64,000 nucleotides of DNA, taken from the NCBI RefSeq assembly GCF_002157855.1, contig NZ_CP020880.1, positions 4,030,001 to 4,094,000 of the forward strand, read 5' to 3'. Source of the DNA: Sutcliffiella horikoshii (GTDB taxonomy: Bacteria > Bacillota > Bacilli > Bacillales > Bacillaceae_I). A model generated the notes under the pieces. The model had not been told where the DNA came from and did no database searches. It was given only the letters and a program-made list of their open reading frames with translations. The position numbers were made by a program, and so were the translations under genes. The stretch's first letter is position 1; each line of letters opens with the position of its first letter. Below are positions 1 to 64,000 of the stretch, piece by piece.

Positions 1-1099
<1,099 letters not shown>

Positions 1100-1144
1100 T
1101 CACCACCTTTTTAACCCTATTCAGAGCGGTTAGACACATGGAAA

Positions 1145-1175
1145 GGAGGAATCGAAGGTTGGTTCGGGTTCCTCC
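1145..1175 (-). other. Hairpin in the atpA-atpG gap
   Basis: Arms GGAGGAA and TTCCTCC (7 bp) enclose an inner CGAA/TTCG pairing. It lies 31 nt after the atpA stop and 52 nt before the atpG start, with no U-run, so it is not a standard terminator. An RNA stability or processing element is an inference. Confidence 0.5.
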
Positions 1176-1206
1176 ATCGCATGGTGTAACTCACTATGTC
1201 GATCTA

Positions 1207-2733
<1,527 letters not shown>

Positions 2734-2736
2734 CTA

Positions 2737-3279
2737 CTATCTATTCGTTGTAAGTTGACGTCCTAGACGTTCTAATTTTCCACTGACACTTCCATCAAAA
2801 ATACGGTTGCCGATGCGAATCTTCAAGCCTCCGATTAAAGATGGATCTACGATATTGCTGATGTTTAATGAAGATTTTCCAACTTTCGCTGCAAATACAG
2901 CGGAAAGCTGAGCCTGCTCTGCGTCCGTTAAGGCGCGAACAGAGTACACTTTCGCGTCTGCCACATTAAGGGCCTCGTTAGAAAGTGCTTTGTACTCGTC
3001 AATCATATCGACTACGATACCTTGACGGTGACGGTCTATTAAAAGCTGTAACGTGTTTACGATAAATGGTGATGCGGAAGCAAATGCCTCACGGACGATT
3101 TGCTTTTTAGAGTCTTTGCGTACTTTCGGGTTGCTTAGAACAACATCAAGTTCCTTGTTGTTCAAAAACACCTTTTTTACTTCTGCAAGCTCAGAGTCAA
3201 ACTGGGCATAAAGATTGTTTTCTTTTGCCAGGTCGAAAAGAGCCAATGCATAACGCTTTGCTACTCCGTTTTTGCTCAT
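2737..3279 (-). CDS. atpH: F1 ATP synthase subunit delta
   Basis: Peripheral-stalk subunit (OSCP homologue) joining the b subunits to the top of F1. The 180-residue protein starts MSKNGVAKRYALALFDLA, the typical helical N-domain, and ends with the conserved C-terminal segment containing DPSLIGGLKIRIGNRIFDGS. Its start overlaps the atpF stop by 4 nt (ATGA), so the two are probably translationally coupled. Confidence 0.96.
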   Translation of the reverse strand: MSKNGVAKRYALALFDLAKENNLYAQFDSELAEVKKVFLNNKELDVVLSNPKVRKDSKKQIVREAFASASPFIVNTLQLLIDRHRQGIVVDMIDEYKALSNEALNVADAKVYSVRALTDAEQAQLSAVFAAKVGKSSLNISNIVDPSLIGGLKIRIGNRIFDGSVSGKLERLGRQLTTNR

Positions 3280-3794
3280 CGCACTTCGCCTACCTGTTTC
3301 ACGTAATCATCGATAAGCTTTTGCTGATCTTTTTCGTTTAGTTCTTTTTCAATCACTTTAGAAGCGATTAATACGGACAAGGAAGCAACCTGTTCACGCA
3401 AAGCAACAACTGCTTGTTCTTTTTCCTGAATGATTTCTTTTCTTGCCGCTTCTTTAAGACGTGCAGACTCCTCTTGAGCAGCTCTTACGATATCTGCTTT
3501 TTGATCTTCTGCAATCTTTTTCGCGCTTTCCACTAAAGCCTGAGCTTCTGTGCGAGCTTCTTTTAAAAGAGCTTTTTGCTCTTCTACAAGACCTTTAGCT
3601 TCTTCATTGCTTCGTTCTGCCGCTGTAATTTCGTTTGCAATGTGATCTTCACGTTGCTTCATCATTCCAACAAGCTTATCCCAAGCAAATTTTCTAAGGA
3701 AATATAGTAAGATTAAAAATGTGATTAACTGGAATAGTGCATCTCCTAAAGTTAGGGATCCTGCACCAAGCACTAAGTGATCTAAGCTATACAA
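3276..3794 (-). CDS. atpF: Fo ATP synthase subunit b
   Basis: Membrane-anchored peripheral stalk. One N-terminal transmembrane helix (DALFQLITFLILLYFLRKFA) is followed by a long charged coiled coil rich in E, K, A and Q. A TTG start at 3794 is proposed (172 residues), because GGGAGTG sits 6-7 nt upstream of it; this ribosome site would be inside the coding region of the longer ATG form beginning at 3821. The C-terminus overlaps atpH by 4 nt. The alternative ATG start would add nine residues with no homology I recognise. Confidence 0.95.
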   Translation of the reverse strand: MYSLDHLVLGAGSLTLGDALFQLITFLILLYFLRKFAWDKLVGMMKQREDHIANEITAAERSNEEAKGLVEEQKALLKEARTEAQALVESAKKIAEDQKADIVRAAQEESARLKEAARKEIIQEKEQAVVALREQVASLSVLIASKVIEKELNEKDQQKLIDDYVKQVGEVR

Positions 3795-3891
3795 TGCTTT
3801 CACTCCCTTCGAGGAATACATAAGAAAAGCACAAGCACCTAAAGGGCACCTTGGCTAGATTTTTTGAAAAAATTGTTCATACTAAAGGAAA

Positions 3892-3923
3892 GGCGAAGGT
3901 TCTCGTGTGAGACGGACTTCGCC
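3892..3923 (-). other. Hairpin between atpE and atpF
   Basis: Arms GGCGAAG and CTTCGCC (7 bp), with inner TCTC/GAGA pairing, lie in the 162 nt atpE-atpF gap. In the sense strand the hairpin is followed by TTTCCTTT rather than an unbroken U-run. It may be a weak attenuator or mRNA-processing site that lets atpE be expressed above its neighbours; this is inference from the 10:1 need for subunit c. Confidence 0.5.
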
Positions 3924-3956
3924 ATTATTGATGCTAAGAATTATTCGGGCAGTTAA

Positions 3957-4220
<264 letters not shown>

Positions 4221-4227
4221 TTATAAA

Positions 4228-5369
<1,142 letters not shown>

Positions 5370-5371
5370 AT

Positions 5372-5593
5372 TTATGACTCTCCTGAGAAGAATTTTTGGA
5401 CCAGGTATAATACTCCTATTACACCAGCTGCTAGTCCTAAAAGAAGTCCAATAATAAGGAACAATGGTTCGGGACCAATTACTCCATCCAGCCATCTTCC
5501 TGCAAATAATCCAACTAAGGTGGGACCAACTAAGTAGGAAAGGATTCCGGACATCAAAGCCATTGCTTGGAATGGGCGGCGTTTATCTTCCAT
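5372..5593 (-). CDS. atpZ: AtpZ/AtpI family membrane protein
   Basis: Seventy-three residues with two hydrophobic helices; the first contains MSGILSYLVGPTLVGLFAGRWLD and the second EPLFLIIGLLLGLAAGVIGVLY. This two-helix layout with GRWLD and the GxxxGxxxG-like second helix is typical of AtpZ, the first gene of atp operons in many Bacillus. It has been linked in alkaliphiles to divalent cation supply; that role here is inference. Start at the ATG 5593, 6 nt after GGGGTG, rather than the upstream GTG that overlaps this site. Confidence 0.85.
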   Translation of the reverse strand: MEDKRRPFQAMALMSGILSYLVGPTLVGLFAGRWLDGVIGPEPLFLIIGLLLGLAAGVIGVLYLVQKFFSGES

Positions 5594-5715
5594 AGAAAAC
5601 ACCCCGTTTTACATGCGGTAAAAGATTAGAGGTCTTACTGATAAATCGATGTTAAATATGTATAAAATTGGTTTTTAAAAACCTATGAAAACCCTATCAT
5701 TTTATACCCTTTGTA

Positions 5716-5744
5716 AGCATACAATAGCACTTTATCAATGTCAA
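5716..5744 (-). promoter_or_regulatory. Sigma-A promoter of the atp operon
   Basis: TTGACA (5739-5744), a 17 nt spacer and TATGCT (5716-5721) lie about 120 nt upstream of atpZ on the minus strand. The leader contains a perfect 14 bp palindrome GGTTTTTAAAAACC near 5671-5684. Confidence 0.75.
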
Positions 5745-5826
5745 TGTGTTGTAAGGAAAAATCGACATTCTTTTCGTTGGTAAGATTTCTCTTTGAACCA
5801 GCTTTTTTATGCTCTGTATTTTTCCA

Positions 5827-5870
5827 GAAAAAAACAGCCAAATGATGAACAGTTTTCCTCATTCGGCTGT
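5827..5870 (-). terminator. Intrinsic terminator upstream of the atp promoter
   Basis: An 11 bp stem (5835-5845 with 5859-5869, one mismatch) is followed on the minus strand by seven U residues. It would stop transcription arriving from the subtilase gene and isolate the atp promoter. Confidence 0.8.
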
Positions 5871-6003
5871 TGTATAACATTATTTTATCACAGATGACAT
5901 ATAGGTTAAGTTTGTCGATTGTGAACATTATGTGACTATTCGGTAGTTTCAGGTTGTGTTGCTTGACAGGGTTCGACAAAAATGTCTCTTGGGGGGTCTT
6001 AGG

Positions 6004-6044
6004 GGACAGGCACGACGACCCAAAAAGGGTCGGCGTGCCTGTCC
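6004..6044. repeat. Long perfect-type hairpin abutting the subtilase stop codon
   Basis: Two 18 nt arms (GGACAGGCACG..GACCC and its complement) with a single mismatch enclose a 5 nt A/T loop. It begins directly after the protease stop codon and lacks a U-run. It resembles small dispersed palindromes of Bacillaceae rather than a simple terminator; only one copy is in this window. Confidence 0.75.
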
Positions 6045-8366
6045 TCACTCAAAGTAAAGATCGGCTTCCACGGTGTCTTCCTTGTCCAGTTTTTTCGCGA
6101 AGACGACTGCTTTGACGAGTCCTTTTACTTCTACACGGTCTGCCGGGATTTGATTTTTAAATAATCCGCGCGGCAGGTCCCGTTCCCAGTCTAGATAGTC
6201 GATGAAGTGGAGCGTATCCGCTTCGTAGAGTGCAATGCCCAGTTCCTCTGCACCTTCTGGCAAATACACTTCGTACTGATACTCCCCTTCCTTATCTCCA
6301 TAACCAAACTGAAAGCCCATAATCCGCGGATAATCCGGTTCTTCTATTATATAGAGGTAAGGCAGACGAATTTTTTGGTTGTCTGCGTTCACGACGACTT
6401 CTCCCTCGTGCATCCCCTCTTTTTGTTGATTTGGTGTGATGTCGAGCGTGATGTTCGTTTTCCGTTTTTCTTTTGGTTGCAGCGTGAAGGTGATCGGCGT
6501 CTTCCACTGGACTCCTTTTTTTTGCTTCGGTGTTTCTATAGAGTATGTGACCTCTTTGTCCGAGACGTTTTCAATTGTAATGGGTACTTCTTTCTGAGTA
6601 CGGGTTTGTTTCTTTTCCAGCATCCCAAAGTTAAGGGATCCCGGGTACACAAGGCTGTTCGTTTGGATGGCTTCCTCCAGCTGGATACGTCCTGTTCCTT
6701 GTTCGAGTACGGAGTATCCTGTGCCGTCTTCTTTTGTAAGTGGCTTGGTTGTATTCATCAAGGCGGCCTTCACCTGAGCTGGTGTCCAATCCGGATGGGC
6801 CTGGATGATGAGCGCACTCGCCCCCGCCACATGCGGTGCGGCCATGCTTGTTCCTTGAAGGGCGAGGTAGCCATTTGGAATGGTGCTGTCAATTGCCACA
6901 CCTGGTGCGACCACATCCGGCTTGATTTCCCACGTATGTGTAACTGGCCCGCGCGAACTGAAGCTGGCAATGTCATCTTTATGCCATTTGAATGTCGTCT
7001 TCACCATCGAGAAACTTCTTTTCAAATGCTTTTTTAAAAATAACCCGTCTTCTTTGGAGATCGAAACGACCGGTATGTCCATCTCTACTTCCAGCGTCCC
7101 TGTAAAATTACCCTCAAGGTTATTGTAGATGACAACACCTGCCGCACCGCGCATTTTGGCTTGATGTGCTTTTTCCGAAAAAGGAATCTTGCCGCGCTCG
7201 AGCAGCACTATTTTCCCCTCTATCTTCTTGCCTTCCCAATCCTCTTCTTCTCCAAGTCCCGCATACACCATACCAATCGGCTTGGATGGAAAATCCCATG
7301 GCATCGACCCTTGTAGCGGCAGCATCTCTACCTCTCTTTTTGAAAAAATAGGTGAGAGATGCGGTATGTGAAGCGGCGGTGTGGAAGCACCGACCGAGAT
7401 TGCCTCAGACGAAGTCCCAGGAGATCCTACTGTCCAAAGGTTCGGACCGGAGTTGCCACTTGACGTTACTGCCACCACCCCGTGTTCTACTGCTTTATTC
7501 AGCGCAAGACTTGTCGGCCAATCTGGCCCATTTATGGTGTTTCCGAGCGAAAGATTCAGTACATCCACTTTGTCATGAATCGCCCTCTCGATAGCGGCTA
7601 TCACGTGCTCACTCGAACCATGCCCTCCCGGACCAAGAACCCGGTACGCAATAATTTCCGCTTCTGGTGCCACGCCATGAAGATGCCCGTTGGCCCCAAC
7701 AATCCCGGCGACATGCGTTCCGTGGAGTGTCGGCATTCCTTGCGACCGCTTTGTTTCCATCGGATCATTGTCCTCATCGACAAAATCGTAACCGCCCGCA
7801 TAATTGTCCCGGAGGTCAGGATGTGTGTAGTCGATTCCAGTGTCGATGATTCCCACTTTCACCCCTTTGCCGGTGAGGCGGTCTCCATCTTTGTCATAGA
7901 GCCGTTGCATCTTCTCTCCACCACCGATAAATGGCACACTTTCGTCAAGATTGGGGGTGTAGTTGGTGACAGGAGATACTTCCAAGATTCCTTGTTCCTT
8001 TTGAAGCTTCTCCAGATCTTTGAGCGGACCGTGGACGGCAAAGCCTTTGAACACGGCGGTGTAGGTCCGTTTTATTTTCAGATTAGGATATTTTTGTTGG
8101 ATTAAGTTTTGAATGGCGTTTTGACTGTTTTCCTCCACGATTAAAATAACCGTCTGTTCCTCCAGTTCATTGCCTGGTCTGCTTACCGCAAGTGGCGGCC
8201 GTTTTGGGTATTTGGGTGTGTTGGTTGTAGTTGTATGTAAAGAGTCGTTAGTCTGTGTGTTTATGGCTGCTGTTGTATTTTGTTGTGGTTGCACTAGTGT
8301 TGATGTCACCAGCAGCACAGTAAATCCTATACATAATAAAATTTTCCCTAATTTCACGTCCTTCAC
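6045..8366 (-). CDS. Secreted subtilisin-like serine protease (S8 family, PA-domain insert)
   Basis: A 773-residue exported protease. A signal peptide (hydrophobic residues 9-25) is followed by a Thr/Asn-rich linker, an I9 inhibitor-type propeptide (about 70-138) and an S8 catalytic domain with D175 (GIIDTGIDYTHPD), H215 (HGTHVAG), oxyanion N305 and S507 (GTSMAAPHVAG). A PA domain (about 345-455) is inserted between Asn and Ser, as in minor extracellular proteases of the Vpr type. A C-terminal region of about 200 residues contains a beta-sandwich. This gene interrupts the upp-atp neighbourhood as known in B. subtilis, with a 21 bp repeat array upstream and a long hairpin downstream, so it looks like an accessory insertion. 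Substrate is unknown. Confidence 0.93.
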   Translation of the reverse strand: MKDVKLGKILLCIGFTVLLVTSTLVQPQQNTTAAINTQTNDSLHTTTTNTPKYPKRPPLAVSRPGNELEEQTVILIVEENSQNAIQNLIQQKYPNLKIKRTYTAVFKGFAVHGPLKDLEKLQKEQGILEVSPVTNYTPNLDESVPFIGGGEKMQRLYDKDGDRLTGKGVKVGIIDTGIDYTHPDLRDNYAGGYDFVDEDNDPMETKRSQGMPTLHGTHVAGIVGANGHLHGVAPEAEIIAYRVLGPGGHGSSEHVIAAIERAIHDKVDVLNLSLGNTINGPDWPTSLALNKAVEHGVVAVTSSGNSGPNLWTVGSPGTSSEAISVGASTPPLHIPHLSPIFSKREVEMLPLQGSMPWDFPSKPIGMVYAGLGEEEDWEGKKIEGKIVLLERGKIPFSEKAHQAKMRGAAGVVIYNNLEGNFTGTLEVEMDIPVVSISKEDGLFLKKHLKRSFSMVKTTFKWHKDDIASFSSRGPVTHTWEIKPDVVAPGVAIDSTIPNGYLALQGTSMAAPHVAGASALIIQAHPDWTPAQVKAALMNTTKPLTKEDGTGYSVLEQGTGRIQLEEAIQTNSLVYPGSLNFGMLEKKQTRTQKEVPITIENVSDKEVTYSIETPKQKKGVQWKTPITFTLQPKEKRKTNITLDITPNQQKEGMHEGEVVVNADNQKIRLPYLYIIEEPDYPRIMGFQFGYGDKEGEYQYEVYLPEGAEELGIALYEADTLHFIDYLDWERDLPRGLFKNQIPADRVEVKGLVKAVVFAKKLDKEDTVEADLYFE

Positions 8367-8426
8367 CTCTGATAACTAGCATTTGTTATTGATGAGGGAT
8401 TATGCATAGGTTGAGAGTGGCGGTGA

Positions 8427-8531
8427 ATTAGTCAAAAAAGCGGCTCAATTAGTCAAATAAACAGGGGAAATAGTCAAATAAACCGGAGATGTATACAAAA
8501 AAAACTGTCAATTTATCAAGAATCCAAATAT
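8427..8531. repeat. Tandem array, 5 units of exactly 21 bp
   Basis: Units start at 8427, 8448, 8469, 8490 and 8511. The first three share A[TA]TAGTCAAA in their first half, while the second half varies; units four and five are degenerate. The array lies 61 bp upstream of the subtilase start and 16 bp downstream of the upp terminator. Confidence 0.8.
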
Positions 8532-8546
8532 TCCCACTAAATAACA

Positions 8547-8590
8547 GTAAAAAGGCTGCTTAGAGATCACCATCGATCTCCAAACAGCCA
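8547..8590 (-). terminator. upp terminator
   Basis: GGCTG...CAGCC and GAGATC...GATCTC stems are followed on the minus strand by an A/T-rich U-run, just after the upp stop. Confidence 0.85.
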
Positions 8591-8595
8591 GTCAT

Positions 8596-9225
8596 TTATT
8601 TTGTTCCGTATAATCTGTCGCCAGCGTCACCTAGACCTGGGACGATGTAGCCTTTTTCGTTCAGCTTTTCATCAAGCGCCGCGATGTAGATGTCTACGTC
8701 TGGGTGCGCTTCTTTAAGTAATTCCACACCTTCAGGTGCAGCGATTAAGCACATGAATTTGATGTTTTTCGCGCCACGTTTTTTCAAAGAGTGTATTGCT
8801 TCGATTGCAGATCCGCCTGTTGCAAGCATTGGATCTACGACGATGAAGTCGCGCTCTTCCACATCGGAAGGTAATTTTACATAATATTCAACAGGTTGAA
8901 GCGTTTCTGGATCGCGATATAAGCCGACATGTCCAACTTTTGCAGCCGGAATCAATTTGAGCATTCCTTCTACCATGCCAAGACCAGCACGTAGGATTGG
9001 AACGATTCCTAGCTTTTTCCCTGCTAATACATTTGATTTTGAAACAGAAACTGGTGTTTCCACGTCCACTTCTTCAAGTGGAAGGTCACGGGTAATCTCG
9101 AATGCCATTAAACTTGCCACTTCATCAACTAGTTCACGAAACTCTTTCGTACCTGTGTTTTTGTCGCGGATGTATGTAAGTTTGTGCTGAATTAACGGGT
9201 GATCAAATACGTACACTTTTGCCAT
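8596..9225 (-). CDS. upp: Uracil phosphoribosyltransferase
   Basis: Salvages uracil with PRPP to UMP in the cytosol. The 209-residue protein carries the PRPP-binding motif [12 protein letters not shown] and the uracil-binding C-terminal segment ending [13 protein letters not shown]. The length equals the Bacillus enzyme. The ATG follows AAGGAGAG. It lies between glyA and the inserted protease, with its own terminator; a short inverted repeat AGCCGG/CCGGCT sits in the leader near 9251-9283. Confidence 0.97.
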
Positions 9226-9343
9226 TCGAAATCTCTCCTTTTATCATGTCTAGCCGGCGGTTCTGTATTAGAGTTGTCCGGCTCTCAAATCACACTTCCA
9301 TTGATTCTACAGAAAAAGCGGGATTGATTCAAGTTATTTTCCA

Positions 9344-9375
9344 CAAAAAAGAGAGGTCTAACCTCAGACCTCTCC
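9344..9375 (-). terminator. glyA terminator
   Basis: A perfect 9 bp stem GAGAGGTCT/AGACCTCTC with a 6 nt loop and a six-U run lies just downstream of glyA. Confidence 0.9.
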
Positions 9376-9386
9376 TCCGAACACCT

Positions 9387-10628
9387 TTACCCTAAAGAAG
9401 GATACAATTCATATTTTCCAGAAACTGCTTCCACACGCGCTTTTGCTTCTTCCAGTTTCGCTTCGTCTTCATGATTCTTCAATGTGAAGGCAATGATGGA
9501 CGCAATTTCATCCATATCTTCCAATGAGAAGCCGCGGCTTGTGACAGCTGCTGTACCGATACGGATACCACTTGTTACAAACGGGCTTTCCGGATCGAAT
9601 GGAATCGTGTTTTTGTTCACTGTGATTCCCACTTCATCCAACACTTTCTCCGCGATTTTCCCTGTGATGGAAAGAGAGCGCACGTCCACAAGTAAAAGAT
9701 GGTTGTCCGTTCCGTCCGAAACAAGAGAAAGTCCTTCGTTTTTCAACGCTTCCGCCAGACGGTGTGCATTGTCGATGATTTTTTGCGCATAGTCTTTGAA
9801 GTTCGGTTGCAATGCTTCACCAAATGCTACAGCTTTAGCTGCGATTACATGCATTAACGGACCGCCTTGAAGGCCAGGGAAAATAGATTTATCAATTTTC
9901 TTCGCCCATTCTTCTTTGCAAAGAATCATCCCGCCGCGAGGACCGCGCAATGTTTTATGTGTTGTTGTCGTAACGAAATCTGCGTAAGGTACCGGATTCT
10001 GGTGAAGGCCAGCTGCAACAAGACCGGCAATATGCGCCATGTCCACCATCAGGTAAGCTCCCACTTCGTCTGCGATTTCACGGAACTTCGCGAAATCAAT
10101 GGCGCGAGGGTATGCACTTGCACCAGCAACGATCAACTTCGGCTTGTGCAGTCTTGCTTTTTCTGCAACGTCTTCATAATTGATAGTATGAGAGTCTTTG
10201 TCCACTCCATACTCCACAAAATTATATTGAATACCACTAAAGTTAACCGGGCTTCCGTGCGTTAAGTGACCGCCGTGGGAAAGATTCATCCCAAGGACCG
10301 TGTCGCCCTGTTCTAGAATGGTAAAATAAACAGCCATATTCGCTTGGGCACCAGAGTGTGGTTGAACATTTGCATGCTCGGCTCCGAAAATTTCCTTCGC
10401 ACGGTCACGGGCAATGTTCTCCGCTACGTCTACGTGTTCACAACCACCATAGTAGCGACGACCTGGATATCCTTCTGCATATTTATTCGTCAGTACAGAT
10501 CCTTGAGCCTCCATAACCGCTTCACTCACAAAGTTCTCAGAAGCAATCAACTCGATTTTCGTGCGTTGTCTTGCCAATTCATCCTGGATGGATTGAAACA
10601 ATTGCTGATCCTGTTGTGCTAATTTCAC
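9387..10628 (-). CDS. glyA: Serine hydroxymethyltransferase
   Basis: PLP enzyme converting serine and tetrahydrofolate to glycine and 5,10-methylene-THF, the main one-carbon source. The PLP lysine is K225 in [14 protein letters not shown]; the N-terminal IASENFVS motif and the HSGAQAN phosphate-binding loop are present. The length of 413 residues is normal. The start codon is GTG, preceded by AAAGGGGG. Monocistronic between ywlG and upp. Confidence 0.97.
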
Positions 10629-10809
10629 TTTCGGAATCCCCCTTTAAGTATGAACATCAAATTTTAAATGTTTTGAAAAACAACTACATTCGGCTTTTCA
10701 ACCATTACCTCCTCCATTTTATCACGATAAATAATAGATAGAAACAGAAAAGGAAGATTGATGGCGCTTACCTTAAAAAACTTTCGTGAAAATAAAAAAA
10801 GAACGAAAA

Positions 10810-10849
10810 GGGGTCAGACCCCCGCAGGATTTTTGTCATCCATGTCGAA
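10810..10849. repeat. R2 palindromic repeat, type A
   Basis: GGGGTCAGACCCC followed by the conserved tail CGCAGGATTTTTGTCATCCATGTCGAA-like sequence shared with the copies at 17460, 29495, 29589 and 34145. It lies after the ywlG stop. A possible 49-codon ORF on the plus strand through it is not credible. Confidence 0.8.
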
Positions 10850-10880
10850 GGGGCTGCCCCGAGATTATTTTCCTTATTTC

Positions 10881-11456
10881 TTACCTTGTTTCTTCCCTTA
10901 TTTCTGTTGATGGGATTTCGTAGGTTGCTCTGGCGCCGCCGATGAGTTTGGGGCGGGTTTTGGCAATGGTGATGTGGGCGTTGCCGACGGATTTGACGGT
11001 GCTGCGCACAGGGACTGCGACGTGTTTGAGGTGCATGCCGATTAGCGTGTCCCCGATATCGATCCCTGCGTCGGCTTTGATGTGTTCGACCATGACCGCA
11101 TCTTCCATGTGATGAAACGCGTGTGATGCCATAGCGCCGCCTGCATGTCGGACAGGTATAACCGTCACCTCTTCCAATCCACTTCTCCACGCCGTTTCCC
11201 GCTCCACTACCAAGGCACGGTTCAAATGTTCACAGCATTGAAACGCAAGCTCGACTCCTGTTCGAACACGGAATTCGTTCAACACCGCAAAAAGCGTTTC
11301 CGCGACGCCTTCCGTTCCTGCTGTTCCTATTTTCTCCCCAATCACTTCACTTGTGCTGCAGCCTACAACTAGTAGCTGACCCTTTTTCAAATCTGCCTGA
11401 TCTTGCAGGTCGTTCAAAACCTGCTGCAACTGTTCTTTCCATTCATTTTGCAACAT
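10881..11456 (-). CDS. ywlG: YwlG, UPF0340 / TIGR01440 family protein of unknown function
   Basis: A 191-residue cytosolic protein of the UPF0340 family, conserved at this position beside rpiB in bacilli. Visible features are the [18 protein letters not shown] segment near residue 30, a [12 protein letters not shown] motif near 95, and the C-terminal [16 protein letters not shown]. No enzymatic activity is established for the family to my knowledge. It follows rpiB with a 32 nt gap and is probably co-transcribed with it. Confidence 0.9.
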
Positions 11457-11488
11457 TATTCGTTTCCCCGCCTTCCTTTAACCAGCTC

Positions 11489-11926
11489 TTACTTCTCCAA
11501 CTGATGAATCTTATTCACGCGGTTTTCATGGCGGCCGCCTTCGAATTCAGTGGTCAGCCAGATCTTTGCGATTTCACGGGCAAGTCCAGGTCCGATGACA
11601 CGTTCCCCCATCGCCAACACATTGCTGTCATTGTGTTCGCGCGTCGCCTTCGCACTGAACATATCGTGCACAAGCGCACAACGAATGCCCTTCACTTTAT
11701 TCGCCGCAATGGACATGCCAATTCCTGTTCCACAAATTAAAATACCGCGGTCAAACTCACCCTCTGCCACTTTTGTCGCAACCGGCTGTGCATAGTCCGG
11801 GTAATCTACGGATGTTTCACATTCACAACCGAAGTCTTCAAACTCTATGTTCAATTCTTTCATTAATCCTTTGATTTCCTCACGGATGTTGATGCCGCCG
11901 TGATCTGATGCAATTGCCACTCTCAT
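11489..11926 (-). CDS. rpiB: Ribose 5-phosphate isomerase B (RpiB/LacAB family)
   Basis: Interconverts ribose 5-phosphate and ribulose 5-phosphate in the pentose phosphate pathway. The 145-residue protein starts MRVAIASDHGG, with the family's SDHGG substrate loop, and carries the GTGIGMSIAANK anion-hole motif and the RCALVHD segment. The ATG at 11926 follows AGGGGATG; a longer in-frame form would add 28 residues with no homology. In B. subtilis the orthologue is ywlF. Confidence 0.94.
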   Translation of the reverse strand: MRVAIASDHGGINIREEIKGLMKELNIEFEDFGCECETSVDYPDYAQPVATKVAEGEFDRGILICGTGIGMSIAANKVKGIRCALVHDMFSAKATREHNDSNVLAMGERVIGPGLAREIAKIWLTTEFEGGRHENRVNKIHQLEK

Positions 11927-12026
11927 ATTTTCATCCCCTGTTCGAATGATTATTTTATATGTACATCTTACCCGTCTATAGCGAAAAAATCCATCAGGAT
12001 GTTCGCGCAACTCTATATATGCCCAA

Positions 12027-12059
12027 TAAAAAAAGCCCGGGCAGCTATGTGCCCAAGCT
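12027..12059 (-). terminator. Terminator of the chemoreceptor gene
   Basis: AGCTTGGGCA / TGCCCGGGCT stem with a 6 nt loop, followed by a seven-U run on the minus strand. Confidence 0.85.
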
Positions 12060-12082
12060 AGTTTTTCATCCGAAAAATCATA

Positions 12083-13372
12083 TTACACCTTAAACCTTGA
12101 AATCATCCGCTTCAAGTTGCTCGCCTGACCAGCAAGCTCTTGGGATATTTTCTCAACATCAGCAATCATGCTTGCCTGTTCTTGTGTGGTCGCGGTCACT
12201 TCTTCTGCTCCGGCAGATGTTTCTTCCGCAATCGCGGCTACTTCCTGGGACTGTCTTGCCGTCGTTTGGATGCTGTCCATTTGACGGTCCACAAGGGTTG
12301 CGATTTGCTTAACGGACGCTGCAACTTCCAACACTGAATTGGTCATTTCCGCAATCACCGTGTTGGTTGCCGACCCTTTTTCCGCTTCGACATTTGCGGC
12401 CTTCACCTGACCGGTGATTTGCGTTACCACGTTTTTCACTTCTTCTTGAATGTTTTTAATCAGTTCAGAAATTCCTTGCACCGCTTTGGCACTTTCATCT
12501 GCCAAGGAGCGAACCTCTTCGGCCACGACCGCAAATCCGCGTCCATGCTCTCCGGCCCGCGCCGCTTCAATCGAGGCATTTAGCGCTAAAAGGTTCGTCT
12601 GGCCAGCAATATCTCCAACAAGCGAGATGATATTTTCCACTTCTTTTGCATTCTTTTCAAGTCGTTCCACCGTCTTTAAGGACGTCTGATTTTCGCCAGC
12701 AAGCTTTTGAATTCCAGACACCAACGAATGGATGACCTCCTTACTTTCTTCAAGGTCCTTCACCATTTCTTCGGAAAGCTGTTGGGAAGACGTTGCTTTT
12801 TCATGAACCTCATCGGCAATTTTAATGACTTCTTCCACCGATTCTGCCGTATCTTGAATGGAAGCAGCGGAACTCTCTGCACCTCTTGCAATCTCTTCTA
12901 TTGTAAAAGAGATGTTTTCTGCTTGCTCAGAAGCATGCATGGACACGTCGCTTATTTCTTCCACTTTTTCATTCGTTTTCTCAAACGTTTCGTTTATCGT
13001 TTTCACCATGTCGCGCAGGTTATGTAACATGAGGTTGAATGCATCCCCGACCGCACTGATCTCATCGCGTGAATTGGATACCGGTACATCCTCCGACAAA
13101 TCCCCATTCGCCGCCTTCTGAGCGACTTCTTCCAGCTGTTGCAACGGTTTGGTGATATATTTTGCTGCAAAAAAAGCAAGAATCCCGGACCATACAATTC
13201 CAAGAACCAATGTAAGGATCGTAAAGAGGCCAGCCCCCATAAATCCTTCCACATAATCTACTAAAAAATAGATGAAAAAGCCACTGACCGTATACGTGAT
13301 GACCGCTAAAATCGTTGTGAATAACACGAGCTTGTAGCGTAAGCCAAACTTATATTTCCCGTTTTCCCCCAT
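12083..13372 (-). CDS. Methyl-accepting chemotaxis protein without extracellular sensor domain
   Basis: A 429-residue membrane chemoreceptor. Two adjacent transmembrane helices (about 15-38 and 46-70) leave only a few residues outside, so there is no periplasmic-type ligand-binding domain. A HAMP domain (about 70-125) and a long methyl-accepting coiled coil follow, with the signalling tip [29 protein letters not shown]. The ATG at 13372 follows GGAGGAGGAA; an upstream extension is unlikely. It probably senses membrane state or a cytoplasmic or membrane partner. It is not part of this locus in B. subtilis as I know it. Confidence 0.92.
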
Positions 13373-13438
13373 CGTACTTCCTCCTCCATGCATGGTCCGC
13401 ACAGAAATCTCTCTTCTTTATCGCAGCCTGCATGAGTG

Positions 13439-13867
13439 CTATTTTATTTTTTCTACTATCGCCTCTATGACGTTTTGAAGCTCTTCGAATGTCGCGCGAT
13501 ACGTCTCCACCGAGCCACCATACGGATCCATTACTTCTCCACTTTGCTCAGCAAACCCCTTCAAGGTATAGGTTTTCCCCAAGCTGTTAGGGTAGCTGTT
13601 TTCCAGCAACATTTTATGCTGTGCCGTCATCGTGAAAATATAATCCGCCCACTCGACCAACTCGTCTGACACCTGGGAAGACTGATGCTCAACTGGCAGT
13701 CCCTTTTCCTTTAAGACTTCCCGAGCCTGACTGGAAGCTTCACTGCCCGGCATCGCAAACACACCAGCAGATCTCACCTCTACATCCTTTATATCACGGC
13801 CTGCCAAAATTGCAGCAGCCATTGGACTCCTACACGTATTCCCCGTACACACAAATAATACATTCAT
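13439..13867 (-). CDS. ywlE: Protein-arginine phosphatase YwlE
   Basis: Low-molecular-weight phosphatase fold, 142 residues, with the catalytic P-loop CTGNTCRS (C7, R13). Thr11 in the loop is the residue that gives YwlE its phosphoarginine rather than phosphotyrosine specificity. The general-acid loop reads MDPYGG. In Bacillus it reverses McsB arginine phosphorylation and so opposes ClpCP degradation. It is followed by the chemoreceptor gene after about 66 nt. Confidence 0.94.
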   Translation of the reverse strand: MNVLFVCTGNTCRSPMAAAILAGRDIKDVEVRSAGVFAMPGSEASSQAREVLKEKGLPVEHQSSQVSDELVEWADYIFTMTAQHKMLLENSYPNSLGKTYTLKGFAEQSGEVMDPYGGSVETYRATFEELQNVIEAIVEKIK

Positions 13868-14053
13868 TCCTGACTCCTCCTTTTTCTTTTATTATAAACG
13901 AAAAGAAGACAGAAATAGTCATAGACACTTTGCATAACTTGGTGCATTCGATTCAAAAACTAGTCATAAAGACCCTCTCCCTAGTAATGTCGGCATAACG
14001 GGCGACTTTTAAAGAGGAGAAAATAAAAAAGACCCTTAGGAGGCCTTTTCTGT

Positions 14054-14608
14054 TCACACAAAAAACAACAATTTAATGCCGAACCCGAGCAAGATACTGC
14101 CCCCAAGCGCTTCGCTGTATGACCCGAGCCACCCCTGCAGCTTCCTGCCGAAAATTAGCCCCATCCACGTCAACAGCATGCTCACTGCTCCAAAAAGCAA
14201 AATGGTTAACAACGTCCGCGCCCCGTAAATCCCAAGGCTCAGCCCCACCGAAAAACTATCCAAACTCACACTCAGTGCAAAAACGAATAACCCCGCCCCG
14301 ACCGGCGAAATCATTGGCCCGTCCTCTTTTTTAAAAGAAGAAAACATCATCTGCAACCCAAGCATCACAAGGAGCAGCCCACCAATAAGTGTCGCAATCG
14401 AACCGAATTCCTGTGACAGCAACTTGCCCACCGCCATTCCACCGAGCGGCATGAAAATATGAAAAACCCCAATCGTAACCCCTATGTAAAAGATCTGCCG
14501 CAATCTTAGCTTGATCATGCCCATCCCAAGCCCTACCGAAAAAGCATCCATCCCAAGCGCAATTGCCATCAATAAAAGTGTCATGAATTCCCCAAACGTA
14601 ATTCCCAT
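14054..14608 (-). CDS. mntP: Manganese efflux pump MntP
   Basis: A 184-residue integral membrane protein with six predicted helices in two inverted halves. Each half carries the family motif: [12 protein letters not shown] (residues 19-30) and [12 protein letters not shown] (about 115-126), whose Asp residues bind the metal. It exports Mn2+ to avoid toxicity. No yybP-ykoY riboswitch is visible in the about 70 nt between it and the ywlC terminator. B. subtilis orthologue is ywlD. Confidence 0.93.
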
Positions 14609-14679
14609 GCTCTGCCTCCCCTTAGGACTTGTCTACTTCAAGATATGCACAAGCCTTCGGGAATAGAAGGAAACGACGT

Positions 14680-14711
14680 AAAAAAGGACCCCAGGTAGTG
14701 TCGAGGTCCTT
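14680..14711 (-). terminator. ywlC terminator
   Basis: AGGACC/GGTCCT stem followed by a six-U run, 5 nt past the ywlC stop on the minus strand. Confidence 0.8.
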
Positions 14712-14715
14712 TACA

Positions 14716-15768
14716 TTATTCTTTTATAAATTTATGTCCTGCGGCTTTTTCAAGTCGGTTCATAATCGCCGCACCAACTCCCGTTCTCGGGAACGTTTCG
14801 CTGAAAATGACGTCCACATCAGTCGCATTGAAAGTTCGAAGACCGTCGTACAACTTGCTCGCCACAGTTGCGAGGTCATTATTGGTGCCACAGGAAATAG
14901 CGGTGATTTCTGTGGTTTGTATTTGGGCTATCGTATTATCCGTTGCGAGAAGCCCTACCTTATGGCCTTTAAGCTGAGCGCCTTTGATCGTTTGCTCCAT
15001 GAAACTTGCACTTCCTTCCACCAGATACACAGGTGCAATTGGCGCATAATGCGTGTATTTCATCCCTGGCGATTTAGGTTTATGCAGTTCTACTTGCGAA
15101 AATAAAGCAGGATCTACGTCTACTTTACCAACCACTTTCTCCAGCTCTTCCTTTGTCACACCGCCCGGACGCAGGATCATCGGTGTCTCTGCCGTGCAAT
15201 CCACAACCGTAGACTCAAGACCCACTCCCGTTGCACCGCCATCCACAATTCCGGCGATCCTGTGGATTAAATCTTCTTCTACATGCTTCGCCGTTGTCGG
15301 ACTTGGCTTGCCTGAAAGGTTCGCACTCGGGGCGGCAAGCGGCAATCCCGAAGTTTCTATAAGCGCCCGCGCTACCGCATGGTCAGGCATACGGACTGCA
15401 AGCGTTTCTAGTCCTGCCGTCACATATTGTGAGACTCCTTCTTTCTTTGGAAGAACAAGCGTAAGCGGGCCAGGCCAGAAAGCTTCCATCAGTTTATGGG
15501 CAGACTCTGGCACGTTATCCACAAGTTCTGTTAGTTGTTCCAACTTCGATATATGCACAATAAGTGGGTTGTCACTAGGACGTCCCTTCGCTTCAAAAAT
15601 CTTCAATACAGCTTGATCTGACAAGGCATTAGCCCCAAGACCATATACCGTTTCTGTCGGAAAAGCCACCACTTCATTTTCTTTCAACAAACCGGCCGCT
15701 TCCATAATCTGTGGATAACTATGTTTTAGTGGTTCTTCCTTATCCACAGCCCAAAATTTCGTATCCAT
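14716..15768 (-). CDS. ywlC: L-threonylcarbamoyladenylate synthase (Sua5/YwlC)
   Basis: Makes threonylcarbamoyl-AMP from Thr, bicarbonate and ATP for t6A37 of tRNAs that read ANN codons. The YrdC domain (about 20-210) has the KxR-type signature FPTETVYGLGANA and the GRPSDNPLIVHI loop; the Sua5 C-terminal domain (about 230-345) begins after the SPGMKYTHYAP linker. At 350 residues it is the long Sua5 form, as in Bacillus. Two perfect DnaA boxes lie inside the first 20 codons and one more lies within the gene. Confidence 0.94.
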   Translation of the reverse strand: MDTKFWAVDKEEPLKHSYPQIMEAAGLLKENEVVAFPTETVYGLGANALSDQAVLKIFEAKGRPSDNPLIVHISKLEQLTELVDNVPESAHKLMEAFWPGPLTLVLPKKEGVSQYVTAGLETLAVRMPDHAVARALIETSGLPLAAPSANLSGKPSPTTAKHVEEDLIHRIAGIVDGGATGVGLESTVVDCTAETPMILRPGGVTKEELEKVVGKVDVDPALFSQVELHKPKSPGMKYTHYAPIAPVYLVEGSASFMEQTIKGAQLKGHKVGLLATDNTIAQIQTTEITAISCGTNNDLATVASKLYDGLRTFNATDVDVIFSETFPRTGVGAAIMNRLEKAAGHKFIKE

Positions 15769-16146
15769 TTACAATCCCTCATTCTACAATCTATTAACAT
15801 GTGAATATGTAAGCATTTCTCCTGAAAGTATAAATAACTTCCACAAATAACACAAGCCTTATCCACAAACTGTGGATAAAGCCTCACCAAACCGTGGATA
15901 ACTCTGTGGGTAATGTGGATTTAACACAAAAAAGAGCAAAAAAGGGGTCTGACCCTCACTGCGGTGAAGCGTTAACTCGTTGATAAGGGGTCTGACCCGC
16001 TCCGCGTTAATGCGTTACCTCACTGCTAAGGGGGCTAACCCATTAGCTCACACACCATGAGTGTACACCCTTCTTGTTGGGTGATTTCTTGGAAGAAGTC
16101 GGATGCGAGCATGGTTTGTGGTGCAGTGTGTATAGGCTGTGGATAA
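15515..16146. promoter_or_regulatory. DnaA-box cluster across ywlC-ywlB
   Basis: Six perfect TTATCCACA boxes, either strand: 15515-15523, 15710-15718, 15740-15748, 15859-15867, 15871-15879 and 16138-16146. Single-mismatch boxes lie at 15261-15269, 15893-15901 and 15905-15913. The 15859/15871 pair is divergent with a 3 nt centre. The core lies in the ywlC-ywlB gap. As I recall, DnaA associates with the ywlC region in B. subtilis outside oriC, which would make this a conserved site. Confidence 0.85.
15944..16041. repeat. R2 type B units in a 43 bp tandem array
   Basis: Three units begin at 15944, 15987 and about 16030, each AGGGG(T/G)CTGACCC or a decayed form, separated by complementary GCGG/CCGC and GCGTTAA segments. 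The array sits right behind the DnaA boxes and runs into the 3' end of ywlB. Confidence 0.75.
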
Positions 16147-16481
16147 AAGTTGAGCAGTTCGAAAAATTGGATGAAGTTATTTTTGTTGGTAACGAGGTAG
16201 AGCTGCTCTAATCCTTTTTTCCGTGCATGCTGTTGAGTATGCTCAAACATTTGCAGCAATTGAAACTGCTTAACGGACGGACCAATTACAAGTGAGCGCA
16301 GGAGTCCTGCATTTCCGTACTCTTCTATTCCAATGGTTCCGCAAATCCCCTCATTCTCTTCTTCTAGAATGATGAAATCCTCTATTTTATCTTCTAAATC
16401 CCCAATACTGATATTTGCTCTTCTTAAAAATACTTGCAATGCCCAAAGGTCGTCCTGTGTTGCTGAACGCAATACTTTCAT
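16035..16481 (-). CDS. ywlB: GNAT-family N-acetyltransferase YwlB
   Basis: A 148-residue acetyltransferase-fold protein. The central strand and acetyl-CoA loop region reads GLLRSLVIGPSVKQFQLLQ, followed by HARKKGLEQLYLVTNKNNFIQFFELLNF, the usual late GNAT strand-helix pair. The acceptor substrate is unknown; relatives include arginine biosynthesis N-acetyltransferases. The ATG at 16481 follows GAGGTG; three codons of the longer reading frame are discounted. The last codons run into the tandem R2 array. Confidence 0.85.
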   Translation of the reverse strand: MKVLRSATQDDLWALQVFLRRANISIGDLEDKIEDFIILEEENEGICGTIGIEEYGNAGLLRSLVIGPSVKQFQLLQMFEHTQQHARKKGLEQLYLVTNKNNFIQFFELLNFYPQPIHTAPQTMLASDFFQEITQQEGCTLMVCELMG

Positions 16482-16545
16482 TTTCTTCACCTCATCTAGT
16501 AGTTTTCTAATACTACTCTATTGAGAGTGATGAAAAAGTAGAACC

Positions 16546-17262
16546 TTAAGCCGTAATTTTATCCCATAGAGATGATAGAACCTCTACTAGAAAGAATTCC
16601 ACTTCCACTTCTTCTGGCTCTTCATCCACCAAAAAGTCCTGCGTGTTCTCTTCAGTATCTGTTTTTGCAAACGATGCAGTGACTGCTGCTGTTTCTTCTG
16701 TCGTATTCTCTTCCGCTTCTGCTTCCTCTTCCTCAAAAGGACTTGCCGTTGCTTCTCCGTTTGAAAAATCCAAGAAACATAATGGTGGGAACAAGACGCA
16801 CCACCAGTTCGCTCCAGTGCCTTCTCCAAGTGTGATCAGGATTGCTTCATAATCTCCTGCAGGATAAATGAATTTTCCGTACATTTTTGTCGGGAAATCC
16901 ACTCTGCCAAAATCTACATTATAAGACTGAACCATTCCTTCCTCTGCCATGACCTCTTCTACGATTTCTTCGATTTGATCCATGTTACCTGTAATCACTT
17001 CGCGGGCATTATACATGGAAGTTAACCCTTCCACCCAAACTGTGATCTCTTCATTCACACGATCACGAATCTTTCGCTTTAGTTCCTGATCCTGTTCGCT
17101 ATCGCTATTTGCTAGAATACGAAGCCTAATCGCCTCATCCGGAATCACCATCGCACCATTCTTCACATTCGCCCCAGCCGTCGCCTGCTCTCCCAAAAGC
17201 GAAAGATAAGCCCCTACAAAAAGTAACACTATATATAAAGTAATTTTATTTTTCTTCAACAT
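16546..17262 (-). CDS. spoIIR: Stage II sporulation protein R
   Basis: Signal made in the forespore under sigma-F and secreted to the intermembrane space, where it triggers SpoIIGA to process pro-sigma-E. The 238-residue protein has a signal peptide (MLKKNKITLYIVLLFVGAYL), then the conserved segment IPDEAIRLRILANSDSEQDQELKRKIRD and the GANWWCVLFPPLCFLD motif. Residues about 185-225 are a Glu-rich low-complexity stretch. The start was chosen at 17262, 9 nt after AGGGGAG. It confirms an endospore former. Confidence 0.93.
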   Translation of the reverse strand: MLKKNKITLYIVLLFVGAYLSLLGEQATAGANVKNGAMVIPDEAIRLRILANSDSEQDQELKRKIRDRVNEEITVWVEGLTSMYNAREVITGNMDQIEEIVEEVMAEEGMVQSYNVDFGRVDFPTKMYGKFIYPAGDYEAILITLGEGTGANWWCVLFPPLCFLDFSNGEATASPFEEEEAEAEENTTEETAAVTASFAKTDTEENTQDFLVDEEPEEVEVEFFLVEVLSSLWDKITA

Positions 17263-17365
17263 TTCCCCCAGCTCCCCTCTAGCAAACAGTCTAGGCAAAA
17301 AACAAAAATCCTAAACTACTAAAATGCAAAAAAATAGAGTGAGAAATGAAAAAAATTTTAAAAAG

Positions 17366-17405
17366 GGGGTCAGACCCCAGCAGGAGATTCCCCCCTCACG
17401 TCGAA
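17366..17405. repeat. R2 palindromic repeat, type A
   Basis: GGGGTCAGACCCC followed by AGCAGGAGATTCCCCCCTCACGTCGAA-like tail. One of two copies in the 370 bp between spoIIR and the divergent gene at 17633; nothing else was seen in that gap. Confidence 0.8.
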
Positions 17406-17459
17406 AGCCCGTACGCGTGGAGTGTTTGCGTTGATTTGTCGAAAAATATGGAAAAATAT

Positions 17460-17500
17460 GGGGTCAGACCCCCAAAGGTTTTTCGCCCTCCATGTCGAAA
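17460..17500. repeat. R2 palindromic repeat, type A
   Basis: Second copy, 94 bp from the first, with the same order of palindrome, AAAGG, T-run, CCCTCCATGTCGAA tail. Confidence 0.8.
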
Positions 17501-17632
17501 CCCCTTCGAAACCTGATGTGCTCACTTTTGGTAGTTTGCTAGTTTTGTGGTTTTGGGTTTGGTCAAAGCGGGTATATGTACAGGACGCGTTACTTTAAGT
17601 GATGTAGTTTTTGTGAAAGGGAGATAGGCTCT

Positions 17633-17944
17633 ATGAGATCGTTCACTTGCAATATTGAGGCATTCCGCATTGGGGAAATGAAGAGTGCATTCAATCACAT
17701 CAGCATTCCTATCGTCTTTGAAATCTTGGTAGGCGGCAGATGGATGACCGGTAAAGTGTTTTACCATCATTATCATCGCACCATTTCTTACGATTCAAAT
17801 TTGTCCCAGTTAATCAACCTGTGCACCGCGGAAAAGAAAGAAGAAATCCGTCAAGCATTTGTGAAATTTGTGGAAGAAAAAACAAATAGAGGCCTGACAC
17901 TTGCCAGACCTCACCAGGAAGACGGAGCTATAATGGAAGCGTAG
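17633..17944 (+). CDS. Hypothetical protein, 103 residues
   Basis: A plus-strand gene between divergent spoIIR and convergent prmC. A good ribosome site (AAGGGAG, 9 nt spacing) supports the ATG. The protein has a mixed N-terminal half with strand-like segments (IPIVFEILVGGRWMTGKVFYHHYHRTISYD) and a helical, charged C-terminal half (TAEKKEEIRQAFVKFVEEKTNRG). No signal peptide or membrane helix is visible. I do not recognise the family. A hairpin CACCTTGC/GCAAGGTG follows at about 17999-18034. Confidence 0.6.
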   Translation: MRSFTCNIEAFRIGEMKSAFNHISIPIVFEILVGGRWMTGKVFYHHYHRTISYDSNLSQLINLCTAEKKEEIRQAFVKFVEEKTNRGLTLARPHQEDGAIMEA

Positions 17945-18063
17945 ATGAGTTTTTAAAGAATAAAGAACCTTCCATCTTCCATCGGCCGAAAACCAGTACC
18001 ACCTTGCCCTAATCGACAGAAGCAAGCAAGGTGCAGCTCCCTCTTACTTTAAAAAACATGACG

Positions 18064-18951
18064 TCACCCGATCAGTGCAAAAACCATGCGATCTTTGCCG
18101 TTGATGTCCAATACAACCTCCACCGTACTTTGAGGAAATGTCTTTTCCAGCAACGCTTTTACGTCTTCTCCTTGTCCCATACCTACTTCAAATGCCACAA
18201 TGGCCCGTTCCTTCAGCACTTTTGGAAGCTCGTCCATAAACCGCTCATAAAATTCCAAACCGGAAATACCGCCAACCAAAGCACGATACGGTTCAAAATC
18301 CTTTACCACCGTTGACAGCCCTTCATATTCCTTTTGCGGAATATAAGGAGGATTGGAAACAACCACATCCACTTTGATATCTTGCTCGATGAATGGAAGC
18401 AGTAAATCACCTTGGAGAAATGCTACTTCTGCTCCAAGTGCTTCTGCATTATCCATCGCCACTTCCAGCGATTCACCAGCAATATCTGTCGCATGCACGT
18501 TGAGTGAGCTATTTTCCAAAGCAAGGGTAATCGCAATCGCGCCGCTGCCTGTCCCAACATCCACGACGCTCAATTTTTCGCCAGCAGCATCAGAAACAGC
18601 ACCGTAACCAAAGTGCTTTTTCACACGATCCAGCACTCCGACCACCAACTCTTCCGTCTCAGGTCTTGGAATCAACACCTCTTCACTGACAAAAAAACTG
18701 CGGCCGTAGAACTCTTCTTTTCCCATCAAGTACTGCACCGGGATTCCGGCCACATGTTTATGCACGTTAAAAATGAAAGAACTTTGCATCTCCATCGGCA
18801 TCATTTCTTGCATTCTACTAAAAAGTTGAGCTCGATCCAGTTTCATATGGTGCCGCAACAACAATTCTCCCGCATTTTCGTCGCGATCATTCTTTTTTAA
18901 AAAAGAAGAAGCCCAGTTCAGGGCTTCGTATACCTTCATGGCCTTCATCAT
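18064..18951 (-). CDS. prmC: Release factor glutamine methyltransferase PrmC
   Basis: Methylates the Gln of the GGQ motif in release factors RF1 and RF2. The 295-residue protein has a helical N-domain (about 1-90) and a class I methyltransferase domain with the SAM-binding [16 protein letters not shown] motif and the catalytic NPPY in VVSNPPYIP. The start overlaps the prfA stop by 4 nt (ATGA), so the enzyme and its substrate are made together, as in other bacilli. Confidence 0.95.
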
Positions 18952-20018
18952 TTTTCCATCTGTTCCATTCTTAGCGCTTGATCTTCCATGATCAAAGCAT
19001 CAATGACTTCTTGAAGCTTTCCTTGAAGGATCTGGTCAAGTTTTTGAATGGTCAGGCCGATGCGGTGGTCGGTTACACGATTTTGTGGGAAGTTGTACGT
19101 ACGAATGCGCTCAGAACGGTCACCGGTACCTACCGCCTGCTTACGGTTCGCATCATATTCAGCTTGTACTTCACGTTGGAACTTATCGTACACGCGGGCA
19201 CGAAGAACTTTCATCGCTTTTTCTTTGTTTTTAATCTGTGACTTTTCATCCTGACAGGAAACTACCGTGTTTGTCGGGATATGTGTTAAACGCACCGCGG
19301 ACATCGTGGTGTTAACAGATTGTCCACCAGGACCACTAGATGCAAATGTATCCACTCGGATATCCTTGTCATGAATCTCAATTTCAACCTCTTCCGCCTC
19401 AGGCAATACTGCTACCGTCGCCGTTGAAGTATGAATGCGTCCGCCTGATTCTGTCTCAGGAACACGCTGTACGCGGTGAGCACCATTTTCAAATTTCAGC
19501 TTAGAGTATGCACCCTTACCTGTAATCATGAAAATGATCTCCTTGTAGCCGCCAACCCCTGTAGACGCAGCTTCCATCACTTCTGTTTTCCAGCCTTGTG
19601 CCTCGGCATATCGGCTGTACATGCGGTATAGATCGCCTGCAAACAGCGCCGCTTCATCTCCACCCGCAGCTCCGCGGATTTCCATGATAACGTTCTTGTC
19701 GTCGTTCGGGTCCTTCGGTAAAAGAAGGATATGTAGACGATCAGCCAAGTTTTCCTGTTGCTCCTCAAGCTCCGAGATCTCTTCTTTTACCATCTCGCGC
19801 ATATCGGCATCCAATTTATCCTCAAGCATCGCTTTTGCATCATCCAGCTGCTCTTTTACAGCCTTGTATTCACGGTACGCTTCGACAGTCTCCTGCATAT
19901 CAGACTGCTCTTTGGAGTACTCGCGCAACTTTTTCGTATCGCTGATGACTTCCGGATCACTCAATAGCTCCGTCAATTTCTCGTAACGCATTTCTACTGC
20001 CTGCAAACGATCAAACAC
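18948..20018 (-). CDS. prfA: Peptide chain release factor 1
   Basis: Recognises UAA and UAG and hydrolyses peptidyl-tRNA. The GGQ motif sits in [16 protein letters not shown], and the codon-recognition tripeptide is in [12 protein letters not shown] (PET variant, as in Bacillus). A GTG start at 20018 is proposed ([12 protein letters not shown], 356 residues, the B. subtilis length), because GAGGTGA precedes it; an ATG two codons earlier would crowd that site. Confidence 0.95.
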
Positions 20019-20149
20019 GTGCATTCACCTCTATAAATGTATACAGAAAAATCTGCAATTATTTTTATATCTACAACATTCTAATTATAGTATAGGTTAG
20101 GTGGTGCGTCAAAATCAACATGACGGAAACCAACCCTTACCGCATAAAA

Positions 20150-20180
20150 GAAAACCCGTCCCGAAAAAATCAGAACGAGC
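20150..20180 (-). terminator. Terminator downstream of the lipoprotein gene
   Basis: CTCGTTC and GGACGGG arms pair with two G-U wobbles and are followed by GTTTTC on the minus strand, just past the stop of the lipoprotein gene. Confidence 0.55.
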
Positions 20181-20185
20181 TCATC

Positions 20186-20623
20186 TTATCTTTCTTTGAT
20201 TGTCAGTTTAACGTGGTATCGGGGAGTGACCTCTAGGAATTTCTCTTTGAGCTCTCTTTTCACACGCTTCTTTTCTTCTTTGGAAATGCCGCTTGGCGCA
20301 TAAGCGGTGACTCTCGCCGTATCACCCGTAATGTAGACGGGACCAGGTTTAAGGTCGCTGTTCAACTCAATCACTTCGGCAAATTTATTCTCGTCGTCAC
20401 CGTAGTCAAGACGGGTTTCTGAGAGATCAAGGAAATTAGGATTTTGGTTGGTGTTGTAGTCCTCTGAGTCGAGGTCTCGTTTATAGAAGCCGTCTTGCTC
20501 ATCGTTTTTCACACCAATCAATCGTTCTCCGTCAAAATCCTCATCCGCTCCAAAGCGTTGTTCGCCGCTGCATCCGCTAATAAAAAAAGAGCATACCACC
20601 AATAACAGGACTGCATGTTTCAT
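20186..20623 (-). CDS. Putative lipoprotein, YhcN/YlaJ-like
   Basis: A 145-residue exported protein. A signal peptide with the lipobox ISGC (Cys18) predicts lipid anchoring on the outer face of the membrane. A low-complexity, Asp/Asn-rich middle is followed by a C-terminal domain with PGPVYITGDTARVTAYAPSGISKEEKKRVKRELKEKF and PRYHVKLTIKER. This strand-helix-strand layout recalls the YhcN/YlaJ sporulation lipoproteins, but the match is by eye only. RBS is AGGAGGTG. It lies upstream of prfA. Confidence 0.75.
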   Translation of the reverse strand: MKHAVLLLVVCSFFISGCSGEQRFGADEDFDGERLIGVKNDEQDGFYKRDLDSEDYNTNQNPNFLDLSETRLDYGDDENKFAEVIELNSDLKPGPVYITGDTARVTAYAPSGISKEEKKRVKRELKEKFLEVTPRYHVKLTIKER

Positions 20624-20691
20624 GCAAACACCTCCTGTTTCTTAGCGTATCCTCTTTCTTTTTTATCTTACGGACTAAATTTAGGAAATAT

Positions 20692-21297
20692 TTATTTTTT
20701 CATTTCTTGCAGCACAGATACTTTGTGAGGAACTTCATGGTGATGACGACAGCGAGGTTCGTATGATTCCGAAGCGCCCACCAAAATTATTGGGTCATCG
20801 TAGTTAGCCGGTTCTCCATTGATCAAACGTTGCGTACGGCTTGCAGGGGATCCACAGACAGCACAGACAGCTTGTAGCTTTGTCACGGTTTCAGCGATCG
20901 CCAATAGCTCCGGCATTTTCCCGAACGGCTCTCCACGGAAATCCTGATCCAGTCCAGCTACAATCACACAATAGCCTCTGTTCGCCAACTCCTGCACCAC
21001 TTCTACGATCTGATCGTCGAAAAATTGCACTTCATCGATACCGACTACTTCCGTCTCAGGTTGCACCTTGTCTAAAATCGACTGGGAACTCGGAACAGGC
21101 AAGGCAATGATGGAAGTTCCATTGTGGGAAACAACCGCTTCATCACTATAACGATTATCGATGGCTGGCTTAAATACTTGAATTTCCTGTTTGGCAAATT
21201 GGGAGCGTCTCATGCGGCGAATCAGCTCTTCAGACTTACCTGAAAACATGCTGCCACAAATCGCTTCCACCCAACCGGAATGCTTCATTACATACAT
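20692..21297 (-). CDS. tdk: Thymidine kinase
   Basis: Type II thymidine kinase, phosphorylating thymidine to dTMP with ATP. The P-loop is [16 protein letters not shown], the lid-associated Asp motif is [11 protein letters not shown], and the catalytic segment [16 protein letters not shown] is intact. The zinc-binding lasso has [13 protein letters not shown] and CRHHH. At 201 residues it is typical. It sits between rpmE and the lipoprotein gene. Confidence 0.96.
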
Positions 21298-21393
21298 ATA
21301 CGGCCTCTCCTTTTTGATAATTTTACGTATAAAAAGTGCTTAGCAGTCTCGTCCAAAAAACGAATTCTAAGCACTAGTTTATGTAAATAGAAG

Positions 21394-21434
21394 TAAAAAA
21401 ACAGGCAAGATATAGGATAACCTGCCTGTTTTAC
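21394..21434 (-). terminator. rpmE2 terminator
   Basis: ACAGGCA/TGCCTGT stem flanked by A- and T-runs, directly after the L31 gene on the minus strand. Confidence 0.85.
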
Positions 21435-21438
21435 TTTA

Positions 21439-21684
21439 TTACTTAAGGCCGTATTTTTTGTTGAAACGCTCAACACGTCCATCAGCAGCAGCATGCTTCT
21501 GACGTCCAGTGTAGAATGGGTGAGAATCAGAAGAGATCTCAACTTTGATTAGAGGGTAAGTAGTACCGTCTTCCCATTCAATAGTTTCGTTTGTTTTCAT
21601 CGTAGAACCTGTGATGAATTTGAAACTAGTGTTGATGTCCATGAATACAACTTTACGGTAATCCGGATGAATTCCAGCTTTCAT
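21439..21684 (-). CDS. rpmE2: 50S ribosomal protein L31, type B (zinc-free)
   Basis: An 81-residue L31. The N-terminus [14 protein letters not shown], the SFKFITGST strand and the ending [22 protein letters not shown] match type B L31. There is no cysteine anywhere, so the zinc-ribbon CxxC of type A is absent. ATG at 21684 follows AAGGAG. It occupies the rho-tdk position that holds type A rpmE in B. subtilis. Type B forms are often Zur-regulated, but no clear Zur box was found in the upstream region. Confidence 0.92.
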
Positions 21685-21895
21685 TCTTGTCATCTCCTTT
21701 TCGCCCTGAGTCTTTCGAAACAGAGTTATCATTCAAATGATACCAGCTATGTTTGGCCGCCATCACTTATCTTAAAAACACACTGATGAAATTATATCAA
21801 CTTATGGGTTGTTTTGCAACATTACTTTTGGAGTTATATCTAAAGGTATGGCAACCAATGTTTTCCTTAAGAGATGGTCACCACCTTTAACACCT

Positions 21896-22020
21896 CTGGT
21901 GATTTTTGCAATGGGCTTCGCTTTCCGCGGGGCGGTGCTTGAGCCTCCTCGCTGCGCTGTGGGGTCTCAAGTCTACCGCTACCTCCCGCCGGAGTCTTCG
22001 CCCTTTGCTCCAATCACCAG
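21896..22020. repeat. R1 dispersed repeat, copy a
   Basis: 125 bp imperfect palindrome with terminal arms CTGGTGATT/AATCACCAG and inner CAATGGGC/GCCCTTTG. It lies between the rho terminator and rpmE2. Confidence 0.85.
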
Positions 22021-22037
22021 CTAGAAATCATCTATCA

Positions 22038-22070
22038 ATCAAAACGCACCCTGATGAAGCATGGGTGCGC
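22038..22070 (-). terminator. rho terminator
   Basis: CGCACCC/GGGTGCG stem and TTTTG tail, 14 nt after the rho stop on the minus strand. Confidence 0.8.
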
Positions 22071-22084
22071 GTGATTTTATATGA

Positions 22085-23356
22085 TTAGCGTTTTGCCGTT
22101 CCTGCTTTTTGGTCTTCTTCAAGCATTTCGAAGAACTCCTGGTTTGTTTTGGATTGGCGAAGTCTGCGCAATAGTTTTTCTGCAAAATCTGGAGAGTCTG
22201 ACATCGTTTTGCGGATGGCCCATAGCTTGTCCAGATGGTCTTTCGGGATAAGCAGCTCTTCTTTACGCGTTCCGGAACGACGGATGTCGATTGCTGGGAA
22301 GATACGACGTTCTGCAAGTTGACGGTCAAGGTGAAGCTCCATGTTTCCTGTACCTTTGAATTCCTCATAGATGACGTCATCCATACGGGAACCTGTGTCT
22401 ACAAGAGCCGTTGCAAGGATCGTCAAGCTTCCTCCTTCTTCAATGTTACGCGCAGCACCGAAGAAACGCTTTGGACGGTGGAATGCCGCAGGGTCGATAC
22501 CACCGGAAAGTGTACGTCCACTTGGCGGGATAACAAGGTTGTATGCACGTGCCAAACGTGTGATGCTGTCCATCAGGATAATAACGTCACGTTTGTGCTC
22601 TACAAGACGCAGGGCACGTTCTAGTACTAGCTCTGCCACTTTGATGTGGTTTTCAGGCACCTCGTCAAATGTGGAGCTTACAACGTCACCAGCAACGGAA
22701 CGCTCGATGTCTGTTACTTCCTCTGGACGCTCGTCAATCAGAAGGACGATTAGCTCAGCTTCTGGATGATTCGTCGTAATGCTGTTGGCAATTTCTTTGA
22801 TCAGCATCGTTTTACCGGCTTTTGGTGGCGCAACAATAAGTCCACGCTGACCGAAACCTACCGGCGCAATCAAATCCATGATGCGCGTGGAAAGGCCTTT
22901 CGGCGTTGTTTCTAGCACAATTTGACGATCTGGATATAAAGGAGTCAATGCCGGGAAATGGACACGCTCTTTTGCAGATTCCGGGTCGTCTCCGTTGACT
23001 GCTTCCACGTGCAGCAGCCCATAGTAACGCTCATTTTCTTTTGGAGGGCGCACTTTACCCGATACCTTGTCCCCGTTTCTTAAATCAAAACGACGGATTT
23101 GGGATGCGGATATATAAATATCCTCTGAACTTGGGGAATAATTGATCGGACGCAAGAAACCAAAGCCTTCCGATTGGATGACCTCCAGTACCCCTTCCAT
23201 AAACAATAGACCATCTTTTTCAGCCTGTGCTTTTAAAATAGCAAAAATAAGTTCTTTTTTCGTTAGTTTACTGTAGTAAGATACTTTATGTTGACGGGCA
23301 AATTCATATAGTTCTTTTAATTTTAAAGTTTCTAAGTGAGAAATAGTTAAATCCAT
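22085..23356 (-). CDS. rho: Transcription termination factor Rho
   Basis: Hexameric RNA-dependent ATPase that ends transcription. The 423-residue protein has the N-terminal helical cap ([26 protein letters not shown]), an RNA-binding cold-shock-like fold ([16 protein letters not shown]), Walker A ([14 protein letters not shown]), Walker B ([12 protein letters not shown]) and the R-loop/Q-loop [20 protein letters not shown]. No large insertion is present. The ATG at 23356 has a weak ribosome site (GTGGTG), which could reflect autoregulated low expression; the 30-residue upstream extension is not conserved. Confidence 0.96.
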
Positions 23357-23800
23357 AAAAAGAAAACACCACTCTATTCGTTTTAATTGTTTGATACGAT
23401 TATGATCCAAGGATAAATGTTTGTTTGTCTTCCAACACTGATTCAAGCCGAATTAAGTTCGAAGGATGGGAAATATTCTAATAGTCGCTGCACTTTTTAA
23501 AGGAAAATGAAATGGAAGTGAGGACGTTTCCCTCGTGTTTGTGGGATAAACTCTCCTTATGAAGAAATTGTAGAAGAATCGCTAGGAAGATATAAGGTAG
23601 ATTTTGCATAAATACTCGTAGTATTGTTTATTTTACCCACAAAATGGTCTTTTAAGCAACTATTTTCTGTAGACAAGCTTTGAGTATTGCGTTTATTTTC
23701 TGGGGAATATTCTTGTATTTCCCCTATTTGTGTCGAATGGGACTTGTTGTCTATTATAATATTCGGTAGGCGTGCGGGTTTTTTGACGTTGTAATATAGG

Positions 23801-23838
23801 AAAACCGTAAATGGGAAGGATCCATTTACGGTTTTTTT
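23801..23838. terminator. Terminator between glpX and rho
   Basis: CCGTAAATG/CATTTACGG 9 bp stem with U-runs on both sides, strongest in the plus direction (seven T). It can end the glpX transcript after the R1 repeats. Confidence 0.8.
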
Positions 23839-23854
23839 AGGGATTGCGTTGACT

Positions 23855-24151
23855 CCCAGTTGATTTTCATTCCGGGTGCTTGTGACTGATTTAATATGTT
23901 GTTTAGACACCGCTGTAGATTTCCGCAAATGGCTTCGCTTTCCTAGGGGCGCTGCTGGAGCCTCCTCGGCTACGCCTGCGGGGTCTCCACCTAGCACTAT
24001 CTCCCTCAGGAGTCTTCGCCTTTTGCTCCAATCCACAGCTAGATATTCACTAAGCACATGATATATTAGTTTTTTAGTGGCCGCCTGCGGGGTCTCAAGC
24101 CACCGTTACCTCCCCGCTGGAGTCTCACACCTTGCACTTCAATCGACTGGG
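23855..24151. repeat. R1 repeat copy split by a second R1 copy (nested)
   Basis: The left end (23855-23882, CCCAGTTGATTTTCATTCCGG-like) and right end (about 24079-24151, GCGGGGTCTC...AATCGACTGGG) together match the intact copy at 42697, minus its central ~40 bp. Between them lies a complete second copy at 23912-24039. The whole fills most of the 818 bp rho-glpX gap and lies in the glpX 3' untranslated region. A minus-strand ORF through it (23557-24057) is not credible. Confidence 0.8.
23912..24039. repeat. R1 dispersed repeat, inner copy b
   Basis: Terminal arms GCTGTAGATT/AATCCACAGC and inner GCAAATGGC/GCCTTTTGC. This copy interrupts the older copy spanning 23855-24151. Confidence 0.85.
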
Positions 24152-24174
24152 GAAATCTCATTCACTTACTTTAT

Positions 24175-25143
24175 TTAAGGCTTGAATACTAGGTTTGGTT
24201 TTTTCTTGATGTTGTGTTGGCCGTCGATGAAGCGGACGGTGCCCGATTTTGCACGCATGACAACGGAGTGGGTGGTAGCGTTGGTACCTTTGAATTGCAC
24301 ACCTCGCAGCAGTTCGCCGTCTGTTACTCCTGTTGCGGCGAAAATGGCGTCGTCTCCACGCACAAGGTCTTCCATTCTTAGTACGGCATCGATGTCTTCG
24401 ATGCCCATTTTGCGGCAGCGGATTAGTTCTTCTTCATTTTGTGGAAGGAGTTTTCCCTGAATCTCTCCTCCAAGGCATTTCAGTGCGACTGCAGCGATTA
24501 CGCCTTCTGGTGCCCCGCCGGAACCGAACAGGATGTCGACACCTGTGTGGTCAAAGGCTGTGTTGATGGCTGCGGCTACGTCTCCGTCATCAATTAGTTT
24601 GATACGGGCACCCGCTTCACGCAATTCTGCAATGATTTTTTCATGGCGCGGTCTGTTCAAAATAACTGCCACCACGTCTTCGATCTCTTTGTTTTTTGCT
24701 TCCGCCACGGCTCTCAGGTTGTCTGTGACAGATGCATTTATGTCAATCTTCCCTACTGCTGCAGGTCCGACAGCTATTTTATCCATGTACATGTCCGGAG
24801 CATGAAGCAGGTTTCCGTGGTCGGCAATAGCAAGTACGGCAAGTGCGTTCCAGCCTCCTGATGCAACGATGCTTGTCCCTTCAAGTGGATCAACTGCAAC
24901 GTCCACGCGAGGTCCGTATCCTGTGCCAAGCTTTTCACCGATATATAGCATAGGCGCTTCGTCCATTTCCCCTTCTCCGATGACAACTGTCCCTTTCATC
25001 GGAACCGTATCAAATACATCACGCATGGCGGAAGTAGCCGCTCCGTCCGCGCTGTCTTTATCTCCGCGTCCCATCCAGCGTGCTGAGGATAAAGCCGCCG
25101 CTTCTGTTACTCGAATCAATTCCATGGATAAACTTCTTTCCAT
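24175..25143 (-). CDS. glpX: Fructose-1,6-bisphosphatase, class II (GlpX)
   Basis: Gluconeogenic phosphatase converting fructose 1,6-bisphosphate to fructose 6-phosphate. The 322-residue protein has the metal-site motifs of class II enzymes: [18 protein letters not shown], the [14 protein letters not shown] segment and [16 protein letters not shown] at 25143 follows AAGGGAG at 8 nt. It lies between murA2 and rho as in B. subtilis; the transcript carries the nested R1 repeats before its terminator. Confidence 0.95.
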
Positions 25144-25283
25144 TCCTTCCACTCCCTTTGCATTCTATGAATCTAGTTATTTTTTATGGTAGGCCACCTG
25201 GCTGTCTGTGCAACCCGAGGCATTGTGCTATACTTTTCGTTAATAGTATATCACATTTGCCGGGATTTGAAAGCGGTATCTAC

Positions 25284-25328
25284 AAAAAAGAAGGAACCCG
25301 CTATTTTCAGCGAATTCCTTCTTTTTTA
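25284..25328. terminator. murA2 terminator
   Basis: AGAAGGAA/TTCCTTCT stem with inner CGCT/AGCG and U-runs on both sides, directly after the murA2 stop. Confidence 0.85.
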
Positions 25329-26621
25329 TTATGAGTTTTGCATTTGTTCGATTTCTTCTTGTGTCAGCTTCTCACGCCAGATCGTGGCACCTAGTCCTTC
25401 TAGCTTTTCTTCTAGATGACTGTAGCCGCGGTCGATGTGTTCAAGGCCTGTAACCTCAGTCAAGCCGTCAGCAAGTAGGCCAGCGATGACAAGTGCTGCT
25501 CCTGCACGGAGGTCACTTGCTCTAACCTTGGCACCTTGTAGCTGAACAGGCCCGTTGATGATGGCGGAACGGCCTTCTACTTTGATTTGTCCGTTCATGC
25601 GACGCAGTTCATCGACGTGCTTGAAGCGGGCGGAATAGATGGTGTCTGTTACGATGCTCGTACCTTGTGCCTTTGTTAAAAGGGTCGTCATCGGCTGCTG
25701 AAGATCGGTCGGGAACCCAGGATGAACAAGGGTTTTCACGTCGACAGCTTTCAGTTTTTCGCCAGGAACGACAAGTACTTGATCTTGGTCATTGTTGATA
25801 TCGATGCGTACGCCCATTTCACGAAGCTTTGCGATAAGCGGCTCCAAGTGGGTCGGAATGACATTGTCGATGATCATTTCGCCGCCTGCTGCAGCAGCCA
25901 TGATCATGTATGTACCTGCTTCGATTCGGTCAGGAATGATAGTGTGTTTGCACCCATGAAGGCTCTCCACGCCATCGATACGGATCACATCTGTACCCGC
26001 ACCTTTGATTTTCGCACCCATGCTGCTTAGTAGTGTTGCTACATCGATGATTTCCGGCTCTTTTGCCGCGTTTTCGATGATTGTTCTACCTTTCGCTTTC
26101 ACTGCAGCAAGCATGATGTTAATCGTTGCGCCGACACTTACCACATCAAGGTAAATGCGTGCCCCTCTTAGTTCTTCTGCTCGCAGGTAGATAGCGCCTT
26201 GCTCATTTGTTACCTCTGCTCCAAGCGCTTCAAAGCCTTTGATGTGCTGATCGATAGGTCTTGGTCCTAAATGACAGCCACCAGGTAATCCTACTACTGC
26301 TTTTTTGAAACGTCCAAGCATTGCTCCCATTAGATAATAAGAAGCACGCAATTTCTTCACTTTTCCGCTTGGAAGTGGCATGGCGATCATTTTGGAAGGA
26401 TCAACGGTTAGGTCTTCCCCCTCAAGCGATACGCTGCCGCCAATTTCCTCCAGCAGGCTGCTTAATATTTCTACATCTGATATTTGCGGTAGCCCTTCAA
26501 TCGTGACGGGTGAGTCCGCTAGAATGGTTGCAGGGATCAAGGCCACTGCACTATTTTTCGCTCCACTTACGCGTACGGTTCCATTTAATTGATTACCACC
26601 AAGGATTTTTAACTTTTCCAT
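25329..26621 (-). CDS. murA2: UDP-N-acetylglucosamine 1-carboxyvinyltransferase, second paralogue
   Basis: First committed step of peptidoglycan synthesis, adding enolpyruvate from PEP to UDP-GlcNAc. The 430-residue protein has the [10 protein letters not shown] substrate motif and the catalytic Cys116 in [13 protein letters not shown], the fosfomycin target. Position between glpX and tal matches the B. subtilis murAB (murZ) locus rather than the atp-adjacent murAA. RBS is AAGGGAG. Confidence 0.95.
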
Positions 26622-26835
26622 ATAGTTCTCCCTTCAAGGCGAGGTTGGTTTCCAAAAGTGCTATTGTCTATTATACACAATTATTACCAATCGTAAAAAT
26701 TTTCGTTACCTATTAGTTTACACGAAAATTTTCTTTTCATATATGAAAATGCATGAAACTTTATCAAATCGTAATATTTGATACCATACGACTATATTCG
26801 ACACGGTACTTTTGTCGAAAAATAGGTGAAATTAA

Positions 26836-26868
26836 CAAAAACCCCCTGCTTATTTTTTAGCAGAGGGT
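26836..26868 (-). terminator. tal terminator
   Basis: CCCTCTGCT/AGCAGGGGG stem followed by UUUUU on the minus strand. The R1 copy at 26893-27015 lies between the tal stop and this hairpin. Confidence 0.8.
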
Positions 26869-26892
26869 AAATGTTAGCATATTTTATTCATC

Positions 26893-27015
26893 GTTGCTCT
26901 CCGTTCCAGGCGCTTCGCTTTCCACGGGCGGTCCGTGAGCCTCCTCACAACGCTTCAGGGGTCTCACCTGTCCCTTCTTCCCGCAGGAGTCTGCGCACCT
27001 TTCACTGCGAACAAC
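26893..27015. repeat. R1 dispersed repeat, copy c
   Basis: Terminal arms GTTGCTC/GAACAAC. Begins 11 nt after the tal stop codon, inside its 3' untranslated region. Confidence 0.85.
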
Positions 27016-27026
27016 TAGGTTATAGG

Positions 27027-27671
27027 TTATTGTTTGCGGTTATTCCAGTCAGCTAGGAATTTTTCGATTCCTTGGTCTGTTAATGGGTGGTGGAAAAGTT
27101 GCATGAGCACTTTGTAAGGAACGGTCGCGATGTGTGCTCCGTTTAGCGCTGCATCGGTAATGTGCATAGGGTGGCGGATGGATGCCGCGATGATTTCTGT
27201 CGGGATATCATGAACGGTGAAAATGTCTGCAATGGTCGCGACTAAATCCATTCCATTTTGCCCGATATCATCAAGACGTCCTAGAAAAGGAGATACGTAT
27301 GTAGCTCCTGCTCTTGCTGCCATCAATGCTTGATTGGCGTTGAAAATTAGCGTCACATTTGTTTTGATGTTAAGGTCGCTGAATGCTTTTACCGCCTTCA
27401 ACCCGTCTGGAGTCATTGGCACTTTCACGGTAATGTTTGGCGCAATTGCCGCGAGCGCTTTCCCCTCTTCGATCATGCCATCTGCGTCAAGTGCAATTAC
27501 TTCGGCACTGACGGAGCCTTCTACAAATGAAGTGATCTCGCGTAGGCGGTCTTCGAATGAGATGTTTTCTTTTGCCACAAGGCTTGGGTTTGTCGTAACT
27601 CCTGCAAGTAATCCTAACGCGTGTGCTTCTTTAATTTCTTCTAGGTTTGCTGTGTCGATGAAAAATTTCAT
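27027..27671 (-). CDS. tal: Transaldolase, small (FSA/TalC) type
   Basis: A 214-residue TIM-barrel aldolase of the non-oxidative pentose phosphate branch, or fructose-6-phosphate aldolase-like. The Schiff-base Lys lies in NITVKVPMT, and the family start [16 protein letters not shown] and the motif [12 protein letters not shown] are present. The Bacillus orthologue is ywjH. It follows fbaA with its own ribosome site; a terminator-like hairpin separates them. Confidence 0.94.
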
Positions 27672-27720
27672 GTCATTCTCTCCCTTGTTTGTATAATGTT
27701 TACGCTTTCATATAAAAATG

Positions 27721-27748
27721 AAACAAAACCGCCGGTAATGGCGGTTCT
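27721..27748 (-). terminator. fbaA terminator
   Basis: AACCGCC/GGCGGTT perfect stem with a 6 nt loop and UUUGUUU tail, between fbaA and tal on the minus strand. Confidence 0.75.
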
Positions 27749-27802
27749 GCATATCGTTGCCTTGTTGTTGGTTGAAATATCTTGTTTGTTTAAGCTATTT
27801 TA

Positions 27803-28660
27803 TTACGCTTTGTTGGAAGATCCAAATTCGCGCATTTTGCCTTTTACTGTATCTTTGATTGCGTCGCGAGCAGGTCCTAGGTATTTACGAGGATCGTACT
27901 CTTCTGTTTTGGCAGCAAGTGTTTCACGAACTGCTTTTGCAGATGCAATTTGATTTTCTGTGTTAACATTGATTTTCGCTGTTCCAAAAGAGATTGCTTT
28001 TTGGATGTCATGCGTAGGAATTCCAGTTCCGCCGTGTAATACTAGAGGAACGCCAGCACGGTTGTTGATGTCTTCCATCTCTTTGAAGCCAAGGTTCGGT
28101 TCGCCTTTGTAAGGACCGTGTACGGAACCTAAAGCTGGAGCTAGGCAATCAATACCTGTGCGTTTTACAAGCTCTTCACACTCTTGTGGATCTGCATAGA
28201 TTACGCCATCAGCGATAACGTCGTCTTCTTGTCCACCTACTACACCAAGCTCTGCCTCAACAGATACTCCGTGGAAGTGTGCTAATTCTACAACTTTAGA
28301 AGTTGTTTCAATGTTCTCCTCAAATGGATGGTGAGAAGCATCGATCATTACAGAAGTAAATCCAGCGTGGATCGCTTTTGCACAAGACTCATAGCTAGAA
28401 CCGTGGTCTAAGTGAATCGCTACAGGTACAGTTACACCGTACTCTTCCATTAACGCTTTTACTAATGCTACGATTGTTTTGAAGCCACCCATATAACGAG
28501 CCGCACCTTCAGAAACTCCAAGGATAACTGGTGAATTCTCCTCTTGTGCTGCTTGTAGAATTGCTTGTGTGAACTCTAGGTTGTTCAGGTTGAACTGACC
28601 TACTGCATAGCCTTCTGCATTTGCTTTTTTCAGCATTTCTGTCATGGAAACTAAAGGCAT
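27803..28660 (-). CDS. fbaA: Fructose-bisphosphate aldolase, class II
   Basis: Zinc-dependent aldolase of glycolysis and gluconeogenesis. The 285-residue protein shows the zinc-binding [11 protein letters not shown] motif, [13 protein letters not shown] and the second metal segment [13 protein letters not shown]. The ATG at 28660 ([13 protein letters not shown]) is followed by the normal Bacillus N-terminus; a 51-residue upstream extension of the frame is not coding. AAGGAGG precedes it. Confidence 0.96.
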
Positions 28661-28900
28661 AATAACATCCTCCTTCGTATTATATTCACTCCGAAAAGTT
28701 TTTCCCGTTCTTACAAGGCGGTAAACACTTAGGCTCGTCCCATTGATTAAGGATTTCGCGGTACGTGCACCTTTTGTAAAAAATTTCACCCATATCAAAA
28801 CTAGCTTGACCAATCGGGAAACCAGTTATGTATATTGGGTAAAAAAGTGCAAAAACTTGTCGGATGATTTTTATCCAGTACTTAGCATATCAACTATGTA

Positions 28901-28935
28901 GAAAAACGGCAACTGCTGAAGTATGCCGTTTTTCA
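28901..28935. terminator. spo0F terminator
   Basis: AAACGGCA/TGCCGTTT stem with flanking A and T runs, 55 nt after the spo0F stop. Confidence 0.8.
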
Positions 28936-28989
28936 ATGTAAGCGATAACACTTTAAATGTTTTAATATTCAGTTACAAAATTGACGAAT

Positions 28990-29364
28990 TTACACCGATT
29001 GGCGCGGCATATTTTTACGGACCGCATCTCTTATTTCATCAATATCGAATGGTTTGGCAAAGTGCGTGATTGCTCCAAGGTCTTTCGATTCCTGGATCAT
29101 ATCCAACTCACCGTAAGCTGTCATAATGATTACTTGGATATCAGAATTAATTGCTTTTAGCCTCTTTAAAATCTCAATTCCGTCCATACCGGGGATCTTC
29201 ATGTCTAACAATACTAAGTCCGGTGAATGCTTTTCTACGATATCTAATGCTTGGTACCCGTTTGCTGCCTGAAACGTCTGATAGCCTTCTTTTTGAAATA
29301 CTTCATTCAACAAAATCCGTATCCCATACTGGTCATCCACAATCAGTAATTTTTGACCCACCAT
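28990..29364 (-). CDS. spo0F: Sporulation phosphorelay response regulator Spo0F
   Basis: Single-domain receiver that takes phosphate from sporulation kinases and passes it to Spo0B. In 124 residues it has the acidic pair D10/D11, the phosphorylated D54 ([13 protein letters not shown]), T82, H101 and K104 (THFAKPFD), all in the B. subtilis positions. No output domain. The divergent neighbour is ywjG, as in B. subtilis. Confidence 0.96.
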
Positions 29365-29410
29365 TACACCCCACCTCTAAAAATAATCAATCCGTTTCCA
29401 TCCACCCACC

Positions 29411-29450
29411 TATTTCTACTATAATAGTCTTATTTCCTCCTTTTTCGACC
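29411..29450 (-). promoter_or_regulatory. Candidate sigma-H promoter and 0A box upstream of spo0F
   Basis: Minus strand AGGAAATA (29431-29438) and GTAGAAATA (29411-29419) resemble sigma-H elements, about 50 nt upstream of the start. GGTCGAA at 29444-29450 differs from the TGTCGAA Spo0A box by one base. spo0F is sigma-H and Spo0A controlled in B. subtilis. Confidence 0.45.
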
Positions 29451-29494
29451 GGGAAATTTTTTGATGAAGGAAGGAAATAAAAAAATTTCGTGAA

Positions 29495-29540
29495 GGGGTC
29501 AGACCCCTGCAGGACTTTCCCCCTTGATGTAGAAGGCTCC
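29495..29540. repeat. R2 palindromic repeat, type A
   Basis: GGGGTCAGACCCC at 29495-29507 plus the conserved tail, in the 343 bp spo0F-ywjG divergent gap. Confidence 0.8.
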
Positions 29541-29588
29541 GGCCTACTTGGCGGATGTCGGATTATGTAGGAAAAACGCGAACGAAAA

Positions 29589-29625
29589 GGGGTCAGACCC
29601 CCCTAGGATTTTTGCTACCTATGTC
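29589..29625. repeat. R2 palindromic repeat, type A
   Basis: Second copy in the spo0F-ywjG gap, 94 bp from the first; the tail ends at ATGTCATAC instead of GTCGAA. The 94 bp offset is the same as that of the pair at 17366/17460. Confidence 0.8.
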
Positions 29626-29707
29626 ATACTAACTTTCATTATACTTGAGTTATGGTGGAATGAGGGTATTGGAATATGCTAATAATTTGTTTAGGAGTGT
29701 GATTTGG

Positions 29708-30259
29708 ATGTTGAAGATTTTTACGACTCAGTTGCAGGGTGTGTTTAATAGGGTTGGTTCGAGTGAGGAATTCGCATTTGAGGATGCGGCTAGGCTGTTG
29801 GCACAGGCTACTGTCGGGGACGGGCGCATTTATGTGCATGGTGTAAAGGAGATGAAAGCAGTGGAGGCGGAGGCCACGACTGGTGCGGAGCCGCTGATGA
29901 GCGCTACACTTTTATCCGATTTGGACAGTTATCATGATTTGACTGATACGGACCGGGCTTTGATTGTGTCCCGTTTTTCTACAGATGAAGAAGCGATTAA
30001 TACGGCGAAGGCATTGAAGGAATTAGGTATTGAAATTGTGGGGATTTCGACGGTGGGGGAGGCAGAGCAAGTTGACTCGGCTGAAGCGGCGGAAACCTTA
30101 GATTCCTTGGCAGATGTACATATCGACATGAAGTTAAAGAAACCACTGATTCCGGGTGATGACGGAGAACGCTTTGGCTTCCCTTCTAGCATGGTGGCAT
30201 TATATGTTTATCATGGCTTAGCTTTTACGTTGAAAGAGATTTTGGAAGAGCAGGAGTAA
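29708..30259 (+). CDS. ywjG: DUF2529 family protein YwjG
   Basis: A 183-residue cytosolic protein of the DUF2529 family, adjacent to spo0F and pyrG as in B. subtilis. It resembles a sugar-isomerase-like alpha/beta fold (GDGRIYVHGVKEMKAVEAEA and the DALIVSR-type strand) but no catalytic role is known. The ATG at 29708 (MLKIFTTQLQGVF) follows AGGAGTG; an upstream TTG of the same frame is not supported by a ribosome site. Confidence 0.88.
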   Translation: MLKIFTTQLQGVFNRVGSSEEFAFEDAARLLAQATVGDGRIYVHGVKEMKAVEAEATTGAEPLMSATLLSDLDSYHDLTDTDRALIVSRFSTDEEAINTAKALKELGIEIVGISTVGEAEQVDSAEAAETLDSLADVHIDMKLKKPLIPGDDGERFGFPSSMVALYVYHGLAFTLKEILEEQE

Positions 30260-30291
30260 GAGGACACATTTTTTTCGTAGATGTGGCTTGA

Positions 30292-30440
30292 ACAATGACA
30301 GGTTTCTTGTTTATTCCGCTGTTTTGGCGCTTCGGCTTCTACGATGACAGTTTCCATGTCTCCTCAGCTTTTCTGTCACCGTTCGGCCTCAACGGTGCCA
30401 GTTTCCCTGTTTCTCCCGCTACTTTGGCGCCGTTCGTCTT
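30292..30440. repeat. Degenerate tandem array, three units of about 50 bp
   Basis: Units start at 30292, 30341 and 30392 with AC[AG][AG]TG[AC]CAG and share TTTCC.TGT, CGCT.TTTTGG and GTTCGGC segments. The array fills most of the 284 bp between ywjG and the acetyltransferase gene. Confidence 0.65.
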
Positions 30441-30543
30441 AGAGTACGATGCTCCAAGTTAATTTTCGATAAATTTTTAAAGGGTTTTACCCATTTTTAT
30501 CGAAACAACCTTTATCGTAATTTTTCATGGGAGGTTTCGAGGA

Positions 30544-31065
30544 GTGTATTATCATGATTTAATCATAGAAAAAGCGACAACGGCGGATGGACCAGGCATA
30601 GTGGAGTTGTTAAAGAGCCGTGCTGCCGATTTAAAAAGCAAGGGTTCAATGCAATGGAGCTTCCTCCTTACCGGACAAGAGGATAGGGAAATTTTAGCAC
30701 TCGTTTCAAAGGGGTTATTTTATAAGGCAGCTCTAGAATCTGGCATTCAGAATCAACCTCCCTCCGCTACCTTCATGCTCTCAAACACGCAAGAGGAATG
30801 GGACATCCACCTCTGGGGACAAGAGTACACCCGGGGTACCGTTTATTTACATAAGCTTGCTGTTGCTCTCGATCATAAAGGCGAGGGGCTAGGTGACCGC
30901 CTTGTGGACTGGATCAAGCAGCATGCAGAAGAGCAGGGCTATACAAAAATCCGGTTGGATTGTGTGGCTAGTGCACAGCTAAGAAGCTTTTACGACAAGC
31001 ATGGCTTCATCCTATTAAAAATAGTCGATGACCACTGTTTGTATGAATGGACAACAAAGCGATAA
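30544..31065 (+). CDS. GNAT-family N-acetyltransferase
   Basis: A 173-residue acetyltransferase. The acetyl-CoA pyrophosphate loop is LDHKGEGLGDRLVDWI (Q/RxxGxG-type), and late strand DCVASAQLRSFYDKHGF gives the typical NxxxxxFYxxxGF end. A GTG start is used, 9 nt after GGGAGG. The substrate is not predictable. It ends 11 nt before the MORN gene and likely forms a two-gene unit with it. Confidence 0.85.
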   Translation: MYYHDLIIEKATTADGPGIVELLKSRAADLKSKGSMQWSFLLTGQEDREILALVSKGLFYKAALESGIQNQPPSATFMLSNTQEEWDIHLWGQEYTRGTVYLHKLAVALDHKGEGLGDRLVDWIKQHAEEQGYTKIRLDCVASAQLRSFYDKHGFILLKIVDDHCLYEWTTKR

Positions 31066-31076
31066 GGAGGTTCAGC

Positions 31077-31352
31077 ATGGAAAACGAAAAGTGTGATATA
31101 AAACGTGGCGTAAAAGAAAAGCCTCTAGAAGTGGTTGACGGTTACACGATAAAGTACCATGCAAACGGCAAAACCATTTGGTCCAAGGGGAAAATGTCAG
31201 GCGATCAACCTGAGGGCTATTGGGAATGGTATCGTGCCGATGGGACCATCAAGCGGTCAGGATATTTTGAGAATGGCGAACCTGTCGGGGAATGGATCAC
31301 CTATGATAGCAAAGGTGAAAAATACAAAACCACGAATCGTGATAAAAAATAA
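31077..31352 (+). CDS. Small MORN-repeat protein
   Basis: Ninety-one residues with two to three MORN-like repeats: ANGKTIWSKGKMSGDQPEGYWEWYRADGTIKRSGYFENGEPVGEWITYDSKG contains WEWYxxDGxxxxxGxFxxGxxxGxW spacing. Such repeats form small beta sheets used in binding. No signal peptide. ATG at 31077 follows AAGGAGG at good spacing. Function unknown; a strong bidirectional terminator follows. Confidence 0.8.
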   Translation: MENEKCDIKRGVKEKPLEVVDGYTIKYHANGKTIWSKGKMSGDQPEGYWEWYRADGTIKRSGYFENGEPVGEWITYDSKGEKYKTTNRDKK

Positions 31353-31360
31353 TAACCATA

Positions 31361-31398
31361 AAAAAGCTCAGAGCCATTAAAAACTCTGAGCTTTTTTC
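31361..31398. terminator. Bidirectional terminator between the MORN gene and pyrG
   Basis: GCTCAGAG/CTCTGAGC perfect stem with six U on the plus side and five on the minus side; it serves both convergent genes. Confidence 0.9.
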
Positions 31399-31405
31399 TA
31401 TAAAA

Positions 31406-33088
<1,683 letters not shown>

Positions 33089-33193
33089 TTAACATTTTTA
33101 TCATTAGTCAAAAACACGAAATTCATTTACTAAAAAATGAAGCTGCCCCCAATTTCTCAGGTTCAGCATATGAATGTCTATTCACTAATAAAA

Positions 33194-33236
33194 TAAAAAA
33201 CGCCCCACTTGCCAGCATTTCTAGCAAGGGGAGCGT
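33194..33236 (-). terminator. pyrG leader attenuator
   Basis: CGCTCCCCTTGC (33224-33235) pairs with GCAAGTGGGGCG (33201-33212), followed by UUUUUU. The C/U-rich 5' arm could pair with extra G residues added at the transcript start when CTP is low, opening the terminator. Confidence 0.8.
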
Positions 33237-33276
33237 GTATATGTTCAACAAATTATACGTGTCCTTTTTTAAGGAG

Positions 33277-33315
33277 CCCAAAAAAGATTCTACCTAGTAC
33301 AGGGTGAAAAGTCAA
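33277..33315 (-). promoter_or_regulatory. pyrG promoter with GGGCTC start
   Basis: TTGACT (33310-33315), 17 nt spacer, TAGAAT (33287-33292), then 7 nt to GGGCTCC starting at 33279. The GGGC initial sequence is the one known in B. subtilis for G-stuttering in CTP starvation. Confidence 0.85.
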
Positions 33316-33362
33316 GGATTGAATTAACTTGCGAATTTTCACTTTTTTCGGTTGGAAGAAAA

Positions 33363-33400
33363 TAAAAACACTCCCCATTTATCGTCCAGGGGAGTGTTTG
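33363..33400 (-). terminator. rpoE terminator
   Basis: ACACTCCCC/GGGGAGTGT perfect 9 bp stem followed by UUUUUA on the minus strand. Confidence 0.85.
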
Positions 33401-33410
33401 CTAGAGGCGA

Positions 33411-33968
33411 TTAGAGTTTATCTTCCTCATCCAATTCTTCGTCCTCTTCTTCTTCGTCTTCGAGTTCGTACTCGTCGTCTTCGATCAAGTCTTCTTCAAA
33501 CTCTTCGTCGTCATCTTCGTCTGCATCATCATCGGCATCGTCAAAGTCTTCTTCTTCGACTTCCTCCTCTTCATAATCATCCAGATCGTCGAATTCTAAT
33601 TCTTCTTCGTCCAACTCATCGAATTCGTCTGCGTCGATATCGTCATCATCTGCAGCCTTCTTCTTTTTCTTAGTCTTTGTCTTAACCTGAGGAGTTGTTT
33701 CTTCTTCTATTTGATCATAAGGATACCATGCACGAAGTCCCCATTGGTTTTCTCCAATACAAATGAAACGGCCGTCAATGTTCAAGTCCGTATAGAACTG
33801 AGACAACTTGCCTTTAAGATCTGCATCTGTAAAACCAGTGATTTTCTTGATCTCCGTAATTAATTCGCCAAAAGTCACAGACTGCTTCTGTTCGTTAAAT
33901 AAAGCAGTAGCGATTTCGATCAATGACATCTCTTGCACTTGTTCTGCCGTTAAATGGTTTAATGCCAA
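33411..33968 (-). CDS. rpoE: RNA polymerase delta subunit
   Basis: Gram-positive polymerase subunit that raises specificity and recycling. The N-terminal folded HARE-HTH-type domain (about 10-85) has SQFYTDLNIDGRFICIGENQWGLRAWYPYDQ; the C-terminal half is a disordered acidic tail of Asp/Glu after the KTKTKKKKK lysine tract. A TTG start at 33968 (LALNHLTAEQ, 185 residues) is proposed because AAAGGATG precedes it; the ATG-initiated longer form carries 12 unconserved residues. Confidence 0.93.
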   Translation of the reverse strand: MALNHLTAEQVQEMSLIEIATALFNEQKQSVTFGELITEIKKITGFTDADLKGKLSQFYTDLNIDGRFICIGENQWGLRAWYPYDQIEEETTPQVKTKTKKKKKAADDDDIDADEFDELDEEELEFDDLDDYEEEEVEEEDFDDADDDADEDDDEEFEEDLIEDDEYELEDEEEEDEELDEEDKL

Positions 33969-34144
33969 TGTCTGCACATCCTTTCTATATATGTAAAAAG
34001 ACAATATTCATAGCAATTCCTAGAAAAATCCATACCACTCATTATAAACAAAATACCAATGTTTAATCCAGCATAAAATAAATCTTTCCCTCAAAAAAAT
34101 GAAAAATGGGTAAAAAGGAGAAAAAATGAAGAAATAAAAAAAAG

Positions 34145-34183
34145 GGGGTCAGACCCCCAAAGGTATTTCCCTCTCCGCGTCGA
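34145..34183. repeat. R2 palindromic repeat, type A
   Basis: GGGGTCAGACCCC with AAAGG, T-rich and CCCTCTCCGCGTCGAA tail, after the icmF stop. The remaining part of the 299 bp icmF-rpoE gap holds no gene that I can see. Confidence 0.8.
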
Positions 34184-34267
34184 ACTCTATATAGTTAGCC
34201 CAGAAACCCCGGCTCGCCGAGGTCCCCGTGTATTTTATTTACGTATTTTTGTTTTAGATATTTTTGT

Positions 34268-37200
34268 TTACATATTCCTTCTGAATTGGCCGCCGACTTC
34301 GTAGAGGGCTGTGGTGATTTGGCCAAGGCTTGCGACTCTAACAGTTTCCATGAGTTCTTCGAAAATGTTGCCGCCGCTGATTGCCACTTGCTTCAACCTG
34401 CCTAATGCCTCTTCCACTTCAGCGGAATTCCGCTCTTGGAACGCTGCAAGATTGCGGATCTGCGTTTGTTTCTCCTCTTCTGTGGAGCGAGCAAGCTCAA
34501 TATCATTCAAATCGTCCTCAGAAGGCGGATTTGGATTTTTATACGTGTTCACTCCGATGATTGGAAGCTCACCTGTATGCTTTTTCATCTCATAATACAT
34601 CGACTCGTCCTGGATCTTCCCGCGCTGATACTGCGTCTCCATCGCACCAAGCACGCCACCGCGGTCGTTCAAGCGTTCAAACTCCTGCAGCACCATTTCT
34701 TCCACAAGGTCTGTCAGCTCTTCCACCACAAATGCCCCTTGCAATGGATTCTCGTTTTTCGCCAAGCCATGCTCTTTGGTGATGATCATCTGGATTGCCA
34801 TCGCACGGCGCACAGATTCTTCTGTCGGCGTTGTAATCGCTTCATCATAGGCATTCGTATGCAGCGAGTTACAGTTGTCCTGAAGCGCCATCAAAGCCTG
34901 CAGCGTCGTACGGATATCGTTAAAGTCAATTTCCTGTGCGTGCAAGGAACGGCCGGACGTCTGAATATGGTACTTCAGCTTTTGACTGCGCTCATTGGCA
35001 CCATATTTATTTTTCATCACCGTTGCCCAAATGCGACGCGCCACGCGACCTATCACCGTGTACTCTGCATCCAGTCCGTTACTGAAGAAGAACGACAAAT
35101 TCGGCGCAAAGTCATCAATTTTCATACCGCGGCTCAAGTAATACTCCACATACGTGAAGCCATTTGCCAATGTGAAAGCCAATTGTGTAATCGGATTCGC
35201 GCCCGCTTCGGCAATATGGTATCCGGAAATCGAAACCGAATAGTAATTGCGGACTTTTTTATCGATAAAATATTGCTGGATATCGCCCATTACCCTTAAA
35301 GCAAACTCCGTCGAGAAAATGCACGTGTTCTGGCCTTGATCTTCTTTTAAGATATCCGCTTGGACCGTTCCGCGCACCGTCTGCATCGTAACCGCACGAA
35401 CTTCCGCAAACTCTTCTACTGTCAGCACACGACCAAGCTCTTCTTCACGCTTTTGCACCTGCTGATCAATTGCCGTGTTCATAAACATCGCCAAAATAAC
35501 TGGCGCCGGACCGTTGATCGTCATCGATACAGACGTGCTTGGCGCACACAGGTCAAAGCCTGCATACAACTTTTTCATGTCATCAAGGGTACAGATGCTC
35601 ACGCCGCTGTTCCCGACTTTTCCGTAGATGTCCGGTCGCTCAGCAGGATCTTCCCCATACAACGTAACCGAGTCAAACGCTGTACTTAAGCGCTTCGCAT
35701 CGTCATCCTTACTTAAATAATGAAAGCGGCGGTTTGTACGCTCTGGCGTCCCTTCCCCGGCGAACTGACGTTTCGGATCTTCGCCCTCACGCTTGAACGG
35801 GAACACACCTGCTGTATAAGGGAATTCCCCAGGTACGTTCTCGCGGTACACCCACTTCAAAATCTCCCCATAGTCGACATACTTCGGCAGGACCACTTTT
35901 GGGATCTTCAAGCCAGACAAAGTTTTCGTCGTAAGCTTTGTGATGATTTCCTTGTCGCGAATCTTTGTGACAAATTGATCTCCGGAGTATTTCTCCTTCT
36001 TTTCTTCCCAGCCAGCTAAAATTTTGCGGGAGTCGCTTGTCAATTTTTCTTCGTATTCACGGCGCAGCTCGGCAAGTGCCGCCACGAGCTCCTCACTTGA
36101 AGAACCTTCAGCAGACGCACCAGCAGCCTCCATCGCCCCATCCAACTGGAACAATTTCCGCGCCAACTCGACCTGCTCAGCAGCCATCTTATGATAATTA
36201 CGGACCGTCTCACTGATCTCGCGCAAATAATAGCGGCGGTCATTCGGAATAATCACATTCTGCTTTTCCACATCTTTAGACGTCGGCAAGCTACTAGCGT
36301 AAGAAGATCCCGTCTTCTCATTCATCAACTCCAGCAACGCCGCAAAAAGCGTGTTCGTCCCCAAGTCATTGAACTGACTCGCAATCGTACCGTACACCGG
36401 CATTTCATCCAATTCCTTATCCCATAAAAGACGGCTGCGCTGATACTGCTTTTGAACCTGGCGCTTCGCATCCTCCGAACCTTTTCGCTCAAATTTATTA
36501 ATGACAATCAAATCCGCGTAATCAATCATATCGATTTTTTCCAACTGAGATGGCGCCCCGAACTCACTTGTCATCACATACATCGAAATATCGCAAATCT
36601 CCGTGATTCCGGCATCCCCCTGCCCGATTCCGCTCGTCTCGACAATGATTAAGTCAAAGCCGGCAGCCTTCGTTACAGCAATCGCATCCTGAATCGCCAA
36701 GGAAAGCTCAGAACGGGATCCACGGGTCGCCAAGGAACGCATATAAACACGTGGGTTAAAAATCGCGTTCATGCGGATTCTGTCCCCAAGCAACGCGCCA
36801 CCTGTCTTCTGCTTTGTCGGATCGATGGAAAGAATCGCGACCTTCTTATCTGGCACTTCATTTATAAACCGGCGGATCAATTCATCGGTAAGCGAGCTTT
36901 TCCCCGCTCCACCTGTCCCTGTAATCCCAAGGACCGGCACGGTTTTCTGCTTTTCTTTTACCTTAGCCAAGGCCGTTTGAGCCGTTGCCGCCACCTCTTC
37001 ATCTGAAGTCACTTGCAGTTCAGATAAAGTGATCAGTTTCGCAATCGCCTGGTGATTGTCGGCATCCAGTAGCTCCACCTCGTCGCCAAGGGACTTGACC
37101 GTCACAAAGTCGCATTCCTTCAGCATCGAGTTGATCATCCCCTGCAGCCCATGCTCACGACCGTCTTCCGGCGAAAAGATACGCGCGATTCCGTATGCAT

Positions 37201-37531
37201 GCAGTTCTTTTATTTCACTAGGAATGATAACACCGCCGCCACCGCCATAGATGCGGATGTGAGAGGCACCTTTTTCCTTCAGCAAATCATACATATATTT
37301 AAAATATTCGACATGGCCGCCCTGATAAGAGGAAATTGCGATCCCCTGCACATCCTCCTGGATCGCCGCGTTCACAATCTCTTCCACCGAACGGTTGTGG
37401 CCAAGGTGAATGACCTCGGCACCGCTTGCCTGGATGATGCGGCGCATGATATTGATCGAGGCGTCATGCCCGTCAAATAGACTTGAAGCTGTTACAAAAC
37501 GAATATGGTTAGTTGGACGATAAACTTCCAT
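34268..37531 (-). CDS. icmF: Fused isobutyryl-CoA mutase with MeaB-like GTPase (IcmF)
   Basis: Interconverts isobutyryl-CoA and butyryl-CoA using adenosylcobalamin. The 1087-residue chain holds a B12-binding domain (about 1-140; DGHDAS with the axial His22, GGGG near 97-100), a MeaB-type G-protein chaperone (P-loop GTGGAGKSS at 205-213) and the large mutase subunit (from about 560). All three domains in one chain define IcmF rather than methylmalonyl-CoA mutase. Start ATG follows AAGGGGGAG. It is last in the acyl-CoA operon, linking valine-type branched acids to beta-oxidation. Confidence 0.94.
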
Positions 37532-38168
37532 TTTTCACATTCTCCCCCTTTGTAAGTCCGTGCACTAATAGTTCAATCTGGCCCTCGATATAGGCTTCCA
37601 GCTCAAAGTGCCTGTGCAGCACCCAGCGCCGGAATCCCCACATTTGACCTTGCACAAAAATGTTATGTGCCATCAATTGAATCTGCTGTTCTTTCATCGA
37701 AATCCCCTCTGCGGTCATGCAGTTTCGGATTACCTGCTCAAACATGGCAACCATCGCAAGCTCCTTGTTCAACACGTAAGGAAGCGCATCTTTTGATAGA
37801 GACTTTGCTTCCTGATACATGACAAGCACCTCATCCTGCATTTCATCCATTACCCGAAAATAGTACCGGATGGCGGACTTCAAGCTCTCCAGATTCCCCC
37901 GCTTCATGTCAAGTTCCTCCTGCAGCCGCTCGCCCACCTGGTCATAAATCCGGTCACAGACGAGGTAAAGGACATCTTCCTTCGTTCTGATATATTCATA
38001 GAGCGTGCCGATGCTGAAACCGGCCTCTTTCGCAATTTCCCTTGTTGTTGTGCGGTGGAAGCCCTTCTCTTTAAAAAGGCTCACCGCCCCCTTGATCATC
38101 TGGTCGCGGCGCTTCTCGATCAGCCGCTCGTCTTTTACGGATGCATGTACTTGACGTTTTTTCATCAT
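37509..38168 (-). CDS. TetR-family transcriptional regulator of the acyl-CoA operon
   Basis: A 219-residue regulator. The N-terminal HTH has [49 protein letters not shown], the TetR signature; the C-terminal domain is helical, as in FadR-type acyl-CoA-binding regulators. The ATG at 38168 follows AGGTG. The gene overlaps icmF by 23 nt and follows an acyl-CoA dehydrogenase after 16 nt, so it is within the operon. It is a good candidate to bind the 18 bp palindromes at 45208 and 42879, with acyl-CoA as inducer (inference). Confidence 0.88.
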
Positions 38169-38184
38169 CCTGTCCGTCACCTAC

Positions 38185-39324
38185 TTACTTAGTAAGCATT
38201 CTGGAGATTACGAGACGTTGAATTTCTTGTGTTCCTTCATAAATTTGCGTAATTTTCGCATCCCTCATATAACGCTCAACCGGGTAGTCCTTCGTATAGC
38301 CGTAACCGCCGAACACTTGAACCGCTTCTGTTGTCACCTTCATCGCCGTGTCACCAGCGAACAGTTTGGACATCGCAGACTCCAAGCCATAGCTCAAGCC
38401 CTCGGACTCTCTCCATGCAGCCTGATACGTTAATAGTCTTGAAGCTTCCACTGCAGTCGCCATATCTGCCAGTTTAAAAGAAACACCCTGTTGTGCCGCG
38501 ATCGGCTTCCCGAACTGAACGCGCTCTTTTGCATAAGCAACGGCAGCATCTAATGCACCTTGCGCAATCCCGACAGCCTGTGCAGCAATTCCGTTACGCC
38601 CGCCGTCAAGCGTCGTCATCGCCACTTTAAAGCCTTCACCCTCTGCGCCAAGCATGTTTTCTACCGGCACGCGGCAGTCTTCAAAAATGATTTCCGTTGT
38701 TGGTGAAGAACGAATGCCTAGTTTCTTCTCTTTTTTCCCAACGCTGAAGCCAGGGAAGTCCGCTTCAACGATAAACGCGCTCGTGCCCTTATGCTTGCTA
38801 GTCGGATCTGTCACCGCAAACACCACATAAATATCCGCAATTCCGCCGTTTGTGATGAAAATTTTCGAACCGTTCAGGACATAATGGTCACCGTCTAATT
38901 TTGCAGTTGTACGCATTCCGCCAGCATCAGATCCAGATCCCGGTTCCGTCAGGCCGTAGCCGCCAATGCTTGTTCCTTGCGCAAGTGGCACCAAGTATTT
39001 TTGCTTTTGCTCCTCTGTTCCGTACTTGTAGATCGGCCAGCTCGCAAGTGACGTGTGCGCAGAAAGGGTTACTCCTGTAGAAGCACAAACACGTGAAAGT
39101 TCCTCGACCGCGATGCAATACGCCAGGTAGTCACTGCCGATCCCGCCGTACTCTTCCGGAAACGGAATTCCTGTTAAACCAAGGTCCGCCATCTTTTTGA
39201 AAATATCCATGTCAAAGCGTTCTTCCTCGTCACGCTCTGCTGCAGTCGGTTCCACTTCGTTCTTGGCAAAATCGCGTACCATTTTGCGAATCATTTCATG
39301 TTCTTCTGATAGTTGAAAGTTCAT
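38185..39324 (-). CDS. Acyl-CoA dehydrogenase (first of two)
   Basis: FAD enzyme for the first oxidation of an acyl-CoA. The 379-residue protein has the FAD-binding [14 protein letters not shown] segment, the catalytic Glu in the C-terminal [13 protein letters not shown] context, and the flavin motif [33 protein letters not shown] at 39324, 9 nt after CGGGGG. It shares about the same length and many blocks with the next gene, so they are probably an old tandem duplication with different chain specificity. Confidence 0.92.
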
Positions 39325-39393
39325 ATTTTTCATCCCCCGATGAGTTAGTTTTTTTGTTGCTTTATGGAACGGTCAAATTTTAACCGTCCCCCA

Positions 39394-40530
39394 TCAATTC
39401 ATCAAATGCTTCCCAATCACCAATCTCTGAATCTCGCTCGTGCCCTCATAAATCTCACAAACCTTCGCGTCACGGAAATAGCGCTCGACTGGATAATCCT
39501 TCGTATAACCGTAGCCGCCGAACACTTGGACCGCTTCAATCGCCACGTTCATCGCCGTCTGTGAAGCAAAAAGCTTTGCCATGGATGCTTCTTTTCCACA
39601 AGGTTTGCCCAAAGCACGCAAGTTTGCCGCGCGGTACGTTAACAGTCTTGCACCTTCCACCGCGGTCGCCATGTCTGCCAGTTTAAAAGAAACACCCTGT
39701 TGTGCCGCTATTGGCTTGCCGAACTGGACGCGTTCTTTTGCATAGGCTGTTGCCGCTTGCACTGCTGCTTCCGCAATACCAAGGGACTGCGCCGCGATGC
39801 CGATTCGGCCGACATCAAGGTTGGCCATCGCAATTTTGAACCCTTCGCCTTCCGCTCCAAGCAGATTTGCCACCGGAACTTTCGCGTCTTCAAATGTCAG
39901 CTGGACTGTTTTCGACCCATGCAAGCCCATTTTGTGCTCATCTTTTCCGATTACAAATCCTGGAGTGTCTTTATCGACGATGAACGCGGAAACTCCCTTC
40001 GTTCCAAGCTCCGGATTAGTCGAAGCAAATACGATATACGTGTCTGCCTCCCCGCCATTTGTGATGAACACCTTTGCACCGTTCAACACATAGTGGTCGC
40101 CTTGTTTCACGGCACGTGTTTTCAGGCTTCCTGCATCAGAACCCGCACTCGGCTCCGTCAAACAGAATGCGCCAAGGTACTCGCCGGATGCTAGCTTCGT
40201 CACATATTTTTGTTTCTGTTCTTCTGTGCCAAAATAAAGAATTGGATTCGTCCCGACCGACGTGTGTACAGACAGGATCACCCCGACTGTCGCACTCACT
40301 CGGGAAAGCTCGTTGATCGCGATGATGTAGGAAGGAAAGTCCATTCCCGCTCCGCCGTACTCTTCCGGAATGGTCATTCCCATCAATCCAAGGTCCGCCA
40401 TTTTACGCAAAATCTCACGTGGGAACTCGCCCTCTTCCATTTTTTCCACAAAAGGTGCAATTTCGGTTTCTGCGAAATCGCGCACCATTTTCCGAACCAT
40501 TTCCTGCTCTTCTGTAAAACGTAAATTCAT
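39394..40530 (-). CDS. Acyl-CoA dehydrogenase (second of two)
   Basis: A 378-residue paralogue of the preceding dehydrogenase. It keeps [43 protein letters not shown] and the ending [40 protein letters not shown]. The two genes are separated by 69 nt. Pairing of two such enzymes with a fused isobutyryl-CoA mutase suggests short or branched substrates; this is inference. In B. subtilis the nearest are mmgC and acdA. Confidence 0.92.
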
Positions 40531-40590
40531 CCCATTCGTCCCCTCTCCTGCTGTCTAGATAAATTACCCCTTGTTGCCATCAAGCCATTC

Positions 40591-41445
40591 TCACGTCTCG
40601 TACGTATAAAACCCTCGACCTGTTTTGCGGCCCAGCCAGCCAGCTTTCACATATTTTCTAAGCAACGGACATGGACGGTATTTGTCATCGCCAAAACCTT
40701 CATGCAATGTTTCCATGATGTACAGACAAGTGTCGAGTCCGATAAAATCGGCAAGTGTCAACGGCCCCATCGGATGGTTCATACCAAGCTTCATGACTTC
40801 ATCGATTGCTTCCGGCGTTGCAACACCTTCGTAAACGGTGAAAATCGCTTCGTTGATCATCGGCATTAACACGCGGTTGGATACAAACCCAGGGAAGTCA
40901 TTCACTTCCACCGGCACTTTGGAAAGTTTTTTCGTCATATCTTCAATCGCACCGTATACTTCGTCTGCTGTCTGCAAGCCGCGAATGATTTCGACAAGCT
41001 TCATGACAGGAACAGGATTCATGAAGTGCATCCCGATAACTTTTTCTGGTCTCCCGGTTGCTGCCGCAATTTCCGTGATCGGTAGCGAAGATGTATTTGT
41101 CGCCAAAATGGTGTGAGCCGGCGCGTGCTGGTCAAGCTCGGCAAAAATTTTCTTTTTGATGTCCATGTTTTCGACTGCCGCTTCGATGACGATGTCGACG
41201 TGTTTAGCGTCTTCAAGTGTTGTGGTCGTTTGCAGGCGACCAAGTACTGAAGCTTTCTCGTCCTCTGTCATGCGCCCTTTTTCCACGGATCTGCCTAAAT
41301 TTTTCGTGATGCCCGAAAGTCCGCGGTCGAGAAACTCCTGTTTTAAATCGTTCATATATACGTCATAACCTGCCATCGCACAAACCTGTGCGATACCAGA
41401 GCCCATCTGTCCTGCGCCGATTACCATTACTTTTTGAATTGTCAT
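40591..41445 (-). CDS. hbd: 3-hydroxybutyryl-CoA dehydrogenase
   Basis: NAD-dependent oxidation of 3-hydroxyacyl-CoA. The 284-residue protein has a Rossmann N-domain ([23 protein letters not shown]), the catalytic His in [17 protein letters not shown], and the C-terminal domain ending in [14 protein letters not shown]-like sequence. Similar to MmgB. AGGAGG precedes the ATG. Immediately downstream of the thiolase. Confidence 0.93.
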
Positions 41446-41475
41446 GTTCTGATTCCTCCTAAAAGTTTCTCTCGC

Positions 41476-42654
41476 TTATACTTGAACCAAAATTGCATCA
41501 CCCTGTCCGCCGCCTGAGCAGATAGAAGCAATTCCCAGACCGCCGCCGCGGCGTTTTAATTCATGAATTAACGACACGATGATACGTGCTCCACTTGCCC
41601 CGATCGGATGTCCGAGTGCAACTGCCCCGCCGTTCACATTCACTTTCTCGAGGTCCAGTCCAGCAAGGTTAGCCGATGCCAACGCTACCGCTGCGAACGC
41701 TTCATTTATTTCAAAAAGATCGATATCTTCAAGCTTTGTACCTGTTTTCTTTAAAAGTTCGGTGATGACAAGCCCCGGCGTTTTCGGGAAATCCTTTGCT
41801 TCCACTGCGATGGACGCGTGGCCTAGGATAGTCGCAAGCACTTCTTTTCCTTCTTTTGCCGCGCGGTCTTCGCTCATCAACACAAGCGCACTTGCTCCGT
41901 CATTCACTCCTGGTGCGTTTCCTGCCGTTATCGTGCCGTCATGGTCAAATGCCGGTCGCAAGCTTGCCAGTTTCTCAATAGATGTATCTTTACGTGGAGA
42001 CTCATCCTTGCTCACGACGATCGGATCGCCTTTTCGATGCGGGACGGAAACTGGGACGATCTCTGCATAAAATGTACCTTTTTCTGTTGCTTCGATGGCT
42101 CTCTGGTGACTTCTGAACGCCCATGCATCCTGGTCTTCACGGGTGATTTCCATTTCTTTTGCGACGCTGTTTCCGTATGTGCCCATGTGCACGCCTGTGA
42201 AGGTACAAGTTAGGCCGTCATGGACCATCAAGTCTTGCACGGTGCTGTCGCCCATACGCAGTCCCCATCTTGCTTTTGGCAGCATGTATGGCGCGTTGCT
42301 CATGGATTCCATTCCGCCTACTACGATGACTTCTTCTTCCCCGGAGCGGATGAGGATGTCACCGAGTGTGACGCTGCGCATGCCGGATGCACAAACTTTG
42401 TTGATGGTTTCGGTGCGTACTTCCCATGGCAGTCCTGCTTTTTGGGAGGCTTGGCGGGATGGCAGTTGGCCTTGGCCTCCTTGTAGGACGGTGCCCATGA
42501 TGACTTCGCCTACTTGGTCGCCTGATACGTTTGCTCTTGATAGTGCTTCTTTGATGGCGACTGCTCCTAGGTCTGAGGCTGTGAGTGAGCTTAGTCCTCC
42601 TGCGAAACGCCCGATTGGTGTTCTTACTCCACTAACGATTACTGTTTTTCCCAT
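41476..42654 (-). CDS. Acetyl-CoA acetyltransferase (thiolase)
   Basis: Condenses or cleaves acetoacetyl-CoA type substrates. The 392-residue protein has the nucleophilic Cys in NKVCASGMRSV (near residue 88), the His in NEAFAAVALA and the second Cys in ASICSGGGQGDAI. Close in type to MmgA. ATG at 42654 (MGKTVIVSG) follows AAAGGAGGATG. An R1 repeat and a palindromic operator lie just upstream. Confidence 0.94.
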   Translation of the reverse strand: MGKTVIVSGVRTPIGRFAGGLSSLTASDLGAVAIKEALSRANVSGDQVGEVIMGTVLQGGQGQLPSRQASQKAGLPWEVRTETINKVCASGMRSVTLGDILIRSGEEEVIVVGGMESMSNAPYMLPKARWGLRMGDSTVQDLMVHDGLTCTFTGVHMGTYGNSVAKEMEITREDQDAWAFRSHQRAIEATEKGTFYAEIVPVSVPHRKGDPIVVSKDESPRKDTSIEKLASLRPAFDHDGTITAGNAPGVNDGASALVLMSEDRAAKEGKEVLATILGHASIAVEAKDFPKTPGLVITELLKKTGTKLEDIDLFEINEAFAAVALASANLAGLDLEKVNVNGGAVALGHPIGASGARIIVSLIHELKRRGGGLGIASICSGGGQGDAILVQV

Positions 42655-42696
42655 GGTTAACATCCTCCTTTAAAATTGAAAAAGTTTGCGGTGACT

Positions 42697-42827
42697 CCCA
42701 GTTGCTTTGCGTTCCAGGTGTTCGCTTTCCGCGGGAAGGTGTTTGAGCCTCCTCGCTTCGCTGCGGGGTCTCAATCAACCTTTTCTCCCCCGCAGGAGTC
42801 TCACACCTTGCACTCCAAGCAACTGGG
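42697..42827. repeat. R1 dispersed repeat, copy d
   Basis: 131 bp, terminal arms CCCAGTTGCTT/AAGCAACTGGG (11 bp, perfect) and inner AGGTGT/ACACCT. Sits between the operator at 42876 and the thiolase start. Confidence 0.85.
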
Positions 42828-42875
42828 TAAACTAACTCAGTACCGGTTGTTACCGCTTACAATTGCTATGTTTTA

Positions 42876-42899
42876 AAAACTGAACGACCGCTCAGTTTT
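42876..42899. promoter_or_regulatory. TetR-type palindromic operator upstream of the thiolase
   Basis: AAAACTGA-CG--CG-TCAGTTTT dyad. The core ACTGAACG AC CGCTCAGT has the same 18 bp design as the operator at 45208. It would allow separate control of the thiolase part of the block. Confidence 0.7.
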
Positions 42900-42965
42900 G
42901 GTTTAAAAGCATATGGTGCACGCAGTAAACTACGTACACCTTGTATGCTCGGTTCTATTATTCTA

Positions 42966-45083
42966 TTAAGATACTAATACTTGTTTTTCGCCGATGACGG
43001 AGCGCTCAAGTAGTTCTGCTACATCATAGGTCCCGACGTTTTCTTCTACTTCTTTCGCTTTCGTTCCGTCGGAAAGCATCGTCAGGCAGTACGGACAGCC
43101 AGAGCTGATGACGCTTGGTGCGACTTCGAGTGCTTGTTCGGTACGGGCGACGTTGACGCGTGTGCCTGTATCCTCTTCCATCCACATAAGTCCTCCGCCG
43201 GCTCCACAGCACATTCCCGTTTCGCGGCTGCGGTTCATTTCGACCACTTTGACGCCTGGGATGGCTTTCAGGATATCACGAGGCGGTTCGTATACTTCGT
43301 TATATCTTCCGAGGTAGCAGGAATCGTGATACGTGATGGTTTCTTTCACCTCATGTACTGGTGTGAGTTTGCCTTCTTTCACAAGCTCTGCAAGTACTTC
43401 TGTATGGTGGTAGACTTCAGCTTCTAAGCCGAAATCAGGGTACTCGTTTTTGAAAATGTTATAAGCATGCGGGTCGATTGTGACGATTTTCTTGACTTCG
43501 TTTTTCTCGAATTCCGCAATATTGCTTGTTGCAAGCTCTTGGAATAGAAATTCATTTCCTAGACGGCGCGGCGTATCTCCGGAGTTTTTCTCCTTGTTGC
43601 CGAGAATCGCGAACTTCACGCCAGCTTCGTTCATTAATTTTGCAAAAGAGATGGCGATTTTCTGGGAGCGGTTATCGAAAGATCCCATGGACCCTACCCA
43701 GAACAGGTACTCAAACTCTTCGCCTGCTTTCTTCATTTCTTTTACCGTTGGAATGCTAACTTCCGGTGCTGCATCGCGCCAGTTTTCGCGTTCTTTACGG
43801 TTAAGCCCCCAAGGATTCCCTTGGCGCTCGATGTTGGTCATCGCACGCTGCGCATCCGCATCCATTTTTCCTTCTGTAAGAACCAGGTAACGGCGAAGGT
43901 CGATAATTTTATCCACGTGCTCGTTCATTACCGGACATTGGTCCTCACAGTTACGACAGGTCGTACATGCCCAGATCTCTTCTTCAGTGATGACATCACC
44001 GATCAGGCTCGGGCTGTATTCAATCGTTGCGGCGCTTTCTTGTGCACCTTTTCCGGCAGCCGACATCATAGCAAGTTGATTTCCATGCGTGTTATTGAAC
44101 GCATATGTCGGTACCCAAGGGGATTTGGACGTGATGGCCGCTCCCTTGTCTGTCAAGTGGTCACGGATTTTAATGATTAAATCCATTGGTGACAACATTT
44201 TCCCTGTTCCTGTTGCCGGACACATGTTGGTACAGCGTCCACACTCCACACAGGCGTACATATCGATTAATTGGTATTGGGTGAAGTCTTCAACTTTTCC
44301 AACGCCAAATGTCTCTTGTGTTTCATCTTCAAAATCGATTTTTTCAAGTTTTCCTGGGTTCGTTGTACGGTGAAAAAATACGTTCGCAGGTCCTGCAATT
44401 AAATGCGCGTGCTTGGATTGCGGTACGTACACCAGGAATGTTAATAGGAATAACAGGTGAATCCACCAGCCGACATAGAATAATGCGATGGCTGCCGTTT
44501 CATTGATCCAACTGAACATGAGTGCGAATAGTGATGCCACCGGCTCGCTCCATGTTAAGCCATGATCATGCCAGATAAGTCCCATTCCGTTTGAAAATAG
44601 TACGGAAAGCATTAATCCACCGATAAATAGTAATACCAGACCGGATTTGAAGCCTCTTTTTAAGCGAACTAACTTTTCTACGTAGCGGCGGTAGAAAGCC
44701 CAAACAACCGCAACGAGAATCATCAGTGTTACTAGCTCTTGGAAAAATGTAAAGGCCGGATATAATGGCCCAAGCGGTAAATGCGCGTTTGGAACAAGCC
44801 CTTTGATAATGAGATCCAGCGCCCCAAGCTGAACCATAAGAAATCCATAGAAGAACATGACGTGGATGATTCCACTTTTCTTATCCTTCAATAATTTTTT
44901 CTGGCCAAAAACATTGACCCAGACTTTGTCTAATCGTTCTTTCACTTTGTTGTCGAATTCTACTTTTTTCCCAAGTTTGATGAATTGAATTCTTGTTCTG
45001 ATCAAGTAAACAAACAGCGATAATGCGTAAGCGGTTACAATTATCGTTAAAATCCAATTGGCGATTAACAAACCGTTACTCAC
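42966..45083 (-). CDS. fadF: Iron-sulfur heterodisulfide reductase-like protein (FadF/YwjF)
   Basis: Membrane electron carrier for beta-oxidation, thought to pass electrons from acyl-CoA dehydrogenases (through EtfAB) to the quinone pool. The 705-residue protein has about six N-terminal membrane helices, two 4Fe-4S motifs (CVECGRCTNMCP and CTTCRNCEDQCP) and two cysteine-rich CCG domains (CYLGRYN...CCGAGGG and SSGCPYCL). A GTG start at 45083 is proposed, 8 nt after AAAGGAG. It heads the operon; its promoter carries an operator in the spacer. Confidence 0.9.
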   Translation of the reverse strand: MSNGLLIANWILTIIVTAYALSLFVYLIRTRIQFIKLGKKVEFDNKVKERLDKVWVNVFGQKKLLKDKKSGIIHVMFFYGFLMVQLGALDLIIKGLVPNAHLPLGPLYPAFTFFQELVTLMILVAVVWAFYRRYVEKLVRLKRGFKSGLVLLFIGGLMLSVLFSNGMGLIWHDHGLTWSEPVASLFALMFSWINETAAIALFYVGWWIHLLFLLTFLVYVPQSKHAHLIAGPANVFFHRTTNPGKLEKIDFEDETQETFGVGKVEDFTQYQLIDMYACVECGRCTNMCPATGTGKMLSPMDLIIKIRDHLTDKGAAITSKSPWVPTYAFNNTHGNQLAMMSAAGKGAQESAATIEYSPSLIGDVITEEEIWACTTCRNCEDQCPVMNEHVDKIIDLRRYLVLTEGKMDADAQRAMTNIERQGNPWGLNRKERENWRDAAPEVSIPTVKEMKKAGEEFEYLFWVGSMGSFDNRSQKIAISFAKLMNEAGVKFAILGNKEKNSGDTPRRLGNEFLFQELATSNIAEFEKNEVKKIVTIDPHAYNIFKNEYPDFGLEAEVYHHTEVLAELVKEGKLTPVHEVKETITYHDSCYLGRYNEVYEPPRDILKAIPGVKVVEMNRSRETGMCCGAGGGLMWMEEDTGTRVNVARTEQALEVAPSVISSGCPYCLTMLSDGTKAKEVEENVGTYDVAELLERSVIGEKQVLVS

Positions 45084-45199
45084 ATCTCCCACTCCTTTCG
45101 TGTCCCCTTTTTTCTGTCGGCCTTTTGCGTGTTTTTGTAACGAAAGAGCCTCAATGTTTGGAAAGAATATAATTTTCAGAACTTTAGTAATTTAAGTAT

Positions 45200-45228
45200 A
45201 TCTTATAACTGAATGAGCATTCAGTCAA
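45200..45228 (-). promoter_or_regulatory. fadF promoter with operator in the spacer
   Basis: TTGACT (45223-45228), 17 nt spacer, TAAGAT (45200-45205). The perfect palindrome ACTGAATG AG CATTCAGT (45208-45225) fills the spacer, so a bound repressor would block RNA polymerase. It resembles the FadR operator (TGAATGA...TCATTCA) of B. subtilis. Confidence 0.8.
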
Positions 45229-45348
45229 CACATTTAGTTATAAAACTGGCTTTATTTTTCTGTGAATTAGGGTATGGGTAATTAGTTATAGGATAAGAAC
45301 GATCAGATACGTAAAAACTAAATGGACGCGTTTTCGGGAGGGAAAAGG

Positions 45349-46554
45349 ATGGAAATTGCATTATACATTATTGGCGCAATTGGACTTATTCTTGCTTGGT
45401 TGGCACTTGATTTACATTTAGGAAGAAAGAAGCATTTAAAAGAAAGCAAACGGTTGAAGTTTCCCAAAAGGCAGAGTGAGATTTTCCTCTACGCTGACGG
45501 GAACTTGCTGTATAAGGATTTATATCACGACATGCGCCACGCCACCAGCCACATTCACTCCCTCTTTTACATGGTACGTGACGATCACGCAAGCAAGGAA
45601 TTTCTGTCGATTTTAAAAGATAAGGCAGATCAGGGGTTAGAGGTTCGGCTCCTTCTTGATTATTTTGGATCCTTTGATGTAAAAAAAGAGACAATCAAAG
45701 AACTCGAACAGCATGGCATTGAAGTGGAGGTCTATCATAAGCCTGCCTTCCCTTTCTTTTTTTTCAGCATTAACCAGCGAAATCACCGGAAAATTACGGT
45801 GATTGATGGGAAAATCGGGTATGTTGGAGGATTCAATATCGGAAAGGAATACCTTGGACAGGATCCGGAGTTTGGCGTGTGGCGCGACTACCATCTCAAG
45901 CTTGAGGGGGAAGGTGTGCAGGACCTTCAGGCACAGTTTATCCAGAACTGGGAGCAGGCCGGTGATTTTCCACCTGGTGAGTGGGGCGAAATGTATTATC
46001 CGGAGTTGGTGAAAGGCCCCATCACGCACAAGTTGGTCCCGACGAATGGCGGGCATTTGACGGATACCTTTTTAAAGCTGATTCAAAAAGCAGAGAAGTC
46101 CATCATCATCTGCACGCCTTATTTTATTCCAAGTGAGCCTTTGCATGAGGAGTTGCTCTCTGCTCTTGCACGCGGAGTGAAAGTAACTGTTCTTGTTCCC
46201 GCCAAAGCAGATCACCCCTTGGTGATGGATGCAGCATTTCCTTATTTTAAGACGGTTATTTCTGCCGGTGCAGAGGTATATCGCTTTTATTTAGGATTCT
46301 ACCATGCGAAGGTTATGGTGATTGATGACCACACCTGTGATATTGGAACGGCTAACTTTGATAAACGTAGCTTGTTTTTAAACAATGAAATTAACTGTTT
46401 GATTTTTGATAAGGAGTTTGTACACAAGACGGTTCAGGAAATCCATAAGGACATTCATAATTCTGAAAAGTTGACGCTTGAGTTTATCGAGAATCGTTCT
46501 TTAATGGCAAAAGGTCGAGAACAACTTTCTAAGATTCTCGCTCCGCTGATGTAG
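45349..46554 (+). CDS. Cardiolipin synthase-like phospholipase D family protein (ClsB/YwjE)
   Basis: A 401-residue membrane enzyme of the PLD superfamily. One N-terminal transmembrane helix (EIALYIIGAIGLILAWLALDL) is followed by two HKD motifs: HRKITVIDGKIGYVGGFN and HAKVMVIDDHTCDIGTANFD. This is the cardiolipin synthase layout, condensing phosphatidylglycerol. ATG at 45349 follows GGGAGGG. Transcribed divergently from fadF, as ywjE is from ywjF in B. subtilis. Confidence 0.9.
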   Translation: MEIALYIIGAIGLILAWLALDLHLGRKKHLKESKRLKFPKRQSEIFLYADGNLLYKDLYHDMRHATSHIHSLFYMVRDDHASKEFLSILKDKADQGLEVRLLLDYFGSFDVKKETIKELEQHGIEVEVYHKPAFPFFFFSINQRNHRKITVIDGKIGYVGGFNIGKEYLGQDPEFGVWRDYHLKLEGEGVQDLQAQFIQNWEQAGDFPPGEWGEMYYPELVKGPITHKLVPTNGGHLTDTFLKLIQKAEKSIIICTPYFIPSEPLHEELLSALARGVKVTVLVPAKADHPLVMDAAFPYFKTVISAGAEVYRFYLGFYHAKVMVIDDHTCDIGTANFDKRSLFLNNEINCLIFDKEFVHKTVQEIHKDIHNSEKLTLEFIENRSLMAKGREQLSKILAPLM

Positions 46555-46591
46555 CGAGTTTTAGATTTTCATTTAAAAAGGAGCCGGTTGC

Positions 46592-47545
46592 ATGAGGATT
46601 CGCTTTGGATTTGTATCACAATCATGGACGCTCTGGGAAGCCTCCCCTGCCAGAGCACTCACCTATACTCGTTATAAACAGATGTCTGCCGAGGAGGGGC
46701 GGGAAAAGTTACTCTCTGTGACGCGTGAGAATTTAATGAACACGCTGCGGACGATTTACTTTTGCATCGCGCACGAAATTAAAGTGTTCCGCTTCTCCTC
46801 TTCCATTGTTCCGCTTGCAACACATCCGGATGTAAAGTGGGACTTTGTTAAGGAGTTTGGCGATGAATTCAAGGAGATTGGCGATTTGGTAAAGCGCTAT
46901 GGCATGCGTTCGAGCTTTCATCCCAATCAATTTACCTTGTTTACGAGTGATAAGCCGCATATAACGGAGAATGCGGTCATTGATATGGTGTACCACTATG
47001 ACATGCTGAAGGCCATGGGGCTAGAGGATCAGGGGACGATCAATATCCATGTCGGTGGGGCTTACGGGAACAAGGAGCTTGCGGTGGAACGGTTTCGGGA
47101 GAATTTGAAGCAGTTACCGGATGAGGTCCGGGCACGGATGACATTGGAAAACGATGATAAGACCTACACAACAGAGGAAACATTGGTGTTGTGCGAGGAG
47201 CTTGGAATCCCCCTTGCGTTTGATTACCATCACGAGTACGCCAATCCGAGTTCTATGTCATGGGAAGAGCTTCTTCCACGTGTGTATGCGACGTGGAAGG
47301 ATATTGGCATCATTCCAAAGATCCATATCTCCTCCCCTATTTCAGAAAAAAAATTGCGCCACCATGCGGACTTTGTGGATTTGCAATTTCTGATGGAGTT
47401 TTTAAAAGTGGTTGTCGGACTTGGACAGGATGTTGACTTTATGGTGGAAGCAAAACGGAAAGACGAAGCCGCACTGCAACTATGCGAAGACATCGCCAAA
47501 ATCAGAGGTGTCAAACGAATTACCGGCGGTGCGGTGGAATGGTAA
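46592..47545 (+). CDS. uvsE: UV damage endonuclease UvsE
   Basis: TIM-barrel endonuclease that nicks 5' to UV photoproducts in an alternative excision repair route. The 317-residue protein starts MRIRFGFVSQSW and has the metal-binding His/Glu/Asp set in SFHPNQF, NIHVGGAYGNK, LENDDKTYT, FDYHHEY and KIHISS. RBS AAAGGAG. Follows cls by 37 nt; in Bacillus it is ywjD and expressed in the forespore. An R2 type B hairpin follows. Confidence 0.93.
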   Translation: MRIRFGFVSQSWTLWEASPARALTYTRYKQMSAEEGREKLLSVTRENLMNTLRTIYFCIAHEIKVFRFSSSIVPLATHPDVKWDFVKEFGDEFKEIGDLVKRYGMRSSFHPNQFTLFTSDKPHITENAVIDMVYHYDMLKAMGLEDQGTINIHVGGAYGNKELAVERFRENLKQLPDEVRARMTLENDDKTYTTEETLVLCEELGIPLAFDYHHEYANPSSMSWEELLPRVYATWKDIGIIPKIHISSPISEKKLRHHADFVDLQFLMEFLKVVVGLGQDVDFMVEAKRKDEAALQLCEDIAKIRGVKRITGGAVEW

Positions 47546-47561
47546 AGTGATAAAGAAGTAA

Positions 47562-47612
47562 AGAGGGGTCTGACCCTCACCGCTCTAATGCGGTGAAGGA
47601 TCAGACCCCTCT
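47562..47612. repeat. R2 type B hairpin between uvsE and the XapX gene
   Basis: AGAGGGGTCTGACCCT...CACCGC pairs with GCGGTG...CAGACCCCTCT around a TCTAAT loop; nearly perfect 22 bp arms. It lies between convergent genes and may double as a terminator, though only CTCT follows. Confidence 0.8.
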
Positions 47613-47615
47613 CTC

Positions 47616-47792
47616 TTAGTTGCTTGATTGGAAGATCGGTGCGACCCAGGTGAATAGGCGGTAGCCGAGGTAGATGCCGACGATTCCTACGATGCCGGAG
47701 AATACGGGTGGTGCTGGGATTGGCAGGCGGAACAGGGCGAAAAGGAATCCTACGACCATACCTGTTGCTAGTGCTAATAAGCTTTCTTTCAT
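47616..47792 (-). CDS. XapX domain protein (small membrane protein)
   Basis: A 58-residue gene: ATG at 47792 with AAGGGAG upstream, stop at 47616-47618. The protein has two hydrophobic segments (LLALATGMVVGFLFALFRL and VFSGIVGIVGIYLGYRLF) joined by the PIPAPP motif diagnostic of the XapX domain. Function unknown; relatives are small membrane proteins sometimes linked to transport operons. The translated reading frame, ribosome site and motif together make it a real gene. Confidence 0.85.
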   Translation of the reverse strand: MKESLLALATGMVVGFLFALFRLPIPAPPVFSGIVGIVGIYLGYRLFTWVAPIFQSSN

Positions 47793-47839
47793 AGTGGAAA
47801 ACTCCCTTGTTGTTTTATCTTATGTTGTTTATTTTGGCC

Positions 47840-47881
47840 AAAAGAAAGCTCTCTACTCTAATTTCTAGTAGAGAGCTTTTT
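47840..47881. terminator. argS terminator
   Basis: AGCTCTCTACT/AGTAGAGAGCT perfect 11 bp stem with flanking A/T runs, directly past the argS stop. Confidence 0.9.
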
Positions 47882-47885
47882 GGCA

Positions 47886-49556
47886 TTACATTTTCTCTGG
47901 TGCAGAAACTCCGATCAACTTAAGTGCATCTTGCAGTGTAATTTGAACAGCTTTCATCAAACCGAGGCGTGCTCTGGATTTTTCTTGATTGTCAGGGTCT
48001 AATACTTTCTCCGCATTGTAGAAACTGTGCAGTGCGGATGCGAGTTCAAATGTGTAGTTCGTGATACGGTGCGGGATGCGCTTTTCTGCCGCTTCCGCTA
48101 CCGCAAGTGGGTATTCCCCAAGCTTTTTCAAAAGATCGATCTCTTTTTCAGAGGAGATGTGTTCAAGCGCGAAGTTTCCTTCTAGGCTCAAGCCTTGCTC
48201 TTCCCCTTGGCGAAGCATGCTGCAAATACGAGCATGTGCGTATTGTGCATAGAAAACCGGGTTTTCGTTGGACTGGGATACTGCCAAGTCCATATCGAAA
48301 TCTAGATGTGTATCCCCTGAACGCATGGCGAAGAAGTAACGTACGGCATCCAAGCCCACTTCTTCCATCAAATCACGCATCGTTACCGCTTTACCGGTAC
48401 GTTTGCTCATTTTCATCTTTTCGCCGTTTTGGAAAAGGTGAACAAGCTGGATAATTTCTACTTCCAATGCGGCTTTTCCGTAACCAAGCGCTTCAATGGC
48501 AGCTTTCATACGAGGGATATAACCGTGGTGGTCTGCTCCCCAGATGTTGATCAGCTTGTCATGGCCTCGTTTTAGTTTATCTTGGTGGTACGCGATGTCC
48601 GGCGTCAGATATGTGTAAGAACCGTCATTTTTAATGAGTACACGGTTTTTGTCATCGCCAAATTCTGTGGAGCGGAACCATGTTGCTCCCTCTTCTTCAT
48701 AGATGTGGCCCTGTTCGCGAAGGGTCGTTAGAGCCTCGTCGATTTTTCCATTGTTGTACAAGGAAGTCTCAGAGTACCAAACGTCAAAGCGGACACGGAA
48801 CTCTTCTAAATCCTGTTGCAATTTTTTCATTTCGTATTTTAAGCCGTATTCACGGAAAAAGCTGCGGCGGTCTTCTTCTGATTCGTTGACGAAACGGTCG
48901 CCGAACTCATCTGCAATTGCCTGTCCGATTCCGATGATGTCTTTGCCATGATAGCCGTCTTCTGGCATTTCTTTGTCTTGACCAAGCGCTTGGAAGTAAC
49001 GTGCCTCAACGGAAAGTGCCAGGTTATTGATTTGGTTACCTGCGTCGTTGATGTAATATTCGCGTGTTACCTCATAGCCTGCCTTATCCAGTACATTACA
49101 AAGGGAATCCCCCACTGCAGCACCACGGGCATGTCCTAGGTGAAGGTCGCCTGTAGGATTTGCCGAAACAAACTCGACATTGATTTTTTCACCCTTACCG
49201 ATGTTGGAACGTCCGTAATCGGCGCCTGCTTTTAGGATCGTCGGAATTAGGTCTGTCAAGTAGGCATTGTCCATGTAAAAGTTGATGAATCCAGGACCAG
49301 CGATATCGATCTTTTCGATGGATGCTTTGGATTGATCAAAATTTTTCACAATTTCTTCTGCAATCATACGAGGTGCTTTTTTCGCTACGCGCGCAAGCTG
49401 CATCGCCATGTTTGTGGAATAGTCCCCGTTCGCTTTATCCTTTGGTGTTTCTAAAACAATAGCTGGAATTTGCTCCTCTGTTGCCAAGCCTGCTTTCAGA
49501 ACGGAAGCCTTAATCTCTTCTTTCAGGCGTTCTTGTACTTGTTCTACTATATTCAT
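47886..49556 (-). CDS. argS: Arginyl-tRNA synthetase
   Basis: Class I synthetase charging tRNA-Arg. The 556-residue protein has the additional N-terminal domain (1-110), the HIGH-type motif HLGHARGAA, the KMSKS-type [11 protein letters not shown] and the anticodon-binding DALR domain at the C-terminus ([17 protein letters not shown]). ATG overlaps the ywiB stop by 4 nt. No T-box leader is visible upstream, as the operon starts with ywiB. Confidence 0.97.
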
Positions 49557-50008
49557 CTTGCCTGTTCCTCCTCGTAGTTGATTGTTATCAAGTATTGACC
49601 GGTTATTTGATCTTGAACCTTCAATTTATAGTCAAGCTGCAAACAGCCTCGTTTCTTTTCCCGATCCTTCATCATGACCACTTTTTCGGTTTCCGTTTCA
49701 AACTGAAACCTTGCTCCACCGCCCTGGTAGCTGCCGTCTGTCGTTTCACCGGCACGGAAGGATTGCAGCATATTGATGTCACCTGAACGCTTCAGACGCA
49801 CTTCTTTGTCCGTAATTTTATAAAAACAATCGACCTTCTCCTTGCCTTCCAATTCCTCTGAGAAGACGATGTACTCTGATTCACCTTTTATGTAGTATTG
49901 ACCATCTGCTCCAAACACAACAAACTCTCTGTCATTATCCGCATTAATTATTTCCGACTGGAACGTCACCTTTATCGGCATCTTTAAGTGATTTTGATTG
50001 TCTGCCAT
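49553..50008 (-). CDS. ywiB: DUF1934 family beta-barrel protein YwiB
   Basis: A 151-residue protein of the DUF1934 family, a small lipocalin-like beta barrel always found ahead of argS in bacilli. Strand-rich sequence such as [38 protein letters not shown] and YITINYEEE is visible. No enzyme activity is known. The ATG at 50008 ([10 protein letters not shown]) is preferred over one four codons upstream because AAAGGATG lies 9 nt before it. It overlaps argS by 4 nt. Confidence 0.88.
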
Positions 50009-50166
50009 CTGGCCCCACATCCTTTTATCTTTAACGCTTATTGGTTCGCGTCGATTTTTCTATAACCTTCATAGTATAAAACAAGTAGGGTGTGGAGTTC
50101 AATAGAGGATGTCGGAAGATTTGGGGAAATCGGTGGTTTTTGGGGTGGTTTGGGAGTAGAGAGGAG

Positions 50167-50430
50167 TTCTATTTGACAGTTAGTTTGAGTCTCCTCGGGC
50201 TTCGGGGGTATAGAGCCAATCTATCTGACTTTTCAGGCGAGTTTCTTTGCGCTTCGGACGTTTAGAACCGTTCTATTTGACCTTTCTCGTGATTTCCCTC
50301 GGGCTTCGGGCGTTTAGAACCGTTCTATTTGACCTTTCTCGTGATTTTCCTCGGCCTTCGGGCGTATAGAACCGTTCTATTAGACTTTTCACCAGGATTT
50401 CTTGAGCCTTCAGGAGTATAGAACCCTTTT
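50167..50430. repeat. Tandem array, 52 bp period, five units plus a partial
   Basis: Units begin at 50167, 50219, 50271, 50323, 50375 and a partial one at 50427. Each has TTCTATTTGAC, a variable middle, TCGGGCTTCGGGCGT and TAGAACC. Units 3 and 4 are almost identical. The array fills the 498 bp gap before ywiB and ends 5 bp from the speB terminator. Confidence 0.9.
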
Positions 50431-50434
50431 ATAC

Positions 50435-50496
50435 ACAAAAAAGCCCCGTTCCCTAAGCAGCCGCTTAGCAGCAATCACTTAGAAAACAGAGCCTAT
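50435..50496 (-). terminator. speB terminator
   Basis: A long stem of AGGCTCTGTTTTCTAAG with TTAGGGAACGGGGCT (with wobbles) and a UUUUUU tail, just downstream of speB on the minus strand. Confidence 0.75.
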
Positions 50497-50506
50497 TTTC
50501 AAAATT

Positions 50507-51379
50507 TTATTTTACCCAACCTAAAATCATTTCACGGATCAGCTTGCTCGCTGTGTTGGCAGTCTGCTCAGAAGTGTCATAGATTGGTGCAACCTCTACC
50601 AAATCCGCTCCAACTACGTTCACATCGGAACCTGCGATGGCATGGATGGATGCAAGCAATTCACGGGATGTAATGCCGCCGCAATCCACTGTACCTGTAC
50701 CAGGTGCGTGTGCAGGGTCAAGCACGTCAATGTCGATTGTTACATATACCGGACGGCCAGCAAGTGTCGGAAGGATCTCTTTTAACGGCTCAAGCACTTC
50801 GAATTTGGAGATGTGCATGCCGACTTCCTTCGCCCATTGGAACTCTTCCTTCATACCTGAACGAATTCCAAATGAGTACACATTCTTAGGTCCAATCAGG
50901 TTTGCTGCTTTCTTGATCGGTGTAGAGTGGGAAAGCGGCTCGCCTTCATAGTCGTCACGAAGGTCTGTATGTGCGTCCATGTGGATGATGGCAAGGTCAG
51001 GGTATTTTTTGTACATTGCTTTGATGACAGGCCAAGATACAAGATGCTCTCCGCCCATTCCAAGTGGGAACTTGTCTTTTTCTAAAAGACTGTCGATGTA
51101 TTCTTCGATTATTTCGATGCTTTTTTGCGGGTTACCGAATGGCAATGGGATGTCGCCTGCATCAAAGTATTTTACTTCTTCTAATTCGCGGTCAAGATAC
51201 GGGCTGTACTCTTCCAGTCCGATGGATACTTCGCGGATACGGGACGGGCCGAAGCGAGATCCTGGACGGTAGCTTACTGTCCAGTCCATCGGCATGCCGT
51301 AGATCACTGCTTGACTATCTTCAAAGCTCGGGTGGCTTTTAATAAACACGTTGCCAGAATATGCTTCATCAAAACGCAT
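50507..51379 (-). CDS. speB: Agmatinase
   Basis: Hydrolyses agmatine to putrescine and urea. The 290-residue ureohydrolase has the dinuclear manganese motifs GGEHLVSWPV, IHMDAHTDLRDDYEG and TIDIDVLDPAHAPGTGTVDCGGIT. RBS AAGGAGG. It lies downstream of speE on the same strand, as in B. subtilis, but an R2 hairpin sits in the gap between them. Confidence 0.96.
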   Translation of the reverse strand: MRFDEAYSGNVFIKSHPSFEDSQAVIYGMPMDWTVSYRPGSRFGPSRIREVSIGLEEYSPYLDRELEEVKYFDAGDIPLPFGNPQKSIEIIEEYIDSLLEKDKFPLGMGGEHLVSWPVIKAMYKKYPDLAIIHMDAHTDLRDDYEGEPLSHSTPIKKAANLIGPKNVYSFGIRSGMKEEFQWAKEVGMHISKFEVLEPLKEILPTLAGRPVYVTIDIDVLDPAHAPGTGTVDCGGITSRELLASIHAIAGSDVNVVGADLVEVAPIYDTSEQTANTASKLIREMILGWVK

Positions 51380-51403
51380 GAGTGGTTTCCTCCTTGAATG
51401 AAG

Positions 51404-51450
51404 GGGTCTGACCCTTAGCGCTTTAACGCGCTGAGGGTCAGACCCCTCTT
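51404..51450. repeat. R2 type B hairpin inside the speE-speB operon
   Basis: Two 20 nt arms starting AGGGGTCTGACCCT with a single mismatch around TTTAAC. On the minus strand it lies after the speE stop (16 nt) and 24 nt before the speB start, where it could restrain speB expression. Confidence 0.85.
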
Positions 51451-51465
51451 TATCACTCTATCTTA

Positions 51466-52293
51466 TTACTTCACTAAATCAGCGACGAATTTTGGTAGGG
51501 CGAATGCTGCTTTGTGCAGGTCTTTTGTGTAGTATTTTGTGTCGATTTCGTGGAAACGGTCTTCGCTTACTTCCAGTGGGTCGTGTTTTTTGGATCCGAT
51601 GGTGAATGTCCACATGCCGCTTGGGTATGTTGGGATGTTTGCGATGTATAGACGTGTAATCGGGAAGATTTCACGTACGTCGCGTTGTACATTTGTGATC
51701 AACTCAGGTGTGAACCATGGGTTGTCCGTTTGCGCTACGAATACACCGTCTTCTTTTAATGCTTTAGAGATTCCCGCGTAGAAACCTTTTGTGAACAAGT
51801 TTACAGCTGGTCCAACAGGCTCCGTGGAGTCTACCATGATGACGTCATAAACGTTTTCGCTTTCTGCAATGTGCATGAAGCCGTCTCCGACTTTTACTTC
51901 TACGCGCTCGTTTTCAAGTTCTCCTGCAATTTCAGGAAGGTACTTTTTAGAGTACTCGATTACTTTTCCGTCGATTTCAACAAGTGTCGCTTTTTTCACA
52001 CTTGGGTGTTTCAGGACTTCGCGGATAACGCCGCCGTCTCCTCCACCTACTACCAACACATTTTCAGGGTTCGGGTGTGTGAACAATGGTACGTGTGCCA
52101 CCATTTCGTGATAAACGAACTCGTCCTTTTGTGTGGTCATCACCATTCCGTCCAAAATAAGCATGTTGCCGAACTCTTCTGTTTCTACCATATCAAGCTT
52201 TTGGAATTCCGTCTGCTCTGTATGTAAAGTGCGTTTGATTTTCGCTGTGATTCCGAAGTTTTTTGTTTGATATTCTGTGTACCATAATTCCAT
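51466..52293 (-). CDS. speE: Spermidine synthase
   Basis: Transfers aminopropyl from decarboxylated SAM to putrescine. The 275-residue protein has the SAM-binding motif [18 protein letters not shown], the polyamine-binding [14 protein letters not shown], and the gate-keeping DSTEPVGPA loop. It matches the B. subtilis SpeE along its length. Start ATG at 52293 ([14 protein letters not shown]); a second ATG four codons upstream lies too close to the AAGGGA ribosome site. Confidence 0.95.
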
Positions 52294-52611
52294 TTTGTAC
52301 AACATTCCCTTCCAAAGTAAATTGTTCTATCTATCTTGCGGCCATAAGCGTAAGTTTCTATCGTTAAATGCACGTTTTTATCGTTCCCTATCGATGAAAA
52401 ATGAAACATTGATTTCTCGGGATTTCTTGCTTCTGCGGCCAACGAACAACCACTTCCACTTTTCTAATCACCAAGAAAAAAGTATAGATGAATCTAGCAA
52501 AAATTCAAGTAAAAAATTTATTTTTCTGCAAATGTTTAAAAAGGTTCAAAGAATTTCATACTAGGAAATAAAATCATTTTTTATTAATGAAGATATATGT
52601 TCGTTTAAACG

Positions 52612-52735
52612 GTTGATTTCCGTTCCAGGCGCTTCGCTTTTCTGCGGGTGGTCCGGGAGCCTCCTCGGCAAGCCTGCGGGGTCTCCCCTGTCCCTTCCTC
52701 CCGCGGAAGTCTACGCGCCTTCCACTGCAATCAAC
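52612..52735. repeat. R1 dispersed repeat, copy e
   Basis: 124 bp, terminal arms GTTGATT/AATCAAC and inner AGGCGC/GCGCCT. In the 504 bp divergent gap between speE and pbpG, 62 bp upstream of pbpG. The rest of the gap is A/T-rich with no gene seen. Confidence 0.85.
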
Positions 52736-52797
52736 TTAGGTATTTCACTATGAAAAATTCATTAGATAGAGATCATAGATAAAGGGGGTTTGAGAAA

Positions 52798-54867
52798 ATG
52801 GAATTAATCACAAACGACCGGTTTCAGCAGGTCATCAAATATATTCGTGCCATGTTTTTTATCGGAATCATCCTATCAATCTCTTTCTTTCTTTTAGTTG
52901 GCGGAGTTTGGATATATGCAAAATCCAAGGGTGCCCCTCCCCTTTCCGTTACGCAGTCATCGATTTTTTACAGCAAGGACGGAGCGATCATCGGAGAGGC
53001 TCATAGTGGCGAGAAACGTTACTGGGTTGGACTTGAGGACATATCCCCTTATTTAGTGGATGCGACGGTGGCGGTAGAGGACAGGCGTTTTTTTACCCAT
53101 CACGGGTTTGACCCAAAACGGATTGGCGGGGCCATTCTTGCCGACATTAAGGCTCGCGCTAAGGTTCAAGGAGCGAGTACCATTTCGCAGCAATATGCTC
53201 GAAATCTTTTCCTTGTCCATGATAAAACGTGGAAGCGAAAGTGGGAGGAAGCCCTTTACACCATCAGGATCGAGGCAAATTACTCCAAGGAAGAGATTCT
53301 CGAAGGCTATTTGAATACAATCTATTATGGTCATGGCGCTTATGGAATTGAATCGGCGTCCTATTACTATTTTAACAAGCCAGCCAAGGAACTGACATTA
53401 GCGGAAGCCAGCATGCTTGCAGGCATACCGAAAGGTCCGAGCGTTTTCTCGCCTTATGCAGATAGCGACCGGGCACGCCAAAGGCAAGAGATTGTTCTCC
53501 AATCTATGGTGGAAAACGGCTCTCTTACTAAAAAAGAAGCGGAAGAAGCGCTCGCACAACCACTGACATACGGAAACCGTGAGCATCTGCCGAAAGAGTT
53601 TATGGCTCCATATTTCCAAGATGCAGTTCGGGCGGAGATTAGAAATGTTTTGGGCCTGCAAAAAGAGTTAGAAATGGGCGGGCTTCACATTTACACCACC
53701 TTGGATCCTACTCTCCAGGCTATTGCGGAAGAAGAAGTGGAGAAAACGTTCGATCCAGCGTCTGACATGCAAGTCGGCTTCGTTTCAATGGATCCGAAAA
53801 CAGGAAGAGTGCTTGCGCTAGTCGGTGGAAGAGATTATGAAGAAAGCTCGTACAACCGGGTTACACAGGCAGAAAGGCAACCAGGGTCGACTTTCAAGCC
53901 ATTGTTGTATTACCGGGCGCTTGAGCAGGGGTTCACGCCATCCACTGGTTTCCGGAGTGAAGTGACCACTTTCCAAGTGGATAACGGACGTTCGACATAC
54001 ACGCCGCACAACTTCAACAACTACTATGCCAATGATGTTTTGACGATGATGCAGGCCTTGCCATTATCCGATAACGTCTTTGCGGTAAAAACACATCTGC
54101 TGCTTGGTGAAGAAGAATTGACCAAACAGGCAAAAAAACTTGGCATTCATTCGCAAATTAAGGATGTCCCTTCTCTTGCACTTGGTACATCTCCTGTACG
54201 AGTAATCGATATGGCCAATGCCTACAGTGTTTTTGCAAACGGTGGGAAAGAAGTGAAGCCTGTTTTTATTGAAAAGGTAGTGAACTACCGTGGAGAAGTT
54301 CTTTTTGAGCGAGAAAAAGAAACGAAGCAATTGTTGGATCCTGATGTAACATTTGTACTGAATCATTTGATGACGGGAATGTTTGATCCGGCTTTAAACG
54401 GCTATATGGCCGTAACCGGGAATGCGATTCTCGACAAGCTGACAAGACCGTATGCCGGAAAGTCAGGGTCCACCGAAACGGACAGCTGGATGATTGGATA
54501 CACCCCGCAGCTTGTCAGTGCTGTCTGGACAGGCTATGACAGGGATCAATCGATTACGCTTTGGGCGGAAAAGCACTATGCGAAAAATTTATGGGCAGGA
54601 TTCATGGAGCGCGCGCTCGACAATAAATCGGTTGTGACTTTTGCCCCAACAGAAGGAGTGGTAGGGGTACAGGTCAACCCGCAAAGCGGCCTTCTAGCCA
54701 CAAGCGACTGCCCGGTTTCCAGGCTAAGCTATTATATAAAAGGAACCGAACCAACCGAATACTGCATGGCGCATCTAGAGGATGTAAAAGAGGAAGAAGC
54801 TATTCCTGATGAGCAGCCCAAAAAAGAAGATAAAAAATGGTGGAAACGATTTGTTCCATGGATGTAG
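52798..54867 (+). CDS. pbpG: Class A penicillin-binding protein (PbpG-like)
   Basis: Bifunctional peptidoglycan synthase. The 689-residue protein has a cytoplasmic N-terminus and a transmembrane helix (about 18-42), a glycosyltransferase domain with the catalytic E94 (VEDRRFFTHHGFD) and a transpeptidase domain with S364-K367 (PGSTFKP), S424-D-N426 and K555-S-G557. Locus and neighbours match B. subtilis ywhE (pbpG), which is expressed in the forespore for cortex and germ wall. RBS AAAGGGGG. Confidence 0.93.
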   Translation: MELITNDRFQQVIKYIRAMFFIGIILSISFFLLVGGVWIYAKSKGAPPLSVTQSSIFYSKDGAIIGEAHSGEKRYWVGLEDISPYLVDATVAVEDRRFFTHHGFDPKRIGGAILADIKARAKVQGASTISQQYARNLFLVHDKTWKRKWEEALYTIRIEANYSKEEILEGYLNTIYYGHGAYGIESASYYYFNKPAKELTLAEASMLAGIPKGPSVFSPYADSDRARQRQEIVLQSMVENGSLTKKEAEEALAQPLTYGNREHLPKEFMAPYFQDAVRAEIRNVLGLQKELEMGGLHIYTTLDPTLQAIAEEEVEKTFDPASDMQVGFVSMDPKTGRVLALVGGRDYEESSYNRVTQAERQPGSTFKPLLYYRALEQGFTPSTGFRSEVTTFQVDNGRSTYTPHNFNNYYANDVLTMMQALPLSDNVFAVKTHLLLGEEELTKQAKKLGIHSQIKDVPSLALGTSPVRVIDMANAYSVFANGGKEVKPVFIEKVVNYRGEVLFEREKETKQLLDPDVTFVLNHLMTGMFDPALNGYMAVTGNAILDKLTRPYAGKSGSTETDSWMIGYTPQLVSAVWTGYDRDQSITLWAEKHYAKNLWAGFMERALDNKSVVTFAPTEGVVGVQVNPQSGLLATSDCPVSRLSYYIKGTEPTEYCMAHLEDVKEEEAIPDEQPKKEDKKWWKRFVPWM

Positions 54868-54885
54868 TGTCTAAGATACACCGCT

Positions 54886-55006
54886 GTTGATTTCCGCAAA
54901 CGGCTTCGCTTTCCGCGGGGCGACCTTGAGCCTCCTCACTTCGTTGCGGGGTCTCAACAATGTCGCTTCCCCCCCGCAGGAGTCTGCGCCTTTTGCTCCA
55001 ATCAAC
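54886..55006. repeat. R1 dispersed repeat, copy f
   Basis: 121 bp, terminal arms GTTGATT/AATCAAC with inner GCAAACGGC/GCCTTTTGC. Begins 19 bp after the pbpG stop and ends before its terminator, so it should be part of the pbpG mRNA. Confidence 0.85.
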
Positions 55007-55047
55007 TGCTATGGGCTTCTACTAACAAATAGTATCCTAATAAAGTT

Positions 55048-55077
55048 AAAACCCCCGGGATGTCTCCCGGGGGTTTT
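55048..55077. terminator. Terminator between pbpG and ywhD
   Basis: AAAACCCCCGGGA/TCCCGGGGGTTTT perfect 13 bp stem with a 5 nt loop; serves both convergent genes. Confidence 0.9.
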
Positions 55078-55208
55078 AGGTGTCCTAGCTTTCCATGTGT
55101 TCTACACATGTGAGTTAATTTTACTTTTTTTGTCGTAATAACTCAAGTAGGTAGAGTGGAACATTCAAAAAAATGTCACATCTTTATTTTCGATAACCTC
55201 TTGACAAA

Positions 55209-55724
55209 CTAGTTTACAACCAACTGCTTCTTAAGATCATCGGAAGCTCTCTCCCACATTCCACTGTCATGAGACTCCAGATAGTTTTGCAAAATAGCTT
55301 TAGAACGGTCATCCATGTGCTCCACCATGATGTGGCGTTTCATGGATTTATCCATTTTATTCACATGCTCCGGCAGGGACTTGTAGCCTCGGCGGATTTC
55401 ACGGTCCACCGTCATTTCACATGCTGTCACTCCGGCATAGTATGGCCCCTCTTGTTTGCGGTCGATGGTTACCCAAACAAGCCAGTAAGGTTTTCCGTTC
55501 GGTACGTCCTCTTTGTTGGGAAGAAACTTGATCCCACGCTCTACTGTACTGCGGGCATGCATCGCGCCGATGTCAACAAAGGCTTCCCCGCCCTCTACAT
55601 CTACAAATACAGGTGACACATTATCAAGGCTGAGCGCCCCGATTCCGAACCCGCCGTGCCCGTCTGTCGGGTCATTTTTTATAATATTAAAGCCAATTGG
55701 TTTCTTCTTTTTTTCCTGATCCAT
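55209..55724 (-). CDS. ywhD: YwhD family protein
   Basis: A 171-residue cytosolic protein of the YwhD family, conserved next to pbpG in bacilli. The N-terminal half is strand-rich (FNIIKNDPTDGHGGFGIGALSLDNVSPVFVDVEGGEAFVDIGAMHARS) and the C-terminal half helical (ILQNYLESHDSGMWERASDDLKKQ). No catalytic motif is recognised. RBS AAGGGGG. Confidence 0.88.
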   Translation of the reverse strand: MDQEKKKKPIGFNIIKNDPTDGHGGFGIGALSLDNVSPVFVDVEGGEAFVDIGAMHARSTVERGIKFLPNKEDVPNGKPYWLVWVTIDRKQEGPYYAGVTACEMTVDREIRRGYKSLPEHVNKMDKSMKRHIMVEHMDDRSKAILQNYLESHDSGMWERASDDLKKQLVVN

Positions 55725-55848
55725 TTTCTAGCCCCCTTGCTTAATTGGATAGCTGCGGCGGCAAATCCGATCCTGCCGCTTGCGCTTTTCTTTTCATTAT
55801 ACAATAATTTACGGGAGAGTTAAAAACATTCAAAGGAGCGAATAGAAA

Positions 55849-56034
55849 ATGCCATATGTAACCGTGAAGATGCTGGAAGGCCGAAATGAAGAACAGAAAA
55901 AAGCATTGGTGGAAAAAGTGACAGCTGCTGTCAGCGAAACAACCGGTGCCCCGGAAGAGAAAATCGTCGTCTTTATTGAAGAGATGACAAAGGGACATTA
56001 TGCTGTTGGCGGTAAGCGATTAAGCGACCAATAA
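55849..56034 (+). CDS. 4-oxalocrotonate tautomerase family protein
   Basis: A 61-residue tautomerase-fold subunit. The catalytic Pro1 follows the initiator Met (MPYVTVKMLEGRNEEQKKALVEKVT), and the C-terminal strand has KIVVFIEEMTKGHYAVGGKR. Such proteins form hexamers that move keto-enol protons; the physiological substrate is unknown. It matches the ywhB position of B. subtilis. RBS AAAGGAG. A plus-strand terminator follows. Confidence 0.9.
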   Translation: MPYVTVKMLEGRNEEQKKALVEKVTAAVSETTGAPEEKIVVFIEEMTKGHYAVGGKRLSDQ

Positions 56035-56047
56035 TTGCAAGGTCATC

Positions 56048-56078
56048 GGGATTCGGACAGGCTTTCGAATCCCTTTTT
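56048..56078 (+). terminator. Terminator of the tautomerase gene
   Basis: GGGATTCG/CGAATCCC perfect stem followed by TTTTTC on the plus strand; it touches the stop of the convergent gene. Confidence 0.85.
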
Positions 56079-57358
56079 CAGTTCAATAATTCGCTTAACT
56101 TCTTCTTTTTCTCTTCCACCATTTTTATATCAAGCGGCTCGAAGTAATCCTCTTTGATGCTCTCCACCAAAAAGCCCCACATATTCTTCACCTTCTCCTT
56201 AATCTCCTGATTGCTTCCCTCAGCGATAAGAATCAGGCACTCCAACGTCGTGAGGACGACCGAGATATCCCGTTCTCCGTATATTCGAATCTGATAAAAA
56301 CCCGTATATAATATTTCTTCAAAATTACGTTGTGGAATCGTCACTCTTTTTTCCTTATCTTCATCAAGGTAGGTGATGGCGTCTGCATCGACCTCTCCAA
56401 ACTCCATCAACAACCTGCTCATGTACCGAATGCAGTTGTTGGCCGTATTGGGGTCATTGATACCAGGAGATATTGCACGCAGGGCCACTTCAGACATTTT
56501 CTGCAAGGCAAATTCGCCATCCTGAAGCGGCGTCCGCTCCTCCCCCACCTCGATAAATGCGGTCAGATCCATGTCTTCCGGTTTTTCTTTTGTAAAATAG
56601 ACGAAGGCGATCACGCTGCGTTCTGTCACAAAGTCACCGATTCGTTTATTGAAAACTATATGAAAACCGTGCTCTTTCGCCTTGGCAGCCAACCCTTCCG
56701 TATCGATTACTTGGACATAGCCTGTCGCCTTGGGAGTGAGCTCCACTTTTTCCTGAGTGGACGCTTGAATATCCATTTTTTCAAAAATGATTTTTTCGGC
56801 TTTATAGAGTAATTTTTTCTTTTTCACCGTAGCAAGCCCTTCCTTCATGAGCCTCTCTATAAGCTTGCTGACCTGGATTGAGCGTGCGACATGGTGAATG
56901 AAAAAGACAAAGTAACCCACACAAATGACCGCGAGAATGACACCGACACCTGACGCCAACACCCGCTGCTCATCTAGCCAATCTTTCATGAACAGCAAGG
57001 ACAACACCGTATAAATAAAGGAACCGACAAACACACCAAGTACACGCAAGGTGGTCTTTTCCGTCATGAAATCCTGAAGCGTCCGAGGAGAAAACTGACT
57101 AGAATAAGTGGTCAAGACGACCATGATCGTGGAAAAAGAAATGGTGGTCATCGTGAGAATGGCGGTGGCAATCGAGCTCAAAATGGTGGTGCTCAAATCT
57201 ACATTCGTAAAAAACATCTTTGGAAGGTAATTCTGAACAGAATCGGCAAAAACGGTATCTATTGATATAACAATTGCTGTAAGAATGATGCTTGCCAACG
57301 CGTATAGGCTCGGCACAAACCATATTTCCTTTCTTGCTCGTAGCGTCCACTTTTCCAT
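56078..57358 (-). CDS. DUF2254 family membrane protein
   Basis: A 426-residue protein with four predicted N-terminal transmembrane helices (within residues about 10-150) and a large cytoplasmic C-terminal domain. It matches DUF2254, with the motif ISFSTIMVVLTTYSSQFSPRTLQDFM after helix 2 and SPGINDPNTANNCI further on. It may be a channel-like or sensory protein; function unknown. ATG at 57358 (MEKWTLRARKE) follows AGAGGAG. A 21 bp repeat array lies 101 bp upstream. Confidence 0.88.
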   Translation of the reverse strand: MEKWTLRARKEIWFVPSLYALASIILTAIVISIDTVFADSVQNYLPKMFFTNVDLSTTILSSIATAILTMTTISFSTIMVVLTTYSSQFSPRTLQDFMTEKTTLRVLGVFVGSFIYTVLSLLFMKDWLDEQRVLASGVGVILAVICVGYFVFFIHHVARSIQVSKLIERLMKEGLATVKKKKLLYKAEKIIFEKMDIQASTQEKVELTPKATGYVQVIDTEGLAAKAKEHGFHIVFNKRIGDFVTERSVIAFVYFTKEKPEDMDLTAFIEVGEERTPLQDGEFALQKMSEVALRAISPGINDPNTANNCIRYMSRLLMEFGEVDADAITYLDEDKEKRVTIPQRNFEEILYTGFYQIRIYGERDISVVLTTLECLILIAEGSNQEIKEKVKNMWGFLVESIKEDYFEPLDIKMVEEKKKKLSELLN

Positions 57359-57458
57359 TGTATATTGCTCCTCTTTTTGTCGGCTTTTTATAGGTAGCAT
57401 TCCCTTTTTTGGGGGAGGGTAAGCCTATTTTCCTGTCACGAAGTGTACCATTCAGGTT

Positions 57459-57563
57459 ATTGTGACTTTTTGAGCTGTTATTGTAACTTTCTTGAGGGGG
57501 ATTGTGACTTTTAAGATGATGATTGTAACTTTTTCAGAAGTTATTGTAACTTTTTCCATTTTT
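57459..57563. repeat. Tandem array, 5 units of exactly 21 bp
   Basis: Units begin at 57459, 57480, 57501, 57522 and 57543, each ATTGT[AG]ACTTT followed by ten variable bases. Conserved and variable halves alternate exactly. It starts 8 bp past the ywgA terminator and ends 101 bp before the DUF2254 gene. Confidence 0.9.
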
Positions 57564-57570
57564 CCGTATA

Positions 57571-57609
57571 GAAAAAACCCAACAGGATCCAACCATCCTC
57601 TTGGGCTCT
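57571..57609 (-). terminator. ywgA terminator
   Basis: AGCCCAAGAGGAT paired with ATCCTGTTGGGT and followed by UUUUUUC on the minus strand. Confidence 0.85.
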
Positions 57610-57616
57610 TCAAAAT

Positions 57617-58123
57617 CTATTGTTTGATGCATTCGCGAAGGCTTTCGATATAGTCGTAAGCCTCGTTTACTTCTTCCTCTGTGTATCGCTGCTTGCTTTT
57701 CAGCGTAAAGACTTTTTCCTGGACCTCTTCTTTCGGCAGGTTCTCGAAGAAAAGCACGGTGGAAACAAGCTCTAAAAAGCGGGAGCTCTGTTCGTTCATC
57801 TTGGTCATGCACTCATTCAGGTGAGGCATTTCCAGGTCGTAGTGCGTCAAGAATTCCTCTCCGTTTTCCGTCAGCGCATAGCGATATTGCGAGTAGCCAC
57901 CCTTGTTCTCTTTTAGCTCGCTCAAAAAGCCGAGATTGCAGAGCTCTTCTACTCTTAATGTCACCTCTTCAGAATATGGTCCGTAAAAATGGAAATTGTA
58001 CTTTTCGTAAAATGGGTAGTTTAGCTTTTTGGCTATATACACCATTTTCTGCAGCTTCTTTCTCCCGATGACTTCACCTGCAGATGCAAACACCTTCATT
58101 AATTTTGCGTGATCTGTCAACAA
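57617..58123 (-). CDS. ywgA: YwgA family protein
   Basis: A 168-residue cytosolic protein of the YwgA family, winged-helix-like in appearance: LMKVFASAGEVIGRKKLQKMVYIAKKL, then YGPYSEEVTLRVEELCNLGFL and a helical C-terminus. It resembles the N-terminal part of the Panacea/antitoxin-like fold, but no function is assigned. The start is TTG, supported by AGGAGATG 7 nt upstream. It follows ywfO by 30 nt and is probably co-transcribed. Confidence 0.85.
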   Translation of the reverse strand: MLTDHAKLMKVFASAGEVIGRKKLQKMVYIAKKLNYPFYEKYNFHFYGPYSEEVTLRVEELCNLGFLSELKENKGGYSQYRYALTENGEEFLTHYDLEMPHLNECMTKMNEQSSRFLELVSTVLFFENLPKEEVQEKVFTLKSKQRYTEEEVNEAYDYIESLRECIKQ

Positions 58124-58153
58124 ACCCTTTCATCTCCTAACCTTAGCCGTTGC

Positions 58154-59452
58154 CTATATTCCTAGTATCTCTCTGATTTTTTTCTTTGCCGTTTTTTTCG
58201 TCGATAGATCTTCTAGCAAGTCCTGTGGAAAATAAAGCTTGTGGTCGGTTCTTCTTTTGCCGGAAATGGCATCCACGATTTCAGATTCCCTTGAAAGCTC
58301 ACGCACATCCCCGTTTGGCATAAGCAGGTGAATCGGAAGGCGCTCCTCTTCTTCTCCCGGACGGTAAAAGTCGTACGGCAGGTCGGACGAGGAGTCCACC
58401 ACTAGATAGTATGCAGGGTCGATGCCCGCTTTCTTAAAGAGACTTGTCAGTTCCATCAAGTCCATCATTTGCTTATTAGGATTAAATTCGACGTATTTAA
58501 ACAAATTCCTGTTCATAAATCGTCGACATAAGTCACTTAATATCGAATCTTCTTCTTCCTGCCAGGATTGGAAATAATACATAACCACTGCTTCATCAAG
58601 CTTTATGTAATCCTCTACTGAAATTTCTTCCTCAAAAAGGGAGTAAAAATGAACAGGATGATATTTAAATGTGTAATATTCTTGGTGTAATTGTTTGGCG
58701 CGGTGCAAAATTTTTGTCAAAATTACTTCTGCACTTCGCGTTACAGGGTGAAAATAAACCTGCCAGTACATCTGGTAGCGGCTCATGATATAATCTTCCA
58801 CCGCATGCATCCCGCTCGATTTAATGACCACCTGATCTTCTCTCGGGCGCATGACGCGAAGAATCCGCTCCATATCGAAATGCCCGTAACTAACTCCGGT
58901 AAAATATGCGTCACGCTGCAGGTAGTCCATTCGGTCAGCATCTATCTGACTAGAAATCATGCTAACCACTAATTTATTTTTATACGTTTTCGCGATGACC
59001 TCGGCCACATCTTTTGGAAAATCCTTATGGACTTTTTTAAGGACGACGTTTACTTCCGTATCCCCGAGAATGATGGCCTGGGTAAAATCTTCGTGATCTA
59101 AGTGGAACACCTTTTCAAAGGAATGAGAAAAAGGTCCGTGTCCCAGGTCATGCAGCAAGGCAGCACACAGACATAACAGGCGGTCATCCGGATTCCAGTC
59201 CTGTCTTCCCTCGAACCCATCATCAATGATGCGGCGGACAATCTCGTATACTCCCAATGAATGGTTAAGTCTGCTATGCTCTGCACCGTGGAACGTCAAA
59301 TAGGTGGTGCCAAGCTGGCGGATCCGGCGCAAACGCTGAAATTCCCTAGTCCCGATTAAATCCCAAACAACCCTGTCGCGCACATGGACGTAACGGTGCA
59401 CAGGATCCTTAAATACCTTTTCTTCACTCAGTTTTTCGGTTGCATAACTCAT
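58154..59452 (-). CDS. ywfO: HD-domain phosphohydrolase YwfO
   Basis: A 432-residue HD-superfamily hydrolase related to dGTPases. Metal residues lie in GAEHSRLNHSLGVYE (H), HDLGHGPFSHSFE (HD) and MISSQIDADRMDYL (D). Related proteins degrade dNTPs, and B. subtilis YwfO has been reported as a dNTPase-type enzyme; specificity is not visible from sequence. RBS GAGGG. It heads a two-gene unit with ywgA. Confidence 0.9.
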   Translation of the reverse strand: MSYATEKLSEEKVFKDPVHRYVHVRDRVVWDLIGTREFQRLRRIRQLGTTYLTFHGAEHSRLNHSLGVYEIVRRIIDDGFEGRQDWNPDDRLLCLCAALLHDLGHGPFSHSFEKVFHLDHEDFTQAIILGDTEVNVVLKKVHKDFPKDVAEVIAKTYKNKLVVSMISSQIDADRMDYLQRDAYFTGVSYGHFDMERILRVMRPREDQVVIKSSGMHAVEDYIMSRYQMYWQVYFHPVTRSAEVILTKILHRAKQLHQEYYTFKYHPVHFYSLFEEEISVEDYIKLDEAVVMYYFQSWQEEEDSILSDLCRRFMNRNLFKYVEFNPNKQMMDLMELTSLFKKAGIDPAYYLVVDSSSDLPYDFYRPGEEEERLPIHLLMPNGDVRELSRESEIVDAISGKRRTDHKLYFPQDLLEDLSTKKTAKKKIREILGI

Positions 59453-59604
59453 TTCGTTACCCTCTTTATTTTCGGCATAATATTTATCTATCTCTATTAT
59501 ATCGTAAATATTTTACAAGAAAAGGATGGATTGTTGGGGTAACTCCCTTTTTAGGTTTACCCTACCTTTTTACCTCTTAGTCTTGTTTTTTCTAGAAAAG
59601 GCGA

Positions 59605-59640
59605 ATAAAAAATCACCTATGCAGGATACAGAGGCGATTT
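59605..59640 (-). terminator. Terminator of the DUF1450 gene
   Basis: AATCGCCT/AGGTGATT stem and a UUUUUUA tail abut the stop codon on the minus strand. Confidence 0.75.
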
Positions 59641-59865
59641 TTATTTCTTTAACTTTTTCTCTATTTTTTCGATTAGTTCATCTTCTGTTGGTGCGGAGAC
59701 AGGACGGTTGTTTACGAATGCAAACGACTTCTTCCTTCCCGGCCCGCAATAGGATTGACAGCCCACTTCCACACGTGCACCCTCGTCCACTTTTTTCAGC
59801 TTCGGAATCAGGGTTTTCACGTTGGTTGCGTCGCAGTCATCACAAATGCGAAACTCATTTGCCAT
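59641..59865 (-). CDS. DUF1450 family (YuzB-like) protein
   Basis: A 74-residue protein with four cysteines in the pattern CDDC...[21 protein letters not shown], typical of the DUF1450/YuzB family, which has a thioredoxin-like 2Fe-2S ferredoxin appearance. Function unknown; a redox or metal role is inference. Divergent from rsfA. Confidence 0.85.
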
Positions 59866-60098
59866 GGTTCTACACAGCCCTTTCTTATTAACAAGTGATG
59901 GGAGTCACTTTATCGTTCGTTAACTAAAAGGTATTTTACAGGGAATTCATGGACAATGCAAGTTCGTTTCTAGGAGATTTGAGGCGAAATACTGACAGAT
60001 AACAATCTAGTAATTTTTTCTATGAATATGTATAAATATTTTTTTCTCCGTCAAAAATATAGACAGAACGATGATTAAATAAGGGAGTTGGATTATAT

Positions 60099-60866
60099 AT
60101 GAAAGATCGTCAAGATGCTTGGTCCGAAGAGAATGATTTATTGCTAGCAGAAACCGTTCTGCGCCATGTCCGTGAAGGAAGTACACAGTTGAATGCTTTT
60201 GAAGAGGTCGGCGACAAGCTGAACCGCACGTCCGCTGCATGTGGATTCCGCTGGAACGCGGTAGTCCGACATGACTATGAAAAGGCGCTGCAGCTTGCGA
60301 AAAAGCAGAGAAAGCAACGGCAGCGTGCGCTCGGGCAGCCTACGAAAAAACTATTGTACACGCCGCCTGAGACGGTGGTGAATGAGGAGTTGCCGTTTGT
60401 GTTGGAGCAGATGGAGGAAAGACCGCTTGATGCAGCAGATACACAGCAGTCTTTTGCCGCTCCTCAGACAAGAGTGGAGCGACGAGCTGCAGAGCTGAAA
60501 GCACAACCTTCTTTTGCAGGCTACGGCAGTGGCAAAATGGGATTGGGAACGGGTTCCTCTTTATCCATGGAGCAAGTGATAAGTTTCTTACAAACCATGA
60601 AACACTCAAACGTCCATACTAGCGCTCTACAACAAGAAAATGAGAGATTAGTAAAAGAAAATGCAGAACTTGCGCGTGCCAACAGCGAACTGGAAAAACG
60701 CGTCCAAAAACTACAAGACGAGCAAGTCACCGTCCAAGAAGACTACGAAACACTCATGAAAATCATGAACCGTGCCCGCAAACTAGTCCTCTTCGACGAA
60801 GAAGAACACGTCCCATCCAAATTCATGATGGACCGCAACGGCAACCTGGAGAAACTGGCGGAATAG
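60099..60866 (+). CDS. rsfA: Prespore-specific regulator RsfA family
   Basis: A 255-residue DNA-binding protein. The N-terminus is a Myb/SANT-like HTH ([50 protein letters not shown]), the middle is Gln- and Gly-rich, and the C-terminus is a long coiled coil ([26 protein letters not shown]). RsfA adjusts sigma-F-dependent forespore genes in B. subtilis. RBS AAGGGAG. Confidence 0.92.
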
Positions 60867-60882
60867 AGATAAAAAGAAAAAA

Positions 60883-60970
60883 GGGGTCTGACCCCAATCG
60901 CTTTAAAGCATTGAAGATGGGTCTGACCCCACTTACGTTAATGCATTAAAGAGTGGGCAGGCCCTCTTTT
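60883..60970. repeat. R2 type B cluster, doubling as rsfA-lipL terminator
   Basis: GGGGTCTGACCCC (60883-60895) and GGGTCTGACCCC (60919-60930) are separated by ATCGCTTTAAAGCATTGAAG. The end, GAGTGGGC/GCCCTCTTTTT (60951-60971), is a plausible terminator for rsfA on the plus strand. Confidence 0.75.
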
Positions 60971-61848
60971 TATTTTTCTCCGAGAACTTTTTCGTTTCGT
61001 TCTACGATTCTTGCGTAGTATTGTTCGTACAAGTCCAGTTCATGGCCTTGCAGGGTGTTGGCGAAGATGGTGCCGCTTATTTCTTTCAGTGAGGTCAAAA
61101 GGCGCAGCATCACATCTTGCACTGTTAGGTTCTGACCAGTGAGCTCTGTAAGGGACGCCATCACGTTTGGCACAATGGTCGGAAAAGCGAACTTGGTCGT
61201 TTCATCTCGAAGGGAGCGTTTGTAGAACTCTCCAATCATCTCTGCCCGCTCAGATCCACTTCCGTCGATGCATAAGTAAATTTGGACAGCCACTCCTCCG
61301 CGGATACGGCGCTGAGAGATGCCAGCAAACTTTTTATCTTCAATGCTGAGGTCATAACTGCCAGGGCAATAGGAACCGACAATTTCCTTCGCCTCCATGT
61401 GGTAAGGCATATCGCGGAACATATGCTTTGTGAGCTCCCACATTGCATCATACCCACGATTGATATCGATTGCCTTCTCCCCTTCCGGAAAAACAAGGGA
61501 AATGTTCAGGACACCTTGGTCCAGGACGACTGCAAGTCCACCCGAGTTCCTGACGATTACTTCATAACCTTGACTGTTCAAATAATCAATTCCTGCTTGT
61601 AAGTGCGGAAGACGGGTATCCTGAATGCCCAACACGACCGTGTTATGGTGCACCCACGTCCGACATGTCGCCCCGCTCTCTCCTTTGCCAATAGCGGTGC
61701 ATAACGTATCATCCATCGCAAATGATTGCAACGCATGAAAATTCGGACCTAAAGAAGACTGATCTATAATACGCCAACTCGGCTGCTTCAACAACCGCAA
61801 CGCAGACGTGTCAATTGATGTTGGTTCTGTTGGTTCTGCCATAATCAT
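60970..61848 (-). CDS. lipL: Octanoyl-[GcvH]:protein N-octanoyltransferase LipL
   Basis: Moves octanoyl from GcvH to E2 subunits in Bacillus lipoate assembly. The 292-residue protein has the LplA-like fold with [25 protein letters not shown] and the catalytic Cys161 in [11 protein letters not shown], as in LipL (C150 in B. subtilis). The next conserved block is [25 protein letters not shown] at 61848 follows GAGGAG. B. subtilis orthologue is ywfL. Confidence 0.92.
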
Positions 61849-61920
61849 TAATGCTCCTCTTAACTACCGTACTTATAGGTTCCTTTGCATTATACTACAT
61901 GGTTTTAGAGAAAAAAATAC

Positions 61921-61965
61921 CCTTTGGGGGTCAGACCCCCAAAGGGTTTTCCCTCTCTCCGTCGA
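61921..61965. repeat. R2 type A copy with a perfect 25 bp palindrome
   Basis: CCTTTGGGGGTC A GACCCCCAAAGG (61921-61945) is exactly symmetrical around one base. The tail CCCTCTCTCCGTCGAAT follows. Sits between the pta terminator and the lipL start. Confidence 0.85.
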
Positions 61966-61970
61966 ATACT

Positions 61971-62012
61971 TAAAAGAGGTATGTGCTTTTAATTTGCACA
62001 TACCTCTTCTTA
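61971..62012 (-). terminator. pta terminator
   Basis: AAGAGGTATGTGC/GCACATACCTCTT perfect 13 bp stem around TTTTAATTT, 16 nt after the pta stop. Confidence 0.9.
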
Positions 62013-62027
62013 TCTAACTTTTTATTT

Positions 62028-63002
62028 TTAGTTATCTGCTTGGCCTGCTGTGATGAGCGCTAGTTTGTAGACGTCTTCTACGCTGCAGCCGCGGGATAGG
62101 TCGTTTACTGGCTTGTTGAGGCCTTGTAGGATTGGGCCTACTGCTTCGAAGTTTCCTAGGCGTTGGGCAATTTTGTAGCCGATGTTTCCAGCTTCTAGGC
62201 TAGGGAATACAAATACGTTTGCGTCCCCTTGAATTTTTGAACCTGGTGCTTTCTTTTCCGCAACAGATGGTACGAATGCAGCATCAAATTGGAACTCTCC
62301 ATCCACTACAAGATCTGGAGCACGTTCTGAAGCAATGCGCGCCGCTTCTACCACACGCTCTGTTTCTGGTGATTTTGCAGATCCTTTTGTAGAAAAGCTT
62401 AGCATTGCCACTTTCGGTTCGATTCCGAACATGTTCGCTGTTGCTGCACTTTCCACTGCGATTTCTGCAAGGTCGTTGCTGTCTGGTGAAATGTTGATTG
62501 CGCAGTCCGCGAACACATACTTCTCATCGTTACGTACCATGATGAAGACACCAGAAGTTTTACGTACACCTTCTTTGGTTTTAATGATTTGCAGTGCCGG
62601 ACGCACAGTGTCAGCCGTGGAATGTGCCGCTCCACTTACAAGCCCTTGCGCACGGTCCACGTGTACAAGCATCGTGCCAAAGTAGTTCGGGTTCAACAAA
62701 ATCTTGCGCGCATCCTCTTCTGTCGCTTTACCTTTACGACGTTCCACGAAAGAAGCGACAAGCTCGTCCATGTTTTCGTATGACTTCGGATCGTAAATTT
62801 CTACGCCGTCCAATGTTAATTTCAACTCGGAAGCAAGTCCGTTGATCTCGTCCAAATCTCCAACCACAATTGGCTTCACCATATTTTCTGCAGCCAAACG
62901 TGCAACGGCCGTTAACACACGCTCGTCATTGCCTTCTGGAAATACAATTTTAATATCTTTTCCTGCTACTTTGTCTTTTAATGTTTGAAATAAATCGCTC
63001 AC
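62028..63002 (-). CDS. pta: Phosphate acetyltransferase
   Basis: Converts acetyl-CoA and phosphate to acetyl phosphate for overflow metabolism. The 324-residue single-domain type has KIVFPEGNDERVL near the N-terminus, the SGAAHSTADTVRPALQIIKT substrate motif and the C-terminal NDLSRGCSVEDVYKLALITAGQ. A GTG start at 63002 (MSDLFQTLKDKVAGKD) is favoured, 8 nt after AAGGAG; an upstream GTG overlaps that site. Divergent from hemQ, as in B. subtilis. Confidence 0.95.
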   Translation of the reverse strand: MSDLFQTLKDKVAGKDIKIVFPEGNDERVLTAVARLAAENMVKPIVVGDLDEINGLASELKLTLDGVEIYDPKSYENMDELVASFVERRKGKATEEDARKILLNPNYFGTMLVHVDRAQGLVSGAAHSTADTVRPALQIIKTKEGVRKTSGVFIMVRNDEKYVFADCAINISPDSNDLAEIAVESAATANMFGIEPKVAMLSFSTKGSAKSPETERVVEAARIASERAPDLVVDGEFQFDAAFVPSVAEKKAPGSKIQGDANVFVFPSLEAGNIGYKIAQRLGNFEAVGPILQGLNKPVNDLSRGCSVEDVYKLALITAGQADN

Positions 63003-63194
63003 AAAGGTCACTCCTTAATCCGCTTTATTTTCGCTTCTATTGTTTAGGATACTCCTTCAATATGGAAAAGCAACCGATACCTTTTATTGTTATCGCTTAC
63101 AGAAAAAAGTCTTTATTTTCTAAAAAAAGCCCTCCATCTATGCCCTACTATTGTATCTGTGCTGCCCTTTCCTATTCATGAAGCTTTCACAATT

Positions 63195-63233
63195 TCACAG
63201 TTTTACTTACAGGAAGTCATGGCAAAACTGTGA
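63195..63233. promoter_or_regulatory. Inverted repeat upstream of hemQ
   Basis: TCACAGTTTT and AAAACTGTGA are perfect 10 bp arms around a 19 nt centre, 47 bp before the hemQ start. A possible -10 (TATAGT, 63234-63239) directly follows. It could be an operator for a dimeric regulator or a hairpin; no matching known site is recognised. Confidence 0.55.
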
Positions 63234-63280
63234 TATAGTTAGGAAGGATACATACTCAATCTTTTTAAGGAGTGATTGTA

Positions 63281-64000
63281 ATGAGTGAAGCAGCTCAAAC
63301 ATTGGACGGCTGGTATTGCCTCCATGATTTTCGTACGGTAGATTGGGCCCTTTGGAAGACGCTTTCTAGCGAAGAACGCCAAACGGCTATTAATGAATTT
63401 CTTGGACTTGTGGAGAAATGGAACACGGTTCAGTTAGAAAAGAACGGAAGTCACGCATTGTACTCCATCGTGGGGCAAAAAGCGGACTTCATGATGATGC
63501 TTCTTCGTCCGACGTTAGAAGAATTAAATGAAATCGAAAACGAATTTAATAAAACAACACTGGCTCAATACACAGTCCCAGTACATTCTTACGTGTCGAT
63601 TGTAGAGCTTAGCAACTACTTACCAGAAGGCGAAGATCCGTATCAAAATCCGCAAATCCTTGCTAGACTATACCCAGAATTGCCAAAAGCAAAGCATGTC
63701 TGCTTCTACCCGATGGACAAGCGCCGTAACGGGGAAGACAACTGGTACATGCTGCCGATGGAAGACCGTCGCCGCATGATGCGCAGCCACGGCATGATTG
63801 GCCGTCAGTATGCGGGAAAAGTAAAACAGGTCATCACTGGTTCTGTCGGTTTCGACGATTACGAGTGGGGCGTAACATTGTTTGCGGACGAAGCACTTCA
63901 GTTCAAGAAGCTTGTATATGAAATGCGCTTTGACGAAGTAAGTGCACGTTTTGGTGAGTTCGGTGCGTTCTATGTAGGAAACCTGTTAAAAGAAGATCGT
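63281..64000 (+). CDS. hemQ: Coproheme decarboxylase HemQ, missing the last few residues
   Basis: Terminal step of Gram-positive heme synthesis: oxidative decarboxylation of coproheme to heme b with peroxide. All 240 visible codons are open, and the family is about 247-250 long, so only the end is cut by the window edge. The active Tyr is Y143 in FYPMDKRR and the proximal heme His is H170 in [21 protein letters not shown] with ATG at 63281. B. subtilis orthologue is ywfI. Confidence 0.95.

Follow-up and report, generated by a model that had tools for sequence, protein, structure and literature searches.

The question raised by this locus is what a hairpin repeat of about 125 bases, here called R1, is doing at seven places in one window, the whole 64,000-nucleotide stretch of the Sutcliffiella horikoshii genome analysed (NZ_CP020880.1, positions 4,030,001 to 4,094,000). 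A covariance model was built from 26 R1 copies, including all six intact copies of the window, and these were recovered with E-values from 1.2e-30 to 5.4e-23, all on the + strand; copies used to build the model are bound to match it, and non-member copies in the genome reached equally high scores. Two are of the A type, at 26890-27018, directly after a terminator-like hairpin, and at 52609-52738, upstream of a penicillin-binding-protein gene. Three are of the B type, at 21895-22021, flanked by rho and the gene for L31, which both lie on the - strand, at 23912-24039, and at 54883-55009, past the penicillin-binding-protein gene. The sixth, at 42698-42826, is of the C type. The earlier note had counted seven loci in a single orientation; the seventh, the "outer" copy at 23855, is genuine, but it is split by the copy at 23912. 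The family defined by the note's shared motifs was confirmed by the model, but the quoted motifs vary, and CTTTCCTAGGGG, TTTCCACGGG and TTTTCTGCGGG occur too. Above the gathering score, the only Rfam match in the window was the L31 leader, which is unrelated to R1.

The terminal arms paired as the note had proposed at 21895 (GGTGATT/AATCACC), 42698 (GTTGCTT/AAGCAAC), 52609 and 54883 (both GTTGATT/AATCAAC), but one mismatch each was found at 23912 (GTAGATT/AATCCAC) and 26890 (GTTGCTC/GAACAAC). Across an alignment of 86 copies spanning many genera, paired cells made up 93.8%, compared with 82.5 ± 0.4% in shuffles, two-sided changes were present in 20 of 27 pairs, and the covariation score was 0.294 compared with 0.026-0.063 when the partner column was slid; this alignment had been fitted to the covariance model, which favours the result. 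The observed values for arm change between genera with complementarity kept were reached in none of 500 shuffles, and a tree-based null gave five significant pairs in the multi-genus set. The claim that paired changes mark a selected structure was thus borne out, with covariation far past chance.

Could the paired changes instead have arisen by gene conversion between copies of an old, inert repeat? The presence of three subfamilies, A, B and C, within one genome fits such a history, as does the absence of significant pairs by the tree-based null within subfamily A or B of the window genome alone. The arms, however, differ strongly between genera and stay complementary: in an arm-swap test of 70 copies, a copy's own arms averaged -19.3 kcal/mol, whereas arms from other copies gave -12.4 and the best of 20000 permutations -14.7, a contrast weakened by one copy without an anchor and a few misplaced anchors. 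In only 41% of copies did the own partner rank in the top five for pairing, which agrees with an inert repeat; even so, this reading was already disfavoured and we regard it as highly improbable.

R1 is a numerous and widespread repeat. At least 150 full copies were found in the window genome, and R1 was present in all 18 genomes of the family and in at least 96 of 398 sampled from the class, the latter being a lower bound since eight candidates were scored per genome under stricter filters. The note's mention of similar repeats in other Bacillaceae therefore holds for this family and its relatives. No R1 match was found in the phages searched, and seven plasmid records gave partial matches. 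One of the matches listed came from a metagenome bin assigned to Gemmatimonadales, where contamination is possible. Clusters of similar proteins encoded beside R1 covered at most 8 of 278 loci, none of them identified. T-box leaders seen in loci of two relatives were unrelated to R1, and a resemblance to attC sites was dropped because the terminal motifs are oriented the opposite way.

The covariation would also be expected if R1 were a functional structured RNA, either an sRNA or a 3' UTR element, that had become amplified. Two T.G pairs were retained on the strand as written (81 of 84 and 84 of 85 copies). Counts of G.U versus A.C, compared to identify the acting strand, pointed in different directions: 49 versus 32 between genera, but 20:33, 26:49 and 16:13 within subfamilies A, B and C of the genome. 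R1 also resembles the S. aureus sRNA tsr24 (Rfam RF02577), whose AGACUCCUGAGGGAG and CCUAGGAAAGCGAAGCC arms are common to the B type, with scores of 17-34 bits that lie below the gathering score of 50 (best 34.3 bits, E 0.00058), the better matches spanning positions 129-204 of 238. Such an RNA is nevertheless hard to reconcile with at least 150 copies in one genome, with the occurrence of R1 at rho-rpmE in just 5 of 12 genomes of the genus, with the many R1 pairs just 3' of terminator-like hairpins and with the transposons that occupy R1 loops, and we consider it very unlikely. As R1 adjoins or lies within certain transposons and receives some of them at its tip, it appears to belong to transposon machinery rather than to a new RNA gene.

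The link to transposons of the IS1182 family emerged through near-identical copies in one other genome, G517. A transposase search that was independent of R1 found five equal-scoring genes in the window genome (358.6 bits; cut-off of the IS1182 model, 270), and DUF772 and DDE domains were present in the one that was scanned. All five corresponding full-length elements sat in an R1 apical loop and were flanked by target duplications of 8-9 bp, and each carried an R1 of its own between its left end and the transposase gene. Among the loci examined, 19 R1 loops were occupied, the R1 of the element being codirectional with the host R1 in 18 cases and opposed to it in one; L213, a twentieth candidate, did not reappear on re-checking. 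For the duplications, re-checked sites were used, since the listing of 28 rows included several chance or enclosing repeat pairs.

The split copy in the window is one such nest. The 5' remnant of the outer C-type R1 (23855-23881, +) is followed by a transposase-less IS1182-type derivative (23882-24082, +), which has lost its left inverted repeat, keeps the right one, TTTTTTAGTGGCC, at 24070-24082 and has the B-type R1 at 23912-24039 as its cargo; the 3' remnant (24083-24151, +) begins in the apical loop. In a close relative (G009) that is 97% identical over a 1-kb query, the outer copy is intact (L172:8337-8464), and unoccupied R1s were found there at three element-occupied places (window 23855, L006 and L027). 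The same relative has no R1 at 26890 or 52609, has one at 54883 and has one together with another small insert at 42698. Derivatives of about 210-220 bp, consisting of R1 between two terminal inverted repeats (TIRs), occupy R1 loops in several species and mostly have a target duplication. They share their TIRs with the autonomous element, and by inverted repeats and target duplication they resemble MITEs. Among 84 B-type copies, 12 had at least one TIR and six had both. Solo R1s and pairs of an A with a B copy differ from MITEs in this respect: no adjoining GAGGCCACTGAAAAA-type inverted repeat, the single repeat searched, was found in 162 of 174 copies, counted after removal of 10 of 82 and 5 of 110 matches below 60 bits and of same-place duplicates. 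The flanks of the empty places in G009 were too diverged to resolve the ends of solo R1s and A/B pairs, or any target duplication.

A second arrangement was seen in a relative, G592, in which IS1182 elements have R1 on both sides of the gene, R1> transposase <R1 (L475, L493 and L495), the downstream R1 being always at distance 84 in the five copies that have one. An upstream R1 was also present in G412, in G517 and beside one fragment in the window genome. Altogether, 15 of 32 transposase loci, ten of which had been chosen for a known nearby R1, had an R1 within 400 nt upstream, every one reading toward the transposase. R1s themselves are often paired: 54 pairs were separated by less than 260 bp, the two copies being inverted in 53, and the commonest form in the window genome was A>, about 86 nt, <B. 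Most simply, such pairs would be derivatives of R1> tnp <R1 elements without the gene, and solo R1s would be remnants, both probably arising by deletion; among the loci read, the window's genus yielded no A> tnp <B element.

Taken together, R1 is probably a structured hairpin module in the DNA of insertion sequences of the IS1182 family (DDE) and of the small non-autonomous elements derived from them, doubling as a landing pad. Our confidence in this was lowered because elements with the same repeats, obtained by the transposase search in other genomes, did not use R1. These four (L445, L446, L447 and L464) had GAGGCCACTGAAAAA-type repeats and, by eye, sat in hairpin- or terminator-like loops, but neither carried nor targeted R1. 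The R1 core was present in only 4 of 30 loci from that search, and most other loci had been fetched for holding R1, so that its share among targets is biased upward. Also against this reading stand the 162 of 174 copies with no adjoining inverted repeat, the 10 of 30 R1-bearing genomes with no IS1182 match at that threshold (E<=0.001), and the small size of the protein clusters next to R1.

Orientation bears on this reading as well. Relative to replication, 45 of 46 A/B pairs had one orientation, and where the flanking genes converged 16 of 17 still followed replication (114 of 120 R1 units were placed, using mechanical ORF calls). A strong replication-fork bias is unexpected for a DDE element and counts against the IS1182 reading. 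It would suit a REP/REPIN-like element moved as single-stranded DNA by an HUH (Y1) transposase, on which IS1182 merely lands and from which it captured copies: lagging-strand insertion is described for Y1 elements in the accessible text of PMC6006769, R1 is a long imperfect hairpin with high copy number and inverted pairs, and it persists in 10 of 30 R1-bearing genomes that gave no IS1182 match at E<=0.001. Against this, the sole Y1 (RAYT-type) gene found in the window genome was flanked by another palindrome, GGGGTCTGACCCC, and its 3.3-kb locus contained no R1; as this gene belongs with that different REP, it was rejected as the mobiliser of R1. A full R1 was found in none of 17 Y1 loci checked, which gave one lone 11-mer match, and the R1> tnp <R1 elements of G592 would not be expected from mere capture. 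Mobilisation by an HUH enzyme thus seems rather unlikely.

Both classes of known system share features with R1. According to the accessible portions of PMC1525189, REP, BIME and REPIN palindromes are landing sites of IS1397, IS621, ISPpu9/10 and ISRm22, and like R1 they are many-copy palindromes, partly in inverted pairs, that serve as specific landing sites. R1 is three to six times longer than REPs, given as 20-40 bp in the part of PMC3733652 available, is invaded by IS1182 elements, which are outside the five families named for REPs in that portion of PMC1525189, and unlike REPs is itself transposon cargo. That IS1182 elements target hairpins is already known: in staphylococci, IS1272 and TnSha1 recognise the structure, not the sequence, of the hairpins and terminators they target, as the accessible text of PMC4923244 and PMC5678879 describes, and the five elements of the window genome likewise target hairpins. 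In those texts IS1272 reportedly replaces or deletes part of the hairpin with no target duplication, whereas R1 loops are entered with a 7-10 bp duplication; the R1-using elements also differ from IS1272 as there described in reusing one repeat family and carrying that hairpin themselves. In the literature searched, which largely left out subscription papers, no published description of R1 was recognised and no IS1182 element carrying its own target was found.

Elements with GAGGCCACTGAAAAA inverted repeats thus enter the apical loop of a hairpin, duplicating 7-10 bp, and in the window genome their targets are the abundant R1 hairpins. Since both this type of element and its transposase-less derivative, presumably moved in trans by IS1182 transposases, bear an R1, each insertion splits one landing pad and imports another, giving nests. 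The structural constraint may reflect recognition of the hairpin, in DNA that is extruded or single-stranded, or a block on read-through transcription into the transposase gene; folded single-stranded DNA, an option raised in the earlier note, is kept as a possible form of R1. Our account of the role of R1 and of the spread of its solo copies is an inference. More tentatively, and at somewhat less than even likelihood, R1 could be a self-renewing landing pad: the transposase would recognise it on one strand, probably where it is extruded or single-stranded behind the replication fork, enter the loop in a fixed direction and bring the next R1 target with it, producing nests and sparing genes. 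If so, fast arm change under strict complementarity would be the transposase selecting hairpin shape.

The earlier note's selected fold and dispersed family both stand; its statement that no function is assigned gives way to an IS1182 module and insertion target, because the tie to these transposons allows a context and a candidate enzyme to be named. A very abundant Bacillales repeat thereby gains a context and a testable enzyme, the IS1182 transposase, and the likeness to tsr24 raises the possibility that an sRNA family annotated in S. aureus originated from a transposon hairpin. The IS1182 elements would also be a natural example of transposons that carry a safe insertion site with them. 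Little is understood of how structure directs DDE transposition, and the many natural targets, whose arms vary around a constant core, would offer a ready-made mutational scan.

The window held six intact copies of the hairpin repeat R1, each of about 128 nt and all on the plus strand, and a seventh that was present in interrupted form, which bears out the family of seven loci in one orientation described in the earlier note. On folding, the subfamily consensus sequences formed one long imperfect hairpin (-56 to -62 kcal/mol). The second helix separates the three subfamilies, reading AGGCGC/GCGCCT in A (68 of the 174 distinct copies read in the window's genome), AAATGGC/GCCATTT in B (84) and AGGTGT/ACACCT in C (19); three copies had no assignment. 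At least 150 full-length copies were counted in this genome, as 150 of 1140 first-look candidates were scored and all 150 passed. Separately, units of ~52 bp with about 72% similarity to one another are repeated in tandem at window 50149-50432. R1 was found in all 18 genomes of the family and, as lower bounds, in at least 96 of 398 genomes (at least 35 of 145 genera) drawn from the class and at least 4 of 398 drawn from the phylum. Among the matches listed were Sutcliffiella, Peribacillus, Neobacillus, Cytobacillus, Rossellomorea, Halobacillus, Planococcus, Sporosarcina, Lysinibacillus and Oceanobacillus. The rho-rpmE site carried R1 in 5 of 12 genomes of the genus. No description of R1 was recognised in literature searches.

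When 86 copies from many genera were compared, 93.8% of cells were paired versus 82.5 ± 0.4 in shuffles, and two-sided changes occupied 237 cells versus 57.4 ± 6.0; sliding the partner column by 1-3 destroyed the signal. The alignment had been made to follow the structure in the model, and this favours such a signal. Pairing energies computed without structural alignment gave a mean of -19.3 kcal/mol for a copy's own outer arms versus -12.4 across copies (69/70 copies), and the best of 20000 arm permutations reached -14.7 kcal/mol. A copy's own partner was among the five best-pairing arms for only 41% of copies, and in some genera the shared core was bordered by entirely different arms. Under a tree-based null written for this analysis in the style of R-scape, the covariation claimed earlier exceeded expectation at five pairs across the 83 multi-genus sequences, located in helices 1, 2 and 5 and each at least 85% canonical, and at none within the 66 sequences of subfamily A or the 84 of subfamily B when each was taken by itself. 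R1 might have a role as RNA, though with low probability; in favour of it, R1 clearly resembles the S. aureus sRNA family tsr24 in alignment, with a score below threshold, and two T.G pairs, which would wobble only on the as-written strand, are conserved on that strand. A wider comparison of G.U with A.C pairs did not single out either strand.

A transposase search of the window's genome returned five full-length IS1182-family genes of equal score and two fragments. All five full-length elements were bounded by the inverted repeats GAGGCCACTGAAAAA / TTTTTCAGTGGCCTC, had entered an R1 at its apical loop, 8-9 bp of which were duplicated on either side, and carried a further B-type R1 between left repeat and gene; DUF772 and DDE domains were found in the one element scanned. 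A derivative of ~210-220 bp, with R1 as sole content between the repeats, occupied R1 loops in this genome, G006, G012, Bacillus sp. RO1 and Sutcliffiella. The nested R1 at window 23912 is such a derivative with its left repeat lost, and the close relative G009 has an unoccupied R1 there, as it does at two further places, L006 and L027. Element and host hairpin ran in the same direction in 18 of 19 occupied loops and in opposite directions in one. Nesting of elements in one another's R1 loops, to a depth of two or three, was also seen (L337:3504-3945; L062:1349-1672). Four elements with the same repeats from other genomes (L445, L446, L447, L464), recovered by transposase search, had no R1 and sat, by eye, in apparent other terminator or hairpin loops; thus insertion seems to be governed by the loop and not by R1 as such. 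Most other loci were chosen for holding R1, so these counts do not measure how often R1 is the target. IS1272 of the IS1182 family reportedly targets hairpins without target duplication (PMC4923244, PMC5678879). Our literature searches recognised no description of an IS1182 element that itself carries the hairpin it targets.

At 23 places aligned with G009, R1 was missing from that relative at seven (L017, L026, L177, L232 and window 21895, 26890 and 52609). At L232 the place was taken by another repeat, with the terminator of the window's genome present and its A/B composite absent; L025 retained just a 3' piece. An insert of ~70 bp (CAAGGAAGGCTTCGGCAGC...), found at one fixed R1 position after CCCGCAGGA (L012, L017, L037, L043 and the L173:6940 region), is apparently a second small element with R1 as target. 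Tandem GATGAAGAC...GTCTTCAT-like arrays filled intergenic places where relatives carry R1 (L143, L157; L264 and L266 in G009).

In the window's genome, 54 R1 pairs lay less than 260 bp apart. An A copy facing an inverted B copy across ~86 nt accounted for 45 pairs with a shared orientation relative to the replication fork and one with the reverse, the other eight being other combinations; the replichore border was set by GC skew. From mechanical gene calls, 49 of 50 A-containing inverted pairs followed replication, 16 of 17 pairs between convergent genes did so, and in five cases both flanking genes opposed the pair. Single copies were less strict (with versus against replication: A, 11 and 5; B, 24 and 10; C, 13 and 1). 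This bias would suit an origin of R1 from RAYT, the HUH-type (Y1) transposase linked to REP palindromes, since Y1 elements are reported to target the lagging strand (PMC6006769); however, that origin lacks its key mark, because the one Y1 gene detected in the window's genome has a different palindrome at its flanks. In eight further genomes of the genus, the search gave one or two Y1 matches each, one of them degraded (G011). REP palindromes are themselves targets for insertion sequences of five other families (PMC1525189). Dispersed GGGGTCAGACCCC / GGGGTCTGACCCC palindromes were noted at window 10790-10851, 17346-17501, 29475-29630, 34125-34186 and 61907-61968, and further at 15923-16016, 47544-47594 and 60862-60945; one also adjoins the single RAYT-type Y1 gene detected in this genome (L390:1273-1965).

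R1 was also found around transposase genes. It lay within 400 nt upstream, always reading toward the gene, at 15 of 32 transposase loci, downstream only at four and nowhere at 13; ten of the 32 were preselected for nearby R1 (L188, L431, L433-L436, L468, L476-L478). The R1 core occurred in 4 of 30 loci from the IS1182 transposase search, and 10 of 30 R1-bearing genomes searched gave no IS1182 match. Upstream copies were present in G412, G517 and beside a gene fragment of the window's genome (L188). In G592, loci L475, L493 and L495 had R1 as written upstream of the gene and a reversed R1 downstream, the downstream distance being identical in five copies. At L475 and L486, two complete copies of a terminator-like hairpin enclosed IS1182 elements whose ends resemble CAGACTGTAGACAAA or CAGCTTGTAGACAAA, as if the whole terminator had been duplicated as target. 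No transposase gene between A and inverted B was found among the loci read in the window's genus. Among 44 aligned A/B composites, a terminator-like hairpin with a T-run preceded the A end in most of the 14 printed, and L475, flanked by two copies of such a hairpin, shares this setting. From the R1-flanked genes of G592 and the terminator setting of L475, we infer that the A/B pairs look like R1-flanked transposase elements that lack the gene.
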